The translations under genes and the position numbers were made by a program. Positions 1 through 64,000 of a stretch of DNA of 64,000 nucleotides are shown piece by piece (the first letter of the stretch is position 1; the number at the start of each line of letters is the position of its first letter). Source of the stretch: Armatimonadetes bacterium 55-13 (lineage in GTDB: Bacteria > Armatimonadota > Fimbriimonadia > Fimbriimonadales > Fimbriimonadaceae); NCBI GenBank assembly GCA_001898035.1, contig MKRX01000006.1, positions 310,436 to 374,435 on the forward strand, given 5' to 3'. The notes under the pieces are model-generated. The model was not told the DNA's origin and made no database searches. It was given only the letters and a program-made list of their open reading frames with translations.

Positions 1-321
1 AAGGTGGTCTCCATCGAAGTCGACGACGAAGTCGTTCTTTCCCGGCTGGCGGGTCGGATCGGATGTACCAAGTGTGGCGAGATTTACCACAGCGTCAATA
101 AGCCGCCCAAGCGAGAAGGGATTTGCGACAAGTGCAACAGCCCACTTTTTGTCCGAACCGACGATCAGCCTGAGACCATTTTAGAGAGACTTCGCGTCTT
201 TCGAGAAAACACTGCCCCTGTGCGCGACTACTACCGGGAAAAGGGACTGCTTCAAGTAGTCGATGGTCGACACGAGCCAGAAGAGGTGTATCAAGAGATC
301 GTGGCGGGAGTTGAAGCTTGA
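1..321 (+). CDS. adk: Adenylate kinase, C-terminal part (5' truncated by window edge)
   Basis: Interconverts ATP + AMP and 2 ADP in the cytoplasm. Only the last 106 residues are in the window; the frame is open from base 1, so the GTG at position 4 is an internal codon, not a start. The piece contains the LID domain of the long (zinc-type) bacterial enzyme: a CTKC pair and a CDKC pair about 20 residues apart give four cysteines suitable for Zn. The TGA stop overlaps the TTG start of map by three bases, which implies translational coupling. The adk-map-infA order is the classical end of the spc ribosomal operon; secY would be expected just upstream of the window. Confidence 0.95.
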   Translation, partial: KVVSIEVDDEVVLSRLAGRIGCTKCGEIYHSVNKPPKREGICDKCNSPLFVRTDDQPETILERLRVFRENTAPVRDYYREKGLLQVVDGRHEPEEVYQEIVAGVEA

Positions 322-1070
322 TCTATCTGAAATCAAGATCCGAAATCGAGATGATGCGGAAGTCTGGCAAAATCGTTGCCAAGGCGATCCGCGAGTGTTA
401 TGAAGCAATCGTCCCCGGAAAGACGACAACTCGAGACTTGGACGCACTAGCCGAACGGATAATCAAGGAAGCAGGAGCCGTTCCCTCGTTTATGAACTAT
501 CGAGGCTACAGCGCGAATACCTGCATCTCCGTCAACGATGTCGTCATTCACGGCATGCCAACCGATGACCCGATCATGGAAGGCGATATCGTGGATATCG
601 ACATTGGCGCATGCCTAGACGGTTGGCATGCAGATAGCGCTTGGACCTTCGGCATCGGCAAGATCTCACCCGAAGCGCAGCGACTTTTGAACGTCACGAA
701 AGAATCGCTGATGCAAGGCATTGCCCAGGCAAAGGTCGGGAATCGAATTGGAGATATCTCCGCCGCCGTTCAAAAATACGTAGAAAAGAATGGGTACGGA
801 GTCGTGCGAGACCTCGTGGGCCACGGCATTGGTCGCAAACTGCATGAAGAGCCGCACTCGGTCCCCAATTTTGGCAAGGCGGGGAAAGGCGAAGTTCTGC
901 GCGAAGGATGCACGATTTGTATCGAGCCAATGGTGAATGAAGGCACTTATCGGGTGAAGACGTTAGAAGATGGCTGGACAGTCAAGACGGCCGACGGAAA
1001 GCTTTCCGCCCACTTCGAACACACCATCGCCATCACGAAAGACGGTCCCGAACTTTTGACCCTGGAATAG
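318..1070 (+). CDS. map: Type I methionine aminopeptidase
   Basis: Removes the initiator methionine from nascent proteins in the cytoplasm. At 250 aa it has the usual length of a bacterial type Ia enzyme. The five metal ligands of the pita-bread fold are recognisable in their contexts: the two aspartates in DIDIGACLDGWHADSAW, the histidine of GHGIGRKLHEEP, the glutamate of CIEPMVNEG and the last glutamate of AHFEHTIAI. The chosen start is TTG at 318, overlapping the adk stop; the next lines of sequence (IYLKSRSEIEMMRKSGKI) match the normal N-terminus, so a later start would remove conserved residues. It lies in the ribosomal superoperon between adk and infA. Confidence 0.96.
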   Translation: MIYLKSRSEIEMMRKSGKIVAKAIRECYEAIVPGKTTTRDLDALAERIIKEAGAVPSFMNYRGYSANTCISVNDVVIHGMPTDDPIMEGDIVDIDIGACLDGWHADSAWTFGIGKISPEAQRLLNVTKESLMQGIAQAKVGNRIGDISAAVQKYVEKNGYGVVRDLVGHGIGRKLHEEPHSVPNFGKAGKGEVLREGCTICIEPMVNEGTYRVKTLEDGWTVKTADGKLSAHFEHTIAITKDGPELLTLE

Positions 1071-1101
1071 TTCAGAGTCCCGAGGCCATCGGCCACAAAG
1101 G

Positions 1102-1132
1102 TTGACAAACCGTCTACAATATTGGATATAGG
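1102..1132 (+). promoter_or_regulatory. Possible promoter ahead of infA
   Basis: The 68-nt gap between map and infA contains a perfect -35 hexamer TTGACA (1102-1107). A TATAGG at 1127-1132 could be the -10 box, but the spacer is then 19 nt. The TACAAT at 1115-1120 is better as a hexamer but too close to that -35. An internal promoter here is plausible but not proven; the TATAGG also overlaps the infA ribosome-binding site. Confidence 0.35.
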
Positions 1133-1138
1133 AGATTT

Positions 1139-1396
1139 ATGGGCAGAAGAAGACCGCAGTACAAGCCACAGGACGATAAAGAAAAAGGTATCGAAGTAGA
1201 GGGAACGGTTCTGGAGAACCTTCCTAATGCACGTTTTCGCGTGAAGCTCGAAGAGGGCGACGGTATGGAGCTTCTCGCTCACGTTAGCGGAAAGATGCGC
1301 ATGAACTACATTCGAATCCTGCCTGGGGATCGTGTACGCGTCGAGCTCTCGCCCTATGACCTTACGCGCGGTCGCATCGTCTACCGCTACAAGTAA
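1139..1396 (+). CDS. infA: Translation initiation factor IF-1
   Basis: Single OB-fold protein that binds the 30S A site during initiation. The core ([20 protein letters not shown], then the [19 protein letters not shown] block and a terminal RGRIVYRYK) is standard. The protein is 85 aa against the usual 71-73. The surplus is a basic N-terminal tail, [17 protein letters not shown], in front of the residue that is normally close to the start. The ATG at 1139 follows GGAG with a 5-nt gap, so this start is well supported and the extension looks real. It sits between map and the rpmJ-rpsM-rpsK-rpoA-rplQ run. Confidence 0.95.
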
Positions 1397-1542
1397 GTCG
1401 AAGCCGTCAACAGTGTGGGATGCCGCGCTGGAATTCCACCGGAATTCGTTCAAGACGGATGATGTGTGTCGGAAGATTCAAAATCACATCGGCAACCATC
1501 GAAATGGCATCAAAGACCTAGCGCAACTTAGACAACGATAGG

Positions 1543-1548
1543 TATAAT
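1543..1548 (+). promoter_or_regulatory. Candidate -10 box for the rpmJ-rplQ (alpha) operon
   Basis: The 274-nt gap between infA and rpmJ holds a consensus TATAAT at 1543-1548. No convincing -35 hexamer stands 16-18 nt upstream, so this is only a candidate. The start of rpmJ is 122 nt downstream, which would leave room for a regulated 5' leader. Apart from this box I see no gene in the gap. Confidence 0.4.
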
Positions 1549-1670
1549 CCCTCCTTGCGTCAGTCGCCTCCGGCGGGAGTGTGCGTATTCCAACGCCACT
1601 TGAATGAGTAGACGGAGCGGATTAGCGAAAAGCTTCAGGCTGAAACCGGAAGCAAAGAGTGTGAACTTTA

Positions 1671-1784
1671 ATGAAAGTCAGGGCCAGTGTAAAAAAGATT
1701 TGCGACAAGTGCAAGATCATCAAGCGCGAAGGCGTGGTACGTGTGATCTGCGAGAACAAGAAGCACAAGCAACGACAGGGCTAA
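1671..1784 (+). CDS. rpmJ: 50S ribosomal protein L36
   Basis: Small zinc-ribbon protein of the large subunit, 37 aa. The translation begins [20 protein letters not shown] and ends [10 protein letters not shown]. The Cys-Cys-Cys-His zinc ligands are C11, C14, C27 and H32, so this is the zinc-binding (C+) form. The position between infA and rpsM is conserved across bacteria. No strong Shine-Dalgarno sequence is visible right before the ATG (AACTTTA precedes it). Confidence 0.95.
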
Positions 1785-1814
1785 TCGGCTGACGGGAGAA
1801 ACGGAACGAACTAG

Positions 1815-2192
1815 ATGGCACGTATCGCAGGTATCGACCTCCCCCGAGACAAGACGGCACAGTACGCGTTGCCCTTGATCTACGGGATCGGTAAGCATAA
1901 TGTTCTCGACCTTCTGGAGAAGGCGGGCGTGGACCCGCGCAAGAAGGTACGGGACCTCACCGAAACCGAGATTGGGCGTCTTCGCGAAGTATTGGACCGC
2001 GATTTCCAGGTTGAGGGAGACCTTCGCCGCGAAGTCAACGGCAACATCCGCCGCCTGATCGAAATCGGCAGTTATCGTGGGCTGCGTCACCGACGCGGAC
2101 TCCCGACTCGCGGACAGCGCACGCGCAGCAATGCTCGCCAGCGCAAGGGTCCGAAGAAGACCGTGGCCGGTAAGAAGAAGGCTAAGAAGTAA
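1815..2192 (+). CDS. rpsM: 30S ribosomal protein S13
   Basis: Head protein of the 30S subunit contacting 16S rRNA, the P-site tRNA and the 50S subunit. It is 125 aa, the usual length. Diagnostic stretches are [20 protein letters not shown] at the start, the helix-hairpin-helix region [18 protein letters not shown], and the C-terminal [17 protein letters not shown] with a lysine/arginine-rich tail that reaches toward tRNA. It follows rpmJ by 30 nt. Confidence 0.97.
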
Positions 2193-2197
2193 TAACT

Positions 2198-2264
2198 AGG
2201 GTCCAGGGGACAGGGCTCAGGGTGCAATCACTCTGAACCCTGCAAACTGATCCCTGAACGCTGA
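2198..2264. repeat. Intergenic CAGGG/CCCTG palindromic repeat-like sequence
   Basis: The rpsM-rpsK gap is filled by iterations of a CAGGG word followed by the inverse word: CAGGGCTCAG (2211-2220) can fold against CTGAACCCTG (2232-2241) with one mismatch, and further CCCTGAACGCTGA copies follow. This style of low-complexity palindrome is typical of dispersed intergenic repeats in bacterial genomes. Only one copy is in the window, so a family is inferred, not seen. Confidence 0.45.
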
Positions 2265-2272
2265 AAAATAAA

Positions 2273-2665
2273 ATGGCACGAAAGCAAGTAACGAAGGGCA
2301 AGGCAAAAGAGAAGAAGAACATCCCGGTGGGCGTTGCTCATATCCAGGCATCGTTCAACAACACGATCGTGACGATCACCGACCCTCAGGGCAACGTGAT
2401 CTCTTGGTCGAGCGCCGGTAATGTGAACTTCAAGGGAAGCCGAAAGGGCACCCCGTTCGCAGCACAGGTCGCCGCGGACAAGGCGTCCCGACTGGCACAA
2501 GAGCACGGCGTTCGCAAGATCGACGTCCATGTGGCCGGTCCCGGCAGTGGTCGCGAGACGGCCATCCGCTCGCTGCAAGCCTCCGGTCTCGAAGTGACGA
2601 GCATCACCGACGTCACTCCGGTCCCGCATAACGGCTGCCGCCCTCCGAAGCGCCGACGAGTCTAA
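2273..2665 (+). CDS. rpsK: 30S ribosomal protein S11
   Basis: Platform protein of the 30S subunit, next to the E site. It is 130 aa and has the family signatures [20 protein letters not shown] near the N-terminus and the glycine-rich [16 protein letters not shown] plus [20 protein letters not shown] at the C-terminus. It lies between rpsM and rpoA. In many phyla rpsD follows rpsK directly; here it does not, as in Bacillus. Confidence 0.97.
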
Positions 2666-2670
2666 GTTTT

Positions 2671-2716
2671 AAGCCCCGATTCGTCGGGGCTTCCCAACAC
2701 CGGCAACAACCGGTGT
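2671..2716 (+). other. Two tandem RNA hairpins between rpsK and rpoA
   Basis: The first hairpin pairs AAGCCCCGA (2671-2679) with TCGGGGCTT (2684-2692) around a TTCG tetraloop, a very stable 9-bp stem. The second pairs ACACCGG (2697-2703) with CCGGTGT (2710-2716). No T-run follows either stem, so these do not look like a complete intrinsic terminator. They end 10 nt before the rpoA ATG and could cover its ribosome-binding region, act as an RNA-processing or stability element, or attenuate. Confidence 0.6.
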
Positions 2717-2726
2717 AACCGAAAAA

Positions 2727-3716
2727 ATGCCGCACATTTCATCGCTCGATCTCAGTACAGATTACGGAAAGTTCGTCCTGGAGCCCCTTGAGAAGGGTTA
2801 CGGGCAGACGATCGGCAATGCCCTTCGCCGCGTCCTGCTCAGCTCCATCCAAGGCGCTGCCGTTTCCGCCGTCCGAATCGATAAGGTTTTCCACGAGTTC
2901 GCCCCGATCCCGGGTGTGAAGGAAGACACCACCGAGCTTCTTCTTAACCTGAAGGACCTCGCCATTCGAATCGACACCGAAAACGGAATGCCCACCGAAG
3001 ACCCGGTACTCCGAGTCGACGTTCAGGGCGCGGGCCGAGTCACCGGCGCCGACGTCGTTTGTCCCGAAGGCGTCGAGATCGTCAACCCCGAGGTATACAT
3101 TGCCACGGTTAGCGACGAGAAGGCCAGCCTGAACATGGAACTATACATCGGCTGGGGAAGCGGCTATCTCCTTCCCGAGAAGCAAGAGCGCTACAAGGGC
3201 ATGATCGGAGTCATTCCGACCGGCTCTCAGTACACCCCGGTTCGCAAAGTCAACTACACCGTTGAAGCGACCCGTGTCGGTCAGCGCACGGACTATGAGC
3301 GACTGGTTCTGGATATCTGGACCAACGGCGCTACCAAGCCCAACGACGCGCTGAGCCAAGCCGCTCACATTCTTGACAAGTATTTCCGAATGTTCTTCGA
3401 CCTGGGTGCGGCCGGTTTCGAAACCGACCTGATGACCGAGGAAGAGGGCACGAGCGACGTCTCTCACATCCCGGACCTGCGCATTGAGGAGCTCGACTTC
3501 TCCCAGCGCACGTTCAACTGCCTCCGCCGCGCTGGATTGCTCACGCTCCGCGCTTTGGCCACGGCAACCGAGAGCGACCTCACCAGTATTCGCGGCTTCG
3601 GTAAGAAGTCGTTGTTTGAAGTTCGTGACAAGCTTGCCGAGCACGATATCGAGCTCAAGCCGCCGAAGGGTGGTTTCCGCTCCATCGACATGCTCGACGA
3701 CGACGACGATTTCTAA
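2727..3716 (+). CDS. rpoA: DNA-directed RNA polymerase subunit alpha
   Basis: Scaffold subunit of RNA polymerase; the N-terminal domain dimerises and binds beta/beta', the C-terminal domain contacts UP elements and activators. At 329 aa both domains are present. The alpha-NTD covers about residues 1-235 (LEPLEKGYGQTIGNALRRVL is the classic dimerisation motif) and the alpha-CTD about 250-315 (helix-hairpin-helix region LTSIRGFGKKSLFEVRDKL). A poly-aspartate tail (MLDDDDDF) ends the protein. It is followed 6 nt later by rplQ. Confidence 0.98.
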   Translation: MPHISSLDLSTDYGKFVLEPLEKGYGQTIGNALRRVLLSSIQGAAVSAVRIDKVFHEFAPIPGVKEDTTELLLNLKDLAIRIDTENGMPTEDPVLRVDVQGAGRVTGADVVCPEGVEIVNPEVYIATVSDEKASLNMELYIGWGSGYLLPEKQERYKGMIGVIPTGSQYTPVRKVNYTVEATRVGQRTDYERLVLDIWTNGATKPNDALSQAAHILDKYFRMFFDLGAAGFETDLMTEEEGTSDVSHIPDLRIEELDFSQRTFNCLRRAGLLTLRALATATESDLTSIRGFGKKSLFEVRDKLAEHDIELKPPKGGFRSIDMLDDDDDF

Positions 3717-3722
3717 AGGACC

Positions 3723-4172
3723 ATGAGACACTTAGTTGATCGAAGAAAACTAGGACTGCCAAGCGACCAGCGCAAGGCCCTTCTGACGAACCTGCAGCGA
3801 CAATTCATTCGCCATGGTTACGTTCACACGACCCTGGGCCGAGCAAAGGAGCTGCAGCGACTCGTCGAGAAGCTCATCACGCTCTCCAGAGAGGACAGCC
3901 TCGATGCTCGCCGCCGTGCGCGACGAGTTCTGGTTGGCCACTCCAGCAGTAGCCCCAAGCCCGTTAAGGAGCTTGCCGGTAAGACCGATTTTGAGAAGCA
4001 GCAGATTCTTGCTCGAAAAAGCCTCATCAATGGTGAGGACCTCGTCAAGCACCTGTTCGATAACATCGGCCCGCGCTTCAAGACTCGTAACGGCGGTTAC
4101 ACCCGTCTGACCAAGACCGGTTACCGACGTGGCGATGCGGCGGCTACCGCTGTGTTGGAGCTTGTCGACTAA
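3723..4172 (+). CDS. rplQ: 50S ribosomal protein L17
   Basis: Large-subunit protein near the exit tunnel. It is 149 aa; the N-terminal RKLGLPSDQRKALLTNLQRQ and the KELQRLVEKLITL helix are diagnostic, and the C-terminal GGYTRLTKTGYRRGDAA matches the family end. The region SSSPKPVKELAGKTDFEKQQ is a moderate insertion compared with the shortest L17 forms. It is the last gene of the alpha operon proper; the truA reading frame overlaps its 3' end. Confidence 0.96.
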   Translation: MRHLVDRRKLGLPSDQRKALLTNLQRQFIRHGYVHTTLGRAKELQRLVEKLITLSREDSLDARRRARRVLVGHSSSSPKPVKELAGKTDFEKQQILARKSLINGEDLVKHLFDNIGPRFKTRNGGYTRLTKTGYRRGDAAATAVLELVD

Positions 4173-4959
4173 AAGAGTTAAGTTAACCGTCGCTTATGAC
4201 GGAACCGATTTCTGTGGGTTCGCCCCGCAACGTGAGCAGAGAACTGTTCACGGCACATTGACAGAAGCTGTTCGCCGGGCAACCGGCGAGGAATTGGAGA
4301 TCACCGGCGCGAGCCGTACCGATGGGGGCGCCCATGCCTACGGGCAAGTCGCTCACTTCGATACGGACAACCCCATGCCCGCTGAAAAGTGGCGGCTGGT
4401 GCTGAATCGAGTGCTTCCGGAAGACTGCCGCATCGCAAATGCGGAACAAGTCGATTCGGACTTTCACTCTCGTTTCAGCGCGTCGAATCGAATCTATCAG
4501 TATCGAATCCTGCTCCACGAGTTCGACCCCTTTCGAAAGCGCTATGCGCACACGTATTGGAAGGAACTTGATCTGGAGCGGATGAAAGAAGCGGCAACCT
4601 ACTTGGTTGGAACGCACGACTTTCGAGGCTATACCGAAGAGGTTGGCCCCGAAGTGTTGAACACCGTTCGCCGCCTGCATTCTGTCCAGGTTGAAGAGAT
4701 TGATCAGCAAGTATCCATCACCATCGACGGCACCGCGTTTCTGCGCGGAATGATGCGAAGGATGGCGGGCATGCTTTTCGAAATTGGACGCCACCATCGC
4801 CCCGTTCTCGACGCCAAACGGCTGTTAACCGAGGAGCGCGATCAAATGCAGTGGCCCGTCGTTCTCCCCGCCCGCGGATTGACGCTGATGGAGATTCGCT
4901 ACGATATTCCCGGCCACGACGCGCGCACCAAGCCCGTTTTTACCGAGGACTCCGATTAA
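4162..4959 (+). CDS. truA: tRNA pseudouridine(38-40) synthase
   Basis: Isomerises uridines 38-40 in the anticodon stem-loop of tRNAs. The catalytic aspartate sits in GASRTDGGAHAYGQVAHF, the TruA version of the synthase motif II; the LTVAYDGTDF opening and the FLRGMMRRMAGML segment near the C-terminus are also typical. The frame stays open back to a GTG at 4129 inside rplQ. I prefer the TTG at 4162 because the protein then starts MSTKRVKLTVAYDG, as in other TruA proteins, giving an 11-nt overlap with rplQ. A truA gene before rplM-rpsI also occurs in Bacillus. Confidence 0.9.
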   Translation: MSTKRVKLTVAYDGTDFCGFAPQREQRTVHGTLTEAVRRATGEELEITGASRTDGGAHAYGQVAHFDTDNPMPAEKWRLVLNRVLPEDCRIANAEQVDSDFHSRFSASNRIYQYRILLHEFDPFRKRYAHTYWKELDLERMKEAATYLVGTHDFRGYTEEVGPEVLNTVRRLHSVQVEEIDQQVSITIDGTAFLRGMMRRMAGMLFEIGRHHRPVLDAKRLLTEERDQMQWPVVLPARGLTLMEIRYDIPGHDARTKPVFTEDSD

Positions 4960-5031
4960 TTCCGCCGATCGGCGAGCAGCTTCAGCTTTGGCTTAATTAC
5001 TTCCCTCTTCATGAAGGAAGAAAGCTGGAAG

Positions 5032-5104
5032 CGAGTCTTCACAAGACTCGGCAGACCGACAACGCCCGCGTTGTCAAATTCTGATCGCACAGAGAAATCT
5101 GTGC
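5032..5104 (+). promoter_or_regulatory. Structured 5' leader of rplM-rpsI: three consecutive hairpins
   Basis: In the 194-nt gap between truA and rplM three perfect stems follow each other: CGAGTCTT/AAGACTCG (5032-5039 with 5043-5050), GACAACG/CGTTGTC (5058-5064 with 5069-5075, then AAATT), and GCACAGA/TCTGTGC with a GAAA tetraloop (5087-5093 with 5098-5104). L13-S9 operons in several phyla carry autoregulatory leaders; whether this is one of the described L13 leader folds cannot be decided without a covariance model. Confidence 0.55.
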
Positions 5105-5153
5105 AAACCCAATCCCCGAAGTGTGCGGCTTGTGCGCATCAACGGATACGAAA

Positions 5154-5591
5154 ATGAACAGGACCTATACAGTTAAGGAAGGAACAGTCGACCGCAAATG
5201 GCATGTGGTCGATGCAGCGGGCGTGCCGATCGGTCGTCTCGCGGCGCAAGTTGCCCAGGTGCTGCGAGGCAAGCATAAGCCCACCTTCACCTATAACGCC
5301 GATTGCGGCGACTTCGTCATCATCATCAACGCCGAAAAGGCCGTCCTCACGGGTGGCAAGAAGGACGAACTCATCTACTGGCACACCGGTTGGCCGGGCG
5401 GTCTCCGCAACGTCAGCCGCGGCAAGATGCTGGAAGAAAACCCCGTTAAGCTCGTCGAAAAGGCAGTCTGGGGCATGACTCCCAAGACCAAGCTCGGCAA
5501 GCAGATCTTCAAGAAGCTGAAGGTATACGCCGGCTCCGACCACCCGCACGCGGCTCAGGAACCCACGCCGCTGAACATCAAGAAGGACTAA
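5154..5591 (+). CDS. rplM: 50S ribosomal protein L13
   Basis: Early-assembly protein of the 50S subunit. The core reads MNRTYTVKEGTVDRKWHVVD, then PIGRLAAQVAQVLRGKHKP, the DFVIIINAEKAVLTGGK block and WHTGWPGGLRNVS. From the ATG at 5154 the protein is 145 aa, the normal family length. The frame stays open to 5121 but the extra residues (MCGLCASTDTK) have no family counterpart. It is followed 7 nt later by rpsI, the standard L13-S9 pair. Confidence 0.96.
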   Translation: MNRTYTVKEGTVDRKWHVVDAAGVPIGRLAAQVAQVLRGKHKPTFTYNADCGDFVIIINAEKAVLTGGKKDELIYWHTGWPGGLRNVSRGKMLEENPVKLVEKAVWGMTPKTKLGKQIFKKLKVYAGSDHPHAAQEPTPLNIKKD

Positions 5592-5598
5592 CTAGTAG

Positions 5599-5994
5599 AT
5601 GGCAGCAACGAATACAAATTACGGAACTGGCCGCCGAAAGAGCGCGGTCGCCCGAGTCTGGATCCAACCCGGCGAAGGCAAAATCACGATCAACGGGCGA
5701 GAGTTCGCTCACTACCTCGGTCGCCCGGTGCTTGAGATCCTCGTCAAAAGCCCGCTGGTTCACCTCGGTATGGAAGGTCGATGGGATGTTAAGGCGACGA
5801 CGAAGGGCGGTGGTATCACCGGTCAAGCCGGCGCCATCAAACTCGGCATCTCTCGAGCCCTCGTTGAATACGATGAGACGCTTCGAAAGGAGCTTCGCGC
5901 AGGCGGTTTTCTTACCCGAGACCCGCGCATCAAAGAGCGCAAGAAGTACGGTCGCAAGAAAGCGCGACGTGGCTTCCAGTTCGTTAAGCGCTGA
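5599..5994 (+). CDS. rpsI: 30S ribosomal protein S9
   Basis: Head protein of the 30S subunit whose C-terminal tail touches P-site tRNA. At 131 aa it has the expected [20 protein letters not shown] opening, the [20 protein letters not shown] core, and the basic [18 protein letters not shown] tail. It is the last gene of the ribosomal cluster; a strong intrinsic terminator follows. Confidence 0.97.
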
Positions 5995-6009
5995 GAACTC
6001 AATAAGACA

Positions 6010-6044
6010 AAGGCCCTTGCAATTTGGATGCAGGGGCCTTTTTG
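6010..6044 (+). terminator. Intrinsic terminator after rpsI
   Basis: AAGGCCCTTGC (6010-6020) pairs with GCAGGGGCCTT (6030-6040) with one G-T wobble, followed by TTT. It begins 16 nt after the rpsI stop and closes the ribosomal superoperon. Confidence 0.85.
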
Positions 6045-6056
6045 CATTTTGATGCA

Positions 6057-6062
6057 TATAAT
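6057..6062 (+). promoter_or_regulatory. -10 box of oligopeptidase B gene (leaderless arrangement)
   Basis: A perfect TATAAT stands 8 nt before the ATG at 6071, with no purine-rich Shine-Dalgarno sequence in between (GCAGCGCA). Transcription would start at or next to the start codon. No -35 hexamer is recognisable because the rpsI terminator occupies that position. Confidence 0.6.
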
Positions 6063-6070
6063 GCAGCGCA

Positions 6071-8149
6071 ATGACGGCCGCACTAATTCTTGCGCTGAGC
6101 GTGTACGCTACTCCTCAGAACGATATGCCAAAGTCTCCTGTCGCAAAGATCGAATCTCAAACCCTCACCCTTCATGGCGAAAAACTGGTCGACGACTACG
6201 CCTGGCTCCGTAGGAAGGACTCGAAAGAGGTCTTGGACTACCTGAACGCGGAAAACGCCTATGCCGAGGCGGTCATGAAGCCCACGGAGGCTCTCCAAAA
6301 TCAGCTTTACGATGAGATGCTAGGCCGCATCAAGCAAACGGACCTGAGTGTTCCCTATCCCAAAGATGGCTACCTCTACTACTCCCGCACGGAAGAGGGC
6401 AAGCAATACCCCATCATGTGCCGGAAGAAGGGAGAGAAGGGCGCAGAGGAAGTTCTGCTCGATGTCAACCAGTTGGCCGAGGGCGAGAAGTTCATGTCGG
6501 TCGGCAGCTTCGAGATCAGCGACGATGGCCAACTCTTGGCTTACACCACCGACAACACCGGATTCCGCCAATACAGCCTCCACGTCAAGAATCTAGCTAC
6601 CGGATCGCTCCTCCCGGAGACGGCGGAGCGAGTTACTAGCCTGAAGTGGGCTGCCGACAACAAAACCCTTTTCTTTGGCACTGAGGATCCGGTCTCGAAG
6701 CGCTCAAACCTCATCTTTCGCCTCGCCCTGGGCGGGAAGCCCGAGCAGATCTTCGAAGAGAAGGACGAACTCTACCGATGCGGAGTCGGAAAGAGCCTGG
6801 ACAAAGAGCTGCTCTTTATCCAGAGTTCATGCTCCGATAACGATGAGACCTGGTTCTTGGGCGCGAATAACCCCAAGGGCAAATTCAAGCTGATCGAGAA
6901 ACGGCAGGGCAAGCTGCAATACGACGTGGCTCACCACAATGGTCAGTTCTTCATTCGGACCAACAAGAACGCGAAAGACTTTGAGATCATGTCGACCAGC
7001 GTCTCTGAGCCGGGTCAGAAGCACTGGAAGCCCTTTATTCCGGCGATTCCAAAAGGAATGATTAGCGGATTCTCGGCTTTCAAGGATTACCTCGTGTACT
7101 CCAAAAGGGAAAACGGACTCCCTGGCATCGCCATCTACGATTTCGCGACCAAGAAAACCCGAGTCATCGAGACGTCAGAGGCGCTCTTCAGCATCAGCGG
7201 CAGCACCAATGCGGAGTACGACACGAAGCAGTATCGCTACTCCTACGCCTCCCCCCTGACTCCGCAAAGCATTTATGAAATTGACCTCAAATCCTTCGAG
7301 AAGAAACTCTTGAAGCAGACCGAGGTGCTGGGTGAATATGATGCTTCCCTTTATGCGATGGAGAGAACCTACGCCACCGCTCCCGATGGCACCCGTGTTC
7401 CCATCGGTTTGATCTATCGGAAAGACAAGAAAAGCGCTTCCAGAAATCCGCTGGTCCTCTACGGGTACGGCGCCTATGGCATCTCCAGTTCGTTTGGGTT
7501 TAACAGCAACCTCTTCAGCCTCCTGGATCGCGGCGTCGTCTGGGCCACCGGTCAGATTCGTGGCGGTGGTGACATGGGCGAACTCTGGCATGACGAAGGC
7601 AAGATGATGGCCAAGCGTAACACCTTCACCGACTTCGCTGCTTGCGCCGACCATCTGGTTTACGAGGGTTGGACCTCCCGAGATCGGCTTGCCATCTACG
7701 GCGGCTCCGCCGGTGGCCTGCTTGTGGGCGCGACCTTGAACATCCGCCCCGATCTCTGCAAAGCCGCCTATCTTTCAGTGCCTTTTGTGGACGTCATCAA
7801 TACGATGTACGACGAGTCGCTTCCCTTGACCGTCGGCGAGTTCTTGGAGTGGGGCAACCCAAAGAAGGAATCGGAATACCGCTACATCCGAACCTACTCT
7901 CCCTACGAGAACATCAAGTCCACCGCCTATCCCGAAATCCTCGTCAAGACCAGCTATAACGACAGCCAGGTCATGTACTGGGAACCGGCAAAATACGTGG
8001 CGAGGATGCGAGCGCACGGGAAGCCAGCCAGCGTTATCTTTAAGACCAATATGGCGGGCGGCCACGGAGGATCGTCGGGCCGTTTTGATGTTTTGCGCGA
8101 GCGAGCTTTTGACTACGCCTGGTTCCTGGAAAAGCTGGGGGTTAAGTAG
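6071..8149 (+). CDS. ptrB: Oligopeptidase B-like S9A serine peptidase
   Basis: Cleaves short peptides, probably after basic residues. The 692-aa protein has the two-part S9A layout: an N-terminal beta-propeller (about residues 75-420, with the oligopeptidase-B signature GYLYYSRTEEGKQYPI) and a C-terminal alpha/beta-hydrolase domain. The triad is visible: S546 in YGGSAGGLLVG, D631 in YNDSQVMYWEPAKYV and H665 in AGGHGGSSGR. The LPLTVGEFLEWGNP loop is characteristic of oligopeptidase B rather than prolyl oligopeptidase. The first 15 or so residues (MTAALILALSVYATPQ) are hydrophobic and may be a short export signal, unusual for this mostly cytosolic family. Monocistronic. Confidence 0.9.
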   Translation: MTAALILALSVYATPQNDMPKSPVAKIESQTLTLHGEKLVDDYAWLRRKDSKEVLDYLNAENAYAEAVMKPTEALQNQLYDEMLGRIKQTDLSVPYPKDGYLYYSRTEEGKQYPIMCRKKGEKGAEEVLLDVNQLAEGEKFMSVGSFEISDDGQLLAYTTDNTGFRQYSLHVKNLATGSLLPETAERVTSLKWAADNKTLFFGTEDPVSKRSNLIFRLALGGKPEQIFEEKDELYRCGVGKSLDKELLFIQSSCSDNDETWFLGANNPKGKFKLIEKRQGKLQYDVAHHNGQFFIRTNKNAKDFEIMSTSVSEPGQKHWKPFIPAIPKGMISGFSAFKDYLVYSKRENGLPGIAIYDFATKKTRVIETSEALFSISGSTNAEYDTKQYRYSYASPLTPQSIYEIDLKSFEKKLLKQTEVLGEYDASLYAMERTYATAPDGTRVPIGLIYRKDKKSASRNPLVLYGYGAYGISSSFGFNSNLFSLLDRGVVWATGQIRGGGDMGELWHDEGKMMAKRNTFTDFAACADHLVYEGWTSRDRLAIYGGSAGGLLVGATLNIRPDLCKAAYLSVPFVDVINTMYDESLPLTVGEFLEWGNPKKESEYRYIRTYSPYENIKSTAYPEILVKTSYNDSQVMYWEPAKYVARMRAHGKPASVIFKTNMAGGHGGSSGRFDVLRERAFDYAWFLEKLGVK

Positions 8150-8279
8150 TCCGCCGTAACATAGTCTGAGATAATCCCGACCGGGTCCCGCAACCTCGAA
8201 GGCGGGTACCTGGTACACCTTATGTAAACTGTTTGCGCTTGGCGAAGCCGCCAGGCGATGTTTGAGAGCGCCGTAATCG

Positions 8280-9602
8280 ATGGTCACCAACCCTGCCCCG
8301 GCTGAAATTCCCGATAAGAACCAGTCTCCCATTCGGAGACCGGCGGTGTTTCGGCTCTTGATCATCGCGCTCATGGCGGAGATTGCTTACGGAGTGATGA
8401 ACCTCTCCACCATGCCGGTGTACCTGTCCGGGAATCCGAATATCGGTCCCCACTGGTTACCCAACGGCCGTGGCTTTGGCGAATCGGTCATCGGCATCGT
8501 TCTCGTGGCGTTCCTGTTGAGCGAAGCGGTCTTTAAAGGCCCGATGGGCCACCTGGCCGACAGAATTGGTCCGAGGCGGCTCATGATCATGGGCCCGTCC
8601 CTCTCCATTGGCACCTCGATCCTCAGTCTGTTCGTGCCCCACGGGGGCGGAGCCTTTGAGGTTCTCTGCTTCATTCTGCTTCGAGCGATCGACGGTCTAG
8701 GCGCGGCCATGCTCTGGCCCGCCGCATTTTCCGCGATGGGCGATGCGGTAGAGGACGACCAGCGGCAACAAGCGATGTCGCTGCTGAACCTATGCTACAT
8801 GCTGGGAATCGCCCTTGCCCTTCCGATCGGGGGCATTGCGAATGACCTGGCGGGGGTGAAGTGGGCGGGATTAGTGCTGGCGGCGGTCCTCTTTGTGGGA
8901 GTCACCCTGGGATCTTGGCGTTTGGTGCCGGATACTCATCCCCCGGCTACCGAAGGAGATCCTCACGGCGAATTCAAAATCAGCGAATTCATCGAATCCT
9001 GTCGGCAGATCCCTGCCTATCTTGCGATCGCGATCGTGACCTTCACCGGCATCGGCTTCCCGATGGCCATCTTTAAGCTCTTCCCCATCGATCAGTTTGG
9101 AATGAGCGAAACGACGATCGGTTGGCTCATCTTCCCTGGCGCGATTGCGATGGGCGTGGCAAGCGTGCCAATGTCGAAGTACGGCGAAAAGATCGGACGC
9201 TCCAAGGCGGTTCACCTGGGCATGGGGTTCTGTTCCTTGGGGTTGGGGCTCATCGCCATTGGCGCGTTTGTGCCGTTCCTCCGCCATGCCTGGCTCCTCG
9301 CTCTCGGCGGACTACCGGTTGGGATCGGGTTCCTTCTGTCGATTCCGGCATGGATGGCCAGCGTGAGCGACATCGATCCTAAGAAGCGAGGTGCGAACCT
9401 GGGGGCAGTGATGACCGCTCAGGGACTCGGCGCCATTATTGGCGCTCCGATTGGATCAACCCTTTACGAGAAGCTCCAACCGGTCGGCAAAGCCATCGGC
9501 TTAGGAGCGGATTTCGGGCGGTATTCCCCCTTTGTAGGCTGCTTCGCTTGCGTCACCCTCGGGTGGCTCCTCTCTTTAAGAATCCTGCGCGACCCGCATT
9601 AA
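8280..9602 (+). CDS. MFS transporter
   Basis: Major facilitator superfamily permease of 440 aa with about 12 hydrophobic segments. The cytoplasmic loop 2-3 motif appears as GHLADRIGPRRLMIMG (about residues 90-105), a standard MFS motif A, and a second related loop, KYGEKIGRSKAVHLGM, follows helix 8. The substrate cannot be read from the sequence. The 130-nt region upstream has no gene; it contains small GC-rich inverted repeats (for example CCCGC/GCGGG at about 8189-8208). The following gene is gap, with its own upstream inverted repeat, so this is probably a single-gene unit. Confidence 0.85.
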   Translation: MVTNPAPAEIPDKNQSPIRRPAVFRLLIIALMAEIAYGVMNLSTMPVYLSGNPNIGPHWLPNGRGFGESVIGIVLVAFLLSEAVFKGPMGHLADRIGPRRLMIMGPSLSIGTSILSLFVPHGGGAFEVLCFILLRAIDGLGAAMLWPAAFSAMGDAVEDDQRQQAMSLLNLCYMLGIALALPIGGIANDLAGVKWAGLVLAAVLFVGVTLGSWRLVPDTHPPATEGDPHGEFKISEFIESCRQIPAYLAIAIVTFTGIGFPMAIFKLFPIDQFGMSETTIGWLIFPGAIAMGVASVPMSKYGEKIGRSKAVHLGMGFCSLGLGLIAIGAFVPFLRHAWLLALGGLPVGIGFLLSIPAWMASVSDIDPKKRGANLGAVMTAQGLGAIIGAPIGSTLYEKLQPVGKAIGLGADFGRYSPFVGCFACVTLGWLLSLRILRDPH

Positions 9603-9613
9603 GCGACGGTTTG

Positions 9614-9644
9614 TACCTACCAGCTACCGGGATAAAGGTAGGTA
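9614..9644 (+). promoter_or_regulatory. Inverted repeat upstream of gap (candidate operator)
   Basis: TACCTACC (9614-9621) is repeated exactly in inverse orientation as GGTAGGTA (9637-9644), 15 nt apart, 51 nt before the gap ATG. No T-tract follows, so it is a better candidate for a protein-binding site than for a terminator of the preceding MFS gene. Confidence 0.4.
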
Positions 9645-9694
9645 TTCTAACCTTATTGCTGGGCGACGCTGCCCGGTCCAGGAACCAAAAGCTT

Positions 9695-10705
9695 ATGGCT
9701 ACTCGAATTGGCATTAACGGATTCGGGCGCATCGGTCGCCTTTCATTGCGCACCATCCTTGCTCGACACCCGGGCGAACTAGAAGTCGTTGCGATCAATG
9801 ACTTGACCGACACCAACACCAACGCCCACCTTTTTAAGCACGACTCCACTTACGGAGACTTTGCCGGAACCGTGTCTTCCGACGAGGGCATCATTCACGT
9901 CAACGGGAAGGACATCAAGGTCTTCGCCGAGAAGGATCCAGGCAATATTCCCTGGGATGCTCAGGGCGTTGACGTTGTTCTGGAGTGCACCGGCTTCTTC
10001 ACCGATGCGACCAAGGCGGTTGCCCACAAGAACCACGGCGTCAAGAAAGTCATCATCTCCGCACCGGCGAAGAATGAGGACGTCACCATCGTTCTCGGCG
10101 TGAACGACGAAATGTACGATCCCGCCAAGCATCACGTGATCTCGAACGCGAGCTGCACCACTAATGGTTTGGCTCCGGTCGCAAAGGTCCTCCACGACCG
10201 TTTTGGGATCGAGAAGGGTCTTCTCACCACCGTTCACGCCTTCACCAATTCCCAGAAGACGCAGGACACGGCGGCCAAAGACCTTCGCGATGCCCGCGCG
10301 GCTTCTCAGAACGTAGTTCCTTCCTCCACCGGCGCCGCCAAGGCGGTTGGTCTGGTTATTCCGGAGTTGAAGGGCAAGTTCACCGGCATGGCATTCCGCG
10401 TCCCGGTTCCCACCGTTTCGGTGGTGGACTTCACTGCGCTCCTGAACAAGGAAGCGACGCCGGAAGAAATCAACGCCGCGATGAAGGAATATGCCGAGGG
10501 CGCCATGAAGGGCATCCTTGCCTACACTGAAGAGCCGCTGGTTAGCACGGATCTTCGCGGAAACGAGCACAGCTCCATCTTCTCCGCCATCGACACCGTT
10601 GGACTTGGCAATCTCGTCAAGGTCGTCAGCTGGTACGACAACGAGTGGGGTTACAGCTGCCGAATCGCCGACATCTGTAAGTTCGTCGCCGACAAGGGTC
10701 TCTAA
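9695..10705 (+). CDS. gap: Type I glyceraldehyde-3-phosphate dehydrogenase
   Basis: Glycolytic oxidation and phosphorylation of glyceraldehyde-3-phosphate. At 336 aa it starts MATRIGINGFGRIGRLSLRT (NAD-binding Rossmann motif). C154 in SNASCTTNGLAPV is the catalytic cysteine, and H181-region TTVHAFTNSQK supplies the general base. D36 in AINDL favours NAD over NADP. The frame is open back to 9548, but the ATG at 9695 gives the normal family N-terminus. The gene ends before a long bidirectional terminator and is probably monocistronic. Confidence 0.97.
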   Translation: MATRIGINGFGRIGRLSLRTILARHPGELEVVAINDLTDTNTNAHLFKHDSTYGDFAGTVSSDEGIIHVNGKDIKVFAEKDPGNIPWDAQGVDVVLECTGFFTDATKAVAHKNHGVKKVIISAPAKNEDVTIVLGVNDEMYDPAKHHVISNASCTTNGLAPVAKVLHDRFGIEKGLLTTVHAFTNSQKTQDTAAKDLRDARAASQNVVPSSTGAAKAVGLVIPELKGKFTGMAFRVPVPTVSVVDFTALLNKEATPEEINAAMKEYAEGAMKGILAYTEEPLVSTDLRGNEHSSIFSAIDTVGLGNLVKVVSWYDNEWGYSCRIADICKFVADKGL

Positions 10706-10721
10706 AGGCTCAACTTCATCA

Positions 10722-10766
10722 AAAACAATAGCGGGCGGAGAAAGTCTCTCCGCCCGCTATTGTTTT
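10722..10766. terminator. Bidirectional terminator between gap and the DUF1579-like gene
   Basis: A perfect 20-bp stem: the 5' arm (10722-10741) begins AAAACAATAGCGGG and is exactly complementary to the 3' arm (10747-10766), ending CGCTATTGTTTT; the loop is AAGTC. A/T-rich ends on both arms make it usable from both convergent genes. Confidence 0.92.
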
Positions 10767-10773
10767 CGTTTCG

Positions 10774-11268
10774 TTACTTGACTCGCTTTAAGTCAAAGTG
10801 AGCCACATAGCCAGCCTTGCCGTTTTGGAAGCTGGTCCAATCGCTCACCACGTGGTCAGCCGCTTTGAAGCTCAACTTCATGGAGTGCATGTGCATATCT
10901 GTGGGCTTCATGTTGGAGCCCTTGGTGAAATCGAAACTCAGCGTGTTGGCATCGCTTGACTTCAGCTTCATCGAGGGTTGGTTACCCGCCGCACAGTAGT
11001 GGGTCAAGACGAGTTGATCGCCGTCAAGGTGATACACCGTCACCATCTCATGCCCCGTCCCGGGGAATTGAGTCTCGATCAAAGCGCTCCCAGCGCCGGT
11101 GACTTTATAGACCACCTTCACATCCATGTCGCCGCTGGCTTTGCCTTCCCACGTTCCCTCAAGAGTCTTGAGTCGCTCGAAGGCTTGCTTCGCCGTCAAT
11201 GCTGGTCCCGCCCAAGCCATGAGGCTTGCGACCACGAGCAATAGAATCAAAGTAAGTTTCTTCATCAT
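10774..11268 (-). CDS. Secreted DUF1579-like protein
   Basis: A 164-aa protein with a clear Sec signal peptide (MMKKLTLILLLVVASLMAWA, cleavage expected after AWA). The mature part opens with a helix (AKQAFERLKTLEGTWEGKA) and then alternating beta strands (LIETQFPGTGHEMVTVYHLDG, LVLTHYCAAGNQPSMKL), which is the pattern of small lipocalin/FABP-like barrels annotated as DUF1579 or heme-binding-like. I do not see residues that identify a ligand. It is the only gene between the gap terminator and the SRPBCC gene and has its own short upstream gap. Confidence 0.65.
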   Translation of the reverse strand: MMKKLTLILLLVVASLMAWAGPALTAKQAFERLKTLEGTWEGKASGDMDVKVVYKVTGAGSALIETQFPGTGHEMVTVYHLDGDQLVLTHYCAAGNQPSMKLKSSDANTLSFDFTKGSNMKPTDMHMHSMKLSFKAADHVVSDWTSFQNGKAGYVAHFDLKRVK

Positions 11269-11304
11269 TTCACCTCGAAGAGGCCGTCTTCAATATAGGC
11301 CAAT

Positions 11305-12165
11305 TTAGGCCGTTTTCTCCGCCAAATCTCTTCCCTCAACCACGGCCTTGATCGCGCCGAGGAAGGCGCCCCAACCTTGGTTGTAGCCTCTCGTTTGATC
11401 CGGCTGAGTAAATCCGCTGTGGGTCAACTTCAGGGTCGTAGTCCCCCCGTCTCCCTCAAGTGTCCATTCCACGGTGGTATTCGGTTCGTCCTCAAAGTGC
11501 CAGTCCGTCACCAAACACTCTCCTTCCTTCAGACCCAGGATCTTTTCCGGTCCGAGTCCCCATCCATAGGAATAGTCTCCGCCCTCTTGGAGATCGACCT
11601 TCGCCCCTTCAGAAATCCAGATGTCCATCTTTTCTGGGTCGGTAAGGGCTGCCCAGACGTCTTCCTTGGGGGCTTGAATCGTGACCGAGCACGTGACGGT
11701 CGTAGTCAGGTTCGTGAGATCGAACTGAACCAACGCTTCACCGTTCTCCAGGTAGTGACGCAGGTTATAGAGCGCCACTTTCAGGCCATCGTGGGACATT
11801 GCAAGCGTGATGTAGTCGGTGTTGCCGGGAATCACGTGCTTCGCCAAGACACTCGATCCACCGTCCGCCGGTTGGACTTCATAGCTGAGAACGCTATCAA
11901 ACCCCTCATAGGGCCACTGGACTTCTAGTGACTTCGGCGGTTCGAGCGCAGACAGAGTTTGTCGGGCGGACTCAGCGGTCCCCGTGCCCAAGATCGTCCG
12001 GCCCCAGAATCGGAACGGACCACCGACTTTAAGGTCGGTTTCGATTCCGTCGCAGAACCAAGTCTTAAGTTGATCGGGAGTGGTGAGAGCCTCGAAGAGG
12101 CGTTCCGGACTGGCCTTGATCGTCAAGGTCCGGGTAGCGGTGGTTAGGTCCATGGTTTCGGTCAT
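11305..12165 (-). CDS. Tandem SRPBCC (AHSA1-type) domain protein
   Basis: A 286-aa protein built of two START-like domains, about residues 8-140 and 150-282. Each begins with the same pattern, SPERLFEALTTPDQLKTWFC in domain 1 and APKEDVWAALTDPEKMDIWI in domain 2, and ends with a long helix before which comes the GW(G)xFL-type segment. Such proteins bind hydrophobic ligands or assist folding; the ligand here is unknown. The start codon overlaps the stop of the upstream ArsR-type regulator by 4 nt (ATGA), the common ArsR-SRPBCC pair in bacteria, so they form one operon. Confidence 0.85.
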   Translation of the reverse strand: MTETMDLTTATRTLTIKASPERLFEALTTPDQLKTWFCDGIETDLKVGGPFRFWGRTILGTGTAESARQTLSALEPPKSLEVQWPYEGFDSVLSYEVQPADGGSSVLAKHVIPGNTDYITLAMSHDGLKVALYNLRHYLENGEALVQFDLTNLTTTVTCSVTIQAPKEDVWAALTDPEKMDIWISEGAKVDLQEGGDYSYGWGLGPEKILGLKEGECLVTDWHFEDEPNTTVEWTLEGDGGTTTLKLTHSGFTQPDQTRGYNQGWGAFLGAIKAVVEGRDLAEKTA

Positions 12166-12740
12166 GATCTCCTCTCAATTTCCGGGTGGACGGCCCAAAC
12201 CATTCGGTAGGGACGGCTCGATCCGGATTCGGTGTGATATTTGGAGGCAATCGCCGCGGCCGCCCGCGCAAGCTCTTCAGCAAATCTTGCGCGTGATGCG
12301 TCGTCGGCAAATCGGATAGAAGTTTCGACCGCGAGGGTCGGTACGTGCTCGGAGTTCGCCCGTAGTTCAGCGAGATCGTCGATCAGGCGAGAACCCAGAG
12401 CCACGACGTAGTCCGAAGAACTTCGGTCTCTCATCGCCTCTATGTCCGGCTTCAGTCCGCGAATGGTTTCTGGAGAGATGACGAAGGAGTCTGCGACCGA
12501 CCGATAGATTCGCTCGATGCAGTTGCCCCGCTTTCGTTCCTCGACAAATTCCACGAACCCGGCCTTCTCCAATTCGCGGAGATGGTAGTTGACCTGCTGC
12601 CGGGGAATGCCAAGAGACGGAGACAAAGAGCTTGCCGAACCGGGCTCGGCGAGATTCTCCAGGATTTGGATGCGGATGGGTTGGAGAAGCGCATGAGCTG
12701 CCTCCCCGTCCCGAATGATCTGCACCACATTTGAAGCCAT
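12162..12740 (-). CDS. ArsR-type winged-helix transcriptional regulator
   Basis: A 192-aa protein. The N-terminal half is a winged helix: LLQPIRIQILENLAEPGS, then the recognition region LGIPRQQVNYHLRELEKAGF and the wing EERKRGNCIERIYR. The C-terminal half (about 85-190) is helical and might bind a ligand or mediate dimerisation. No CxC metal site typical of true metal-sensing ArsR proteins is present. It is transcribed with the SRPBCC gene and divergent from the M28 peptidase gene; the shared 105-nt region is the natural place for an operator. Confidence 0.88.
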   Translation of the reverse strand: MASNVVQIIRDGEAAHALLQPIRIQILENLAEPGSASSLSPSLGIPRQQVNYHLRELEKAGFVEFVEERKRGNCIERIYRSVADSFVISPETIRGLKPDIEAMRDRSSSDYVVALGSRLIDDLAELRANSEHVPTLAVETSIRFADDASRARFAEELARAAAAIASKYHTESGSSRPYRMVWAVHPEIERRS

Positions 12741-12746
12741 GGTCGA

Positions 12747-12775
12747 ATCTTACAACCGAAAAGTTAGTTTGTCAA
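12747..12775 (-). promoter_or_regulatory. Sigma70 promoter of the ArsR-SRPBCC operon, leaderless
   Basis: On the minus strand TTGACA (12775-12770) and TAAGAT (12752-12747) are separated by exactly 17 nt. The -10 box ends 6 nt before the ATG at 12740, with no Shine-Dalgarno sequence in between. Transcription should start at the start codon itself. This is the best-formed leaderless promoter in the window. Confidence 0.85.
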
Positions 12776-12845
12776 GACATATATATTATTCGGCTGAATT
12801 TTCTTAAAGGAAACAGGTTAAGGAAAGGAGAACGTAATCTCTAAC

Positions 12846-14375
12846 ATGCCATCATCCGCCCTATTTCGCAGCGCCCTCTTGCCTGCGCTTGTGAGTCTTC
12901 CATTCGCCGTTCATGCCCAGTTCGCGGGAGCGAAGGCGGTTCCTAACGATTTGAAGGTTGGGTTCAATGCAATCTCAATCGACGATGCCAAGAAGTGGCT
13001 AGGTTTTCTGGCCGGTCCGGAATGCGAAGGAAGAGGAACCGGGCAACCCGGCTTCCAGAAGGCAGCGGACTTCGTCGCAGGAAAGTTTAAGGAATTCGGC
13101 TTGAAGCCCATCGGCGACAAAGGCACCTACTTTCAGAATGTGCCTTTCTATCGATTCCGCGTCGATCCAAAGGAGTCATTTCTTGCCGTTGGTGCAGGTG
13201 GCAGCAAGATAATGTCGAGTGGAAAGTTCGACGTAAGCACGGGGGGAGGCGATGTCGATGTGATGGCCCCCGTGGTATTTGTCCGAGCGAAGGGCAAAGG
13301 GGCAATTCCTGAGGGAGTAGATCTGAAGGGCAAGATTGCAGTGATCTTTTACGAGGGCGGCAGGATGTCGAACGAACTTCGACGTTCCATGTTTCGCTCG
13401 GGCGCTTCGGCGACTCTGACGGTGGAAGGCAAAGTGCCGGAGGCGAGTTGGTCGGTTCGGCGTGGCAAGCTGGAGGATTTCAAGCCCAGTGAACGCACTC
13501 CTACCGGAACGATTTCTACAGAGGCGGCCAAGTCTCTGATGAAGAGTCTGGAAGTCGAGGAAGACTTCGCGACGAAAGAATTAGCGGAAGACGGCTCTAC
13601 GTCTGCGAACGGAACGAAGGATGTTCGATTAGTCGCCAAAACCATCAAGGAAGATGTGGGTGTTCCGAACGTTGTAGGGTTACTAGAGGGCTCTGATCCC
13701 AAGATGAAGGACGAGGTCGTTGCCATCGGTGCTCACTTGGATCACCTGGGCAAGCAGGGCGACACGATTTGGTATGGCGCGGACGACGATGGCTCCGGCT
13801 CAACGGCGCTCCTTTGTGTTGCCAAAGCATTTTCTCTGAACCCCGTTCGGCCAAAGCGAAGCGTTCTTTTCATGGCCTTTTGCGGGGAAGAGATGGGACT
13901 TCTAGGGTCGGCTTACTATGCCGCGAACCCGATTATTCCTCTCGACAAAACCCAGTGCCTCATGCAGATGGATATGGTCGGCCGCGACTCTTTCGATGCT
14001 CAAAATGGCGACCAGAACCGGATTGACAAAGTTGATGAGAACAAGGATACGATGCGACTCGTCGGATCCAAGCGAATCTCCCAAGAGTACGACGACATCA
14101 TTCAGGATGAGAACAAGTACATCGGGTTCAAGTTCAAATACGATGCGGAGGATGTGTACACCCGTAGCGACCACTATAACTTCGCGCGGAATGGCGTACC
14201 TATCGCCTTCCAATTCTGCGGATTCACCCCCGACTACCACCAACCAACGGATACCGTGGACAAGATCAACTTCTTGAAGTTGACCAATGCTGCCAAGCTC
14301 TGCTACCTGACCCTCAACCGGGTTGGCAACATGGACGGCAAGCTGAAGCGGGATGGTTCCGACGAAAAGCACTAG
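12846..14375 (+). CDS. Secreted M28 family zinc aminopeptidase
   Basis: A 509-aa exported metallopeptidase. The signal peptide is about residues 1-24 (ALLPALVSLPFAVHAQFAGA). A PA-like insert domain (about 100-230) precedes the catalytic half. Metal-site motifs follow in the usual order: VVAIGAHLDHLG (His, Asp), ADDDGSGST (bridging Asp), FMAFCGEEMGLLGS (Glu-Glu), QMDMVGRDS (Asp) and DHYNFARNGVPIAF (last His). It would release N-terminal residues from extracellular or periplasmic peptides. It stands divergent from the ArsR-type operon and ends at a shared terminator. Confidence 0.9.
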   Translation: MPSSALFRSALLPALVSLPFAVHAQFAGAKAVPNDLKVGFNAISIDDAKKWLGFLAGPECEGRGTGQPGFQKAADFVAGKFKEFGLKPIGDKGTYFQNVPFYRFRVDPKESFLAVGAGGSKIMSSGKFDVSTGGGDVDVMAPVVFVRAKGKGAIPEGVDLKGKIAVIFYEGGRMSNELRRSMFRSGASATLTVEGKVPEASWSVRRGKLEDFKPSERTPTGTISTEAAKSLMKSLEVEEDFATKELAEDGSTSANGTKDVRLVAKTIKEDVGVPNVVGLLEGSDPKMKDEVVAIGAHLDHLGKQGDTIWYGADDDGSGSTALLCVAKAFSLNPVRPKRSVLFMAFCGEEMGLLGSAYYAANPIIPLDKTQCLMQMDMVGRDSFDAQNGDQNRIDKVDENKDTMRLVGSKRISQEYDDIIQDENKYIGFKFKYDAEDVYTRSDHYNFARNGVPIAFQFCGFTPDYHQPTDTVDKINFLKLTNAAKLCYLTLNRVGNMDGKLKRDGSDEKH

Positions 14376-14385
14376 GCTCAAACAG

Positions 14386-14426
14386 AAGAGGGGCGGAACC
14401 AAAGGTTCCGCCCCTCTTTCTTTTTT
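14386..14426. terminator. Terminator between the M28 peptidase and DUF3352 genes
   Basis: AAGAGGGGCGGAACC (14386-14400) pairs perfectly with GGTTCCGCCCCTCTT (14404-14418) around an AAA loop, followed by TCTTTTTT. It serves the plus-strand gene and also lies just beyond the stop of the convergent minus-strand gene. Confidence 0.92.
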
Positions 14427-14428
14427 GA

Positions 14429-16186
14429 CTACTTGCTGTGCTCGCCGATGAGATCGATCATGCGATCGTAATCCATTGGAATAAAGAGTCCCATATCGGT
14501 CTTTCCCTCTTCCGTTCGCGTCTTCAAATAGAAAGGATCTTTGAGAGCCTTGAGAGACTCTACGATCTCTCTGATGGACTTGGTGTCCTCACCCATTTTC
14601 TCGATTCGGAAGGTGTTTTCAAAACCCTCTGCCATTCGCGAAATGCTGAGAGCGAACAGGGTCTGCGATCCATCGATCAGGTTTTTTTCGGAAGGAGCCC
14701 AAGCCGAGTCGGAGTTCATGCCGTCGCGTCGCCCCTTCAAACTGGATACAGTCCGGTCCAGTAGCTTTTGGTTGCTTGAAAGGACCACCGTCTCGCCAAC
14801 GATTGCCCAGGTGATGGTCTTGTCTTTCATGAGGGCCTGGGAATCGACTACGTCGTCTTCGCCAGAAGTTTCCTCGGCAAAGCTGTCCTGCATCTCCTTC
14901 TCGACATCGGCCGATAATCGATACTTTTTGACATCGCCCTCGGTTGAGGACTCGAACGGTTCCGTATCCGGCTGCTGCTGCTTTGCCTGCCGCTCGATCG
15001 ACTCGCGAAGTCGTTCGGCGAGCGCTCCCGGCGTGGCTCCGTTCTTGTCGTCGAACACCACCAGGACGTCAATGCCGGCAACCTTGTCGGAAGCCTCGCT
15101 GGGATAGAAACCGATGATGGCGTTGCCCTGGAACGCGGGAACCAGATCTTGGTGAAGGCTCAGGTTCAGGTTATCGGCCAATCCTTTTTCCATTTCCCTC
15201 AAGGCGCGGCCGCCGTCCGGCTGATCTTTCAGCGCGGCTTCGGTGCTTTCGAAGTACTTCGATGGCTGAGCGGTAGCGGTGATTCCGTAGGCACCCTTTG
15301 GCATGATGGCCATCAGGTCGGAACGGATGGGAGCAATGTGCGCCAGGGGATTGAGCCACTTCGCGGCGGAGGCGTCGAAACTGCCGCTGTAGTTAATCGC
15401 CAATCCGCCGTCGCGAATGGCGAGACCCAGCGACATCCATTTATAAGTTCCAGCGAACATCTTCGCTTCCTCGGGCGCCTCTTTCGAGAATTCGGCCAAT
15501 GCTTCGGGAGCCAAGAAGACCATCAAGTTCGCGTCATTCGCGATCTTGGCGCGCTCGGCGGCAAAGTCGGGACGGTCGAGGATTGAAGGCGCGGAGCCTT
15601 CCATGACCTTTTCAACACGGCTCAATGGTTTTCCGGTGGCAGCCACCGCCAGCATATCGTTCACGACCATTAAACAAGGGCCGTTGACCTCAATTTGGTA
15701 GTACTGGGTTCCTCTCCAAAACGAACGCTTACCGTTTTCCTTGAGAATCTTGGCGACGGCAGGGCCATCGCTCAACGCGAAGTAGGCCACGAGATCGTTG
15801 TCCGGCGAGATCGATTCGCTTGGCTTCTCGGGCGTAAGGAGCGCGAAGGATGCGCCTCGCTTGGCGTAGGGTCGAACGAGGTCGCCAACGTGATTCTGCA
15901 GGACCATGTCGGTCAGTGCGCTGTCAAGCTTCTTATCCAGACCGTTTCTAGACAGGGCGTCGTCAATCTTCTTAAACACGAGCGTCTGACTGGGAGACGG
16001 GGAAAGATCCATCGTTCCAAACAAAATCGCGTCCTTCGGAATGAACCGAAGGGAATCCTCACCCGGGCGGGCAAAGAATGAGCGGAATGCCACCGCCGAT
16101 GCCACGGCACCGGCGATTCCGAGCCCTAAAATGACGCGCCGGACCCCTCGACGTCGCCTCGATTGCGAATTCAATTCCTTAACCAT
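14429..16186 (-). CDS. DUF3352 family membrane-anchored protein
   Basis: From the ATG at 16186 the protein is 585 aa. That start follows GGAGG with 5 nt spacing; the frame is open to 16216 but the extra MMESVLVEAV is not needed. A basic N-terminus (SRRRRGVRR) leads into one hydrophobic anchor (VILGLGIAGAVASAVAF), so most of the protein is outside the cytoplasm. The extracellular part starts with the DUF3352 hallmark RFIPKDAILFGTMDLSPS, the theme of a protein that treats residues as a secretory load (ALYDAL/FGTM pattern). Function of the family is unknown. The acidic stretch EETSGEDDVVDSQ is likely a flexible linker. Confidence 0.75.
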   Translation of the reverse strand: MVKELNSQSRRRRGVRRVILGLGIAGAVASAVAFRSFFARPGEDSLRFIPKDAILFGTMDLSPSPSQTLVFKKIDDALSRNGLDKKLDSALTDMVLQNHVGDLVRPYAKRGASFALLTPEKPSESISPDNDLVAYFALSDGPAVAKILKENGKRSFWRGTQYYQIEVNGPCLMVVNDMLAVAATGKPLSRVEKVMEGSAPSILDRPDFAAERAKIANDANLMVFLAPEALAEFSKEAPEEAKMFAGTYKWMSLGLAIRDGGLAINYSGSFDASAAKWLNPLAHIAPIRSDLMAIMPKGAYGITATAQPSKYFESTEAALKDQPDGGRALREMEKGLADNLNLSLHQDLVPAFQGNAIIGFYPSEASDKVAGIDVLVVFDDKNGATPGALAERLRESIERQAKQQQPDTEPFESSTEGDVKKYRLSADVEKEMQDSFAEETSGEDDVVDSQALMKDKTITWAIVGETVVLSSNQKLLDRTVSSLKGRRDGMNSDSAWAPSEKNLIDGSQTLFALSISRMAEGFENTFRIEKMGEDTKSIREIVESLKALKDPFYLKTRTEEGKTDMGLFIPMDYDRMIDLIGEHSK

Positions 16187-16310
16187 CACTGCCTCCACAA
16201 GAACGCTCTCCATCATATCAATGCGTTACTCTAATTCAAAAATGTTGGGAAGTTGGACCTACATTCCTCAGGGATTCAGGGTCCCAAAAGTCCCCATTCG
16301 CGCTTAGTTC

Positions 16311-16316
16311 TACAAT
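16311..16316 (+). promoter_or_regulatory. -10 box of deoC (leaderless arrangement)
   Basis: TACAAT ends 6 nt before the deoC ATG. The surrounding word GTTCTACAATAGAAGCATG recurs almost unchanged before the ALDH16 start at 18611 (GTTCCACAATAGAACCGTG), so both genes appear to share the same promoter type. No -35 consensus is evident. Confidence 0.55.
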
Positions 16317-16322
16317 AGAAGC

Positions 16323-17306
16323 ATGTCTGCGCCCGACATCTCTCACTTGCTCCAGCCCACGGAGCGTAACCCTGGCGTCCCTCTCGATCTGGATTGGGTG
16401 GAGTCGGTGCAGATCAATCGATCGGCGGTAGAACGCAGAGCGTCCACTCTGCCGGGACGTCGAACGGTTAAGAAGCAATGGCAAGCCGCCTGGCTCCTCC
16501 GTGCGATCACCTGCATGGACCTCACCACGCTGGCGGGCGATGATACGCCAGGAAACGTTCGACGACTATGTGCCAAGGCGATGCGACCGGTTCGTCAAGA
16601 CTTACTGGAAGCGTTGGGAGCTGGCGATATGAGACTGACGACGGGAGCGGTCTGCGTGTATCACGAAATGATCCCGACGGCCGTTCGATGCTTATCTGGC
16701 TCGGGCATTCCCGTTGCTGCGGTTGCCGCAGGATTTCCCCACGGCCTCTCACCTCTCAAACAGCGCATCGAGGAAATCCAGGCGTCCGTGGAGCTTGGGG
16801 CTTCAGAGATCGACATCGTTATCACCCGAGGGCACGTACTGAATGGCGAGTGGCGCGCTCTTTATGACGAAGTCGCAGCCTTCCGAGAAGCCTGTGGTGA
16901 GGCACATCTCAAGACCATTCTCGCCACCGGCGAACTCGGGACCTTGCGAAATGTAGGAAAAGCCTCGCTGGTCGCTATGATGGCGGGAGCAGACTTTATT
17001 AAGACCTCAACCGGTAAGGAAACCGTCAACGCCACGATTCCCGTTGGCCTCGTCATGGTTCGCGCCATTCGAGATTATCTGGCGGCTACGGGATATCGCG
17101 TAGGTTACAAGCCTGCTGGCGGCATCCGCACGGCCAAGCAATCGTTGGACTGGCTCATTCTGATGAAAGAAGAACTCGGCGATCTCTGGGTCCGCAACGA
17201 TCTCTTCCGAATTGGCGCGTCCACCTTGCTTGCGGATATCGAGCGACAGCTCGAGCATCATGTGACCGGTAGATACTCGGCTTATAATCGACACCCCATG
17301 GGCTAG
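16323..17306 (+). CDS. deoC: Deoxyribose-phosphate aldolase
   Basis: Class I aldolase splitting 2-deoxyribose-5-phosphate into acetaldehyde and glyceraldehyde-3-phosphate. The TIM-barrel signatures are present: ITCMDLTTLAGDD, VAAVAAGFPHG, EIDIVITRGHVLNG, KTILATGEL, the Schiff-base lysine in FIKTSTGKE, and the second lysine in GYKPAGGIRT. At 327 aa it belongs to the longer (eukaryote/planctomycete-like) branch with an N-terminal extension of about 65 residues compared with the E. coli enzyme. The next two genes on the same strand are an MFS carrier and an ALDH16, suggesting nucleoside or deoxyribose use with removal of acetaldehyde. Confidence 0.95.
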   Translation: MSAPDISHLLQPTERNPGVPLDLDWVESVQINRSAVERRASTLPGRRTVKKQWQAAWLLRAITCMDLTTLAGDDTPGNVRRLCAKAMRPVRQDLLEALGAGDMRLTTGAVCVYHEMIPTAVRCLSGSGIPVAAVAAGFPHGLSPLKQRIEEIQASVELGASEIDIVITRGHVLNGEWRALYDEVAAFREACGEAHLKTILATGELGTLRNVGKASLVAMMAGADFIKTSTGKETVNATIPVGLVMVRAIRDYLAATGYRVGYKPAGGIRTAKQSLDWLILMKEELGDLWVRNDLFRIGASTLLADIERQLEHHVTGRYSAYNRHPMG

Positions 17307-17314
17307 ACGGACGG

Positions 17315-17320
17315 TAATCT
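17315..17320 (+). promoter_or_regulatory. Possible -10 box of the deoC-cluster MFS gene
   Basis: TAATCT lies 6 nt before the GTG at 17327, 9 nt after the deoC stop. It has the same spacing as the other leaderless-type boxes, but GAGG in the intervening GAGGCG could also act as a weak Shine-Dalgarno sequence. Confidence 0.35.
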
Positions 17321-17326
17321 GAGGCG

Positions 17327-18586
17327 GTGGCAATTCCAAGACGCCTTCCGGCGCTTGCCCACCGGGATTTCAGAAACTTCATTTTCGGCAGTTTTGTCTC
17401 AAATGTCGGCTCCAGCGTCCAGATGTGGGCCGTCTCGTGGCACGTTTATCACCTCACCCACAGTTCATTCATGGTGGGCTTGGTCGCCGGTATCCGGATT
17501 CTTCCTCTGATCATTTTTAGCATGCTCGGCGGGGTGGTGGCCGATCGGTACGACCGCCGGATTATTCTGATCATCACCCAGTCGATCATGGCGCTCATCG
17601 CTCTATCGATTTCGATCTGTACGTTAAGTGGTTTTACGTCCGTCTGGATTTTGATCCTATTGGTCACCCTGAACGTGGTGCCGGTTTCCTTCAATAACCC
17701 AGCCCGACAATCGGTGATGACGACCCTTGTCCCGAAGAACGAATTTCCCAATGCCGCCAGCATCAACGGAATTCAGTGGCGATTAAGCGAAGTCCTTGGC
17801 CCCGGCCTAGCAGGCCTTCTGATTGGATTGCCGATGGGGCCTGAGAAGGGTTTGACTCTTTGTTACGCGCTCAACGCCATTTCCTTCTCGGCCATGATCT
17901 ATGCCGTCTGGATCATGCCTCGCCGCCCGATCGAACGAACGCAAGACCGGATGACCTTCCCGATGATGGTTCAGCTCATTCAAGAAGGACTCCAGTTCGT
18001 TTGGAGAAAGCCTGTGCTGAAAGGCACCATGATCGTGGACTTCTGGGCAACTCTCTTGAGCGGCGCCGAAGCCCTTCTTCCCGCCTTCGCCGCTATTCTC
18101 AAGCTTGGACCAGAGGGATACGGAATTCTCGCTGCCTCCAGCGGCCTTGGCGCATTGCTCGCCGCCTCCACCATGGCATGGCTTCCCCCCATCCGCAAGC
18201 AAGGCAAGTGGGTACTGGGGATGATTGCTCTCTACGGATTGTTCACCGTTCTCTTTGGCCTGAGTCCTAACTTGTCCACCGCCGTCCTCTTCTTGGCCGC
18301 GACGGGAGCAGCGGACATGGTGAGCACAGTCCTCCGCCAGACGATTCGCCAACTCGTCACTCCCGACGAAGTTCGAGGTCGAATGTCGGCGACCAGCATG
18401 ATCTTCAATGCCGCTGGCCCTCGATTGGGAGACCTTGAAGCCGGTATTACCGCCAAACTATTTGGCGAACGCATTGCCATCGTCTCGGGCGGGATTGGAT
18501 GCCTCATCGTCTCCCTCTTCTTCGCCTTCAAAGCCAAGGAACTGGCGGCGTATGAGCACGATCCGCTGCCAGAAGCCGCCGCCTGA
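17327..18586 (+). CDS. MFS transporter of the EntS/MFS_3 type
   Basis: A 419-aa permease with about 12 membrane helices. The N-terminus LPALAHRDFRNFIFGSFVSN and the loop motif GGVVADRYDRRIILIITQS are typical of the MFS_3 (EntS-like, often exporter) branch. The GTG start at 17327 gives the expected N-terminus. It lies 20 nt after deoC and 24 nt before the ALDH16 gene, on the same strand. Context suggests transport of a nucleoside, a deoxy sugar or a by-product, but the branch is known mainly for efflux, so direction is open. Confidence 0.85.
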   Translation: MAIPRRLPALAHRDFRNFIFGSFVSNVGSSVQMWAVSWHVYHLTHSSFMVGLVAGIRILPLIIFSMLGGVVADRYDRRIILIITQSIMALIALSISICTLSGFTSVWILILLVTLNVVPVSFNNPARQSVMTTLVPKNEFPNAASINGIQWRLSEVLGPGLAGLLIGLPMGPEKGLTLCYALNAISFSAMIYAVWIMPRRPIERTQDRMTFPMMVQLIQEGLQFVWRKPVLKGTMIVDFWATLLSGAEALLPAFAAILKLGPEGYGILAASSGLGALLAASTMAWLPPIRKQGKWVLGMIALYGLFTVLFGLSPNLSTAVLFLAATGAADMVSTVLRQTIRQLVTPDEVRGRMSATSMIFNAAGPRLGDLEAGITAKLFGERIAIVSGGIGCLIVSLFFAFKAKELAAYEHDPLPEAAA

Positions 18587-18598
18587 CGGATTTCGTTC

Positions 18599-18604
18599 CA
18601 CAAT
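18599..18604 (+). promoter_or_regulatory. -10-like box of the ALDH16 gene (leaderless arrangement)
   Basis: CACAAT ends 6 nt before the GTG at 18611 and sits in the same extended word as the deoC box (TTCYACAATAGAASC). No Shine-Dalgarno sequence is present, and no -35 hexamer. Confidence 0.5.
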
Positions 18605-18610
18605 AGAACC

Positions 18611-20887
18611 GTGAGCATCACGGAGATCTTCGAGACGATGGAGTACGGACCTGCGCCGGAGGGGGCCGATCCCGGATTCCAGTGGCTAGACGGACACCAG
18701 CGCCAGATGAAGTTGTTCATTGGCGGCGAATTCAGCGCACCATCTTCGGGCCAATACTTCGAATCGCTCAATCCTGCCACCGGTGCTCCGCTCGCCAAGA
18801 TCGCGCAAGCCAATGGCGAGGACGTCAACAAAGCCGTCGCCGCCGCTAAAGAAGCACAAATCGAGTGGGCAGGCTTGGCTGGCAATCGCCGGGCTCGCTA
18901 TCTCTACGCTATCGCACGCCAGATTCAGAAACACTCCCGACTCTTTGCGGTCTTGGAAACGTTGGATAATGGCAAACCGATTCGGGAAACCCGCGACATC
19001 GACATACCCCTCGTCGCCCGCCATTTCTACCACCATGCCGGTTGGGCGCAGACCATGGAAGCTGAGTTGCCCGGATATGAGCCGCTAGGTGTTTGCGGTC
19101 AGATCATCCCCTGGAACTTCCCGCTCCTGATGCTCGCCTGGAAAATCGCTCCCGCACTGGCGATGGGAAACACCGTGGTTCTGAAGCCCGCTGAATTCAC
19201 CTCCCTTACCGCTTTGCTCTTCGCAGAAATCTGTCACCAGGTCGGACTTCCCCGTGGCGTGGTGAACATTGTGACGGGAGACGGCGAGACAGGCAGGCTG
19301 CTGGTTGAGCACCCAGACATTCAAAAGGTCGCCTTTACTGGCTCGACCGAAGTCGGGCGTATCATACGCGAATCCACGGCGGGAAGCGGGAAAAAACTCA
19401 GTCTGGAACTCGGTGGCAAATCGCCGTTTATCGTTTTTGAGGACGCAGACATCGACTCGGCGATTGAGGGATTGGTTGACGCTATCTGGTTCAATCAGGG
19501 GCAAGTCTGTTGCGCGGGATCTCGCCTCCTGGTCCAGGAATCCATCTCCAAACGGTTCCACGAGAAACTCAGGGTTCGGATGCAAACCCTCCGTATTGGC
19601 GATCCCTTAGACAAGGCCGTGGACATTGGAGCCATCATCGCCCCCGTTCAACTCGACCGCATTTCCGAGCTCGTCCAAAAGGGAGTCGAAGAAGGCGCAA
19701 CCCTCTTCCAGCCTGAATGGACGTGCCCCCGCGAGGGTTGGTTCTATCCACCCACACTTCTGACTGAGGTCACTCCCTCCTCCACCGTGGCTCAGGTGGA
19801 GATCTTTGGCCCAGTCCTGGTTTCCATGACGTTCCGGACCAACGCCGAAGCGGTGGCTCTGGCTAACAACACGCCTTACGGACTCGCCGCCAGCGTCTGG
19901 ACCGAGAATCTCTCGCTCGCCCACGACGTTGCCGCTAAGATCAAAGCAGGCACGATCTGGATCAACTGCACCAACCAGTTCGATGCCGCCGCCGGTTTTG
20001 GTGGATATCGAGAAAGTGGATATGGGCGCGAGGGAGGGAAGGAAGGCCTTTACGAATATGTCAAACCTGCAGGGATGGCGCTGCAATCCATCGTAGCGAT
20101 TGAGCCTTCGAAAAACGCCGGTCTCGACAAGACTCACAAGTTGTATATCGGAGGCAAGCAGACTCGTCCCGACGGCGGCTACAGCTTCACGGTCGATGGC
20201 ATCGAATTCGCCCAAGGGAACAGGAAAGACATTCGCAATGCGGTCGAGGCCGCAACCGGCGCCGCTTCAAGTTGGGCGAACCAGTCGGCACATCTCCGGG
20301 CTCAGGTTCTCTACTACCTTGCAGAAAACCTCGAACTCGCCCGCGAGGAATTCCCGGTATCAAACGAAGAGTTCGCCATCACCCTGGACGCCATCTTTAC
20401 CTATGCGGGAATGGCGGACAAGTTCGATGGACAAGTCCACAGCGTTCCCTACCGTGGACTGACTTACACTCGTAACGAGCCAGTTGGCGTAATCGCCCTG
20501 ATCTGCCCGTCCGAAGCTCCTCTCCTGGGTCTTGTGGCCCCACTGGCTGCTGCCATTTCAATGGGTAATTCAGTCATTGCCGTTCCGTCCTCCAGTGCCC
20601 CCCTTTCGGCGGCGCTTATATATCGAGTTTTGGATGCGTCAGACGTCCCCGCGGGCGTGGTCAACATCGTAACCGGAGATCCTGCCGAACTCGCCGCGAC
20701 CTTGGCGGACCATGCGGGCGTGGACGGATGCTGGAATTTCCAGCAAGATCTCATCGCCGACGTCGAGCGGCGCTCAGCAAGTAATCTCAAACAGGTTTGG
20801 TCCGTCACCAGCCTTCCTTTCGGCGCAAAAGAATGGCTCCGACACGCGACTCAAGTAAAAAACGTTTGGGTCCCGATGGGCGATTAG
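18611..20887 (+). CDS. ALDH16-type two-domain aldehyde dehydrogenase
   Basis: NAD(P)-dependent aldehyde oxidation. The 758-aa chain contains a complete ALDH domain (about residues 30-490) and a second, incomplete ALDH domain (about 505-758). In domain 1 the general base is E266 (LSLELGGKSPF) and the nucleophile C300 (FNQGQVCCAGSR); the cofactor loop FTGSTEVGR is intact. Domain 2 repeats the opening (KLYIGGKQTRPDGGYSF) and the cofactor-binding half (VIALICPSEAPLLGLVAPLA, GVVNIVTGD) but lacks the catalytic Glu and Cys region. This layout is that of the ALDH16 family, whose bacterial members keep an active first domain and a pseudo-domain at the C-terminus. Linkage to deoC makes acetaldehyde the likely substrate (inference). 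Confidence 0.88.
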   Translation: MSITEIFETMEYGPAPEGADPGFQWLDGHQRQMKLFIGGEFSAPSSGQYFESLNPATGAPLAKIAQANGEDVNKAVAAAKEAQIEWAGLAGNRRARYLYAIARQIQKHSRLFAVLETLDNGKPIRETRDIDIPLVARHFYHHAGWAQTMEAELPGYEPLGVCGQIIPWNFPLLMLAWKIAPALAMGNTVVLKPAEFTSLTALLFAEICHQVGLPRGVVNIVTGDGETGRLLVEHPDIQKVAFTGSTEVGRIIRESTAGSGKKLSLELGGKSPFIVFEDADIDSAIEGLVDAIWFNQGQVCCAGSRLLVQESISKRFHEKLRVRMQTLRIGDPLDKAVDIGAIIAPVQLDRISELVQKGVEEGATLFQPEWTCPREGWFYPPTLLTEVTPSSTVAQVEIFGPVLVSMTFRTNAEAVALANNTPYGLAASVWTENLSLAHDVAAKIKAGTIWINCTNQFDAAAGFGGYRESGYGREGGKEGLYEYVKPAGMALQSIVAIEPSKNAGLDKTHKLYIGGKQTRPDGGYSFTVDGIEFAQGNRKDIRNAVEAATGAASSWANQSAHLRAQVLYYLAENLELAREEFPVSNEEFAITLDAIFTYAGMADKFDGQVHSVPYRGLTYTRNEPVGVIALICPSEAPLLGLVAPLAAAISMGNSVIAVPSSSAPLSAALIYRVLDASDVPAGVVNIVTGDPAELAATLADHAGVDGCWNFQQDLIADVERRSASNLKQVWSVTSLPFGAKEWLRHATQVKNVWVPMGD

Positions 20888-20906
20888 GGTATAAATTTCG
20901 GAGAGC

Positions 20907-20980
20907 GCGGGTGTAGCTTAGTGGTAAAGTTCCAGCCTTCCAAGCTGGCCACGCGGGTTCGATTCCCGCCACCCGCTCCA
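20907..20980 (+). tRNA. tRNA-Gly (anticodon TCC)
   Basis: Full cloverleaf: acceptor GCGGGTG/CACCCGC, D arm GCTTAGTGGTAAAGT, anticodon stem CCAGC/GCTGG with loop CTTCCAA (TCC), T arm GCGGGTTCGATTCCCGC, discriminator T and an encoded CCA. TATAAA at 20890-20895 is a plausible -10 box. Confidence 0.97.
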
Positions 20981-21000
20981 AACGCTTCCGAAAAGGGAAT

Positions 21001-21075
21001 GCGGGCGTAACTCAGTGGTAGAGTGCGACCTTCCCAAGGTTGAAGTCGCGAGTTCGAATCTCGTCGCCCGCTCCA
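21001..21075 (+). tRNA. tRNA-Gly (anticodon CCC)
   Basis: Acceptor GCGGGCG/CGCCCGC, D arm ACTCAGTGGTAGAGT, anticodon stem CGACC/GGTTG with loop TTCCCAA (CCC), T arm GCGAGTTCGAATCTCGT, discriminator T and an encoded CCA. It follows the TCC isoacceptor by 20 nt, probably on one transcript. Confidence 0.97.
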
Positions 21076-21082
21076 GACTTTT

Positions 21083-21532
21083 TTAGGCCGCGCTTGCGGT
21101 TTCCAACTCCAAGTTTTCGTATTTCACGAGAAACTCGCCCATCGTGGCCCGGATATCGGGCGTCAACCCGTGGTGGTCGTCATGGCTTTCCTTGGCTGCT
21201 TTTTCAATGGCGTCCAAGGCCTCATGCTCCCCGCTCTTAATTTGGTGAAACCAAGCGGCGGCGTCCTCTATGGCCAGGTCCACGCCATTGATCTTCAAAA
21301 ACGCCAAGCAAGCGATCAAAGCCGTAGCATCGTTTCCTGCCGCAAAAGGCTTAACCTTTGCGAATCCGGTCAAGAACCGGGCCGCTTGGGGGAGCAGGTT
21401 GGTGCTTGATCCATAACCGTACTGGTAGTAAGTCGCCTCCTCCAGATCAGCATAGCGGAAGTCTTCGACCTTCTTCATCAGTTGAAGATTGAGCCAAAGG
21501 ATGTCCTGAACGGTTAGGTAATGGAGCGACAT
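21083..21532 (-). CDS. Fic/Doc-fold protein with a degenerate active site
   Basis: A 149-aa protein with the Doc-type layout: LTVQDILWLNLQLMKK at the start, then the Fic core as KPFAAGNDATALIACLAFLK and a downstream INGVDL. The functional Fic motif is HPFxxGN(K/G)xR. Here the catalytic His is Lys and the GNKR segment is GNDA, so AMP-transfer or Doc-type phosphotransfer is not expected. No antitoxin-like gene stands upstream. It ends 8 nt from the tRNA-Gly(CCC) gene on the opposite strand. It may be a structural pseudoenzyme or a decaying toxin-like gene. Confidence 0.65.
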   Translation of the reverse strand: MSLHYLTVQDILWLNLQLMKKVEDFRYADLEEATYYQYGYGSSTNLLPQAARFLTGFAKVKPFAAGNDATALIACLAFLKINGVDLAIEDAAAWFHQIKSGEHEALDAIEKAAKESHDDHHGLTPDIRATMGEFLVKYENLELETASAA

Positions 21533-21553
21533 TCTAGCATCCTATTTTACCGA

Positions 21554-21603
21554 GTGAATATACACGCCGACGATCCGGAAGGATTGTCGGCGTGTATATT
21601 CAC
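21554..21603. repeat. Long imperfect palindrome (23-bp arms)
   Basis: GTGAATATACACGCCGAC plus five more bases (21554-21576) is complementary to 21581-21603, with a single G-T exception and a GGAA loop. No T-tract follows in either direction. It lies between the 5' ends of the divergent Fic-like gene (21 nt away) and the broken secreted ORF (66 nt away), so termination is not an obvious role; a DNA-binding site, a mobile repeat or a structured leader are options. Confidence 0.8.
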
Positions 21604-21669
21604 GATTTATCCAGTTATGCACTTATCGCTTCAAATAAGTACTATAATATTTGACCATCGAAGAGAATA

Positions 21670-22143
21670 ATGGCTTGTCTAATCGGAGCATCCTTTCTCA
21701 CACTTGTGATCTCAATAACGAAAGTTTATCCGGCACCTTGGAGTGTTGAGGCTTGGATGTCGGCGTCTTTGATCTCAGGTGCCACGTCAACTCCACAAGA
21801 TACGCGCTTTCATGTATTGGTCAATGCCTCGGACCTAGACACGTGGAAGAACCCAACTAATTCGACATATTTTCAAGCGAGAGGTTGATCAGCCACGATT
21901 ACGCCTAGCCTGACAAGCGGAGGCGTGAATACATTAATAACAACCCTGACGGCAGACAACCTAAGTGCTGGCACATGGGCCTATACAATTTCGAATGTAA
22001 GTGGGCCCTTGCCCCCAAACACGACAAGCGTTCTCAAGGTGGACAGTTATACGATCCATGACGACTGCTCCATTGGTATCACAAACTTGTCACAAGCTCC
22101 AGATGTTACACTTAAGCGACAGGTAACGATAAATGCCAGTTAG
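21670..22143 (+). pseudogene. Secreted protein ORF interrupted by an in-frame TGA
   Basis: Two short ORFs, 21670-21888 and 21925-22143, are in the same frame and separated only by TGA at 21886-21888 and 12 sense codons. Read through, they make one protein of about 157 residues that begins MACLIGASFLTLVISI (hydrophobic, signal-like) and continues past the stop as SATITPSLTSGGVNTLITTL. One base change (TGG to TGA, Trp to stop) explains the break. TGA is a genuine stop elsewhere here (adk, rpsI), so recoding is unlikely. The segment is visibly richer in A/T than its neighbours. No family recognised. It ends 8 nt before the 319-aa ORF. Confidence 0.6.
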
Positions 22144-22151
22144 ACGCTAAT

Positions 22152-23111
22152 ATGATTACTTTACTCATTGCCAACAGCCTCGTATTCAGTGGAGGATCAA
22201 CTCGTGACCTTGCGAAGGCGATTGCCGCTGCAAACAAAACTCCGGTGGTCGTGATGAGAGGCGACCGTTCCGAGATTCCTCAGTTCAAGATTGAGCCATC
22301 GGACGACCACCTCTATCGGCATTTGCTAAAGTTATTCACTGGACTTGAAACGGGCAGAGATTTTGTTGGATATGGTCCGGCAGCTTGGCCCGAGTATTTC
22401 GTGACCAACAAGATCCGTCCTGGCCAATCTGGTTTCATCAAGCCAAAAGATCAAAGTCCCCCTGTCGTCGTGGTCTCCAAGCAGAGTCTGACATTCAAGT
22501 TCGGCCCCTCAGGCAATTTCGAGCTTGGCTCCTTGCTGGTCAGCCCAGTGGGCAATGATATTCAGATCCATTGGCTATTTGAGCGCGCAATCGTTGCGAT
22601 TAGCACGACCGAGATCGGATTAGAGGACTTGTTCAAGGATATTGCCGAAGCAACCGGGACGAGATTCGACACCCAAAATGGGAAGCTGGTCCTGGATCTA
22701 GACGGAAGCGTTTATAAGAGGCGCATGATCGCAAGAATCGATGCTCAAATAGCGTCGGCGCGCAAGCGAGCGGCCGATCCATATTTGCTGAGTGATCTAA
22801 ATTTCCAGCGAGCAGCCTTTGCCGCTGCCACGGGTAAAGAAATCGAGGAGGCCTATGCAAAGCCGTCGTCGAGGACCTATATCAAGATAAAGCCACATAC
22901 GGCAATTTGGAGTTCTCTGATTGCAAGGCTGGCGGCATACGCGAAGAGAGGGGACTCAGCCTCCTTAAATAAGCAAGTCTTAAAATCGCACTCAGAACTT
23001 GCAAACATGGTTGACCTGGACAATGATGTTTACGCGGTGATTTCAGCCAGCAACGTTGTGTCCATGTTTGGATACATCAAGGGAAAGCCGTCTTCAGGCA
23101 TTGAGTTTTGA
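22152..23111 (+). CDS. Unrecognised 319-aa protein
   Basis: No family recognised. The N-terminus (MITLLIANSLVF) is short and hydrophobic. Two segments, GGSTRDLAKAIAAANKTPVV (about 14-33) and IGLEDLFKDIAEATGTRFD (about 155-173), have the helix-strand pattern of STN/secretin-type short domains, where a helix with a DLxxxIAxATG pattern precedes beta strands. A central run PPVVVVSKQSLTFKF looks like beta strand. The C-terminal third is helical and basic. Composition is more A/T-rich than the flanking genes. It follows the broken secreted ORF by 8 nt and precedes an inverted repeat. A surface- or export-related role is only a guess. Confidence 0.5.
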   Translation: MITLLIANSLVFSGGSTRDLAKAIAAANKTPVVVMRGDRSEIPQFKIEPSDDHLYRHLLKLFTGLETGRDFVGYGPAAWPEYFVTNKIRPGQSGFIKPKDQSPPVVVVSKQSLTFKFGPSGNFELGSLLVSPVGNDIQIHWLFERAIVAISTTEIGLEDLFKDIAEATGTRFDTQNGKLVLDLDGSVYKRRMIARIDAQIASARKRAADPYLLSDLNFQRAAFAAATGKEIEEAYAKPSSRTYIKIKPHTAIWSSLIARLAAYAKRGDSASLNKQVLKSHSELANMVDLDNDVYAVISASNVVSMFGYIKGKPSSGIEF

Positions 23112-23126
23112 TCTGAACGGCTTGTC

Positions 23127-23170
23127 ATTCGACATTTCTGCAACAAGGAATTCGCCCAGAAATGTCGAAT
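23127..23170. promoter_or_regulatory. 14-bp perfect inverted repeat before the M1 aminopeptidase gene
   Basis: ATTCGACATTTCTG (23127-23140) is exactly inverted as CAGAAATGTCGAAT (23157-23170), 16 nt apart, ending 11 nt before the ATG at 23182. The right arm abuts TACTAA (23170-23175), a poor -10-like box 6 nt before the ATG. It may be an operator covering the promoter or the transcript end of the preceding ORF; no T-tract is present. Confidence 0.6.
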
Positions 23171-23181
23171 ACTAAACCCCG

Positions 23182-25509
23182 ATGGCCTTCTACCGCTTTT
23201 TGCCTGTCGCCTTGCTTGCCTCAACCGTGGGGATCGCCGCCGCTCAAGCCCACAAGCACAAGAATTACGACCTGATCGATGTTAGCTACCGCATCTCTAT
23301 GGATGCCCGAAACGAGGTTGTCTTCGGAACTTGCACCAACACCCTCGTTCTCCAGGAAGACGCCACTCGCGTCGCCTTCGACTTCGCCAAACTTGGGATC
23401 AACTCCATTTCAGTGAACGGAAAGCCCGCCACCTCCACTACCGAAGGCGAGATGATCTGGGTTCAACTTCCCACCTCCGGGAAGAAAGGGGAACGCCTTA
23501 AAATCACCATCGACTACGGAGGACGACCAGAAGCTGGCATCTACTTCGTGCCCGCCGCCCGCGCTTACCCTTCAAAAACCCCCATGGTTTACACCCAGGG
23601 TGAAGCCGAAGACACGCGGTATTGGCTTCCCACTTATGACTATCCTGACGATAAGGCCACTAGCGAAGCCTGGCTAGAGGTTCCCCGAGACTGGACCGCC
23701 ATCGGCAATGGACGCCTGGTCGATATTTCGTTTAATCAGACGAATAAGGTTTTCCATTGGAAGATGGATCAACCCCATGCCACCTATCTCAACTCCATCG
23801 TTGCTGGCCCCTATGTGGAAGGCAAGGAGATGTGGGGCAAGATGCCAGTCAGCTACTTTGTCCCACCCGGACTGGAAGAAGAAGGCAAAGCCTCGTTCGC
23901 CAATACGAATGAGATGATCGACCTGTTCTCCAAACTCACCGGATTCAAATACCCTTACGCGAAGTTTGCCCAAAGCACGGTCGCTGACTACATGTTTGGC
24001 GGCATGGAAAATATTTCGGCGGTCACTCAGACCATCGGAACTCTTCATCCCGTCGACACCGAACCTCTATCCTCTTCGAAGGGCCTCGTCCTTCACGAAC
24101 TAGCCCACCAATGGTTTGGCGACACCATCACCTGCAACGATTGGTCGCACATCTGGCTCAACGAGGGCTTCGCCTCGTTCCTTCCCAGCTTCTGGGTCCG
24201 CGAACACGAAGGAGAGGACGCTTTTGATCTTTCCCGCTATGACACCTTCAATGGCGGACTCGGCGCCATGGTGGGCGAGCCTCGCCCAGTGGTCAACCCC
24301 AACTACGAGATCCCGATGGACAACTTCGATGGCCATGCTTACGCAGGCGGCGCCACCCGAATGTTCATGCTGATGGAACTCCTCGGCGAGAAGACCTTCT
24401 GGAACAGCATCAAGAACTTCCTGAATCAATACAAGTTCAAATCGCCCACCACGGAGCAGTTCTTCGCATCGGTCGAAAAGTCCAGCGGAAAGAACCTCAA
24501 GCAATTCATGCAGCAGTGGTTCTACACCCCGGAAATGCCGAATCTGACCGTTGCTAGAGAGGGAGGCAGTTTTACGATCACCCTTGGCGACAAGTCACCC
24601 TTCATGCTTGATCTTCCGATCTGGATCCTACAGGACGGAAAATGGTTGAAATCCAATATCTCCATTGCAAATCGTCCCGTCGTGCTGGGCGATGTCAAAG
24701 GTTTGGTCTTAGTGGACCCCGAAGTCAGACTGGCCACCAACCTCACCTATAGTTTTGACTATACAAACGCGGAGTGGGAATCCTTGTACAAAGCAATGCC
24801 CAACGCCGCGGGCCGAGCGCGGATGATCGACCTCTTCCGAAGCAAAGGAAAGCAAGATCTCCTTGCTCGACTTCTCTCAAGTGAGAAGTCGGAGAAGGTG
24901 GTCGTTCGGCTCATCAATGCATGCTCTTCGCTTCCGGCGGCCCAAGTGTCCGGTTTACTCAACAGCCCCAGCCCCTTCATCAAGGAAGCGACGCTTCGCC
25001 AAGCCGCGAAGCTCAGTGGCGACAAATCGATTGCCGATCAGATTCGGACCATGATGAGCAAGGAACCGAACTCTCAGCTCAAGCTGCAGGAGTTCTCCGC
25101 CCTCGGCCGAATCACCAATGACACCAGCATGGTCATTCAGGCGTGGATGACGGACAGTTGGAATGACGGCTACCGCGCGATGGCGCTGGACGTGTGGTTT
25201 AACACCGACAAAGACCAGTGCCGAGAAAAGTGCCTCGAAATCTTGGAGAAGCCAACGACCGAACCCCTCCGCCAAAACGCCATCCGCAAACTTGGATCGC
25301 TCAAAGATAAGCCCGGCGAGCGACGAGTCTTCGATGCCTTGGTGAAGGTGGTTCAAGAAACCTCCTTCGGTGCTCGCAATGGAGCGATCTCCGCCCTCGG
25401 AGAATACGGCGACAAGGCTGCCCTGCCCTATCTTGAGCCGCTGACGACGAACAGCATGTTCTACATCGCCCGATCCGCCAAGTCGGCGGTTGAGCGACTC
25501 AAGCGCTAA
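23182..25509 (+). CDS. Secreted M1 family zinc aminopeptidase with HEAT-like tail
   Basis: A 775-aa exported aminopeptidase. The signal peptide is MAFYRFLPVALLASTVGIAAAQA. The M1 core covers about residues 30-480: the exopeptidase motif GGMENISAVT, the zinc site HELAH (305-309) with the third ligand E328 in NEGFASF. The final 200 residues or so (from about 560) are repeated helical pairs such as VVRLINACSSLPAAQVSGLL and ALPYLEPLTTNSMF, a HEAT/ARM-like array that often closes bacterial M1 enzymes. It overlaps the convergent regulator gene by 4 nt at its 3' end. Confidence 0.92.
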   Translation: MAFYRFLPVALLASTVGIAAAQAHKHKNYDLIDVSYRISMDARNEVVFGTCTNTLVLQEDATRVAFDFAKLGINSISVNGKPATSTTEGEMIWVQLPTSGKKGERLKITIDYGGRPEAGIYFVPAARAYPSKTPMVYTQGEAEDTRYWLPTYDYPDDKATSEAWLEVPRDWTAIGNGRLVDISFNQTNKVFHWKMDQPHATYLNSIVAGPYVEGKEMWGKMPVSYFVPPGLEEEGKASFANTNEMIDLFSKLTGFKYPYAKFAQSTVADYMFGGMENISAVTQTIGTLHPVDTEPLSSSKGLVLHELAHQWFGDTITCNDWSHIWLNEGFASFLPSFWVREHEGEDAFDLSRYDTFNGGLGAMVGEPRPVVNPNYEIPMDNFDGHAYAGGATRMFMLMELLGEKTFWNSIKNFLNQYKFKSPTTEQFFASVEKSSGKNLKQFMQQWFYTPEMPNLTVAREGGSFTITLGDKSPFMLDLPIWILQDGKWLKSNISIANRPVVLGDVKGLVLVDPEVRLATNLTYSFDYTNAEWESLYKAMPNAAGRARMIDLFRSKGKQDLLARLLSSEKSEKVVVRLINACSSLPAAQVSGLLNSPSPFIKEATLRQAAKLSGDKSIADQIRTMMSKEPNSQLKLQEFSALGRITNDTSMVIQAWMTDSWNDGYRAMALDVWFNTDKDQCREKCLEILEKPTTEPLRQNAIRKLGSLKDKPGERRVFDALVKVVQETSFGARNGAISALGEYGDKAALPYLEPLTTNSMFYIARSAKSAVERLKR

Positions 25510-26045
25510 TCCTTGGGAATCAAGAAGGCGGTGAGATTGACATCAACCTCACCGCCTTCTTCTTCAAGCGAACTGGCCCAGTCCCCAATCTCCATCAGTT
25601 TCTGACGCAGCTGATGGATCTGCCCCGGGCTCAATCGAAGGTTCAACCGAATCGTCGCTTCAAGGCTCGAATCGCCGTTCTTGTTGTGGGCAGCATATTC
25701 GCGGCCGACTAAGCGAAGCATCAAGCGCGTCCCCGCCGCTACGGCCTCCCTAAACTCTGGACTCCTATCTGTTCGATCAACCGAAAAACGGGTTGAAGCC
25801 GGAGCATAAAGGGTTTCCAGCCTCTTCCCCGCCATTCGCTCGCTATCGACAACAAGGACCCCTACTTCCACCAGCTGCCTAACATGCGGATACAAGGCCT
25901 TTGGAGATTTTCCTAAACTCCTTCCAAGTTCATTAACGGAGAAGACACCCAGCCGTAGCCCTGCCTCTAAGATTTGAGACCGCAGGGGGGATGCTAGGCA
26001 TTTCAGCTGCTCAGGCGAAAGAACTAGGGAATTGGGTCTGCGCAT
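25506..26045 (-). CDS. Winged-helix transcriptional regulator
   Basis: A 179-aa protein. The N-terminal 90 residues are an ArsR-like winged helix: LKCLASPLRSQILEAGLRLG, then ELGRSLGKSPKALYPHVRQL as helix-turn-helix and a wing ending ETLYAPAS. The C-terminal part (EATIRLNLRLSPGQIHQLRQ) is helical, with an acidic end EEEGGEVD. It is divergent from the beta-lactamase-like lipoprotein gene, and an inverted repeat lies in the 65-nt gap, so it most likely regulates itself and that gene. Confidence 0.8.
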   Translation of the reverse strand: MRRPNSLVLSPEQLKCLASPLRSQILEAGLRLGVFSVNELGRSLGKSPKALYPHVRQLVEVGVLVVDSERMAGKRLETLYAPASTRFSVDRTDRSPEFREAVAAGTRLMLRLVGREYAAHNKNGDSSLEATIRLNLRLSPGQIHQLRQKLMEIGDWASSLEEEGGEVDVNLTAFLIPKD

Positions 26046-26067
26046 GGAAAGAACTGTTGTAATATCT

Positions 26068-26103
26068 TTTCTAGTAAGATTTTAGACTAATTCTTACCAG
26101 AAA
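26068..26103. promoter_or_regulatory. Operator candidate between the regulator and the serine hydrolase gene
   Basis: TTTCTAGTAAGA (26068-26079) and TCTTACCAGAAA (26092-26103) are inverse with one mismatch and a 12-nt spacer. The repeat fills the middle of the 65-nt divergent promoter region, and its right half abuts the ribosome-binding site GGAAACC before the ATG at 26111. Each half could bind one subunit of the adjacent winged-helix protein. Confidence 0.65.
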
Positions 26104-26110
26104 GGAAACC

Positions 26111-27583
26111 ATGCGAATGATGCTTTCAATCCTAGTTGCCGCTACAACCCTCGTCTCCTGCTCGAATCAAACGACTCCAAGAGCAAGGCTAGACGCGTTT
26201 GTCGCAGCATTCAACACGCAGGATCTCAACAAGATCCGCCAGATGGTGGATCAAGATTTTTCGCCCAAGATGTTCCAGAGTCGTAAAGCCGAGGAGTGGG
26301 CATCTCAAACCCAGCAATTCGCCCTCAATTTCGCCCCCATTTCCGTTGAGAAGATTCTCCTCGATAAGCCGGAGGCGATCGTCGCATTGATCGAAACCAA
26401 AGGGGGGCGTAAGATGGGTCTGAGGTTGGACTTTGAGGGCGCGGCGCCTCACCAGATCATCGGTATCCGTTTTGGCGATCCCGAGAACTTGTCCGGAGGA
26501 CCGATCAAGTTCGACTTTAGCGATTACAAGAACCTGAACGACCTCGCAACAAAAGTTCGGGACTTCAATCACGTCCCCGCGATTGCGATCGCAACCTGGA
26601 AAGACGGAGTAATTAATTCAGCGGTGAATGGCAAGCGCGAGGCAGGCAAACCAGCTGCGGTAACGAAGAACGATCTCTGGCTGGTTGGATCGATCGGAAA
26701 ATCGATGACCGCAACGCTCATTGGCTTTTTGATCGAGGAAGGCAAGCTCAAGTGGGACTCCAAGCTGGGAGAACTGCTACCGAAGGTGAAGATGCGAGAT
26801 GAATATCGAGCCATCACTATCGAACAACTCCTTCAGCATCGCTCTGGACTGCCTCAGGACTCGCTCTACGATGGCGTCACCGTCGCCCGAATCGTCGGCA
26901 AAAACGTCACCCCAACCGATATCCGAGCCAGCTATGCTAACGACATTCTGAATCGCCCTCCACTCGCAAAGCTGATGGAGAAGTTTGCCTACTCTAACGC
27001 AGGCTACGCGATCCTCGGACACATCACCGAGATCGTCACCGGGCAACCCTACGAGAAGCTGATGAAGACCTACGTCTTCGACAAAATTGGGATGCCCAGC
27101 GCCTTGGTCGGAATGCCCGGAACGAAGGGGCAGCCGAGCGGCGAGGGACAACCTCATGGTCACCTTCGAAACGGCACAGAAGCGATTCCCCACATCCTCC
27201 AGGGCCCTATCAACCACATGACCGCTCCGGCCGGCGGCGGCGTCTGCTGCACCATTGAGGACCTCGCCCGATATGCCGCCTGGCATATGCGAGAGTTCAA
27301 CGGGGAAAACCTTGGGCTCAAGCCAGAAACTGTCCAGAGATTGCACACGCCGATCGCGGATCAGCCGTATGCCGCCGGATGGGTTATGGACACCCGAACT
27401 CCCAATCCATTCCACGGCCACAACGGATCCGATGGCACCTTTGTGGCCGAGATGGCTTTCTGGCCGAAAGAGAAATTTGTCGCCGTTTCAATCATCAACG
27501 AAGGATTTGAGGCTAGCCCAACTCCGCCCATGCAGGCGATCCTGACCATCTACAATCGCCTTTTCGGGCAAAAAACTAACTAA
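26111..27583 (+). CDS. Beta-lactamase-like serine hydrolase lipoprotein
   Basis: A 490-aa serine hydrolase of the beta-lactamase/class C-like (esterase, D-alanyl carboxypeptidase) family. Signal peptide with lipobox LVSC, acylated at C17, so membrane-attached. An N-terminal DUF3887-like or NTF2-like stretch (about 25-130: [19 protein letters not shown]) precedes the catalytic domain. Catalytic motifs are S194-x-x-K197 (GSIGKSM), Y294-S-N296 ([11 protein letters not shown]) and H437-N-G439 ([11 protein letters not shown]). The N-terminal domain is common in environmental homologues. True beta-lactam hydrolysis cannot be assumed. Divergent from a winged-helix regulator. Confidence 0.88.
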
Positions 27584-28238
27584 GCGAGACTTGGCGGAGA
27601 CTGGCGGAAACCTCGAAGGGCGCCTGAGTCTTCGCCTTAACTTCTTCTTGCGTCACTTCGGGAGCAAGCTCGATCAACGTTAAGCCCTTGCCTCGAGTTA
27701 CCTCGAAGACGGCAAGATCGGTAATGATGAGGTCCAAACAAGCCTTGCCAGTAAGCGGAAGGGAGCACGTGTTGAGGATTTTGCTCTCGCCCGCCTTGTT
27801 GGTGTGCTCCATGACCACCACCACGCGCTTCACACCCGCGACCAAGTCCATGGCGCCCCCCATTCCCTTCACCATCTTTCCCGGAATCATCCAATTCGCC
27901 AGATCGCCTTCGGCGCTGACTTCCATCGCTCCCAAGATCGAGAGGTCGATATGACCTCCGCGGATCATGGCGAATGAATCGGCGCTGGAGAAGTAGCTGG
28001 TCCCTGGGATCTCAGTAATCGTTTGCTTACCGGCGTTGATCAGATCAGGATCGGCTTCGCCCTCGAATGGAAAGGGCCCCATCCCCAACATCCCGTTCTC
28101 ACTCTGCAACACCACATCCATCCCATCGGGAATGTAGTTCGCCACTAGGGTCGGAATTCCGATTCCCAGGTTAACGTAGAAGCCGTCTCGCAATTCCTGC
28201 GCGGCACGTTGAGCAAGTTGTTCTCGGGTTAATGGCAT
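27576..28238 (-). CDS. scoB: 3-oxoacid CoA-transferase subunit B
   Basis: Beta subunit of succinyl-CoA:3-ketoacid CoA-transferase, which activates acetoacetate (or similar) with succinyl-CoA. At 220 aa it is the usual size. The signature [17 protein letters not shown] opens the protein and the catalytic glutamate is the one in [31 protein letters not shown] and [20 protein letters not shown] are standard. The alpha subunit gene is 1.1 kb upstream on the same strand with an opposite-strand gene in between. Its 3' end overlaps the serine hydrolase gene by 8 nt. Confidence 0.94.
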
Positions 28239-28357
28239 AGCTTCTCTTCGTTGAGGGATATGACTAGATTCTAGCCGAATCCGTTTGGTTAAGGTCCTTA
28301 ACCAAAGGAGGGTTGTTGTTTGGATATTCTAAACATCGATTTGCAAGGACCCCAGAC

Positions 28358-29254
28358 ATGTCGATCATCCCTCTCCTCTTAGCCGCCTCCTTCACCCTTA
28401 CTTCGCCTCCCGCCCTTGAATGGTCACAGGTGACGACGAATGCCAAGGAAACCATCAGCGGCATCGTGCATTGGGAGACGAACCGATTCCTTGTCGTGCA
28501 TGACAACAAGGAAGAAAAAGACGTCAAGTTGAGCTTTCTCCAGTCCAGCGGCTCTAGCTGGAAACTATCTCCCTTGACTCTTTCCGATCCCAAAAAGCTG
28601 ACCTTCGGCGCTCAAGGAACCTCCGAGTTAAGGGACCTTGAAGGCGTTACGCTGATTCCGGGGCGAACCGGCGAGGTCCTTGTCATCGGAAACAAAGGAA
28701 GCGAGGATGGCTGGATCTACGACCTGAAGATCACCGGTAACACCGCCGAAGTGGTCGATGCATTCCGGGCCCCTGGCGCTTACCCAGACAGCGACTTCGA
28801 ATCCATTCAAGCATTCAGTATCGACCAACGCCTGATTTTGGTCTGGGCTGACCGCGGCACCGCTCGCCGCCCCGCCACTATCTGGGCCGCTAATCTCACG
28901 CTCGGTGTCAAGCCTGTCGATCCTGTCGCTTTAACCGTCAAAACACCTTGGCCGACCGAAAAGGATTACCGAGCGATCGCCGATCTAAGGGTGTCGCCCT
29001 CTGGCGAAATCTATGTAAGTTCCGTCAGCGATCCCGGCGACAACGGTCCCTTCGATAGCGCGATTTATCTCGTAGGTCGCCTGGAGCGCAGTAGTAAAGG
29101 ACCCATCCTCGTCCCGAATAGCGTCCAACTTCCGGTCTCCATCGTTCCCGGCTACAAAATTGAAGCGATGGACTTCGATTCAACCGGCCGTCAATTGGTC
29201 TTCGCCACAGATGATGAGGCCCTTGGGGCATCCATTGCCTGGTATCAGAAATAG
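28358..29254 (+). CDS. Secreted beta-propeller-like protein of unknown function
   Basis: From the ATG at 28358 the protein is 298 aa; AAGGA 9 nt upstream supports this start over the frame opening at 28313. A signal peptide is plausible (MSIIPLLLAASFTLTSPPA). The rest is a succession of short strands with DLEGVTLIPGRTGEVLVIGN, SDFESIQAFSIDQRLILVWA and KIEAMDFDSTGRQLVFATDD. This resembles the DUF3616/esterase-like phytase type of propeller, but I cannot assign it firmly. It sits on the opposite strand between scoA and scoB, as if inserted into that operon. Confidence 0.5.
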   Translation: MSIIPLLLAASFTLTSPPALEWSQVTTNAKETISGIVHWETNRFLVVHDNKEEKDVKLSFLQSSGSSWKLSPLTLSDPKKLTFGAQGTSELRDLEGVTLIPGRTGEVLVIGNKGSEDGWIYDLKITGNTAEVVDAFRAPGAYPDSDFESIQAFSIDQRLILVWADRGTARRPATIWAANLTLGVKPVDPVALTVKTPWPTEKDYRAIADLRVSPSGEIYVSSVSDPGDNGPFDSAIYLVGRLERSSKGPILVPNSVQLPVSIVPGYKIEAMDFDSTGRQLVFATDDEALGASIAWYQK

Positions 29255-29315
29255 TCCTTAGGATGACTCGACGTGGCCCGATATCGAATCAGAACATATT
29301 CGCTCGAAATGACGA

Positions 29316-30017
29316 CTACCCACGCGGGCGGGTGGTCGCCCGTTCGATTCTCTTCTCGTAATGCACACCCTCGATCACCCGATTCACGAAGATCGCGGGG
29401 GTGTGGATTTGATCGGGATCGAGATCGCCAACTTCCACCAACTCTTCCACTTCGGCGATACAAACCTTGCCCGCTCCCGCCATCATCGGATTGAAATTAC
29501 GTGCGGTTTTTCGGAAGACCAGGTTTCCCGACCGGTCTCCTTTCCAGGCCTTTACGATGGACAAATCGGCATGAAGCGCCGTCTCCATCACATACATCTC
29601 ACCATCGAATTCGCGAGTCTCTTTTCCCTCGGCAACCAACGTTCCATAGCCCGTCTTGGTGTAGAAAGCGGGAATACCCGCACTGCCTGCCCGGATGCGC
29701 TCAGCCAAGGTTCCCTGCGGGTTGAATTCCAGCTCTAACTCGCCACTCAGGAATTGACGCTCGAACTCGGCATTTTCGCCAACGTAGCTGCTCACCATCT
29801 TCTTGATCTGGCGAGTTTGAAGCAGGAGCCCCAATCCAAAGTCGTCAACGCCACAGTTATTGCTAATGACGGTGATGTCTTTGACGCCCGATTCGCGCAG
29901 GGCAAGGATGAGGTTCTCGGGAATGCCACACAAACCAAATCCGCCGGACATGATGGTCATGCCGTCAAAAAGTAGGCCCTCAAGGGCATTCGTCGCGTCG
30001 GGATAAACCTTGTTCAT
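29316..30017 (-). CDS. scoA: 3-oxoacid CoA-transferase subunit A
   Basis: Alpha subunit of succinyl-CoA:3-ketoacid CoA-transferase. It is 233 aa; [20 protein letters not shown], the family signature [20 protein letters not shown] and the [20 protein letters not shown] segment are diagnostic. The ATG at 30017 follows GGAGG with 4 nt spacing, a strong ribosome-binding site. Its partner scoB lies downstream on the same strand after a 1.1-kb interval that carries an opposite-strand gene. Confidence 0.94.
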
Positions 30018-30073
30018 TGAGCCTCCGTTGGTTCAATGTCATTCTACTTGGAAGCAGAAAGGAAGCTTGACGA

Positions 30074-30106
30074 AAGAAAATTGGGGGACGCAAAATACGT
30101 CCCCCA
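30074..30106 (-). terminator. Terminator of the pseudo-receiver gene
   Basis: On the minus strand TGGGGGACG and CGTCCCCCA form a 9-bp stem (30106-30098 with 30090-30082) with a 7-nt loop, followed by the T-rich AATTTTCTTT. It lies 93 nt beyond the stop of the gene at 30199-30525. Confidence 0.8.
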
Positions 30107-30198
30107 CAATCATTTCAGGATATGGCTGCTCCTTTCAGATAAGCCACTTGTTTCGACACGTTGACATTAGGAAAAGTTCCGCAATTCGCATGCCAATC

Positions 30199-30525
30199 TT
30201 AGACTTTTTGAAGAATTTGTGGAAGTTTATGAGTCAATTCGCTATTCGTTACTAACAAATGACAACCTAGGTCACGACCAATTTCGTGCAATTCCTTCTC
30301 TTTGTGTCCGGCATGGCCGATCACTTTGATTCCCGCTCGGTTTAGTTGCGGAACTAAGTGCTCCGGTTTGAGCGTGGACGATCCTAAATTGACGATCGCT
30401 GCGTCCGCTTGTTCCGTCTCTTCGGTCGCTTGGGTCTTGAGGACTGCCTCGTGTCCAAGGCCATTGACCGATTTCACCAGTCGGGAGCTCCACATAAGGT
30501 TGTCCTCGTAGATGAGAATGCGCAT
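30199..30525 (-). CDS. Pseudo-receiver domain protein
   Basis: A 108-aa single-domain protein with the alternating strand-helix pattern of response-regulator receivers: MRILIYEDNLMWSSRLVKSV at the start, then KVIGHAG and LLVTNSELTHKLPQILQ at the end. The acidic pair E7-D8 is present. At the phospho-acceptor position the sequence reads AAIVNLGSS, with Asn in place of Asp, and the conserved Lys of the fifth strand is not evident. It should not be phosphorylated in the normal way. No kinase gene is adjacent. It is divergent from mtnA. Confidence 0.6.
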   Translation of the reverse strand: MRILIYEDNLMWSSRLVKSVNGLGHEAVLKTQATEETEQADAAIVNLGSSTLKPEHLVPQLNRAGIKVIGHAGHKEKELHEIGRDLGCHLLVTNSELTHKLPQILQKV

Positions 30526-30573
30526 TTGGTTCTATCATGACCCCCTAGACCCGGTGGAATTCGGGCTGATAGG

Positions 30574-30579
30574 TACTCT
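30574..30579 (+). promoter_or_regulatory. -10 box of mtnA (leaderless arrangement)
   Basis: TACTCT ends 6 nt before the mtnA ATG (GAATTT in between, no Shine-Dalgarno sequence). No clear -35 hexamer. Confidence 0.5.
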
Positions 30580-30585
30580 GAATTT

Positions 30586-31548
30586 ATGATTTCTCCTATG
30601 CGATGGGACCGAGACCGGCTCATCATGCTCGATCAGCGCGTTTTGCCGACCCAAGAAGCATGGTTGGAACTCTCTCAATACCATGAGGTTGTCCAGGCGA
30701 TTCGGGACATGGCGGTGCGCGGCGCCCCTGCCATTGGAGTGGCGGCCGCGTACGGAATGGCACTGGCTGCCCTGAATCACGTGCCCAAACATCAGGCAAA
30801 GGCGGCCCTTGCCGCATCGAGGCCGACCGCAGTCAATCTTTTTTGGGCGCTGGATCGCATCGATAACATGCCGATCTGGTCGTTCGAGGAAGTGCTGGCT
30901 GAGGCACAAGCCATCGAGCAAGAGGATTTGGAGATGAATTACGCGATAGGTCGCCATGGCGCAGAGCTCATTGCCCAAGGTGCGAACATCATGACAGTCT
31001 GCAACACCGGGTCACTCGCCACCGCTGGACATGGAACCGCCCTCGGCGTGATTCGTACGGCTCACCAAGAAGGAAAAGGGATTCACGTGTACTCATGCGA
31101 AACTCGGCCGCGCCAACAGGGACTTCGGTTAACTGCCTATGAGTTAAGCGCAGAAGGGATTCCGTTCCACTCGATTGCCGACGGGGTCGCCGGCTCGCTG
31201 ATGAGAGCTGGGAAGGTCGATTGCGTCATTGCTGGCGCGGACCGGATTGCCGCGAATGGTGATTCCGCCAATAAGATTGGAACCTATTCACTGGCCGTTT
31301 TGGCCAATCACCATGGCATTCCGTTCTATATCGCCGCTCCATCATCAACTCTGGATCCTACGTTGCCGACGGGCGATCTCATCCCCATCGAGGAGCGTTC
31401 TGCCGAAGAACTCACTCACATCGAAGGCATTCAAATCGCACCGACCAACTGTCCAGTTTTCAATCCTGCCTTCGACGTCACTCCGGGGCATTTGATTTCC
31501 GCGATCGTCACGGAAAAGGGCATCGTTCGCGCTCCCTACTCTTTCTAA
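30586..31548 (+). CDS. mtnA: S-methyl-5-thioribose-1-phosphate isomerase
   Basis: Converts methylthioribose-1-phosphate to the ribulose form in the methionine salvage pathway. At 320 aa it is slightly shorter than the family mean of about 345. Signatures: MAVRGAPAIGVAAAYGMALA, the catalytic cysteine in TVCNTGSLATAGHGTAL, the ETRPRQQGLRLTAYEL segment and the catalytic aspartate in IAGADRIAANGDSANKIGTY. No other methionine salvage genes are next to it in this window. Confidence 0.93.
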   Translation: MISPMRWDRDRLIMLDQRVLPTQEAWLELSQYHEVVQAIRDMAVRGAPAIGVAAAYGMALAALNHVPKHQAKAALAASRPTAVNLFWALDRIDNMPIWSFEEVLAEAQAIEQEDLEMNYAIGRHGAELIAQGANIMTVCNTGSLATAGHGTALGVIRTAHQEGKGIHVYSCETRPRQQGLRLTAYELSAEGIPFHSIADGVAGSLMRAGKVDCVIAGADRIAANGDSANKIGTYSLAVLANHHGIPFYIAAPSSTLDPTLPTGDLIPIEERSAEELTHIEGIQIAPTNCPVFNPAFDVTPGHLISAIVTEKGIVRAPYSF

Positions 31549-31550
31549 AC

Positions 31551-31583
31551 AAAAAAGCGGGCTCTGTCTACAGACAGAGCCCG
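31551..31583. terminator. Terminator between mtnA and the small basic protein gene
   Basis: CGGGCTCTGTCT (31558-31569) is inverse to AGACAGAGCCCG (31572-31583). The A-run 31551-31556 becomes a T-run on the minus strand, so it serves best the minus-strand gene at 31606-31836, but it also stands directly behind mtnA. Confidence 0.8.
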
Positions 31584-31605
31584 TCCTTACTTAACCTTTG
31601 CCTGG

Positions 31606-31836
31606 TTATTCCCAGGCTTCCCGTAAATCTTGATTTGCTCGCCAACTTTCCCGCATCACTTGGGCTTTCTTAGCTAAATGATGCTGAGCTTTCAAAGTTA
31701 GTTTCGCCGGTTGCTTTGCGGCCCTCGACACCGCGGTCTTTGTTCTTTCGAACTGTTCGGCGACCCAGTCTCGGGTCCTGTTAACTTTGGAAAAGAAGCG
31801 TTGGCGTCGACGCCACGCCCGATTACGGTTCGTCAT
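31606..31836 (-). CDS. Small basic protein of unknown function
   Basis: From the ATG at 31836 (preceded by GAGGAGA) the protein is 76 aa: MTNRNRAWRRRQRFFSKVNR, then TKTAVSRAAKQPAKLTLKAQ, ending NQDLREAWE. It is rich in Arg and Lys and almost wholly helical by pattern, with no membrane segment, so nucleic-acid binding is possible. The frame is open to 31932 but the added residues contain no ribosome-binding support. No family recognised. Confidence 0.5.
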   Translation of the reverse strand: MTNRNRAWRRRQRFFSKVNRTRDWVAEQFERTKTAVSRAAKQPAKLTLKAQHHLAKKAQVMRESWRANQDLREAWE

Positions 31837-32012
31837 CACACTTATCTCCTCGGACGAGATTGATACGGGATTTACCCGTATGTTCACTATTATCCGACCA
31901 GTTTTCAGATTCCGTGGTTCCGTATTCGGCAAGTTTTGATACGTTCCCTAACGATATCTACCAGTTGCACGAATTTCTCGACCCTTGGCCTAATAATTGC
32001 AAAGCGGGGAGC

Positions 32013-33179
32013 CTATTTCAGTTCCTCTAGCGCCTTCTTGGCGTCAGCGTATTCGGGATCGAGCTTTAGAGCCATTTGATATTGCACTTTGGCGTCTTTC
32101 TTCTTGCCCTGTGACTTTAGAAAGTTGCCGTAGCTTAGATAGAAAAATGGACGGTCAGGCGCCAACTCCAACGCCTTCTTAAAAGAGGAATCCGCATCCT
32201 TGCTCTTTTCTTGCCGCCAAAGGGAGATCGCCAGGTCTAGATGTCCATTTGCGTAGGTTGGAAACTTTGAAATCAGTTGTTTGTAGAGATCGAGGGAATC
32301 AACGTAATGCCGTTGATTGTCAATCACGTTAGCAAGACGCAGAAGGAATTGCGGTGCATCCGGCGCGATTTCAACGAGCCGCCTGGTTATCTCCTCTGCC
32401 TCCCGATCTCGGTGTGTATCTACATAGAGTTGGGAAAGTCCATCCAAAGCCCGGAAGCGCTTGGGATCCAAGAGGAGGGCCTGCTTGTAGGCCTTCTCGG
32501 CCTTTGTCGACCGATCGGTGACGCGGTAGACATCTCCAAGATTTGCATAGGCGAAGGGGTTTTGAGAATCTAGAAGGAGACCTTTGAGAAGTAACTTTTC
32601 CGCATCGTCATAGCGCTTTCCATTGTAGAAAATCACGGCCATCTCGAACATCGCTCGCGAATTATCGGGATTGATTTCCAGCGCTTTTGCGTACTGAGCT
32701 TCCGCTTCTTTTTCCTTCCCAGCGGCATCGAGAGCGTTGCCGAAGTCCACGTAATTGTCCGACTCGTCCGGCTCGAGTTCAACTGCCTTCCCGTAGGCTG
32801 CCACCGCTTGTGGAAACTGCTTCTGGTTGAAGTAACAATCTCCCACGAACTTATAGCCACCCGAGAATTTTGGAAGAAGCTGAGTCACTTTTTGGAAGCA
32901 CGGCAAGGCATCGGCAAAGCGATCTTGATAGAAAATGGCCCGTCCGAGCTGATAGTTGCATTCGGGATCATCGGGCGACTTTTCGACGCATTTCTTGGCA
33001 ATGGTCTCAGCCTCGGCATACTTACCATCTTTAATCAGCTTTTGCGCTTGCTCAATTTCAGGAGCTTGTTGCTTCTTAGGGGGGTCTTGAGCGGGCGCGC
33101 CAAAAGCGGAGCGAGATAGCCCGCCAAATCCAACGAGCATCAAGGATGCAACACAAATAGGACCGAATTTCCTCAGCAC
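32013..33179 (-). CDS. Exported tetratricopeptide-repeat protein
   Basis: A 388-aa protein with a signal peptide (VASLMLVGFGGLSRSAFGAP) and about nine TPR units from residue 45 to the end; representative units are AVAAYGKAVELEPDESDNYV, AEAQYAKALEINPDNSRAMF and AEKAYKQALLLDPKRFRALD. Such arrays mediate protein-protein contacts; a periplasmic assembly role is plausible. The start is GTG at 33179. It is immediately downstream (same strand) of the 16S rRNA unit, separated by that unit's terminator. Confidence 0.85.
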   Translation of the reverse strand: MLRKFGPICVASLMLVGFGGLSRSAFGAPAQDPPKKQQAPEIEQAQKLIKDGKYAEAETIAKKCVEKSPDDPECNYQLGRAIFYQDRFADALPCFQKVTQLLPKFSGGYKFVGDCYFNQKQFPQAVAAYGKAVELEPDESDNYVDFGNALDAAGKEKEAEAQYAKALEINPDNSRAMFEMAVIFYNGKRYDDAEKLLLKGLLLDSQNPFAYANLGDVYRVTDRSTKAEKAYKQALLLDPKRFRALDGLSQLYVDTHRDREAEEITRRLVEIAPDAPQFLLRLANVIDNQRHYVDSLDLYKQLISKFPTYANGHLDLAISLWRQEKSKDADSSFKKALELAPDRPFFYLSYGNFLKSQGKKKDAKVQYQMALKLDPEYADAKKALEELK

Positions 33180-33228
33180 CCTTGTTATGACGACAGCGAC
33201 CCCGTTTCGTCACAGTAATGAGGACAAG

Positions 33229-33267
33229 AATAAAAAGAAAAAGCCCAGCCGAAATAATCGACTGGGC
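33229..33267 (-). terminator. Terminator of the 16S rRNA transcript
   Basis: On the minus strand GCCCAGTCG (33267-33259) pairs with CGGCTGGGC (33251-33243) with one G-T pair, followed by TTTTTCTTTTTATTC. It lies about 90 nt downstream of the 3' end of the 16S gene, with no 23S or tRNA in between. Confidence 0.85.
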
Positions 33268-33358
33268 GTTTCTTGAAAGCTCGCCAGAGAGAGAACAGAA
33301 CTGTAGACCGACCTGGATATGTCGATCCTAGTAATACTAGTTCGAGTGCTTATCCTTT

Positions 33359-34868
<1,510 letters not shown>

Positions 34869-35114
34869 AGTGTTGACCAAAAATCCGATTACTCGGACTT
34901 GGTTGACTTTTTAATTTGAAGTTTCCATCGCTGGATCCCATTCCCACCGAAACAAGTTCGCAGGGTCAGGGCCTTCTCCCTCGGGCTTAGCCCTCAGGTT
35001 TTTACGGGATCATATGTTATTGATCTCGATTTATCAAGACTACTGTTCTGAACGTCTTTCTCTCTATTGAGCTTTCAAGGTACTTCGCGCTTTCGTTTCT
35101 TCGTTTCAGGCGCA
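34869..35114 (-). other. 5' leader of the 16S rRNA transcript
   Basis: About 245 nt between the predicted start of transcription and the 16S 5' end. No ORF. It is expected to hold processing stems and antitermination signals; I cannot identify a boxA with confidence. Confidence 0.6.
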
Positions 35115-35120
35115 AGAGAT

Positions 35121-35150
35121 ATTGTAGGCAGATCGTCTTTCGTTTGTCAA
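35121..35150 (-). promoter_or_regulatory. Strong promoter of the 16S rRNA gene
   Basis: On the minus strand TTGACA (35150-35145) and TACAAT (35126-35121) are 18 nt apart. Both hexamers are nearly perfect. Transcription would begin near 35114. The rest of the stretch up to the DUF6345 gene (35151-35464) contains T/C-rich sequence and no gene that I can support. Confidence 0.85.
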
Positions 35151-35464
35151 GTCCTTCTCGATTTTTTCTCGAAATTCTTGATTCGTTTCTTCGATCCGTC
35201 TCGTCTTTCTGTTTAGGCCTTTCTCGCGTTAGCGATCAGACTTCAACCGGCTGACGAGGGGAAAATGTACCAGACGACTTCCCAAAGATGCGCCCCTCTG
35301 GGACCACTTTTCTTAATTTCCTCTTAAACCCCGGTAATTCAGGCTCAAAACTGCCTCCTTAACACCAAAGGGACCTACCTGGGCCCACTTTAGTTAGTGC
35401 CACAAACCTTCAAGAAACGGAGACCATGAGTCGTCCTCGTTATTTGTCGAGGCAGGAAATTGCC

Positions 35465-37288
35465 ATGAAGAACTCAGGGTCTTTTAGAAAACAAAGTCGT
35501 TTCATGAGCTCGCTGGTCCTAGCGATTGCCGGAACGACCGCCTTTGCCCAAGAAAAACTGCCCGTCTACGAAGTCGCCGGGCCCCTAGTCACCCCCAATT
35601 CTGGAAAGTCGCTTGCCAAGAACCTTTCTGTAGAGGGAATGGTGGACGCCTCGTCTATCTTCTCTTACTATCCCGCCAAGTCTCCCCTTGTGATTCCGCA
35701 AAAGAAGCTCACTACCGGAATTCAAGAATCAGAAGACCGCGGCGTTCGGGAGGACTACGCGCTGGACCTCGCCGGACTGAACCGGCTGGTCAGCGTCCCT
35801 CGGGCCACCGCACAGCGACAAGTCACTCGCGCCCTTAGCCTTGCCGGCATTCGCCTTCAGGAAGCCAAGCCAATGGTCTCGGAATCGCGACTGGAAATTC
35901 GTGACCCCAAAGGGAAGCCTCTTGCATCCAAGAACCTCGAAACCGTCGTGAGCTACCAAATGTCCCTCGGAGGCATCCCTGCCGTAGGTCCAGGCTTCAA
36001 AGCTCGATTCGCCTTCGCCCCCTCCGGCTCCCTCAGTCAAGCCTATGTCTTCGGCCGCCAACTCAAGAAGGGCCCCGAAGTGCCGCTGATGTCCAAATCC
36101 GAAGCGCTTCAAATGGCCATGGCCTCCTTCGGAACCAAGAACACCAAGTTGACCGCCCGAGTGGTCTACTTCCTTCCTGGCCCTGATGTTGAAGCCAAAC
36201 GGATCTTTCCTCACTACGAAATCGGCGGCACCATGCAGCTGGGTAAGGAAGTGATCAAACTGCGCCCGATGTTCATCCCCGCCGCCAAGGGTTACCTCCA
36301 AGCTTCGGTCTCCGCGAACTCACGCGGCGGATCGGTCAGCGGCAAGGTCTCAATCCGAGGTGGACGCAAACCCTACACCGTGCAATGGGACAGTTCGACG
36401 ACCGATCTTGGCAAAGCGGCCTTTAACGAAAGTGGCGTCCAATACCAAGTCAAAAACCGCTTCGGAACGGAGACCACCAACGAAACGCTGAAAGCGGTCG
36501 TCACCGATGCGGATGGCCTGCGCGTCACCACCTCCTCTTCCCTCAAGGTTGTCACCCTCTTCGACTATTCACCGGAAGCCCTCTTCGCCAGTCTTGCTCC
36601 CACTCCCCGGGCCAAGAAGCCAGGACGCTATGACGGAGCGATCGAATATATCGACTGGGCAACTAACGCGAGTAACTGCCGAAGCGAAATGAACAACCGC
36701 GGCCTTCCCGTCCAGTTCTACTGGGGAGAAAACAACGCCTGGGAACAAGACTTTAAGAAGGAAAGCGCCGGCGGCGACGATAGCAATTGGGTTGATGACG
36801 TAGACGTCACCTTCTATACCGGTCATGCCAATGGTGATGGATTTGTCTTCAAGTCCAACCATGACGACACCTTCCTTCACTATAACGACGCCTCCTGGGG
36901 CGAGCGGGAAGCCGAGTGGATCGTCATCGCCGCATGTGGCCCGCTGCAACCGACCGAAGGTGGACGTGGTCTTGACCGCTGGGTCCCCGCCTTCCGAGGA
37001 CTCCATATCCTGATGGGCTACGGCAACATCAGCTACGACTCGAATGAAGAAGGTCGCAAGTTCATGAATCGAATCCTGCGAAACTCCAATCCCACCAAGG
37101 TCAGAGATGCCTGGATTTCCACCGCCTCGGAAGAGCAACCTTCCGATGTCCTCATGGGACTCATGGGTGTGGTCCGAGACGACTGGGCTTGGAACTGGGA
37201 CGACTACTTCTGGGGCAAGGGTCCGGTCGGGCCAGACATCCCCGCCAACCGTGTGATCGCATATTGGTATTACGTCGTGCCCTGCTAA
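35465..37288 (+). CDS. DUF6345 domain protein, secreted; possible clan CD peptidase
   Basis: A 607-aa secreted protein (start 35465; signal FMSSLVLAIAGTTAFAQ). The frame also opens at 35426 with a GGAG just before that ATG, so the start is uncertain by 13 residues. About residues 50-280 form a domain with the DLAGLNRLVSVPRATAQRQV region; about 290-360 resemble an Ig-like fold (KPYTVQWDSSTTDLGKAA). The C-terminal 220 residues are the DUF6345 region. Two segments there, DVTFYTGHANGDGF and EWIVIAACGPLQ, have the layout of clan CD peptidases: hydrophobic strand, then His-containing loop; hydrophobic strand, then Ala-Cys. Peptidase activity is an inference. The C-terminus ends WYYVVPC. Confidence 0.65.
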   Translation: MKNSGSFRKQSRFMSSLVLAIAGTTAFAQEKLPVYEVAGPLVTPNSGKSLAKNLSVEGMVDASSIFSYYPAKSPLVIPQKKLTTGIQESEDRGVREDYALDLAGLNRLVSVPRATAQRQVTRALSLAGIRLQEAKPMVSESRLEIRDPKGKPLASKNLETVVSYQMSLGGIPAVGPGFKARFAFAPSGSLSQAYVFGRQLKKGPEVPLMSKSEALQMAMASFGTKNTKLTARVVYFLPGPDVEAKRIFPHYEIGGTMQLGKEVIKLRPMFIPAAKGYLQASVSANSRGGSVSGKVSIRGGRKPYTVQWDSSTTDLGKAAFNESGVQYQVKNRFGTETTNETLKAVVTDADGLRVTTSSSLKVVTLFDYSPEALFASLAPTPRAKKPGRYDGAIEYIDWATNASNCRSEMNNRGLPVQFYWGENNAWEQDFKKESAGGDDSNWVDDVDVTFYTGHANGDGFVFKSNHDDTFLHYNDASWGEREAEWIVIAACGPLQPTEGGRGLDRWVPAFRGLHILMGYGNISYDSNEEGRKFMNRILRNSNPTKVRDAWISTASEEQPSDVLMGLMGVVRDDWAWNWDDYFWGKGPVGPDIPANRVIAYWYYVVPC

Positions 37289-37361
37289 AGGTTAGTGATG
37301 GGAGTTTCACCCTGGTGGAACTCCCTTTATCCGGGCTAAGAATGGTAACTTACGCCCAACG

Positions 37362-39569
37362 GTGCGCACCCTCTACACCATCACCCTCTTCTTAAGTTCG
37401 GCCCTTCTGTTCTTGGTTCAACCGATGGTCGCCAAGATGATCCTTCCCCGACTAGGAGGGTCTCCCGCCGTCTGGACCGCCAGCATGCTCTTCTTCCAAG
37501 CGCTGCTGTTGGCTGGATACGCCTATGCCCACTGGTCCACCCGAGCGCTCGGCCTCAGGAGGCAGCCCAAGATTCATTTATTGGTCTTGTTGGGAGCGCT
37601 CGCCGCCATTCCGCTCTTTCTCCATACGGCCCACCAACTACGAACGGGCGAAGCCGCTGGGCTGGACTCTGGAAACGCGAATCCCGTATTCATCGCGCTA
37701 CAGGTACTCGCGGTTCTGATTGGCCCTTTATTCTTCGTCGTTTCGGCAGGAGCGCCGTTGCTTCAGCGGTGGTTTTCGACAACGAGCGATCCACATGCGA
37801 AGGATCCTTATTTCCTCTATAGCGCCAGCAACGTGGGGAGCATGTTGGCGCTGCTCGCCTACCCTTTTCTGCTTGAACCCAGCTTCCCGCTCGGCACCCA
37901 GGCGCTGATTTGGTCGGTGGGTTATGGTCTCCTTGTCATCTTGATGATTGCTTGCGCCTTGGTCCTTCCCAAGGCGGTTACGCCAAGAGAGTCTCAGGCA
38001 GAGTTAGAACAATCTGAAGAAGCTATTTCCAAGAAATCTAAGCTTCGCTGGCTCATTCTATCAGCCGTTCCTTCCAGCCTCTTATTGGGCGTGACGAACT
38101 ACCTCACCACGAACATTGCGCCCATGCCCTTGCTCTGGGTGGTTCCGCTTTCGCTCTATCTCATTACCTTTATCGTCGCCTTTGCCAGCAAGCAGTATGT
38201 GAAGTCTGGCGCTTGGGCCCGAGTCCTCCCTTTGATCGTCACCCCGTTAACGCTAGTGATGATCTTGGAGGCCACCGATCCCATTTTTATTCTGGTGGCC
38301 ATGCATTTGGCAGCATTTACCGTGGCTGCCCTCATGTGCCACACACGGCTGTCGGAAACTAGGCCCCAGGCTTCCAAATTGACGGAGTTCTATCTTTGGA
38401 TATCGCTTGGCGGCGTCCTCGGCGGGCTCTTTAACGCGCTTTTGGCTCCGATCATCTTTAAGACTTTGGCCGAATACCCGGTCGCCATCCTGCTCGCATG
38501 TGCGTTACGTCCGGCAAAGGCTGGCATCGTTCAAAGCCTTAAAAAGGACGTGATGGTTGCCGCGTCTCTGGCGGTAGCCTTATTCGGACTGGTGTTCATG
38601 GCTCTTCAGGCGAACATGCCTCCAAGTCCAGCACGAACGGGACTTCTCATTGGACTTCCCGCGGTGATCTGTTTCCTGATGGTGGAGCGGCCCATTCGTT
38701 ACGCGCTTTCTCTGGGCTCCGTGTTCTTTGTGGCTGCGATGACCTCCGTAAACAGCCCGGGAAAGATCCTCCTGACCGATCGGAGCTTTTTTGGCGTTCA
38801 TCGAGTTCTGGAGCGAGCCCATGGGCGCTATCACGAGCTGGTTCACGGCACCACGACCCATGGCATCCAAGACACTCTAAATCCGGGTGAACCTTTAACT
38901 TACTATGTCCGCCAGAGTCCGATAGGTCAAGTTTTCGACTCCTATACGGGGGCCAACAGGAAAGAGAATGTGGCGTTGGTCGGCCTTGGCGTTGGGTCTT
39001 GTGCAGCGTACGGCGAATCCGGGCAGCACCTAACCTATTTTGAAATCGACCCGGTTGTCGACCAAATTGCGAAAGACCCCCAGCTGTTTACCTATCTGCG
39101 AGATTGCAAAGCCGAAGTCGGCGTAAGGCTTGGCGATGCTCGCCTCACCCTGCGCGAAGAACCGAACGGAAAGTTTGGCTTGATCGTCCTCGACGCCTTC
39201 AGTTCCGACTCCATTCCGATCCACCTTCTTACGCGAGAGGCGATTCAGATGTATCTGACCAAGCTTCAACCCGACGGATTCCTTGCTTTTCACATTTCGA
39301 ATCGGTATCTGGACCTCTCCCCCATCCTCGCCAAAATCGGCGAAAGCCTAGGGATGACAGCTTATGAAGACCGATTCGAACCCAGCCAGGAAGAGCTCGA
39401 AAGTGGTATGCGGCCATCTCGATGGATGGTCCTCGCCCGGCAACGCGAGGACATTGAGCTTCTTCTCGCTAAACACGCTTGGGGGCAGGCCCGCTCCAAC
39501 CCAGGAACTCCGCTTTGGACTGATGACTATTCGAATATCCTCAGCGCGTTTAATCGAGACGGAGGCTAG
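37362..39569 (+). CDS. Membrane-fused spermidine synthase-like protein
   Basis: A 735-aa protein. The first 460 residues or so are membrane helices (SSALLFLVQPMVAKMILPRL at the start; this opening is typical of the fused family) and the remainder is a spermidine-synthase-like methyltransferase fold: VALVGLGVGSCAAYGESGQ, the acidic YFEIDPVV end of strand 2, and LIVLDAFSSDSIPIHLLTRE around the substrate site. These fused proteins are frequent in environmental bacteria and their substrate is undefined; polyamine production should not be assumed. Start GTG at 37362, giving MRTLYTITLFLSS. Confidence 0.88.
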   Translation: MRTLYTITLFLSSALLFLVQPMVAKMILPRLGGSPAVWTASMLFFQALLLAGYAYAHWSTRALGLRRQPKIHLLVLLGALAAIPLFLHTAHQLRTGEAAGLDSGNANPVFIALQVLAVLIGPLFFVVSAGAPLLQRWFSTTSDPHAKDPYFLYSASNVGSMLALLAYPFLLEPSFPLGTQALIWSVGYGLLVILMIACALVLPKAVTPRESQAELEQSEEAISKKSKLRWLILSAVPSSLLLGVTNYLTTNIAPMPLLWVVPLSLYLITFIVAFASKQYVKSGAWARVLPLIVTPLTLVMILEATDPIFILVAMHLAAFTVAALMCHTRLSETRPQASKLTEFYLWISLGGVLGGLFNALLAPIIFKTLAEYPVAILLACALRPAKAGIVQSLKKDVMVAASLAVALFGLVFMALQANMPPSPARTGLLIGLPAVICFLMVERPIRYALSLGSVFFVAAMTSVNSPGKILLTDRSFFGVHRVLERAHGRYHELVHGTTTHGIQDTLNPGEPLTYYVRQSPIGQVFDSYTGANRKENVALVGLGVGSCAAYGESGQHLTYFEIDPVVDQIAKDPQLFTYLRDCKAEVGVRLGDARLTLREEPNGKFGLIVLDAFSSDSIPIHLLTREAIQMYLTKLQPDGFLAFHISNRYLDLSPILAKIGESLGMTAYEDRFEPSQEELESGMRPSRWMVLARQREDIELLLAKHAWGQARSNPGTPLWTDDYSNILSAFNRDGG

Positions 39570-40897
39570 AGAGCCTTCATGCGGATCCAAGGCTGTGTCG
39601 GAATGCTGCGCAGGTAGGGCTGTGCCCATTTTTGCTGCGGAAACTTCTTGAAAAACTCTCCCGGATCGAGGGTACTCCCATCTGAGAAGCCCATTCGTGC
39701 CCAGAGTGACATTTTCCCAACCGAATCGGACGTCCCCACCAGAGAGTTCACCGCTCCACTCAACCCACCAAATCCATCCGCCCGACCGCAGAGCGTGGAA
39801 CCACTAGCGCCCTTACGTCCGAGGACCTCATCATAGGTATCGCCAAGGAACGATTGAGCCAAGACCGCGTCTACCTTGCCCTGATTCTGAGTCAGCAGAC
39901 TGTTCCAACGAACCTTGCGGCGGATGCACCCATTAGCGTTTGGATCGGGGTTGAACCCGATGACTTCGTCTTTGATGATCTTAGGATCTTCTGGAAAGTT
40001 GGATCCCACATAAAAGCCGTCCTTGGTTCGATCGAACACGACATTCTTTAATCCAAGCTGCAGCTTTCCGATCTCGTTGGACCGAGTGTCTGCCATCAGC
40101 CAGGTGTTGGCGTATCCGCCATTATTCCCTTTCTTGAAAATCCGCACCATGTCGTCCAGTGAATTTCCGTACTGGATCGCCTTTCGCATCCTCATGAACT
40201 CCGGCAGGCCTTCGGGATCGAACCCGTGGAAACCGCTGATGGTCGTTTCACACAGCATAAGCCCGGCAGAATTGATCGCGAAGTCACTTCCGCTGTGAAT
40301 GAATCCGCAGAGCGCATCCATCATCACTCGATTCCCCTTTTCCGGTTTGATATCCAGCACCGCGTTAAACCGCTGCCCCATGATGTAGTCCCACCATAGG
40401 TTGTGACCCATGACCACCTTGCCGTCCTTGGTGGTCTTGCCTACCGCCACGAACGCGCTACATGCCTCTTTGGCTCCTGTAACGACCTTTCCGGTGCGTT
40501 GAGATTCTAACCAGGGAACGTAGTATCCGCCGACTTCGATGTGGGCATTAAAAGCCAGCATGTCCCATACATCGTATTTGTATCCCTTGGCCACCATTCC
40601 TTCGGCCATTCCGGTTAACTCTTGCTGATACTCTGGGTCTAACTTCTCCCAGAACAGCTTCTTGGTCTCGATTCGGTACCAAGCCCAGGTTTTCGAACCC
40701 AGCCCGGTGCCCTTTAAGGCTCGATGAGCGTCATCGATCTCAGCGGCCAAGAGATAACCGTATTGAAAGCCGATATCCTTCGGTTTTCCCTCCAGGTGCG
40801 TGTATATCCAACCGGCTTGATCCTTTCGGAACGCCTTGGCAAGTCGGGCGTCGGTCTGAACCTGCAGTAGCGCAACGGCGCCAAGGAATGCGAGCAT
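39566..40897 (-). CDS. C45/phospholipase B-like Ntn-hydrolase
   Basis: A 443-aa exported hydrolase with an N-terminal hydrophobic stretch (MLAFLGAVALLQVQ). The family nucleophile is the Cys that becomes N-terminal after autocleavage; here it is C146 in GAKEACSAFVAVG, followed by the typical VMGHNLWWD and the SAGLMLCETTISGFHGF block. The sequence resembles the phospholipase B-like / C45 acyltransferase family, whose members hydrolyse or transfer acyl amides or esters. It follows waaA on the same strand by 20 nt; a TATTCT box in that gap suggests its own promoter. Overlaps the convergent synthase-like gene by 4 nt. Confidence 0.8.
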   Translation of the reverse strand: MLAFLGAVALLQVQTDARLAKAFRKDQAGWIYTHLEGKPKDIGFQYGYLLAAEIDDAHRALKGTGLGSKTWAWYRIETKKLFWEKLDPEYQQELTGMAEGMVAKGYKYDVWDMLAFNAHIEVGGYYVPWLESQRTGKVVTGAKEACSAFVAVGKTTKDGKVVMGHNLWWDYIMGQRFNAVLDIKPEKGNRVMMDALCGFIHSGSDFAINSAGLMLCETTISGFHGFDPEGLPEFMRMRKAIQYGNSLDDMVRIFKKGNNGGYANTWLMADTRSNEIGKLQLGLKNVVFDRTKDGFYVGSNFPEDPKIIKDEVIGFNPDPNANGCIRRKVRWNSLLTQNQGKVDAVLAQSFLGDTYDEVLGRKGASGSTLCGRADGFGGLSGAVNSLVGTSDSVGKMSLWARMGFSDGSTLDPGEFFKKFPQQKWAQPYLRSIPTQPWIRMKAL

Positions 40898-40903
40898 TCC
40901 AAC

Positions 40904-40909
40904 AGAATA
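40904..40909 (-). promoter_or_regulatory. -10 box of the C45-like hydrolase gene (leaderless arrangement)
   Basis: On the minus strand TATTCT ends 6 nt before the ATG at 40897 and no Shine-Dalgarno sequence lies between (GTTGGA). It lies inside the 20-nt waaA-hydrolase gap. Confidence 0.5.
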
Positions 40910-40917
40910 CGACTCTT

Positions 40918-42177
40918 CTAGCGCTGCCGCAAAGCCTCGTCTGCAATCGCTCGTGCATACCGAGCGCTGGCGCCCAAGCTAGCATCGACCAACGCTTTCG
41001 CCGCATCCGACATCTTTTGCCGACGCTCCGCGTCGCCAAGCAAAGACTGGAGGGTTGCAGCCAATTGATCGGGATCTGAGCAGACCACGGTTGCTCCCGC
41101 ATGAAGGGCGCTCTCCGCCGCATCCCGAAAGTTCTGCATGTGAGGGCCATGAATCACCGGTTTCCCGTGCGCCAGTGGCTGAATCAGATTCTGTCCGCCA
41201 AGATTGCTAAAACCTCCGCCGATGACCACCAAGTCCGCAACCGAATAGACCTTGGAAAGCTCGCCGTACGTATCGAGCAACAAGTAGGGACCGTTCTCTT
41301 TTTTCGAACGCAGAGCTACCGTGCCAAACCGCTTTTCGACGTTCTTCGCTAAATCCGGGATGGATTCCATATGCCGGGGCGCATGTACAACTTGAATCCT
41401 GTCCAATCCAACTTTTTCGACCGCATCCAAAACAAAGTTCTCTTCCTCCGCGCCTCGAGTCGACCCGATCACGAGGATGGGTTTCCCTTCCACCAACCCC
41501 AATTCTTTTCGCCATTGGGCGGGATCGGCATCTAATCCCTCGACCGCTTGGTCGAACTTACAGTTTCCCAAGACCTCGACGTTCTGTGCCCCAAGCTCCC
41601 GAATGCGATCGGCGTCTACCTTTGTCTGCATGAGAGCCCGATTCAAAAACTTTAAGAGGGGCCGGTAGAAAAACCCGATCTTCTTCGACCTTGGAAACGA
41701 TCGATCGCTAATCCGCCCGTTGATCAAAAGCGTTCGAGCCTCGAACGTCTCCGCCGCCCACAAGAAGTTAAACCAAAGTTCGGTCTCCATCACGGCGATC
41801 ACACTGGGGCGCACCCGTTGCATCGCGGCTAGTTGAAACCTCGCAACATCGATCGGAAAGTAAACCAAGTGATCGTAAAGGTCCGATGCCTTTTGACGAG
41901 CGGTTTGGTGTCCGCTACTCGTCGTCACGCTCAGGACGATCTCATAGTCTGGAAGCAGTTTTTTGACCTCTCGAAGAATCGGCATGGATGCGACGACTTC
42001 CCCGACTGAAACGGCATGAACCCAAACCCTCTTGCCGTCCTTACGGGTCGGCAGTTGGTACATCCCCTGTCGCTCCTTCCAATCCGGCTGCTCTCCTCGT
42101 TTCCAGGCGCGCCACCACATCCAAGGGGCCCAAATCGGGGCGAAGAGGATGATGAGGATGTTGTAGAGCCAGTACAT
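40918..42177 (-). CDS. waaA: 3-deoxy-D-manno-octulosonic acid transferase
   Basis: Transfers Kdo to lipid A at the inner membrane, so its presence implies an LPS-type outer membrane. At 419 aa it has the family features: an N-terminal anchor (LYNILIILFAPIWAPWMW), then the GT30 donor-independent domain with RVWVHAVSVGEVVASMPIL and the ETELWFNFLWAAE acceptor region, and the CMP-Kdo side GSTRGAEEENFVLDAVEKV and IGGGFSNLGGQNLIQPLAHG. The ATG begins directly after the stop of the decayed four-helix-bundle ORF (TAGATG). Confidence 0.95.
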   Translation of the reverse strand: MYWLYNILIILFAPIWAPWMWWRAWKRGEQPDWKERQGMYQLPTRKDGKRVWVHAVSVGEVVASMPILREVKKLLPDYEIVLSVTTSSGHQTARQKASDLYDHLVYFPIDVARFQLAAMQRVRPSVIAVMETELWFNFLWAAETFEARTLLINGRISDRSFPRSKKIGFFYRPLLKFLNRALMQTKVDADRIRELGAQNVEVLGNCKFDQAVEGLDADPAQWRKELGLVEGKPILVIGSTRGAEEENFVLDAVEKVGLDRIQVVHAPRHMESIPDLAKNVEKRFGTVALRSKKENGPYLLLDTYGELSKVYSVADLVVIGGGFSNLGGQNLIQPLAHGKPVIHGPHMQNFRDAAESALHAGATVVCSDPDQLAATLQSLLGDAERRQKMSDAAKALVDASLGASARYARAIADEALRQR

Positions 42178-42576
42178 CTAGGCTTTCGCCTCGATTTTAG
42201 ATTCCTCGCTTCCTCGGTTCCTCGGTTGAGTCTCTGATCTCAGGGTTTGGATACTCGCCACGCACAATCCTACGATTCGATTTGCTCGAAAGTGAAGGTC
42301 CCGGATCGATTCGGGACTCGTAACGCCACATTTGGCCGCCAACTCAAGCCAAGACTGACTCTCGTCCGCTTCTTCAAGCACGATGTTGAGTTTGTTCGCC
42401 ATGCCTTTCGCTCTTAGCCCGACATGCAGCTCAGTAATTCGCTCCAACCGAAGCCCCTACTCGACTAAGCTGGTTGCGATCACCACGGCCGGCCGGGTTT
42501 GAGGCAACGTAGAGCAAAAAAGTAAAACGTCTCTCGCAAAGTCCCTGGTTAGATGCTTGAATTCTCTTTCTGTCAT
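42178..42576 (-). pseudogene. Decayed four-helix-bundle (S23-type) protein gene
   Basis: The N-terminal piece MTEREFKHLTRDFARDVLLF (from 42576) and the C-terminal piece ANKLNIVLEEADESQSWLEL (to 42178) are the ends of one four-helix-bundle protein of the S23/avd-like family. Between them the family sequence appears in a different frame: RVGASVGANY, then TGA (42433-42431), then AACRAKSE. So one frameshift near 42461, a nonsense codon at 42433-42431 and a second compensating frameshift near 42400 are needed to rebuild the gene. It is not functional as it stands. Its stop touches the waaA start codon. Confidence 0.8.
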
Positions 42577-42592
42577 TTCCAAAACGAGGAAC

Positions 42593-43489
42593 CTAAGATC
42601 CAGTAAATGCTTTACCCGTAACCAACTCATACGCCGCCACATACTTTGCCCGAGTATTGGCTACCACTTCCGGCGGAAGGAGCGGACCGGGAGGTTGTTT
42701 GTTCCAGTTCAGGGTTTCGAGAAAATCACGGACGTACTGCTTGTCGTAGCTCGGCTGAGCGTGTCCCGGTTCGTATTTGGAGGCATCCCAGTAGCGGGAA
42801 GAATCGGGAGTGAGCGCCTCGTCGATGAGAATGATCCCGTCGGGCGTCTCTCCGAACTCGAACTTGGTGTCGGCGAGGATCAGCCCTTTGGTGGCCGCAT
42901 GTTCAACCGCCTTCGCATAAAGCTCAAGGGTCCAACGCTGCACCAACTCTGCCGTCTCTCGACCAACGCGGTTACTGGCTTCGGCGAAACTGATATTTTC
43001 GTCGTGTCCCTGCTCGGCCTTCGTCGCGGGTGTGAAGATCGGCTCGGGGAGTTTGGAGCTATCCACCAAGCCATCGGGAAGGGTCAGCCCATGAACGGAG
43101 GAACCTTGGACGCGGTACTCCTTAAATAGAGAACCTGAAATATAGCCGCGCGCCACACATTCGATCGACAGAGGTTTCGCTTTCTTGGCCAGGGTCGTCC
43201 GGCCCTTGATCTCTGGCTGCGGTTGATTGAGTCGCTGCGCGATCACATCGTCATCAACCGATAGCACATGATTCGGGCATACATCCTTCAAGTATTCAAA
43301 CCAGAAGGCGCTCATCTGGTTGAGGATCACTCCTTTGTCGGGGATTCCGTTTGCCATGACGACATCGAACGCCGAGATTCGATCGGTCGCGACAATGAGC
43401 ATTTCGTCGCCAAGGTCATAAACTTCGCGAACCTTGCCAACCCTCGCCGGGGGCAAGCCAAAAAGTGCGGTTTGAAGGAGCTCGGCCAT
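42593..43489 (-). CDS. purC: Phosphoribosylaminoimidazole-succinocarboxamide synthase
   Basis: SAICAR synthase of de novo purine synthesis. At 298 aa from the ATG at 43489. It belongs to the longer type: GKVREVYDLGDEMLIVATDR, then RISAFDVVMANGIPDKG, IECVARGYISGSLFKEY and IFTPATKAEQGHDENIS, with the ATP/magnesium region LILADTKFEFGETPDG and IDEALTPDSSRYWDA. The frame is open to 43519 but MSRGSAILPV is not conserved. CATACT lies 7 nt before the ATG. No other purine genes adjoin it. Confidence 0.96.
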   Translation of the reverse strand: MAELLQTALFGLPPARVGKVREVYDLGDEMLIVATDRISAFDVVMANGIPDKGVILNQMSAFWFEYLKDVCPNHVLSVDDDVIAQRLNQPQPEIKGRTTLAKKAKPLSIECVARGYISGSLFKEYRVQGSSVHGLTLPDGLVDSSKLPEPIFTPATKAEQGHDENISFAEASNRVGRETAELVQRWTLELYAKAVEHAATKGLILADTKFEFGETPDGIILIDEALTPDSSRYWDASKYEPGHAQPSYDKQYVRDFLETLNWNKQPPGPLLPPEVVANTRAKYVAAYELVTGKAFTGS

Positions 43490-43529
43490 TACTGGAAGTA
43501 TGGCAGAGCCCCGCGACATAGGCGCGAGT

Positions 43530-44582
43530 CTACGCGGCGCGAGAGTCTAACAACTCATCACTGATAAGGGTGAGGAGCGCACTCACGATCTTCGGATCGA
43601 ACTGAGTGCCACTGCAACGAACGATTTCTGAAAGGGCGTCCCGAGCCGAAAATGCTTTCTTGTAGACCCTTTCGCTCGTCAAGGCATCATATACGTCGGC
43701 CACCGAGACGACCCGCCCGGCAAGAGGAATCGCTTCTCCTGAAAGACCTGCGGGATACCCGGTTCCATCCCATCTTTCGTGGTGAGTCAGAGCAATTTCC
43801 TGCGCTTTTTGAAGAAGTGGCGATTTGCTGTTCGCCAACAGACGCCCCCCAATTTCTGGGTGCTTGCGGATCACATCCATCTCCTCGGGGGAAAGAGGAC
43901 CATGCTTCAAGAGGATGGAGTCCGGAATGGCCACCTTGCCTAAATCGTGAAGAAGCGCTCCGTAGCGAATCAGGCTCACTTCGTCCTGGGGCAAACCCAA
44001 GTGAGTCGCCAACCGCCCAGACATATCGCTTACCCGTTTCGTGTGCTCACCGGTGTCGTCGTCTCGATACTCAGCGGTCATGGCAAGTCGGGCCAATATC
44101 TCGACGTGAGCTTCTTGAAGTTCCCGAGTTCGCTCCTGGACTCGGCGCTCCAATTCCTCGCGCTGAGTGTGCTCGTTTTGATACAGAAAACGCAGCTGGA
44201 GGAAATTCTTGACTCGAAGGCAAATCTCCAGCAAGTCGCCCGGCTTGGTTAAGAAATCGGTGGCTCCGGAGTTCAGCGCTCGTCGTTTGGCTTCGCTAGT
44301 CGTATCAGCGGTGAAGACCAAGATTGGAAAGAAGTCCTCACGCTCGTTTCGCAGCAGTTCGAGCGCCTGAAATCCGTCGAGGCGAGGCATGTGAAGGTCC
44401 AGCAGGACAAGATCCGGCTGACGCTCGCGACAGAAGTCAATGGCTTCTTCTCCATTCTTCGCTTCGTGCAGATTCGTATAGCCAGCCGACTCAAGCGCTT
44501 TGCGGAGAAAGAGCAGATTTGCATCCGCGTCATCCACCATTAAGATCAGCGAGTCAAGGTGTTCACTTGCCTTATGCAGCAT
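43530..44582 (-). CDS. Response regulator with HD-GYP domain
   Basis: A 350-aa protein (ATG at 44582, with GAGGTG 5 nt upstream). The receiver domain (about 10-130) keeps D17-D18, the phospho-acceptor D62 (LVLLDLHMPRLDG) and K113. A coiled-coil (TQREELERRVQERTRELQEA, about 140-160) links it to an HD-GYP domain with H212-D213 (LLHDLGKVAIPD), HPEIGG and HHERWDGTGYP (267-277), a complete c-di-GMP phosphodiesterase active site. It overlaps the upstream hybrid kinase gene by 11 nt, so it is probably its output partner, turning over c-di-GMP on phosphorylation. Confidence 0.93.
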   Translation of the reverse strand: MLHKASEHLDSLILMVDDADANLLFLRKALESAGYTNLHEAKNGEEAIDFCRERQPDLVLLDLHMPRLDGFQALELLRNEREDFFPILVFTADTTSEAKRRALNSGATDFLTKPGDLLEICLRVKNFLQLRFLYQNEHTQREELERRVQERTRELQEAHVEILARLAMTAEYRDDDTGEHTKRVSDMSGRLATHLGLPQDEVSLIRYGALLHDLGKVAIPDSILLKHGPLSPEEMDVIRKHPEIGGRLLANSKSPLLQKAQEIALTHHERWDGTGYPAGLSGEAIPLAGRVVSVADVYDALTSERVYKKAFSARDALSEIVRCSGTQFDPKIVSALLTLISDELLDSRAA

Positions 44583-47115
44583 GTGGCACCTCTTCACCGA
44601 GTGTGGCCGCAATGCACTGCACAAGGTCTCGAATGTCGAAGGGCTTGGTCATATAGCCGTTGGCCCCAGTTGCCATTAGGGCCTCGACCCGGCTTGGAGT
44701 CGCATCCGCGCTAACCACCAAAACCGGGATCCCTCCCAACTCTGCCGATCCTCTTATTCTCATCAAAGCTTCCGCTCCAGGAGCGTCGGGAAGATCGAGA
44801 TCCAGCAGAATGAGATCTGGGTAGCTTAGCAGCGCCTTTGTTAAACCGTCCTTGACCGTTCCTGCGACGTCGAGCGTCCAATCCGAACGGGCGGCAAACA
44901 CCTGTTGCAAGAGCGAGACGTTTGAGGGATTGTCTTCTATATAGAGCACGCGTCGGGTCCCTCCCGTCGCCTCCAAAGCCGGATTGGCCAATATCGGTAT
45001 TGCCTCTGTTGCCATTTCGCCTCGCTTCAATTCAAGAAAGAAGGTGCTTCCAACGCCTAACTCGGATTCGAACCACATGGCTCCTCCCATTGCTTCGGCC
45101 AGGTTTTTTGAAAGCGTGAGTCCAAGCCCCGTTCCTTCCACCGTCGCCCGTTGCTCCACCCCCAACCGATCAAAAGGCATAAAGACTCGGTCTGCCATTT
45201 CAGCGCCAATACCCATTCCCGAATCCCGGACCCAAATTCTGATCGTGTCGTCTTGGCAAGCGCCTCCGACTTGAACCTTGCCTCCGTCCACGTTGTACTT
45301 GATTCCGTTGGAAGCGAGATTGATCAAAATCTGGAGCAAACGTTGTCGGTCCGCTTCCGCCCAAAGGCTTTGTAAAGTGGACACGTCAACTTGGAGCGAA
45401 ACTTTCTGCAAATCTGCGAGAGGCGCGACGAGGGACATGGCTTCCTGAACAACCTCTCCCACCAAAACGGCTTCCTTTGAGATTGTCATGGTCCCGGACT
45501 CGATTCGACTGATATCCAAAATCTCATTGATCAGTCCCAGCAAGTGCTTTCCTCCCCTCAATATCTGAACGACGCAATCTTTCTGCTGGTCCGTGGGGTC
45601 GTACATTTCGAGAAGTTGAGCGAATCCCAAGATCGAGTTCAGAGGAGTTCGTAGCTCGTGACTCATCCGGGAGAGAAATTGATTCTTGGCTTGATTCGCT
45701 CGTTCGGCTCGATCTCTCTCCGCTTGCGCCGCCTCTGCCTTCTTACGCTCGGTGACATCTCGGGCGTGCGCCAGAACACAAGGTGTCCCACCTATCTCGA
45801 TCTGGCTGATTTTCACCTCGACCGGAAATTCGCTGCCATCCTTTCTTCGGTGAATGCCGTCGATCGTGTAAGCGTGACCAGGTTTCATCTGTGTCCACTG
45901 TTCTCGCAGCCACTCCGGATCAAAATTGGCCTCAATCTCAACGACATTGAGAGCCAAAAGCTCGTCGTGTTGGTATCCCAGACTTTCGCAGCCATGCTGA
46001 TTCGCATAAAGAATGTGACCGGACGTGTCGTGAAGGAAGATGGCGTCCACCGCGTTTTCGGCAAACGCGCGGAATCGCTCTTCGCTCTCTCGGATCGCTC
46101 GTTCCGCCAGTTTCTCCGCGCTCAGATCCCGAATGAAACTTGTAAACGAAAGTTCGCCCTCCAAGAAGACCGCAGAGGCCGCAATTTCAACATAGATTTC
46201 CTCGCCCGACTTTTTGATTGCCTTTGCTTCGAAGTGACATCCTCGGCAAGGTCCCTCATCCTGAGCGATAAGGGCGGTAATTTGTTCTTCAAAATCGCTC
46301 TTCGCCAGTTGAGGCAAAATTGTCTCAGCCAGAGATCGCCCGATCGCTTCATCTGCGGACCAACCCAGCACCGCTTCCGCTTGACCATCCCACCCGGTGA
46401 CGATGCCGCTGGCATCCGTGGTAACGATGGCGCTCAATGCCGCCGTCAGAATAGCGCGCTGTCGGGCCTCGCTCTTGGCTAAAGAATCCAGAGCGCGCTG
46501 GGTTTTCGCCTTGGCTTCCAGCGCTTTGCACGTCGCTTTGTGCAATTCCTCCGCATGCTTCTCCATCATCGCGGTTTGGGTTTCTAGCCAAAGGTTGGTT
46601 CTTCGACTCTCCAACTGGCAAACCACCTGCCGCGCAATTCTTCGTAGGGCATCCAATTGTCCTTCGGAGAGCTTTCTGGGTTTGACGTCCTTGATACAGA
46701 GGGCTCCAATCGCGGCGCCGTTCGTGGCGACCAACGGGGCGCCGGCATAGAAGCGAATCTTAGGTCCGTCCGTTACCAGTGGGCTATCTTTAAATCGATC
46801 ATCGCGCGCGGCGTCGGGAACGATGAGAAGATCGTCGGTCTGGATCGTGTGTTGGCAGAAAGAGATGTTGCGGGGGGTTTCCGAAACATCCAATCCCACT
46901 TGCGCCTTAAACCACTGTCGGTCTTGGTCGATCAGACTGATCGCCGAAATAGGGGTATTGCATATGTAGGAGGCGAGGGCAACGAGATCATCGAATTCCT
47001 GCTCAGGCACAGTGTCCAGAATTCCATACCCTTCGAGGGTCTCTTGACGAACCCTTTCGTCGACTCTACCGTTTAACCGCATGCCACCCATTGGAACCTT
47101 TCCAATAGATGACAT
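44572..47115 (-). CDS. Hybrid sensor histidine kinase (GAF-PAS-PAS-HisKA-HATPase-REC)
   Basis: An 847-aa soluble kinase without membrane segments. Domain order: GAF (about 35-170, VALASYICNTPISAISLIDQ), coiled-coil (about 175-215), PAS (about 220-335), PAS/PAC (about 345-460, SEERFRAFAENAVDAIFLHD), HisKA with H486 in FLSRMSHELRTPLNS, HATPase (about 590-705: N-box NLASNGIKYN; GTGLGLTLSKNLAEAMGG), and a C-terminal receiver (about 720-845, phospho-acceptor in LILLDLDLPDAPG). The chosen ATG is 47115; an alternative ATG at 47091 has a better ribosome-binding site (GGAAAGG). It is followed by the HD-GYP regulator in an overlapping frame. Confidence 0.92.
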   Translation of the reverse strand: MSSIGKVPMGGMRLNGRVDERVRQETLEGYGILDTVPEQEFDDLVALASYICNTPISAISLIDQDRQWFKAQVGLDVSETPRNISFCQHTIQTDDLLIVPDAARDDRFKDSPLVTDGPKIRFYAGAPLVATNGAAIGALCIKDVKPRKLSEGQLDALRRIARQVVCQLESRRTNLWLETQTAMMEKHAEELHKATCKALEAKAKTQRALDSLAKSEARQRAILTAALSAIVTTDASGIVTGWDGQAEAVLGWSADEAIGRSLAETILPQLAKSDFEEQITALIAQDEGPCRGCHFEAKAIKKSGEEIYVEIAASAVFLEGELSFTSFIRDLSAEKLAERAIRESEERFRAFAENAVDAIFLHDTSGHILYANQHGCESLGYQHDELLALNVVEIEANFDPEWLREQWTQMKPGHAYTIDGIHRRKDGSEFPVEVKISQIEIGGTPCVLAHARDVTERKKAEAAQAERDRAERANQAKNQFLSRMSHELRTPLNSILGFAQLLEMYDPTDQQKDCVVQILRGGKHLLGLINEILDISRIESGTMTISKEAVLVGEVVQEAMSLVAPLADLQKVSLQVDVSTLQSLWAEADRQRLLQILINLASNGIKYNVDGGKVQVGGACQDDTIRIWVRDSGMGIGAEMADRVFMPFDRLGVEQRATVEGTGLGLTLSKNLAEAMGGAMWFESELGVGSTFFLELKRGEMATEAIPILANPALEATGGTRRVLYIEDNPSNVSLLQQVFAARSDWTLDVAGTVKDGLTKALLSYPDLILLDLDLPDAPGAEALMRIRGSAELGGIPVLVVSADATPSRVEALMATGANGYMTKPFDIRDLVQCIAATLGEEVPHAA

Positions 47116-47193
47116 TGGCTATTTCGTTTAGCTTTGCGAACGAAATATAACTATTGCTACCATTGGCGCAATTAGTACTTTCGGACAGACGGT

Positions 47194-47706
47194 CTATTTC
47201 ATGAAAGGATACTCGGACCGCTTCTTGCGCAAGATGCTCTCATACTTGGAGATCTGATCCTCAATTTCCGCTGGATGCTGCTCAGCATAAACCAGAGCCG
47301 CCGCAAGTTCCGATTTTGGCAACGAAGGAAACGTTTCCGTCAACCGCTCCACCGAGCCCAGTTTGCGGTACTCGCGGACAATCTCCCATACCGCCACGCT
47401 GCTCTCGGCAAGCTTTGCGATGCTGGAATCACGATCGACCACCACCGCCCAATCGTAATCTTCCTTGATCGTTCGCTTCCGAAACTCAAGGAGACGTCGA
47501 TCCACCTCATCGGTAGAAATCTTCAAAATTTCGGCGCATTTGTCAACGCTCAACTGCTCTTGGTCAACGGCGGCTATCGCCAGTTCTCCGAGCAACCCCG
47601 GATAGGAGTTCCAAAGGGTGTTGAGCATCGTTTCGACTCGTTCAGAGTCGACTTGCGCCAGTCGTAAGAGCTGGGTCAACTGCCAGCTTTCGTATCTTGT
47701 CCACAT
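47194..47706 (-). CDS. UPF0175-like / DUF433-like DNA-binding protein
   Basis: A 170-aa soluble protein. A stretch LAIAAVDQEQLSVDKCAEILK (about 42-62) followed by ISTDEVDRRLLEFRKR resembles the helix-turn-helix of UPF0175 antitoxins. The C-terminal part (about 105-150), VAVWEIVREYRKLGSVERLT then FPSLPKSELAAALVYAEQHP, matches the DUF433 pattern found in VapB-like proteins. Both are modules usually paired with PIN-type toxins, but no toxin gene is adjacent. Start ATG at 47706 with AGGTGG 6 nt upstream. Confidence 0.55.
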   Translation of the reverse strand: MWTRYESWQLTQLLRLAQVDSERVETMLNTLWNSYPGLLGELAIAAVDQEQLSVDKCAEILKISTDEVDRRLLEFRKRTIKEDYDWAVVVDRDSSIAKLAESSVAVWEIVREYRKLGSVERLTETFPSLPKSELAAALVYAEQHPAEIEDQISKYESILRKKRSEYPFMK

Positions 47707-47831
47707 GACTTGCCACCTGCGTTGGCTCAGGAGGGTCCACGAACGACGTTGGTCGCGACTCGAGCTTTTACTTTCCTAAATAAGTGCTTATCCGTTTTAC
47801 CGCACGTACAATTGAAGACGGGGTAGACCCC

Positions 47832-48722
47832 CTATTTCGCTTGTTTCGTGCGCGAAAACTCGCTAAAAATCCCAAGTTCGTTTAAGAACTCAAAAACCGA
47901 AACGCGATATTTCTCCGGTTGTTCCCATCGTCCCTCGGAGTGATCGCAGCCTTCAAACCATACCGCCTTTGCGCCCGGACCGAGCGCAAAAAGGTTTCTT
48001 TCCGCCTCTTTTGGGGACGCAAGCACATCTTTTGCGCCGTGCATGAGCAGAATCGGGCGGCCCTTCAGTTTTTCTAATGCCTCGCTGACATCGATCCGAA
48101 ATGGATTCGCACCCAGGAAGGGGCCACCCAAAATGACGGTAGGGCTCAGAAGGACGGAGAGCCACGGACCGCCCATGAACTTCCACCAGCCCAAGACCGC
48201 TTTGCTCAGTCGTCCATAGGCGCTGTCTAGCACCAAGCCATCGAGTAAGTCCGGTTCTTCACTCCAAGCTAACGCTCCCGCCACAGAACCCATACTGCTG
48301 CCGATCAGAATCACCTTCTTTCCCGGCATGCGCGATTTGGCATATCGAACAGCCGCTTTCACGTCATCCTTCTCATGCACGCCAAAGCTACATGTCCCAC
48401 CCTTAGACTTTCCATGTGCCCGAAAGTCGAACAATAGACTTGATATGCCCCGCTGCCACAGCATATAGCTAACCGAGGCCAACTCTCCTTTGCTCAGGAA
48501 ATAGCCGTGAGCTAGCACGACCACAGCCTCTGATTCCGGTGCATCGATCCACCAAGCACTCAGTTCGATCTTCTCGTTGACGCGAATGGCAACGTCCTCC
48601 TGGGGTGCGCCAAAGGCGCCCGGAGAGGTAATTGCGGGAGTGCGCATGGGTCGGGTGCTAAACACCAAAAGCCCAAGAATCAGTGCCAAATAAACCGCTG
48701 AGACGACAAGAACCCAGATCAA
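47832..48722 (-). CDS. Alpha/beta hydrolase with N-terminal membrane anchor
   Basis: A 296-aa hydrolase. One N-terminal anchor (IWVLVVSAVYLALILGLLVF) places the enzyme outside the inner membrane or on its surface. The hydrolase core shows the oxyanion-hole region VVLAHGYFLSKGE, the nucleophile elbow GSSMGSVAG, the acid in LMHGAKDVL and the base in FEGCDHSEG. The substrate is unknown. The start is TTG at 48722. Confidence 0.82.
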   Translation of the reverse strand: MIWVLVVSAVYLALILGLLVFSTRPMRTPAITSPGAFGAPQEDVAIRVNEKIELSAWWIDAPESEAVVVLAHGYFLSKGELASVSYMLWQRGISSLLFDFRAHGKSKGGTCSFGVHEKDDVKAAVRYAKSRMPGKKVILIGSSMGSVAGALAWSEEPDLLDGLVLDSAYGRLSKAVLGWWKFMGGPWLSVLLSPTVILGGPFLGANPFRIDVSEALEKLKGRPILLMHGAKDVLASPKEAERNLFALGPGAKAVWFEGCDHSEGRWEQPEKYRVSVFEFLNELGIFSEFSRTKQAK

Positions 48723-48786
48723 TAGAACCTACCTATTTCCCACACCTCGCGTTCGGGAGCGTTTTTAGCCGATAATAGTGCTTCCG

Positions 48787-49134
48787 ATGTTCGCGCTTAA
48801 CTTTTACTCCGATCTCTACGGGGACGTGCTTCGAAACAATCGTAAGACGGTCACCATCCGATTGGGAGACAAGTCTGATAAATATAAGACCGGAATGGTC
48901 GTTTGGATCACGGTTGGCCCACGATTTGGCCGCCGGCAAAAACTCTACTCCGCCATTCTCGACCGGGTCGAGGTGAAGAAGATTTCCGAACTCTCGCCCC
49001 GCGACATCGAACGAGAGAATCCCGAATTCCGGTCCACCGATGAGGTGCTGGACATGTTGTCTCGCATCTATGGCGACCTGATCACTCCCGAGCACCACGT
49101 AACGGTGATCTACTTCTCCCGAATCGACGACTAA
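48787..49134 (+). CDS. ASCH domain RNA-binding protein
   Basis: A 115-aa single-domain protein. MFALNFYSDLYGDVLRNNRK, TVTIRLGDKSDKYKTGMVVW and the closing VTVIYFSRI agree with the ASCH fold (a PUA-like RNA-binding barrel). The cleft residues NRKTVTIR and the GD motif at the barrel entrance are retained. Members in archaea and bacteria bind RNA or modified nucleosides; the target is unknown. I use the ATG at 48787. GATAAT at 48771-48776 is a possible -10 box 10 nt upstream. Confidence 0.7.
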   Translation: MFALNFYSDLYGDVLRNNRKTVTIRLGDKSDKYKTGMVVWITVGPRFGRRQKLYSAILDRVEVKKISELSPRDIERENPEFRSTDEVLDMLSRIYGDLITPEHHVTVIYFSRIDD

Positions 49135-49173
49135 GCGAAGTCCCTGCGCCGCCAAGCCCACGCCAAGTATCCT

Positions 49174-50136
49174 ATGGGAGCAATGACGTGGGCAAAGGCG
49201 CTGTTTCTGACCCTCGCGGCAGCGTGTCTGGTCCCCATCGTTCCACCGTGGGCTGCGCTTGTCGCAGGCACCGCACTCGCTCTATCGCTTGGGAATCCAT
49301 TCCCCAAGGAAAGCAAACAATACTCAAAGATCCTGCTTCAAGTCTGTGTGGTCCTTCTGGGGTTCAGCATGGATTTAAATACGGTGATTAAGGCCGGGAG
49401 CCAAGGAATTTTGTTCGCACTCGTCAGCATCAGCGGCGTGTTCTTGTTGGGTTGGGGTCTTCAAAAGGCCCTTAAACTGCGCCCCGTCGCGGGACTCTTA
49501 GTCTCAACTGGAACGGCCATCTGTGGTGGCTCCGCTATTGCCGCCATGAGTACCGTCGTGGACGCCGATCAAGAGGATGTCTCGGTCTCGGTTGGAACCG
49601 TATTCATTCTCAATGCGATCGCCCTCCTGATCTTTCCGCCACTTGGCCATGCGCTTGGATTGAATCAACACCAATTCGGCACTTGGGCCGGAATCGCAAT
49701 TCACGATGTCGCTTCGGTTGTCGGCGCGGGCAAGGCCTACGGCGCCGACGCGCTTGAAATCGCGACCGCCGTCAAACTCTCGCGTGTTCTGTATTTGATT
49801 CCGATCACCCTTGTGGCCGCCTGGTACGTCAACAAGTCTCGACAATCGCAATCGGGCGAAGAAGTCGCGAAAAGCAAGGCAGCGTTTCCCTGGTTTATCC
49901 TCGGCTTCATCCTCGCCTCGGTGCTTCGCAGCTATGTCCCCCAAGTCGCCGAAATTTCTCCTTACGCTAAGATGGTGGCAACGGCCGGTCTGGCCCTCGC
50001 GCTGTACTTAATCGGATCGGGAATCACGCGCAAGACCCTCAAGCAGGTGGGAGTCCGGCCCCTCGTTCAAGGCGTCGCGCTTTGGGCATTCATTTCGGTG
50101 GCCGCCCTTTTCGCCGTCTACCAACTGAAGCCTTAA
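49174..50136 (+). CDS. YeiH-family putative sulfate exporter
   Basis: A 320-aa membrane protein with about ten helices. Diagnostic stretches: LQVCVVLLGFSMDLNTVIKA, LVSTGTAICGGSAIAAMS and WAGIAIHDVASVVGAGKAYG, all typical of the UPF0324/YeiH family. Family members are annotated as putative sulfate exporters; the substrate is not experimentally secure in general. The ATG at 49174 is used; the in-frame ATG at 49183 is an alternative. The thyX reading frame begins inside the 3' end of this gene, but the true thyX start lies after it. Confidence 0.88.
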   Translation: MGAMTWAKALFLTLAAACLVPIVPPWAALVAGTALALSLGNPFPKESKQYSKILLQVCVVLLGFSMDLNTVIKAGSQGILFALVSISGVFLLGWGLQKALKLRPVAGLLVSTGTAICGGSAIAAMSTVVDADQEDVSVSVGTVFILNAIALLIFPPLGHALGLNQHQFGTWAGIAIHDVASVVGAGKAYGADALEIATAVKLSRVLYLIPITLVAAWYVNKSRQSQSGEEVAKSKAAFPWFILGFILASVLRSYVPQVAEISPYAKMVATAGLALALYLIGSGITRKTLKQVGVRPLVQGVALWAFISVAALFAVYQLKP

Positions 50137-50174
50137 TCTCCGCCATCGCGCCCCTTTCCGAACCCTTCCCTCGC

Positions 50175-50180
50175 CATAAT
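50175..50180 (+). promoter_or_regulatory. -10-like box of thyX (leaderless arrangement)
   Basis: CATAAT ends 6 nt before the thyX ATG (CAATCC in between, no Shine-Dalgarno sequence). No -35 hexamer recognised. Confidence 0.45.
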
Positions 50181-50186
50181 CAATCC

Positions 50187-51074
50187 ATGGCCCGCATGGT
50201 AGTCCCGGCAGCGGAAGAGCTGTTGGATAAGGAAATTAAGGTTCTCGACAAAGGCTTCGTCCGGCTGGTGGACTACATGGGTGGGGACGAACGCATTGTC
50301 CAATCTGCGCGTGTATCTTATGGCGCGGGTACCAAATCGGTTCGGCAGGATCGAGGGCTCATCCATTACCTGCTCCGCAACGACCACACGTCTCCGTTCG
50401 AGCAGGTGCAGTTGACCTTCCATACCAAGATGCCCATCTTCGTTGCCAGACAATGGGTGCGGCATAGAACCGCGCGCCTGAACGAGATTTCCGGTCGCTA
50501 TTCCGTCATGCGGGATGAGTTTTACGTGCCTGCCCCGGAGGACGTCTGCATCCAAAGTGCCAACAACAAGCAAGGCAGCGGCGAAGCTCTTCCAATGGAA
50601 GACGCCCTGGAGATCATTCGCCAGTTCGAAGCCGATCAGAAGGCCCTTTACGCTCGCTATGAGAGTCATCTGGAAAAAGATCTCGCCCGTGAATTGGCCC
50701 GAATCAACCTGCCCCTCTCCCTCTACACCGAGTGGTATTGGCAGATCGATCTCCACAATCTCTTCCACTTCATCCGCCTTCGAGCCGATGCCCACGCTCA
50801 GAAACAGATTCGTGTCTTTGCCGAGGCATTGGCAACGTGCGCAGCGGCCGTCGCTCCTCTCGCCTACGAAGCATTCGAAGAACATCGTTTGTATTCCCTG
50901 AAGTTCAGCCGATCCGAATGCCTGGCCATTCAGGCGATGCTCGCCGGTCAACCCAATCCGTTGGAAGGGCGTAATCTCCAAATCTTTGAAAGCAAACTCG
51001 CGCAAATCCCTTTTTTCGAAAAGATTCAAGAGCCGGACGAACCAACCCCTCCGAGCCCGGCTACCGTCTCTTAG
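50187..51074 (+). CDS. thyX: FAD-dependent thymidylate synthase
   Basis: Makes dTMP from dUMP with FAD and methylene-tetrahydrofolate. From the ATG at 50187 it is 295 aa. The ThyX motif RHRx7S is R92-H93-R94 to S102 (VRHRTARLNEISGRYS); SPFEQVQLTFHTKMPIFVAR precedes it and EWYWQIDLHNLFHFIRLR holds the dUMP-side residues. The open frame extends to 50082, but that part overlaps the YeiH gene and is not conserved. The frame is on its own, 50 nt behind the exporter gene; the small zinc-ribbon protein follows 3 nt later. Confidence 0.96.
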   Translation: MARMVVPAAEELLDKEIKVLDKGFVRLVDYMGGDERIVQSARVSYGAGTKSVRQDRGLIHYLLRNDHTSPFEQVQLTFHTKMPIFVARQWVRHRTARLNEISGRYSVMRDEFYVPAPEDVCIQSANNKQGSGEALPMEDALEIIRQFEADQKALYARYESHLEKDLARELARINLPLSLYTEWYWQIDLHNLFHFIRLRADAHAQKQIRVFAEALATCAAAVAPLAYEAFEEHRLYSLKFSRSECLAIQAMLAGQPNPLEGRNLQIFESKLAQIPFFEKIQEPDEPTPPSPATVS

Positions 51075-51077
51075 CAA

Positions 51078-51401
51078 ATGAATACCAAGCTCAGCCTGGC
51101 CGCAGGGTTTGTAGGATTCGCGTTCACCAGTGCGATCCTGGGCTTTAATTCTTTGGGTCAGGCAGCCGCCGTTCTCGCCTGTATTTGTCTAGTTGGACTG
51201 ATTACTCATCTCGTGGCCGGTTTCAAGCGGCGGGACCCGTACGATCTTCGAGAGCTTAAGAAACTCCAAGAGCGTGAAGAGAACCGGAACGATGAGGCGG
51301 AGCTCGACGATTACGACCCTTCTGGAAAACCTATTTGTCTCCATTGCGGGGAGGAATACGATTCTCGACTCGGCGCATGCCCGCGATGCCGCTGCCAATA
51401 A
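51078..51401 (+). CDS. Small membrane protein with C-terminal zinc ribbon
   Basis: A 107-aa protein with two N-terminal hydrophobic segments (LAAGFVGFAFTSAILGF and AAAVLACICLVGLITHLVAG), a charged helix (ELKKLQEREENRNDEAELDD) and a four-cysteine zinc ribbon: ICLHCGEEYD and ACPRCRC. Likely anchored with the ribbon in the cytoplasm. It starts 3 nt after thyX stops and is presumably co-transcribed. Function unknown. Confidence 0.7.
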   Translation: MNTKLSLAAGFVGFAFTSAILGFNSLGQAAAVLACICLVGLITHLVAGFKRRDPYDLRELKKLQEREENRNDEAELDDYDPSGKPICLHCGEEYDSRLGACPRCRCQ

Positions 51402-51462
51402 TCTTAGAGAAATCCCAGAAACCGCTTGCTAGCCCATTCGTTTGACTCCGTGAGAGCAAGCA

Positions 51463-51636
51463 ATGAAGCGTTGGCAAAAAATCCTCATCCTGGTCTACTG
51501 TGTGGCAAGCGTTCTGGCGCTCGTCCTCACGACCGCCCGCGCGACCGACTCCGAACGAACCGTATCGCTCCTTAAAAAGCCGATTCACCGCGCTCTCAAT
51601 CCGGTCGGTATTCGCCTACCCTTGAGAATTCACTAG
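51463..51636 (+). CDS. Small single-span membrane protein
   Basis: A 57-aa ORF: MKRWQKILILVYCVASVLAL leads a single membrane span, followed by RATDSERTVSLLKKPIHRAL and PVGIRLPLRIH. The coding frame and the separate ATG are clear; a weak purine-rich GAGAGCAAG precedes it. No family recognised. It lies between the zinc-ribbon protein and the nuclease-fold gene on the same strand. Confidence 0.5.
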   Translation: MKRWQKILILVYCVASVLALVLTTARATDSERTVSLLKKPIHRALNPVGIRLPLRIH

Positions 51637-51682
51637 ACCCAATTCTGCGCCGCTCTATTCGTCCCTTACGTCTAAGTCGTAT

Positions 51683-52453
51683 ATGTTCCCGCTACGGCTC
51701 ATGTCCTTCAACGTCCGACATGGAACGGCAGAGGATGGAGCCAACCACTGGCGGTTTCGCAAAGCGTTCGCCCTCCAACTGATTCAAGACACGAGTGCAG
51801 ACATCATCGGTCTTCAGGAAGTGCTGGAATTTCAACTCCACGAAATTGCCGAGGCTCTTCCAAATTACGGTTGGATCGGCGTCGGGAGAGAAGACGGCCT
51901 ATCCGATGGCGAATTCGCTCCCATCTTCTTTCGCAAGGACAAATTTGAAGTCATCGATTCCGGGACATTTTGGCTATCCACAACCCCGGACGTGCCCGGA
52001 AGCAAATCTTGGAATACGGCCTGCACACGCATCTGTTCCTGGGTCGACCTTTCTGGTGGAGCTCTGAAGATCACCGTATTTAACCTTCACACAGACCATG
52101 AGTCGGCGGAGGCTCGAGAGCAAGGCATCCGCGAGGTACTCAACCGAGTCGGACAGGAGATTTCGGTAGTCATGGGAGATTTCAATGCGGGCGAAGGGAG
52201 TGCTCCCATCCAAAAGATTCTCGACTACGGTCTCATCGACACGTTTCGCGAGGCACATCCAGAAGATCAGGACGTCTACACCTTTCACGGATACGATGAC
52301 AATCCCGAGACCAAAGAAAAGATCGACTACATTTTCGTTTCGCCGTCTCTCAAAACGGTTGAGGCCGCCATCCTTCGTCAGAAAGATGGCGACCTCTTCG
52401 CTTCGGACCACTATCCAGTGACCGCCGTGGTCACCTACCGTAAAAGTTCTTGA
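51683..52453 (+). CDS. Endonuclease/exonuclease/phosphatase family protein
   Basis: A 256-aa cytoplasmic protein with the DNase I-like fold. The metal and catalytic motifs are all present: LRLMSFNVRHG, IIGLQEVLEFQ, VFNLHTDHE, VVMGDFNAGEG, KIDYIFVS and the final ASDHYPVTAVV. These are the motifs of Mg-dependent phosphodiesterases acting on DNA, RNA, lipid or sugar phosphates; the substrate is not decided here. No signal peptide. Confidence 0.9.
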   Translation: MFPLRLMSFNVRHGTAEDGANHWRFRKAFALQLIQDTSADIIGLQEVLEFQLHEIAEALPNYGWIGVGREDGLSDGEFAPIFFRKDKFEVIDSGTFWLSTTPDVPGSKSWNTACTRICSWVDLSGGALKITVFNLHTDHESAEAREQGIREVLNRVGQEISVVMGDFNAGEGSAPIQKILDYGLIDTFREAHPEDQDVYTFHGYDDNPETKEKIDYIFVSPSLKTVEAAILRQKDGDLFASDHYPVTAVVTYRKSS

Positions 52454-52455
52454 TA

Positions 52456-52938
52456 CTAGTGATAATAGACGTTGATCCGTGTCCAGTAAGTGACCGCGAG
52501 AGCCACCGATTCGCGGAATTCTTCAATAAGTCGCCCTTTTTTGACGACTGAGTTGGCCCCAAGCTCATAGCAGCGATTTATGTCCGTTTTATTGTCGCTG
52601 GAGGTCATGACTACGACGGGAATATGCCTTGTTTTCTCGTCCTCTTTTATGAGACGAAGAACTTCTAGTCCCGCAACGCGGGGAATACAAAGGTCCAACA
52701 TGATCACTTTGGGATCGTTCGATTCCGACCGACTTGCGTGTTGCCCTGTTCGAAAAATGTAGTCCGTAGCCTCCTCGCCGTCGTGGACAACGACCGCGCA
52801 AGATTCGAGATTCAGACTTTTAAGCGTTCGGAGAATAAAAAACTCGTCTCCAGAATCATCTTCAACGACCAGAACGGAACCCTTCCCAAATTGAGATGAA
52901 TTGGCCCGTTCCTCGAAAGGTGAGTAATGCAATAACAC
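52456..52938 (-). CDS. Rcp1-type single-domain response regulator
   Basis: A 160-aa receiver protein. Phosphorylation-site residues: acidic pair in VLVVEDDSGDE, acceptor Asp in IMLDLCIPRVAG, Thr/Ser in VMTSSD and Lys in SVVKKGR. The long loop between strand 2 and 3 with TDYIFRTGQHASRSES is typical of the Rcp1/CheY-like regulators that partner bacteriophytochromes or hybrid kinases. The start is GTG at 52938. No kinase gene is adjacent. Confidence 0.88.
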   Translation of the reverse strand: MLLHYSPFEERANSSQFGKGSVLVVEDDSGDEFFILRTLKSLNLESCAVVVHDGEEATDYIFRTGQHASRSESNDPKVIMLDLCIPRVAGLEVLRLIKEDEKTRHIPVVVMTSSDNKTDINRCYELGANSVVKKGRLIEEFRESVALAVTYWTRINVYYH

Positions 52939-53209
52939 TTAGGACTCTCCACCGGATTTAGCTCCCCCTGCCAAATCGCGACTTGTTTGATTAGTAGTAA
53001 AGTCTATCACTAATACGGGAAAAACCGCGGTGGTGATTTATTCCCTTTTTGGCGCAAATCTGGAACATTTCACAGCATCTTGTACTTTCGGGACTTGACG
53101 TTAGCGCCTCATTCATTCGATAGCGAGCATCTCAGCTAAGTTCCATGATTTTGCAAATAAGTAACTGAAGCCCTTAGCGTTGCAGCAACTTTCTGCAAGG
53201 ATTCGTCAG

Positions 53210-53215
53210 TATTCT
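53210..53215 (+). promoter_or_regulatory. -10 box of the LolA-like protein gene (leaderless arrangement)
   Basis: TATTCT ends 7 nt before the ATG at 53223, with TAAAATC between. The 284-nt region from 52939 upstream has no gene; it carries TTGACG at about 53095 but no matched -10 box. Confidence 0.5.
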
Positions 53216-53222
53216 TAAAATC

Positions 53223-53936
53223 ATGATTGTCCGTTTCGCAACTTTGGCCACCGTTTTTCTGGCAGCCTCCCTCTCTCTCGCAGCCGATAAAGAGGTCGAG
53301 GATCTGCTGGCCAAGATGCGCGCAAAATATTCCAGCGCCAAAACGGCGCATATCATTACTCGCGCCACCTCATCTAGCCTGGGGAAGAGTGCCGTTACGG
53401 TTGACGTTGTGTTTCAACAGAAGGCTAAGATCCGAGCAAAGGTCTTCGGGCTTCCATTTATGAAAGGGAAGACCTGGAACTTCACCTCAGATGGCTCAAA
53501 GATCGCCTCCGACGACTTTACGGGCCACCCGCAATACAGCGAATTCGACCCTGATCACATTCCGATGCCGGTGAATTTGGAGGTCATGAGCTTTTGGGAT
53601 TGGGAACGCCAACTGTCCACCGAGAAAGGTGCGAACATGGAGCACAGCAAATTCAAGCTGATTGCCAATGAGGCATGGGATGGCAAAAAGTGGACGGTCC
53701 TGGAAGAGACCGCGTACGGACAGTCGGTCTTTGTTCGGTATTTTATCGATCCGAAAACCTATCTCATTGGCCGCGTCATTGTTTACGATATCAAGCGGAG
53801 TGTCCAGCGCCAAGAGATGGTCGTCAAGAAAATCGAGATCAATCAGAAGGTCAATTCGAGGATCTTCGAAGTCAAAGGAGAGCCCGAAGAACAGCGTACG
53901 GTTCGGGGGCGCGTCTATAAGTCGATTGGCGGTTAG
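53223..53936 (+). CDS. Exported LolA-like lipoprotein-sorting fold protein
   Basis: A 237-aa protein with a signal peptide (TLATVFLAASLSLAADK). The mature protein opens with VEDLLAKMRAKYSSAKTAHI, followed by repeating beta strands (VVFQQKAKIRAKVFGLPFMK, FDPDHIPMPVNLEVMSF) and ends RIFEVKGEPEEQRTVRGRV. This arrangement resembles the LolA/LppX-like (DUF2092-type) fold that binds acyl groups. It may carry lipids or lipoproteins in the periplasm; other Lol genes are not in the window. Confidence 0.6.
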   Translation: MIVRFATLATVFLAASLSLAADKEVEDLLAKMRAKYSSAKTAHIITRATSSSLGKSAVTVDVVFQQKAKIRAKVFGLPFMKGKTWNFTSDGSKIASDDFTGHPQYSEFDPDHIPMPVNLEVMSFWDWERQLSTEKGANMEHSKFKLIANEAWDGKKWTVLEETAYGQSVFVRYFIDPKTYLIGRVIVYDIKRSVQRQEMVVKKIEINQKVNSRIFEVKGEPEEQRTVRGRVYKSIGG

Positions 53937-53939
53937 GAT

Positions 53940-54899
53940 TTAGCGTCGCCAAAGATTCCGATAAGTCCTCCACTCGGTCGAATCGGTCGTGTAGTCGGCA
54001 AAGATGGCAACGCCTTCAAATCGAGGACTCGATTTTTCGGCCAATGCGCTCTTGACCGCTCTAAGTGCGATCGTCAAGCATTCGGCCCGTGGATTGTGCG
54101 ATCGAGTCCCGTCTTCATAAGTTGGCACACCGATCACATACCGGCAACGGCTCCCCTTGACGGCTCGGCCAACAATCGCAACCTGTTGGGCCACGAACCA
54201 ACTGTAAAGGCGGGGAGAATAAGCTGCGGAATCGTAGGCCATTACAGCTATTTGGTCGCATCTATCCGCAACGGCGCGAAAGTAACTTTCGCTCCAACCC
54301 ACGGAAGACAAGGGCCAGGGATACCAGGTTGGGACTGCCGCTCCCAGCCAGGTCGCCGGTGGCAACGCCTTTCGGGAGTCCTCGAGCAGTCGCAGCATCC
54401 CTCGCTCACCATCGCCACAGATTTCGTAGTCCCATTGAATCCCCTGAAATCCGCATTCCACTACTAATCGCCGAGCCTCCGAGACGAGTTTCGTTCGGAC
54501 CTCTTCGTTGAGTAGATCGACGGCCCCCCGACCACGGCTATTCCCCACATAAATCCAAGCCACCCTCTTGAGAGCAGGTCCTGCCTGAGCGATGGTTCGA
54601 TTCAGTCTCTTCGCTTCTGCCCAGTGCGGATAACGCAGGGAGCCATCAGGTCTGACATCGCGGGCATGAAAATACGCGTAAGCAAATCCATCCTCGCAGA
54701 GCCGACTTGCCATTTGCTGCACTTCGCCGTCCGTGTGTTCGCCGAAGTACCAGGGGTACCGCATCCAAATTCCATTGCGACCTTGGTCGAAGCAGCCCTC
54801 GGGGGACTTTGAGAGTAAGGGAAAGGTCCAGTAGTCGAAGACGAATAATGCGATGAGAATCGCTATGGGCCACCTTGTCTTCTTCCAATACCGCTTCAC
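53940..54899 (-). CDS. Membrane-anchored GH18-like TIM-barrel protein
   Basis: A 319-aa protein with an N-terminal anchor (WPIAILIALFVFDYWTF). The rest looks like a (beta/alpha)8 barrel, with KRVAWIYVGNSRGRGAVDL, then GFQGIQWDYEICGDGERG in the position of the GH18 DxxDxDxE strand, and QIAVMAYDSAAYS later. The canonical D-x-x-D-x-D-x-E is not intact (QWDYE), so hydrolase activity is not certain. The start GTG at 54899 is used. It overlaps the 5' extension of the photolyase frame, not its real start. Confidence 0.55.
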   Translation of the reverse strand: MKRYWKKTRWPIAILIALFVFDYWTFPLLSKSPEGCFDQGRNGIWMRYPWYFGEHTDGEVQQMASRLCEDGFAYAYFHARDVRPDGSLRYPHWAEAKRLNRTIAQAGPALKRVAWIYVGNSRGRGAVDLLNEEVRTKLVSEARRLVVECGFQGIQWDYEICGDGERGMLRLLEDSRKALPPATWLGAAVPTWYPWPLSSVGWSESYFRAVADRCDQIAVMAYDSAAYSPRLYSWFVAQQVAIVGRAVKGSRCRYVIGVPTYEDGTRSHNPRAECLTIALRAVKSALAEKSSPRFEGVAIFADYTTDSTEWRTYRNLWRR

Positions 54900-54964
54900 C
54901 TTATCGACAAGAACCGAAAAAACTCACCAATCATTCCCCAAGAACCCTCGTAGAACCGAGTGCC

Positions 54965-56395
54965 ATGCCCAAACGGTTTAAGCAAGCCCTTTGTTGGATT
55001 CGACGCGACCTCCGCCTGAACGACCAACGAGCCCTTGCCGCCGCTACAGATTCCGCTGAATCGGTAGCCATGGTTTTTGTTTTTGACACGTTGATTCTTA
55101 ATGCGCTGGCGGATAGAGACGATCGACGTCTCACGTTTATCCACAGATGCCTGACTGAGTTGGACCGGAAACTGCGGGAACGGGGATCCGCCCTTATTGT
55201 CCTCCACGGTGATCCAAAAGATGAAATCCCGAGGCTAGCTCAGGCTCTGTCTGCCGAGGCGGTCTTCACCGCGCGAGACTATGAGCCCTACGCAAGGTCC
55301 CGTGACAAAGAAGTAAGTCGGCGTTTATACCAACTCAATATTGGCCTCCACAGCGTCAAAGACTCGGTGATTTTTGAGCAGGGCGAGGTACTTAACCAGT
55401 CAGATGCGCCGTTCCGCACTTACACTCCCTACGCTCGAGCTTGGCGCAATCAATTTGTGCTTGCTCGCGATGCCAGCGAGGCCGAGGCCGAGTTAGAATG
55501 CCTCTCACCCCTTTCGACGCTGAAAGACTGGCTTACCGAGTGGCCGCTGGAGAAGCTAGGATTCGAGCCCGCCGACCTTTGGATCGAGCCAGGAGAGAAC
55601 GCCGGTCTGGCCCGCCTTGACGAGTTCGCAGATCGGATCGGTCAATACGCTCATGATCGCGACTATCCCGCCATCGACGGGGTCAGCGCCCTTTCTGCCT
55701 ACCTAAGGTTTGGTGCCGTCGGAATTCGCCAGTGTGTTCGAATGGCCGTCGAGCATGGCGAAGCAGGAGAAAAATGGCTCTCCGAGTTGATCTGGCGAGA
55801 CTTTTACCAAGACATCCTCGCAAACCATCCGAACGTGGTGGAAGAGCCGTTTCAACCGCAATACAAAGACCTCGACTATCCTGGCTCCGAGGAAGGCTGG
55901 GAGGCGTGGTGCAAGGGAGAAACCGGCTATCCCATCGTTGATGCCGCCATGCGCTGCTTCAACGCGACAGGATGGATGCACGATCGACTTCGCATGATCG
56001 TCGCGTCATTTTTGACCAAGGACCTCCTTGTCGACTATCGCAAGGGTGAAGCCTACTTCGCCCGTTACTTACTGGACTTTGATCTCGCAAGCAATAACGG
56101 CGGCTGGCAATGGGCGGCAAGTGTCGGCTGTGATGCCCAACCTTATTTCCGAATCTTTAACCCCATCCTTCAGTCCAAAAAGTTTGATCCAGACGGAAAG
56201 TTCATTCGACAATGGCTGCCAGAACTGGCTGCTTTGGACAACGAGGCAATCCATTGGCCACACAATCTTCCAGCTTTTGATCTTCTCGCACAAGGAATTG
56301 AACTCGGCAACACCTACCCACATCCAGTTGTAGATCATGCAACCCAACGAGACTTGGCGATCAAGTTGCTCTCCACCGTGTCAAAGAAAGGTTAG
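54965..56395 (+). CDS. phr: Deoxyribodipyrimidine photolyase (class I, CPD type)
   Basis: Repairs UV-induced cyclobutane pyrimidine dimers with light. From the ATG at 54965 it is 476 aa. The N-terminal alpha/beta antenna domain begins QALCWIRRDLRLNDQRALAA. The FAD domain has GVSALSAYLRFGAVG, LSELIWRDFYQDILA, GYPIVDAAMRCFNATGWMHD and LVDYRKGEAYFARYLLDFDL. The Trp-rich electron-transfer region ASNNGGWQWAASVGCDAQPY is complete. The frame is open to 54875, but the added residues lie over the anchor of the opposite-strand gene. Confidence 0.95.
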   Translation: MPKRFKQALCWIRRDLRLNDQRALAAATDSAESVAMVFVFDTLILNALADRDDRRLTFIHRCLTELDRKLRERGSALIVLHGDPKDEIPRLAQALSAEAVFTARDYEPYARSRDKEVSRRLYQLNIGLHSVKDSVIFEQGEVLNQSDAPFRTYTPYARAWRNQFVLARDASEAEAELECLSPLSTLKDWLTEWPLEKLGFEPADLWIEPGENAGLARLDEFADRIGQYAHDRDYPAIDGVSALSAYLRFGAVGIRQCVRMAVEHGEAGEKWLSELIWRDFYQDILANHPNVVEEPFQPQYKDLDYPGSEEGWEAWCKGETGYPIVDAAMRCFNATGWMHDRLRMIVASFLTKDLLVDYRKGEAYFARYLLDFDLASNNGGWQWAASVGCDAQPYFRIFNPILQSKKFDPDGKFIRQWLPELAALDNEAIHWPHNLPAFDLLAQGIELGNTYPHPVVDHATQRDLAIKLLSTVSKKG

Positions 56396-56462
56396 GGTTG
56401 CTCTGGGCTTAACGATTCTTCGCCATCGGCGTCTAAAATGATAAAACGCACGGACGCGAAAC

Positions 56463-57383
56463 ATGATTCGAAAGCCTAGACCCCTTGAGCCCGGCGATGT
56501 AATCGCCCTTGTATCTCCTGCCTCGCCTCTTCCAAGAGAACGAACGGACTTCATGCGAAACCTCTTGGAATCGGAGGGCTATAAAGTCGTCTTCGCCAAC
56601 AACTGTTTCGATTCCGATTTCTACCTCGCCGGAGACGATCTCGCCCGAGCATCAGACCTAATGCAGGCGTTCCTCGATCCAGGGATCGACGCCGTTATGT
56701 GTACCCGTGGAGGCTACGGTTGCGCGCGGCTGTTCCCGTTCCTAAACCTGGATGCGATGGCCGCGCAGAACAAGATGTTTCTTGGCTTTAGCGACATCAC
56801 CACCCTGCATATTGCCTTGAATAATCGAGGGCTGGCAACGTACCACGCTCCCATGGCTCTCACCTTGCATTACGAACGCGAACCGTGGGTTTACGAATCG
56901 CTCAAGGCCACTCTCCGAGGAGAGGACCCCATCGTCCCTGGAGCCCCGAAGGGTCAGACGCTTGTGCCGGGCATCGCCGAAGGTCCGACCGTTGGCGGCT
57001 GTCTTTGCCTTTTGACTGACAGCCTCGGCACCCCCAACGCCTTAAATACCGAAGGCAAGCTCCTGATTATCGAGGATGTCGATGAGAACCCTCATCGCAT
57101 CGACGCCATGCTCACTCACCTCGTCAACTCCGGCACCGCGAGCCAAGCCGCCGGATTCGTCATCGGCGAAATGACTCGCACCGACGAACGCGTTGACGAG
57201 GGGATTGGGGGTAAACCTTGGCGTGAGATCGTCAGAGATCGAATCGCGCCCCTCGGCAAGCCCACCGTTATCGACTTTCCTTTCGGCCATTGCAAGAACA
57301 TGCTGACCCTGCCCTTGGGCATTCAAGCTAGACTCGATGCAACCGCCGGAACCCTCACCTATTTGGAGAGCCCCTGCGCATGA
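56463..57383 (+). CDS. Peptidase family S66 LD-carboxypeptidase-like protein
   Basis: A 306-aa cytoplasmic serine peptidase of family S66 (LdcA/MccF). The nucleophile is S110 in FLGFSDITTLHIALN, preceded by CTRGGYGCARLFPFLN. The acid is in LIIEDVDENPHRID and the base in FPFGHCKNMLTLP. Such enzymes cleave the L,D-bond of recycled murein tetrapeptides or detoxify peptide-linked nucleotides. The stop codon overlaps the start of the next gene by 4 nt (ATGA), so they are coupled. No symbol is given because LdcA and MccF cannot be separated here. Confidence 0.9.
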   Translation: MIRKPRPLEPGDVIALVSPASPLPRERTDFMRNLLESEGYKVVFANNCFDSDFYLAGDDLARASDLMQAFLDPGIDAVMCTRGGYGCARLFPFLNLDAMAAQNKMFLGFSDITTLHIALNNRGLATYHAPMALTLHYEREPWVYESLKATLRGEDPIVPGAPKGQTLVPGIAEGPTVGGCLCLLTDSLGTPNALNTEGKLLIIEDVDENPHRIDAMLTHLVNSGTASQAAGFVIGEMTRTDERVDEGIGGKPWREIVRDRIAPLGKPTVIDFPFGHCKNMLTLPLGIQARLDATAGTLTYLESPCA

Positions 57384-58810
57384 AGTACACATTTCGAAGT
57401 CTCTGGATCGTCGCCGTCGCGGCAAGTATCGGAGCCGCCCAAGGCCAGGCCTGGGAAAAGCCCATCGCCCCCGGAGTGACTTATCGCATGGAGGTGGACC
57501 TCGCCATTCCTCGCATCATTCATGCGTTGAGATTTAGCATGGGTTCGCCGACCGTCAAGATGGTGCCCGAACTGGGCAGCGGAGTGGTCTACCAAGAGAA
57601 TTCGACCAAGGGGCGAGAGACGGTAACCGACATGGTCACTCGGACGGGCGCCCTTGCTGGCGTCAACGCCGACTTCTTTCCGTTCACGGGAGATCCTCTC
57701 GGCGTTATGGTGCGAGACGGTCGTCTGGTCAGTGTTCCCAGTACTCAGCGTGCCGTCTTCGGCTGGGGACAGAATACGGCCACGCAGGCCCTCGTGGGGT
57801 TCAAAGGGACGGTCGAGGTCAACGGGACGAAACTCGAGTTGGACGGGCTCAACGAGGAATGTCCTGTGAACAAGATGGTGCTCAACACCGACGTCACCAG
57901 CCTGGCCATGAGCAAGACGCCTTGCGTTCATGCCGTTCTCACCATGGATGATGCTTCGTGGGCTCCCAATGGGACCTACACGGGGACCTTTCAGTCCATC
58001 TTTAAGGATGCCGCAAAGCTCCCCATCCAACCCGGCAACGCCATATTAACTGCCAGCGGAACCAAGACGCCTCTTCTCGAAAACCTTGTCCCCGGTCAAA
58101 AGGTATCCATCTCCTTTTCAACTACAGGATTCGATTGGAGCAAGATCGATCAAACCGTGGGCGGAGGACCTTTCTTGGTGAAAGATGGCCAACTCAGTGT
58201 GGATGCGGATAAGGAAGGCTTTAACGATGCCTTTACAAACAAGCGCCATCCCCGGACTGCGATCGGAAAGACGGTAGATGGAGATATTTGGCTGGTAGTT
58301 GTTGATGGCCGCCAGAAGATTTCGGATGGCGCGACACTCCCCGAAATGGGAAAGGTCATGCTCAAACTCGGGTGTACGGACGCTATCAATCTCGATGGAG
58401 GCGGTAGCTCTGCTCTTAACATCCTTGGGTTAACGTTGAGCCGCCCGAGCGATGGCCGGGAACGTCCGGTAGCCAATGGCGTTCTCATCATGGGCCCCAA
58501 ACCCGTCCCCAGCACAGATATCTTTGCGATCAAGGCGCCTTCCAAACTCGTTGTTGGTACCCCCACCACCGTCCAAGTTCTCGACAGTCAGGGTGTCATC
58601 GTCCCTAATGCCGAAGTTCTTTGGTCGTCGCTGGGCGATGCGTGGATCGATCAGGGCGGGCTGATCCGCCCGTTCCGACGCGGCAAAATGGACGTTTCTG
58701 CCCTTGTCCGTGGTCAACTGGTGAAGGCAACTATTGACGTAGTCGATCCCGAAAAGCCGGCTACGCCTCCCAAAGCCGCCCGAAAAACGAAGAAAGCCAA
58801 GCGAGCCTAG
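57380..58810 (+). CDS. Exported phosphodiester glycosidase (NAGPA domain) protein
   Basis: A 476-aa exported protein: signal FRSLWIVAVAASIGAAQGQA, then an NAGPA/phosphodiester-glycosidase domain (about 40-370) with VNADFFPFTGDPLGVMVRDG, GGGPFLVKDGQLSVDADKEG, HPRTAIGKTVDGDIWLVVVD and the catalytic loop AINLDGGGSSALNI. A short C-terminal Ig-like domain (about 375-465) and a Lys-rich tail (PPKAARKTKKAKRA) follow. The family removes GlcNAc-type caps or 1-phospho-linked sugars. It begins inside the stop of the LD-carboxypeptidase gene, so both may act on cell-wall or surface glycans. Confidence 0.87.
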   Translation: MKYTFRSLWIVAVAASIGAAQGQAWEKPIAPGVTYRMEVDLAIPRIIHALRFSMGSPTVKMVPELGSGVVYQENSTKGRETVTDMVTRTGALAGVNADFFPFTGDPLGVMVRDGRLVSVPSTQRAVFGWGQNTATQALVGFKGTVEVNGTKLELDGLNEECPVNKMVLNTDVTSLAMSKTPCVHAVLTMDDASWAPNGTYTGTFQSIFKDAAKLPIQPGNAILTASGTKTPLLENLVPGQKVSISFSTTGFDWSKIDQTVGGGPFLVKDGQLSVDADKEGFNDAFTNKRHPRTAIGKTVDGDIWLVVVDGRQKISDGATLPEMGKVMLKLGCTDAINLDGGGSSALNILGLTLSRPSDGRERPVANGVLIMGPKPVPSTDIFAIKAPSKLVVGTPTTVQVLDSQGVIVPNAEVLWSSLGDAWIDQGGLIRPFRRGKMDVSALVRGQLVKATIDVVDPEKPATPPKAARKTKKAKRA

Positions 58811-59607
58811 TTCAAAAGAAATCCCTGCTCGCGCAACCAGCCGAGCAGGGTATCCCTCCCCGTCATGTGGTGCAGATCTACGCGTCGGCCAGATCTCGTT
58901 GACCATGTGACGTCGCCCTTCATCCGTTGCGATTCATAGAATGCCCTCATTCTCTCATCGTATTCAGCCGTATCGACCTCCGATTCGTAACGCTCCCTGA
59001 ACCAGACCGCTTCCTGCCGAAGTCGAGGCTTGATTTCGGCTTTAAGCGGCGCCTCTGGCCATCCGATGCAAAGACCAAACACGCCAAACGTTCCCTCGGG
59101 AAGTCCAAAAAATTGCTTGATCCCTTCGGCATCGTTCCGAAGCGCGCCAATGTAGCAGATACCCAGCCCCAACGCCTCGGCCGCACACACCATCCGCTCC
59201 GCCGCCAGCGCAGCGTCGATAACCGCCATGATGAAGAACTCAGCGTAAGAGAGGCCCTCGGCCAGTTCGTTTTGACGGAGGGCCGCCTGCCGAAGTCGAT
59301 GATGATCCGCGAAGAAGGCAAGGAACACCCCCGCATCTCGAATTTGGTGTTGGTCGCCACAGAGCATGGCAATCTGCTCACGGCGTTCCTTCTCCTGGAC
59401 GCTGATTACGCTCCAAAGTTGAAGATTGCTGCTCGTCGCCGCACTTTGGGCCGCTGCCACCAGCGCCGCAAGCAAGGTATCGGAAATCGGTTCGTCTCGA
59501 TACTTCCGCACCGATCGGTGATTCAGAAACTTCGAGAGATCCGGTAAGGGCGGCGCATCAACGCCATATCGCTTTCGCCAAGCATCTTGGACCGATTCAT
59601 CGAACAT
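58807..59607 (-). CDS. Nitroreductase family NADPH-dependent oxidoreductase (NfsA/Frp-like)
   Basis: A 266-aa flavoprotein from the ATG at 59607. It contains the FMN-binding helix HRSVRKYRDEPISDTLLAAL, AAAQSAATSSNLQLWSVISV, the second FMN site AAERMVCAAEALGLGICYIG and FGLPEGTFGVFGLCIGWPEA. The arrangement fits the Frp/NfsA branch (oxygen-insensitive NADPH:FMN or nitro reductase). The frame is open to 59670 through a TTG, but CACAAT 7 nt before the ATG and the conserved start at FDESVQDAW favour 59607. It overlaps the convergent NAGPA gene by 4 nt. Confidence 0.88.
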   Translation of the reverse strand: MFDESVQDAWRKRYGVDAPPLPDLSKFLNHRSVRKYRDEPISDTLLAALVAAAQSAATSSNLQLWSVISVQEKERREQIAMLCGDQHQIRDAGVFLAFFADHHRLRQAALRQNELAEGLSYAEFFIMAVIDAALAAERMVCAAEALGLGICYIGALRNDAEGIKQFFGLPEGTFGVFGLCIGWPEAPLKAEIKPRLRQEAVWFRERYESEVDTAEYDERMRAFYESQRMKGDVTWSTRSGRRVDLHHMTGRDTLLGWLREQGFLLN

Positions 59608-59614
59608 AGGCTCA

Positions 59615-59643
59615 ATTGTGTCGCACGCCCGAACAATGTGAAC
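59615..59643 (-). promoter_or_regulatory. Promoter of the nitroreductase gene (leaderless arrangement)
   Basis: On the minus strand TTCACA (59642-59637) and CACAAT (59620-59615) are separated by 16 nt, and the -10 box ends 7 nt before the ATG at 59607 (TGAGCCT in between). No Shine-Dalgarno sequence. Confidence 0.55.
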
Positions 59644-59647
59644 GTAA

Positions 59648-60328
59648 CTAAGGAAGCGGCGATGGATCAAGCCACGGCGTTACCAATTCACGCTTCCAAG
59701 TCGAGCCATTTTGGCGATATCGCATCACGGAGCAATTATCCGTTCGGACGCGTTCCAATCGCTCGGGAGAATCCAGCGAGATCCCATCGAGAACCATCTG
59801 CATCGCCCGCATCGTGCCACCGTGAGTGACCAAGACGATTCTTCCGTCGGGATTCTTGCTGAAAGCCTCCCGCAGGAATTCTTCTGCCATGGGATAGAGG
59901 TCGATCACCGCTTCACCTCTGGGTAGCCTCGTACGCCAAGTTGGATGCCCGCACCGATGAATGTCTCCCATGTACTCCTGCGTCGTGTAAAGAGGATTGG
60001 TTTCAGGCCCGTATTCACCCCAATAGCGTTCTCGTATCCGAGCATCCGTAATCCATTCCACGTTATCGAGCTGCAAAAGATCTGCGGTCTGTTGGGCGCG
60101 GACAAAGGGCGAAGTGTAGGCGGCGGCAAATGCGCCCTCAAACTGGTGTTTCAGCCATTCCCCCGTCTTCCTCGCCTGGGTCTCTCCGTCGGCCCATAAG
60201 GGCCAAGCGGCCTCGTCTTTGCCGGTCACCATATGCTCGTCTAGCAGGCTCGTATCGCCCTCAAACGCCAAATCCGTGTAGTGGTTGCGAACGGACATTC
60301 CGTGACGAATGATCAGAAGTTCCAACAT
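59648..60328 (-). CDS. Histidine phosphatase superfamily protein
   Basis: A 226-aa phosphoglycerate-mutase-like phosphatase. The catalytic RHG motif is MLELLIIRHGMSVRNHYTD (His 10); the second site is AAYTSPFVRAQQTADLL and the closing His is in IVLVTHGGTMRAMQMVL. The REVYWGEYGPETNP-like region (RERYWGEYGPETN) carries the acid residue. Its substrate is unknown; members dephosphorylate sugars, nucleotides or protein residues. Start ATG at 60328 with AGGAACAAG upstream. It is followed 41 nt later by the nitroreductase gene. Confidence 0.9.
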   Translation of the reverse strand: MLELLIIRHGMSVRNHYTDLAFEGDTSLLDEHMVTGKDEAAWPLWADGETQARKTGEWLKHQFEGAFAAAYTSPFVRAQQTADLLQLDNVEWITDARIRERYWGEYGPETNPLYTTQEYMGDIHRCGHPTWRTRLPRGEAVIDLYPMAEEFLREAFSKNPDGRIVLVTHGGTMRAMQMVLDGISLDSPERLERVRTDNCSVMRYRQNGSTWKRELVTPWLDPSPLP

Positions 60329-60827
60329 CTCTTGTTCCTAATTCAACGGAGGAAAGAATCTCCCTCTTCTGTCTATTCGGAATGCGGCCTTTCACCTTTC
60401 AGATCCCGGCGACGGACCATAGGCCCTCTAACCTATCCTGGGTGTCATTATTTTAGAAACACCAAAATCTCTTACTAACCACACAACTCTTGAAGAGACA
60501 GTCAAGTTAATTGCGTCAGTTAACACAATTAACTGTCCACATTTAACACCAGAGCACCCATTCGACTAACCCTGAACCGATATTAATTTGTAATTGAAAT
60601 TCATTATCTAAATGCATTTATGTCAAAAATATGTGATGTTTATAAGAATCAATCTATTCGAACTAACGTTACAGCATTTATATTTGAACTATCTTGTTAC
60701 TATAGGCACTTTATAGTTGCGATTATTGCGCTCAAGACAGCAATAATATCCAACTAACCCTGTTAAACCCGTCACCGATAAAAGCCTGTGTGCATTTGCT
60801 GGCGAAGGCAAATGATGGGAGTAACTT
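60329..60827. other. AT-rich intergenic region upstream of the MCP gene
   Basis: About 0.5 kb without an ORF that I can support. It is clearly more A/T-rich than the rest. It contains a 9-bp inverted repeat AGTTAATTG/CAATTAACT (60505-60513 with 60526-60534) and, just before the MCP gene, a 7-bp hairpin CATTTGC/GCAAATG (60793-60799 with 60808-60814) close to the GGGAG ribosome-binding site. It probably holds the MCP promoter, which I cannot locate exactly, and might accommodate a regulator-binding region. Confidence 0.5.
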
Positions 60828-62774
60828 GTGAAAAACGTTTTTGGGAACCTGAGGCTTGCTGCCAAGCTCGGGTTGGGATTTGGGATTTGTCTAACCCTCG
60901 CCTTAGGTGTAGGTCTCTCGGCAATAAGCAGCATGGGCAAGATGAACCAAGCTGCCACGAATATGTCAAAGGATAGCGACGCAGAACGCGGAGTATCCAC
61001 GCTTAATATCGATCTGCTGCAATATGTCAGATCCGCTAAAAATCTTATGATCGCGGAAACGGAGTCCGAGCGTGTCAGGTACTCGGAAGACATCTCGAAA
61101 GCGATCAAAACGGTAGACCAGGACTTCGACGACTTCAAGGCTGTTCTCTACACCGATATGGCGAAGAAGGTTCAGGCCGACCTTTTGGGCAAGTGGAAAG
61201 AGTTCCAGCCCTACAACCAGAAGCTTGTGACCTTGGCTCTGGAAGGCAAGCGCCAAGAAGCACAAAAGGCTTCGTTGGAAGGAAAAGCCCTTCTCGACGA
61301 CATTGAGAAAGGAATCGATGACTTCCGGTCACTCAAAAAGAAACAAGGGGCTGAGAAGAAAGAAGCGGCGGCAGCCGCTGCCGCGAGTGCAACGAAGACG
61401 ACCTTCATGTTGCTTTCTACGGCGATCATTCTGGGGATTCTTGTTTCGCTCTATCTCACGAAGTCCATCACTGGCACATTGCGAGTGATCTCGACGAAGT
61501 TCACGTCGATCAAAGAAAACGACGTCAATCAGCTCACCTCCGGCCTCCAGGCCCTTGCATCCGGTGATCTCACGGTCCCCGCTCAGGCAATTACCGATCC
61601 TATCGAACTCAATACGAAGGATGAGTTCGGCCAGATGGCTCAGACGTTCGATTCGATGCTTATCGACCTTCGGGGTGCGGTTTTGTCCTATGGACAAGCA
61701 CGAGAGTCGCTCACTCAGTTGGTTCGGGAGCTCGCCGAAAACTCTGCTTCAGTAGCGGCGACCAGCCAAACCTTGGCTGCCGCATCTGAAGAAAGCGGCG
61801 CCGCCGCATCCGAGATCGCGTCCGGCAGCGATAAGTTGGCACAAAGTGCATCTGATTCGGCCGCCATCGTCGAAGAGCTTATCGCTCACGTTTCTACCGT
61901 CAGCAATAGCAGTCTCCAGCAGATGGAGTTGGTGAAGCAATCGGGTGGCACCCTTGACGACGCGGCGTCCGGCATCGCCGAAGTGGCGACATCCGCTCAG
62001 CACATGGCCTCCGCTGCAAGCGAAGGCGATCGAGCGGTGACGGAGACCGTCGAGGCGATGACGCGAGTCCAAGAAACCGTCGCGCTCTCGGCCAGTAAGG
62101 TCAAAGACCTGGATCAAAAGGGACAGCAAATCGGAAACATTGTTGGCGCGATCGAGCAGATTGCCGAACAGACGAATCTCCTCGCTCTGAACGCCGCCAT
62201 TGAAGCGGCTCGAGCTGGCGAACATGGCCGCGGCTTTGCCGTCGTCGCGGATGAAGTGCGAAAGCTCGCCGAACAATCCAGTTCCGCCACCAAAGAAATT
62301 GCCGATCTCATCGGATCCGTGAAGGCAACCGTGGACGAAACGGTCAAAGCGATCGAAGGCACCACTGCCGAGGCTCAAGTGGGAACTGAACGAAGCGAAC
62401 AGGCAGGTAAGGCCCTAAAGGCTATCCTGTCCAGCGCCGAGCAAGTCGCTCTCCAAGCGGAAAGCGTAGCCTCGTTGACCCAGGCCGCTACCTCTTCCAT
62501 GGGAGCCATGTCCCAGGCAGCTCAGGAGAACGCCACCGCTTCTTCTGAGATGTCGACCGGCGCCGAGCGAGTAGGGACGTCGATCACCAACGTCGCAGCC
62601 GTCAGTGAAGAGTCGGCGGCAGGAGCGGAAGAACTGAGCGCCAGCATCGAAGAAGTCAGCGCCGCCGCCAGCGAACTGGCCCGAATGAGCCAGGACCTGG
62701 AGAATATCGTTGGCCGCTTCCGAGTGGAGAACGAAAGAGGAGGCAAGCGTCCAAGCCTGAAGGTGGCGGCGTGA
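60828..62774 (+). CDS. Methyl-accepting chemotaxis protein
   Basis: A 648-aa transmembrane receptor that controls a CheA kinase through CheW. TM1 is about 10-34 ([20 protein letters not shown]), the periplasmic domain about 35-190 is all-helical and fits the four-helix-bundle MCP sensor, TM2 is about 193-214 ([20 protein letters not shown]), then HAMP (about 214-290) and a long signalling coiled coil. The hairpin tip [20 protein letters not shown] (about 441-460) is nearly canonical. The alanine run [15 protein letters not shown] precedes TM2. The start is GTG at 60828 with GGGAG upstream. It overlaps the CheW-like gene. Confidence 0.95.
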
Positions 62775-63187
62775 ACCCCGGCAAGTACGTCGTCTTTGCC
62801 CTGGACGGGGAGCGCTTCGGCCTCCCCATCGAAAGGGTGGAGCGAATCCTGCCTGCTCAAAGTGTAACCCGGATTCCGAAGACCTCCCGAGAACTTCTCG
62901 GGGTCTTCGACCTCCGGGGGAGCACGCTGCCTGTTGTCGATACTCGAGCTTTGCTTGAGTTCGAAGAGGGGGAAAGGGGTTGCTTCGTCGTTGTCCTGGC
63001 CGACGACCGACGGATCGCACTCACCGCCGATCGGGTTGACTGTATCGCCAACTTTGAAGCAAAAGAAATTGAGTTTTCTGAGGAACTCGGAACCTACGTG
63101 GGGAAGCAGGCAGATCGCTTGACTTTGCTTTCCACTCCCGAAGAGATGATTCCTCAGCTCCTTCTTGAGAGGGCTATCCCGGCCTAA
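62771..63187 (+). CDS. CheW-like adaptor protein
   Basis: A 138-aa single-domain CheW-like protein. The beta-barrel opening [20 protein letters not shown], then [21 protein letters not shown] and [13 protein letters not shown] are characteristic. It starts with GTG inside the TGA of the MCP gene (GTGA overlap), so the two are translationally coupled and this protein is likely the dedicated coupler. No cheA, cheY or cheR/B genes are in the window. Confidence 0.93.
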
Positions 63188-63219
63188 TCAAGCGACCAAC
63201 CAACAACCAACCACCAACG

Positions 63220-63237
63220 GGGCTCCACATGGAGCCC
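63220..63237. terminator. Hairpin between the CheW-like gene and xylA
   Basis: GGGCTCC (63220-63226) pairs with GGAGCCC (63231-63237) around ACAT, directly next to the xylA stop. The T-tract is poor; on the minus strand a GTTGGTGGTTGGTTGTTGG run follows. It is probably a weak terminator shared by the convergent genes. Confidence 0.5.
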
Positions 63238-64000
63238 TTAAAGAATGAATTCGTTGACCAGGTTTTCGAGCATCTCCTGCCGGCCCGATTTTCGCTCCGG
63301 CTCGCCATGCCTCAGGACGTGGTCTTCAAGATCGTCGAGCGTCTTATTGCTCTCCATAATCTTGCGACCAAATTCGCTCTCCCACTCCGCGTAGCGAGTT
63401 CTGACAAAGTCGTCCAATCGTCCATCCTCCAGAATCGCCCACGCCACCTCTAGTCCCCGGGCAAACGCATCCATTCCTCCGATGTGGGCATAAAAAAGAT
63501 CGACCGGCTCGTGAGATTGCCGACGCACTTTCGCGTCGAAGTTTAAACCGCCTGATGTGAATCCTCCCATCTTCAGCACTTCGATCATGATCTCTGTAGT
63601 GAGATAGAGGCTCGTTGGAAATTGATCAGTATCCCAGCCGATGAGCTCATCTCCTGTGTTCGCGTCGACCGATCCGAGAACGTCCGCATGTCTCGCCACT
63701 CGCATCTCATGCAACATCGAATGCCCCGCCAAAGTCGCATGGTTCGTCTCCAGGTTTAACTTGAGGTGATTCAAGAGGTCGAACTCCCGCAGGAAATTTA
63801 AACATGCCTCTGCGTTCGAGTCGTACTGATGCGTCGTCGGTTCTTTCGGCTTTGGTTCGATATAGAATTGCCCCTTGAAACCGATCTTCTTGGCATGATC
63901 GATTGCCATCCAGAGCAGTCGCGCAAACTGCTCCCGTTCTCGTTTCAGGTCTGTATTCAAAAGCGTATCGTAACCCTCACGGCCTCCCCAGAAAACGTAT
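63238..64000 (-). CDS. xylA: Xylose isomerase, C-terminal part (5' end beyond window)
   Basis: Interconverts D-xylose and D-xylulose. About 253 C-terminal residues are present; the frame runs to the window edge and begins [18 protein letters not shown], so the real start is outside. Metal-ligand and active-site motifs: [51 protein letters not shown] and [14 protein letters not shown]. The sequence is the longer class II type. It ends at a short hairpin shared with the CheW-like gene. Confidence 0.95.

What the first reader, a model, noticed from the sequence alone, without database searches (positions are those of the whole stretch)
6057..59643. Many genes have a -10 box 6-8 nt before the start codon: widespread leaderless transcription
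At least ten starts share the layout 'TANNNT-like box, 6-8 nt, ATG/GTG, no Shine-Dalgarno': oligopeptidase B (TATAAT, 8 nt), deoC (TACAAT, 6), MFS 17327 (TAATCT, 6), ALDH16 (CACAAT, 6), mtnA (TACTCT, 6), C45-like hydrolase (TATTCT, 6), thyX (CATAAT, 6), LolA-like (TATTCT, 7), nitroreductase (CACAAT, 7), ArsR-type regulator (TAAGAT, 6), and perhaps purC (CATACT, 7). The ArsR case also has TTGACA with a 17-nt spacer, leaving no doubt about the box. Other genes (infA, scoA, DUF3352) have strong Shine-Dalgarno sequences, so two initiation modes coexist. The pattern is known from Deinococcus-Thermus and Actinobacteria; I infer it is general in this lineage.
Basis: partly seen in the sequence, partly recalled or inferred. 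Interest (0 to 1): 0.75.

Follow-up and report, generated by a model that had tools for sequence, protein, structure and literature searches.

The report
Leaderless genes throughout a Fimbriimonadia bacterium
In this bacterium roughly a quarter of genes carry their promoter's -10 box right in front of the start codon, so the messenger RNA probably begins at the start codon itself with no ribosome-binding leader; this is a known way of making proteins, here found in the class Fimbriimonadia.

Summary
All 11 named starts carry the stated box at the stated distance and no SD-like match. Over 1.23 Mb of the genome, with starts chosen blind to motifs, TANNNT peaks 6-7 nt before the start (81 seen, 22.6 expected). 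A fixed mixture model puts 26% of genes in the -10 class; shuffles and E. coli give 0%.

The box is a promoter element: literal GGTANNNT stands before 8 of 14 tRNA genes, and box hits are dense in promoter-bearing intergenic DNA but not in convergent or coding DNA. In mtnA, thyX and purC orthologs of the family a box lies beside a candidate start in 42 of 49, 27 of 30 and 26 of 30, well above control distances. GTG starts are enriched exactly at 6 nt, and TTG starts carry no box.

The family is that of Fimbriimonas. The trait is shared by its order but was not seen in four sampled families elsewhere in the phylum. Most boxes look like extended -10 elements (G at -14) without a -35; the TTGACA case is an exception. 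Known kind, new lineage. No transcript ends were measured.

The parts
6057..6062 (+). -10 box TATAAT, 8 nt before oligopeptidase B ATG (6071)
   Evidence: closest named relative L002 has TACAAT 5 nt before its ATG
16311..16316 (+). -10 box TACAAT, 6 nt before deoC ATG (16323)
17315..17320 (+). -10 box TAATCT (GGTAATCT), 6 nt before MFS GTG (17327)
   Evidence: blind caller preferred 17423
18599..18604 (+). -10 box CACAAT, 6 nt before aldehyde dehydrogenase GTG (18611)
30574..30579 (+). -10 box TACTCT (GGTACTCT), 6 nt before mtnA ATG (30586)
   Evidence: box beside a candidate start in 42 of 49 family orthologs, own gene included
40904..40909 (-). -10 box TATTCT, 6 nt before phospholipase B-like (reader: C45-like) ATG (40897)
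50175..50180 (+). -10 box CATAAT, 6 nt before thyX ATG (50187)
   Evidence: 27 of 30 family orthologs, own gene included
59615..59620 (-). -10 box CACAAT, 7 nt before nitroreductase ATG (59607)
12747..12752 (-). -10 box TAAGAT, 6 nt before ArsR-like regulator ATG (12740)
12770..12775 (-). -35 box TTGACA, 17 nt before the ArsR-like -10; atypical of this set
   Evidence: no -35 enrichment at near-start boxes
43497..43502 (-). -10 box CATACT, 7 nt before purC ATG (43489)
   Evidence: 26 of 30 family orthologs, own gene included; alternative boxed ATG at 43519
1130..1134 (+). Shine-Dalgarno AGGAG of infA (ATG 1139): the other initiation mode
30022..30026 (-). Shine-Dalgarno GGAGG of CoA transferase (ATG 30017)
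16192..16196 (-). Shine-Dalgarno GGAGG of DUF3352 protein if it starts at ATG 16186
33361..33365 (-). anti-Shine-Dalgarno CCTCC at the 3' end of 16S rRNA, intact

Best explanation
A large minority of genes (about a quarter by the mixture model, about 10-13% by simple excess counts) are transcribed from a promoter whose -10 element sits directly before the start codon. RNA polymerase with a housekeeping-type sigma factor reads an extended -10 element (G at -14; then GGTANNNT, or a C-12 form such as TGCCANAAT), mostly without a -35 contact. It starts RNA at or within about 3 nt of the A/G of ATG or GTG. Such mRNAs have no room for a Shine-Dalgarno sequence and would be started by the ribosome at the 5'-terminal ATG/GTG, as in mycobacteria and Deinococcus. 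Other genes, above all those inside operons, use Shine-Dalgarno pairing to an intact anti-SD. Shown here from sequence: the box, its spacing, its promoter nature, its conservation and its lineage range. Inferred: the sigma factor, the exact transcript 5' end, and translation of the leaderless mRNA.
For: Start-aligned peak: 81 TANNNT at gaps 6-7 against 22.6 expected, p=1.6e-21. De novo EM from random seeds: the best solution on all 1001 genes is GGAGG plus TAaAcT at gaps 6-7 (not on the subsets, see against). Mixture with matrices and positions fixed from this genome: 26% here, shuffled null 0.00; 16-40% in 4 other family genomes; 0.00 in 150 kb of E. coli. Promoter nature: a matrix trained on gene starts scores >=7 before 57% of 14 tRNA genes against 3% in shuffles; literal GGTANNNT before 8 of 14; hits >=7 are 1.31/kb in divergent and 1.29/kb in tandem-sense intergenic DNA against 0.61 tandem antisense, 0.32 convergent, 0.32-0.35 coding. 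Footprints: [TC]ANNNT at gaps 5-9 of a candidate start in 42/49 mtnA, 27/30 thyX, 26/30 purC family orthologs, against 7-18, 7-13 and 3-7 at control distances. G-14 is the upstream base shared by all three genes (0.83, 0.81, 0.69). In mtnA the start shifts by up to 18 nt between orthologs and the box shifts with it. Start codons, five family genomes: GTG at gap 6, 17 seen against 1.4 from GTG background, and 17 of 61 at gap 6 against 11 of 171 at gaps 7-12 (p=4e-5); TTG genes have 0 boxes at gaps 5-9 where 9.7 would be expected at the ATG rate. The class is commoner in divergent genes (35%) than inside operons (16%), where SD is 69%. Published: 25% SD-bearing mRNAs in Fimbriimonadia, 70% in Chthonomonadetes (PMC10783764, passages read).
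Against: No transcript 5' end is known for any of these genes. The mixture share depends on a home-made gene caller and on a matrix trained with start re-selection in the same genome; simple excess counts are lower (9.6% strict; at most 13.5% by matrix). On subsets (551 divergent or far genes; 271 operon genes) the best EM solutions did not contain a clean TANNNT. Genes 100 nt or more behind a same-strand neighbour show only 19%, and genes inside operons still 16%, which does not fit 'first genes only'. 7 of 49 mtnA, 3 of 30 thyX and 4 of 30 purC orthologs lack the box; the rows are related species, some nearly identical, and include the window's own gene. TTG absence alone is weak: 0 seen against 2.7 from TTG's own background (P=0.07), and TTG is also absent at gaps 4 and 10-12.
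Confidence: 0.92

Rival explanations
1. The box is an RNA-level translation signal (a non-SD ribosome-binding element), and transcripts start further upstream.
For: It is position-locked to start codons and also occurs before genes inside operons (16%).
Against: Literal GGTANNNT stands shortly before 8 of 14 tRNA genes, which are not translated. Hits are enriched across divergent and tandem-sense intergenic DNA. G at -14, outside the hexamer, is shared by mtnA, thyX and purC orthologs, as for an extended -10.
Confidence: 0.04
2. The start codons are mis-set: the box is an ordinary -10 and the real start lies further downstream with a normal leader.
For: Start choice is uncertain for some genes (MFS 17327, mtnA 30586, purC).
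Against: In thyX all 27 box-bearing rows have the start at the same place in the protein alignment and most read ATG-GCN/GGN-CGN straight after it. Blindly chosen starts show the peak.
Confidence: 0.03
3. The pattern is chance or base-composition bias near starts.
For: Strict TANNNT alone in the window is only modestly above shuffles (7 of 53; 6 of 500 shuffles reach it).
Against: Genome-wide statistics, shuffled null 0.00, E. coli 0.00, ortholog footprints against control distances.
Confidence: 0.01

Closest known systems
-10-motif-adjacent ORFs of Deinococcus-Thermus (PMC12340547, passages read; Zheng et al. 2011 PMC3160421, passages read)
   Same: TANNNT box a few nt before the start, coexisting with GGAG genes; similar share (about 30% and 39% reported; 26% by my mixture here).
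   Different: Different phylum. Here G at -14 and, with T-12, G at -13 are enriched, and no -35 was found at these boxes; I did not compare these two points with Deinococcus. In Deinococcus the function was tested by experiment; here not.
Leaderless RTG mRNAs of mycobacteria (Shell et al. 2015, PMC4633059, passages read)
   Same: ATG or GTG work at the 5' end and TTG does not; here GTG is enriched exactly at gap 6 and TTG genes carry no box.
   Different: Mycobacterial transcript ends and ribosome footprints were measured; here only sequence.
Leaderless bacterial group of GeneMarkS-2 (Lomsadze et al. 2018; not held; seen only as summarised in PMC9581028)
   Different: Its genome list was not seen and could include Fimbriimonas.

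Membership tests
Bacterial leaderless-gene genomes (Zheng 2011 / -10-motif ORFs) | TANNNT-type -10 box about 12 nt upstream of the start in a large share of genes | tested here: met
Bacterial leaderless-gene genomes (Zheng 2011 / -10-motif ORFs) | Box acts as a promoter element | tested here: met
   by sequence only: tRNA upstream regions, intergenic distribution, ortholog footprints
Bacterial leaderless-gene genomes (Zheng 2011 / -10-motif ORFs) | Transcript 5' end at or within a few nt of the start codon | not testable with these tools
   needs 5'-end RNA sequencing; indirect support from GTG enrichment at gap 6
Bacterial leaderless-gene genomes (Zheng 2011 / -10-motif ORFs) | SD-led genes coexist with intact anti-SD | tested here: met
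   GGAGG class 44%; CCTCC at 16S 3' end
RTG leaderless translation (mycobacterial type) | ATG and GTG, not TTG, at the 5' end | tested here: met
   by sequence only: GTG 17 at gap 6 against 1.4 expected; TTG 0 at gaps 5-9 against 9.7 at the ATG rate but 2.7 from background
Classical sigma-70 promoter with -35 | TTGACA-like -35 about 17 nt upstream of the -10 | tested here: not met
   no enrichment at 101 near-start boxes nor in orthologs; present in the ArsR-like gene; TTG at 17 nt in 4 of 10 boxed tRNA upstream regions
Extended -10 promoter (TGnTATAAT; recalled) | G at -14 | tested here: met
   0.83, 0.81, 0.69 in mtnA, thyX, purC orthologs; pooled genes 0.46 against 0.31 at T-12 boxes, 0.37 against 0.30 at C-12 boxes
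Extended -10 promoter (TGnTATAAT; recalled) | T at -15 | tested here: inconclusive
   0.63 in thyX orthologs but 0.14 and 0.23 in mtnA and purC, and not enriched in pooled genes

The most novel reading that the evidence does not exclude
Within Armatimonadota, the Fimbriimonas order placed a quarter of its genes directly behind a -35-free extended -10 element (GG-TANNNT and a C-12 form), making their mRNAs leaderless, while sister families of the phylum did not; each gene then kept its own box variant through the family. The element itself may be older than the switch: literal GGTANNNT also precedes 2 of 3 tRNA genes sampled outside the order, so the new step would be its locking to start codons and the loss of the -35 there. 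(Odds lowered from 0.40 to 0.35 on recheck for this reason.)
Probability: 0.35. Interest if true: 0.6.

Novelty: new member of a known kind. Interest (0 to 1): 0.42.

Why it matters
It adds a class-level lineage to the bacteria with widespread leaderless transcription and offers an explanation for the published low Shine-Dalgarno share of Fimbriimonadia. Gene starts in these genomes should be re-called with a leaderless model. Because four sampled families of the same phylum seem to lack the trait, the group is a natural place to ask how a genome gains or loses leaderless expression, and Fimbriimonas ginsengisoli Gsoil 348 is a named strain with a complete genome in which to test it.

Tried and rejected
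SD exclusion: only 4 of 144 box genes have an SD against 262 of 855 others, but decoy hexamers at the same place also go with few SDs (TNNNAT 3.2%, ACNNNT 2.5%, TCNNNT 5.6%), because a hexamer there takes the room; I do not count this as evidence.

Joint re-selection of starts with free motifs gave 35-37% for the -10 class, but seeded with CGATCG the same program filled 57% with a vague motif, and seeded with ATTATA it drifted to the same box shifted by one base (48%); not used for the estimate. I used the fixed-parameter mixture with shuffled null and simple excess counts.

-35 search: counts of >=4 matches to TTGACA, TTG frequency and mean matches, and column information in orthologs were all negative for near-start boxes.

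A fourth ortholog set (the LolA-like gene) gave matches in only 7 of 35 genomes and no DNA, so it was not used. Of the 80 named opdB loci I looked at 9; L002 has a box at 5 nt, and among the rest L006 and L036 show one by one of several candidate starts. Sigma-factor residues were not compared: the RpoD-like hits lie outside the DNA held, save a weak one.

Dropped before counts: genes with N or a contig edge upstream (1006 called; 999-1004 used by stretch length); one of 50 family mtnA loci (L144, contig edge), also one of 80 mtnA loci in all; for base tables 7 of 49 mtnA, 3 of 30 thyX and 4 of 30 purC rows without a box, so that A-11 and T-7 there are fixed by my filter. Fetched but not used: C4 (2,954 bases). 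E. coli control: 113 genes called in 150 kb, so the caller misses some annotated genes. G038 and G044 samples are 40 kb each (22-24 genes) and say little alone. Family f4 of the order was not sampled.
Full report
WHAT THE WINDOW IS. The window is G000:C6:310436-374435 of a 4.53 Mb, 27-contig genome, 99% complete. Its closest oligopeptidase B among the named genomes found is an Armatimonadetes MAG at 63% identity. One genome of the same family (G149) has a contig of 5,231,762 bases, the exact size published for Fimbriimonas ginsengisoli Gsoil 348, class Fimbriimonadia (PMC4072686, passages read). So family f1 is the family of Fimbriimonas. The 16S 3' end carries an intact anti-SD.

CHECK OF THE OBSERVATION. 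All 11 named starts have the stated box at the stated distance and no SD-like match. In the window 13 of 53 blindly called genes have [TC]ANNNT 6-8 nt before the start; control distances give a mean of 3.9 and shuffles 4.9, none of 500 reaching 13. Strict TANNNT is weaker: 7 of 53, reached by 6 of 500 shuffles.

GENOME-WIDE TEST. I took 1.23 Mb of the genome and called 1006 genes with a coding-potential model whose start choice ignores upstream motifs. TANNNT per gap rises from 4 at gap 4 to 47 at gap 6 and 34 at gap 7, with a background of about 11. Gaps 6-7 together: 81 against 22.6 expected, p=1.6e-21. De novo EM with random seeds gave GGAGG in 44% and TAaAcT at gaps 6-7 in 28% as its best solution on all genes; the second-best solution there, and the best ones on subsets (551 divergent or far genes, 271 operon genes), did not contain a clean TANNNT. 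With matrices and position priors fixed from this genome, the -10 class is 26% (SD 44%, neither 30%), shuffled null 0.00. By context: divergent 35%, far 19%, mid 34%, inside operons 16%. Excess counts are 9.6% (strict TANNNT) and up to 13.5% (matrix).

IT IS A PROMOTER ELEMENT. Of 14 tRNA genes in the sampled DNA, 57% have a hit of 7 or more (matrix trained on gene starts) within 60 nt upstream, against 3% in shuffles. Literal GGTANNNT within 45 nt precedes 8 of 14; in other samples 0 of 3 (family), 5 of 10 (order) and 2 of 3 (outside the order), so the element is not peculiar to the order. Hits of 7 or more are 1.31/kb in divergent and 1.29/kb in tandem-sense intergenic DNA, 0.61/kb tandem antisense, 0.32/kb convergent, 0.32-0.35/kb coding. 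tRNAs are not translated, so the element cannot be only a translation signal.

CONSERVATION. Family orthologs: mtnA 42 of 49, thyX 27 of 30, purC 26 of 30 have [TC]ANNNT at gaps 5-9 of a candidate start; control distances give 7-18, 7-13 and 3-7. Several candidate starts and five gaps are allowed, so the control columns and not zero are the right comparison; the rows include the window's own gene and some near-identical species. Strict TANNNT: mtnA 41 of 49, thyX 7 of 30, purC 9 of 30, since thyX and purC mostly have C at -12. The usual forms are GGTACCCT in mtnA, TGCCANAAT in thyX and CATAAT in purC. In mtnA the start position relative to the protein alignment ranges from 0 to -18 and the box moves with it. 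mtnA in other families of the order: 8 of 12; in the rest of the phylum 1 of 18 strict, 3 of 18 with C allowed.

PROMOTER ANATOMY. In box-aligned orthologs columns above 0.35 bits lie only from -15 to -7; A-11 and T-7 were required by my filter; G-14 is 0.83, 0.81 and 0.69. The -38..-29 zone has 0.07-0.10 bits per column, like far upstream (0.07-0.09). In pooled family genes, T-12 boxes near starts have G-13 0.51 against 0.28 and G-14 0.46 against 0.31; C-12 boxes have A-9 0.65 against 0.23 and G-14 0.37 against 0.30. For 101 near-start boxes with G-14, TTG at spacer 17 is 2%, the same as control. So these look like extended -10 promoters without -35, and the TTGACA of the ArsR-like gene is unusual. 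Boxed tRNA upstream regions have TTG at spacer 17 in 4 of 10 here, 0 of 1 in the family, 1 of 7 in the order and 1 of 2 outside, so a -35 seems to exist in this organism.

START CODONS. Pooled over five family genomes (1288 genes): GTG genes have 17 TANNNT at gap 6 against 1.4 expected from their own background, ATG genes 44 against 11.2, TTG genes 0 against 0.5. GTG is 17 of 61 at gap 6 and 11 of 171 at gaps 7-12 (p=4e-5). TTG genes have no box at gaps 5-9; 9.7 would be expected at the ATG rate (P=6e-5) but only 2.7 from their own background (P=0.07), and TTG is also absent at gaps 4 and 10-12, so I read this as 'TTG genes show no excess'. Gap 6 is where the start codon's first base would be +1 with a standard -10 at -12..-7 (recalled). 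Mycobacterial leaderless reporters accept ATG and GTG and not TTG (PMC4633059, passages read).

LINEAGE RANGE. Same model, same parameters: family genomes 0.26 (own), 0.26, 0.16, 0.40, 0.35 (F. ginsengisoli); order f2, f5, f2, f3, f5: 0.19, 0.25, 0.17, 0.13, 0.17; other Armatimonadota families f11, f12, f32, f23: 0.05, 0.04, 0.00, 0.00; E. coli K-12 0.00. The parameters come from this genome, so a different -10 flavour elsewhere could be missed; the strict TANNNT count agrees (20 against 5.4 in the other family genomes, 18 against 7.6 in the order, p=0.001; 6 against 4.9 outside, p=0.37). Relatives are represented by 40-120 kb each. Whether the order gained the trait or the others lost it is open.

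LITERATURE. Leaderless genes with TANNNT are described for Deinococcus-Thermus, Actinobacteria, Acidobacteria, Aquificae and others (PMC3160421, passages) and experimentally for Deinococcus (PMC12340547, passages). A survey gives 25% SD-bearing mRNAs for Fimbriimonadia and 70% for Chthonomonadetes (PMC10783764, passages); it does not call Fimbriimonadia leaderless in the passages seen. Searches for leaderless with Armatimonadetes, leaderless with Armatimonadota, and Fimbriimonadia with Shine-Dalgarno found two papers each; apart from PMC10783764 I saw only their listings, none of which announces leaderless genes in this class. The library holds open-licence papers only, and whole-domain scans (GeneMarkS-2, not held; supplementary figures of PMC12340547, not seen) may include Fimbriimonas.

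VERDICT. Widespread leaderless transcription in this lineage is the best explanation by a wide margin. What seems new is the lineage, its limits within the phylum as sampled, and the -35-less extended -10 form at the start codon. The missing piece is a 5'-end map.

Noticed in passing
window 33358-34867 (-): A 16S rRNA gene stands without a 23S gene in the window (the only rRNA hit by Rfam); split rRNA genes are published for Fimbriimonas ginsengisoli (PMC4072686, passages).
   Followed up: no
G000:C27:225995-226702, C5:285189-285875, C15:88939-89649: Three RpoD-like sigma factors (348, 325, 246 bits), all under the family cut-off of 354 bits, besides weaker hits; their promoter-reading regions were not examined.
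   Followed up: no
tRNA upstream regions of the sampled genome: TTG (three of four TTGC) lies 17 nt before the -10 in 4 of 10 boxed tRNA upstream regions, so a -35 may be kept for stable RNA and missing at leaderless genes; GGTANNNT also precedes 2 of 3 tRNA genes outside the order.
   Followed up: partly
thyX, purC, mtnA orthologs: Each gene mostly keeps its own -10 variant across the family (GGTACCCT, TGCCANAAT, CATAAT), with C rather than T at -12 in thyX and purC.
   Followed up: partly
own genome, genes less than 30 nt behind a same-strand neighbour: 16% of genes inside operons fall in the -10 class, suggesting internal leaderless promoters.
   Followed up: no
TANNNT at gap 9, own genome: A secondary bump of 30 boxes at gap 9 beside 20 at gap 8, not explained; perhaps 3-nt leaders.
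   Followed up: no
window 43519 (-): purC has a second in-frame ATG 30 nt upstream with its own box TAGACT at 7 nt; two leaderless starts may be possible.
   Followed up: no
L017 (Armatimonadaceae MAG): Oligopeptidase B is preceded by GGTATCCT some 14-20 nt before its candidate starts, a short leader rather than none.
   Followed up: no

Follow-up and report, generated by a model that had tools for sequence, protein, structure and literature searches.

The gene at 35465..37288 (+) of the window, the term used here for the whole 64,000-nucleotide stretch under analysis, encodes a protein with a C-terminal DUF6345 domain, a family that, judged from sequence comparison and a predicted structure, is clan CD peptidase-like, since its members keep a His-Cys dyad, its predicted fold matches that of caspases, and its profile is akin to those of Peptidase_C14 and CHAT. 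We consider it probable that DUF6345 proteins form a family of extracellular clan CD His-Cys peptidases, each produced along with a cognate YycI/PepSY-like partner domain, whose most likely role is to fold the enzyme and hold it inactive.

The open reading frame is complete and real (607 aa). In a Pfam search of its product, DUF6345 (PF19872; residues 400-602, E 3.6e-67) was the only family above cut-off, and an NCBIfam search gave no match. Inspection of the sequence predicts a Sec-type signal peptide at residues 1-28 (35465..35548, +; cleavage between ...SLVLAIAGTTAFA and QEK), which agrees with the earlier claim that the protein is secreted; in relatives from Myxococcota and Deinococcota, lipobox-like cysteines replace the Sec signal. 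Then come the YycI/PepSY-like partner, or companion, domain (35546..36286, +), an Ig-like beta domain (residues ~279-363; 36299..36553, +), and the DUF6345 domain with its predicted caspase-like fold (residues 387-607; 36623..37285, +). DUF6345 is present as a single copy in the window's own genome, where profile searches also gave five matches to Peptidase_C14, one to CHAT, and none to C25.

Clan CD is known for caspases, separase, and gingipains. The preliminary description of this DNA had likened the protein to that clan from the order of two motifs, TGHANGDGF and then IVIAACGPLQ. Both are present and carry, respectively, His454 (codon CAT, 36824-36826, +), the predicted catalytic His, which directly follows strand 3, and Cys491 (codon TGT, 36935-36937, +), the predicted nucleophile just after strand 4, with the His ahead of the Cys in sequence, as in clan CD. 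They are 37 residues apart rather than the roughly 60 first given, a spacing that lies near clan CD practice; in YabG it is 46 (His161/Cys207 and His172/Cys218; PMC12445089). The description had proposed invariance of the two residues as a check, and in an alignment of 52 DUF6345 members, each with a coverage of 170 residues or more, His and Cys each occur in 52/52, an essentially invariant dyad. The residue after the His is G in 41, A in 8, and S in 3 of the 52; the window protein reads G-H-A and lacks the strict H-G form, and a Gly before the His, seen in the window protein and in 39/52, places a Gly next to the predicted catalytic His, as in clan CD. Other strongly conserved positions include His514 (codon at 37004..37006, +; 51/52), which belongs to a GLH motif where strand 5 begins and serves as a family signature, as well as Asp444 (49/52), Trp506 (47/52), and Trp485 (47/52).

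Across the wider set of 64 relatives, the Cys is retained wherever it is covered, and the His likewise with the exception of L009; the other apparent gaps at the His reflect a contig that ends early (L035), a frame-broken gene (L076), and a long insertion with TGHGG still present (L085). The loss in L009 (genome G086) is genuine: IGDGDND aligns with TGHANGD, so that Asp stands at the His position, while the Cys is retained. This protein, in which the partner is fused at the N-terminus, is a candidate natural pseudoenzyme.

An AlphaFold2 model of the C-terminal 238 residues, built with 22 sequences as input, reached a pLDDT of 89.1 and a pTM of 0.88 for the DUF6345 domain. In model numbering, a strand at 79-83 is followed by His85 and a strand at 116-120 by Cys122, these being the third and fourth core strands, and the dyad thus sits where clan CD enzymes carry theirs, at the C-terminal ends of core-sheet strands 3 and 4 (PMC4357240). 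The order of elements, b1-a1-b2-b3(His)-b4(Cys)-a-b5-a-a-b6, is also that of clan CD (PMC4357240); the model has six core strands and a C-terminal strand, and its second and third helices are short. When the model was compared with the PDB by Foldseek, the best 50 matches were all caspases (probability 0.91-1.00, best E 8.7e-5), which bears out the fold expected from the preliminary description, yet TM-scores of only 0.35-0.45 and high rmsd values indicate that the similarity concerns the shared core and not the whole chain. A sequence search of the PDB gave no clan CD match.

Alignments of Peptidase_C14, CHAT, and C25 were built from Armatimonadota genomes and compared with DUF6345 by hhalign, giving scores of 44.1, 37.6, and 23.0, respectively, and of 42.7, 34.7, and 30.5 with a second trimming. 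Comparisons among the clan CD families themselves scored 33.5 (C14-C25), 54.9 (C14-CHAT), and 59.0 (CHAT-C25), whereas alpha/beta hydrolases, which are unrelated, and the N-terminal domain of the window protein scored 10-19.5, and the best of 200 column shuffles reached 21.7 for C14, 18.1 for CHAT, and 20.3 for C25, each below the corresponding DUF6345 score. In the long alignments with both C14 and CHAT, the DUF6345 His falls on the His of the GHG motif and the Cys on the catalytic Cys. Because the profile scores exceed those of shuffled and unrelated alignments, the kinship of DUF6345 with clan CD does not rest on the motif alone. At the level of Pfam, C14 (PF00656) gave matches in 3/22 DUF6345 members, all sub-threshold (best E 0.097), and no CHAT match was found among the members. 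The clan CD reading of the preliminary description is thereby supported by dyad, predicted fold, and profile comparison alike, for what remains a predicted peptidase; of the caspase and gingipain likeness that it had named, the caspase side holds, with Peptidase_C14 and CHAT as the nearest profiles, and the gingipain side is the weakest. The C25 score is barely above the shuffles in one of the two trimmings (23.0 against a best shuffle of 20.3), and untrimmed alignments gave no match. Membership in C25 was rejected on this hhalign range (23.0-30.5) and on the lack of a Pfam C25 match for the window protein.

Features of the putative active site bear on specificity. The residue two before the Cys varies across DUF6345 (D, H, A, or S), and the equivalent residue in caspases helps to set P1 (PMC4357240), so that P1 specificity probably differs between DUF6345 subfamilies. 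Glu394 (codon at 36644..36646, +), at the end of strand 1 and present in 37/40 covered sequences, was compared in position with caspase L1 (PMC4357240), and from this we infer only a candidate S1-pocket residue that might bind a basic P1.

The identity of the upstream domain required a revision. The preliminary description had suggested a propeptide and an Ig-like domain; the latter stands, by strands in the full-length model and weak Ig-type fold and Pfam beta-domain matches, but the former is better described as a YycI/PepSY-like domain. In the full-length model, the region 35546-36286 matches YycI (PDB 2o3o) with Foldseek probabilities of 0.82-1.00, and TM-scores normalised to YycI of 0.33-0.46 are consistent with a shared fold. 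Pfam matches of the partner domains of relatives stay below the family cut-offs, with YycI at 0.007 (16.4 bits against a cut-off of 29.7) and FTP, the thermolysin propeptide motif, at 0.05 (13.9 against 21). A plain N-terminal propeptide was rejected as too narrow, since the partner elsewhere follows the peptidase domain or lies in the next gene. In Chloroflexota, it is fused C-terminally, and this version is homologous to the N-terminal partner of the window type (pairwise hhalign E 3.5e-13) and to the Asgard version (hhalign E 4.4e-25). In Hydrothermarchaeota, Methanoperedens, and other Armatimonadota, the partner is a separate gene immediately downstream (blastp 2.5e-9 against the window protein), and separate partner genes share the strand of the neighbouring DUF6345 gene.

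A scan of all loci with a profile of the partner, which detects the window's own copy at E 1.3e-60 and was built from some of the scanned sequences, most of them not having been used, showed that the partner accompanies DUF6345 in 61/64 distinct proteins, the frame-broken L076 being counted once. It is N-fused in 14 (the window protein included), C-fused in 8, encoded by the next gene downstream in 38 and upstream in 1, and absent in 3, namely L035, whose contig ends early, L038, and L080. The same profile had zero matches in 118 control loci (~431 kb) and none elsewhere in the 64-kb window (495 kb scanned in all, window included).

The relatives were pooled from named genome contigs and whole genomes. 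A scan of the named contigs with a single sequence retrieved no DUF6345 relative, and a five-sequence alignment as query retrieved 21 loci, the bacterial ones from Planctomycetes, Myxococcota, Deinococcota, Chloroflexota, Thiotrichaceae, and Armatimonadetes, and the archaeal ones from Hydrothermarchaeota, Methanoperedens, Bathyarchaeota, and Hermod- and Thorarchaeota; L002 and L026 are one and the same contig. Viral contigs contained no relatives, and a plasmid search gave one match, in Deinococcus peraridilitoris. Within Armatimonadota, DUF6345 is patchy (13/201 genomes), and among the searched genomes of the taxonomic family to which the window belongs, no other has it. Where DUF6345 occurs, the partner nearly always does too: in 12/13 Armatimonadota genomes with DUF6345 versus 6/188 without (p 3.6e-14; 201 genomes), and in 31/33 versus 14/214 genomes of the phylum of Methanoperedens (p 3.0e-26; 247 genomes), p-values that are a guide only, as they ignore kinship and fused genes contribute by construction. 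In these genome sets, the enzyme hardly ever lacks a partner, but the partner is at times present on its own.

A tree was built from 49 DUF6345 domains. It groups the window protein, with full support, with N-fused proteins from Planctomycetes (G201), Myxococcota, and Deinococcota, and not with L002/L003 of its own phylum; the Asgard proteins with an N-terminal fusion make up a clade apart. Parsimony on this tree gives five changes of layout, and fewer are required when only the branches with strong support are considered. Such recurrent joining and splitting of one pair of domains is classically taken to indicate that the two work together.

Several loci depart from the simple pair. In archaea, one DUF6345 gene is followed by five tandem same-strand partner genes (373463-378209) at G335:C1:372741-378209, and another by four, also tandem and on the same strand (108532-112242), at G368:C1:108532-113099. 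L080 (G427:C1:1421677-1461319) has four copies of DUF6345, three of which are spaced ~10 kb apart; the partner profile has no match in this genome. In 14 archaeal genomes, partner genes are present although no DUF6345 was recognised there (G217, G373, G438, G310, G417, and others), and a search for a second enzyme beside such lone partner genes found none, the scanned reading frames being spurious or unrelated. No other neighbour of DUF6345 recurs across phyla, save for a third small gene that follows enzyme and partner in two archaea (L024:3278-3814 and L025:4314-4919); its product, secreted or anchored in the membrane through its N-terminus, belongs to no Pfam family and looks, by eye, like the N-terminal extension found on a partner that stands alone (L227:850-2283).

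Taken as a mechanism, His454, at the C-terminal end of strand 3, would activate Cys491, at that of strand 4, and the enzyme would cut a peptide bond after a P1 residue defined by its pocket. The partner would fold or block the enzyme until the two separate or shift, acting in cis when fused (at the N-terminus in the window protein, at the C-terminus in Chloroflexota) and in trans when it has a gene of its own next to that of the enzyme, an arrangement seen mostly in archaea and other Armatimonadota. Most clan CD enzymes have N- or C-terminal regions that lie over the active site until activation (PMC4357240), and PepSY-type domains have been proposed as inhibitors of partners in the same or a separate protein, YpeB with SleB being an example in trans (PMC4282423). 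More broadly, we give about even weight to the proposal that DUF6345 and its partner represent a two-part extracellular protease system of bacteria and archaea, Asgard included, in which the inhibitor or chaperone became detached and was joined again to either side of the enzyme on several occasions, and in some archaea expanded into arrays.

The same fold and dyad might instead serve mainly transpeptidation, ligation, or protein anchoring, with the partner as the substrate or a substrate-presenting module. The secreted or surface setting, the fused Ig-like domains, and a partner that is fused on either side and sometimes arrayed downstream of one enzyme gene would all suit such a role, and legumain, also of clan CD, is a dual protease-ligase (PMC8491156); however, no recurrent sorting-signal partner or anchoring machinery is found near DUF6345 genes, and the partner resembles known inhibitory domains and not a sorting tag, which makes this alternative unlikely. 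We likewise regard as improbable a conflict system composed of a secreted peptidase effector and an immunity-like cognate partner: the arrays of G335 and G368 and the partner-only genomes would be in keeping with one, but no toxin-delivery domain was seen, and the presence of enzyme and partner in one polypeptide, in the window and in many relatives, fits an internal inhibitor better than immunity. A non-catalytic, caspase-fold binding or scaffold protein that keeps His and Cys for structure or metal binding is very improbable, for although L009 lacks the His and pseudo-orthocaspases are known (PMC6426788), the dyad is invariant even between bacterial and archaeal members that have diverged greatly and in which most other positions vary, and it occupies the positions expected for catalysis.

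As a partner-controlled peptidase family, DUF6345 would stand close to several known systems. CHAT proteins (PF12770) often carry TPR repeats; their GHG and SAC motifs align with DUF6345, and the downstream order of helices and strands is similar. Peptidase_C14 (PF00656; caspases, metacaspases, and orthocaspases) shares the dyad, with the His at the end of strand 3 and the Cys at that of strand 4, and gives the best profile (44.1) and fold matches, but DUF6345 stays below its Pfam cut-off, reads G-H-A in the window, and is secreted with a PepSY/YycI-like partner. Gingipains (C25; PF01364) are likewise secreted, have the same His-Cys order, and align from the His onward; in gingipains it is an N-terminal domain that dissociates (PMC4357240), while the partner of DUF6345 can also be C-terminal or a separate gene. 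For YabG, too, membership of clan CD was proposed from its dyad and motif rather than from sequence homology, but it is a sporulation protease of endospore formers for which no partner domain is described there (PMC12445089). PepSY/YycI-type regulators (YycI, YpeB-SleB, and M4 propeptides) resemble the DUF6345 partner in predicted YycI fold and in occurring in cis or trans beside a secreted enzyme; the partner differs in falling below their Pfam cut-offs and in having a clan CD-like enzyme. Metallopeptidases and a cortex-lytic enzyme are known to occur with domains of this type.

A 2025 review names eight clan CD families (C11, C123, C13, C14, C25, C50, C80, and C84; PMC12445089), and DUF6345 is not, by name, among them. 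Literature searches found no mention of 'DUF6345' and no report of a PepSY/YycI-type domain regulating a clan CD peptidase; the fold assignment may already stand in Pfam's clan table, and these searches turned up no description of the coupled pairing of enzyme and partner. If the proposal is true, a Pfam family of unknown function would receive a function, clan CD would gain a family with members in Asgard and methane-cycling archaea, and the coupled partner would offer a testable control mechanism for a clan CD-like peptidase. Methanosarcina acetivorans is genetically tractable and has a DUF6345 match, so the idea is directly testable.

Two genes downstream in the window may be mentioned. The next gene (37362-39569, +) encodes a 735-aa protein with many membrane segments and, by eye, a spermidine-synthase-like C-terminus, which had no Pfam match at E 1. 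The one after it, on the opposite strand (39566-40897, -), encodes a phospholipase B-like protein (PF04916).
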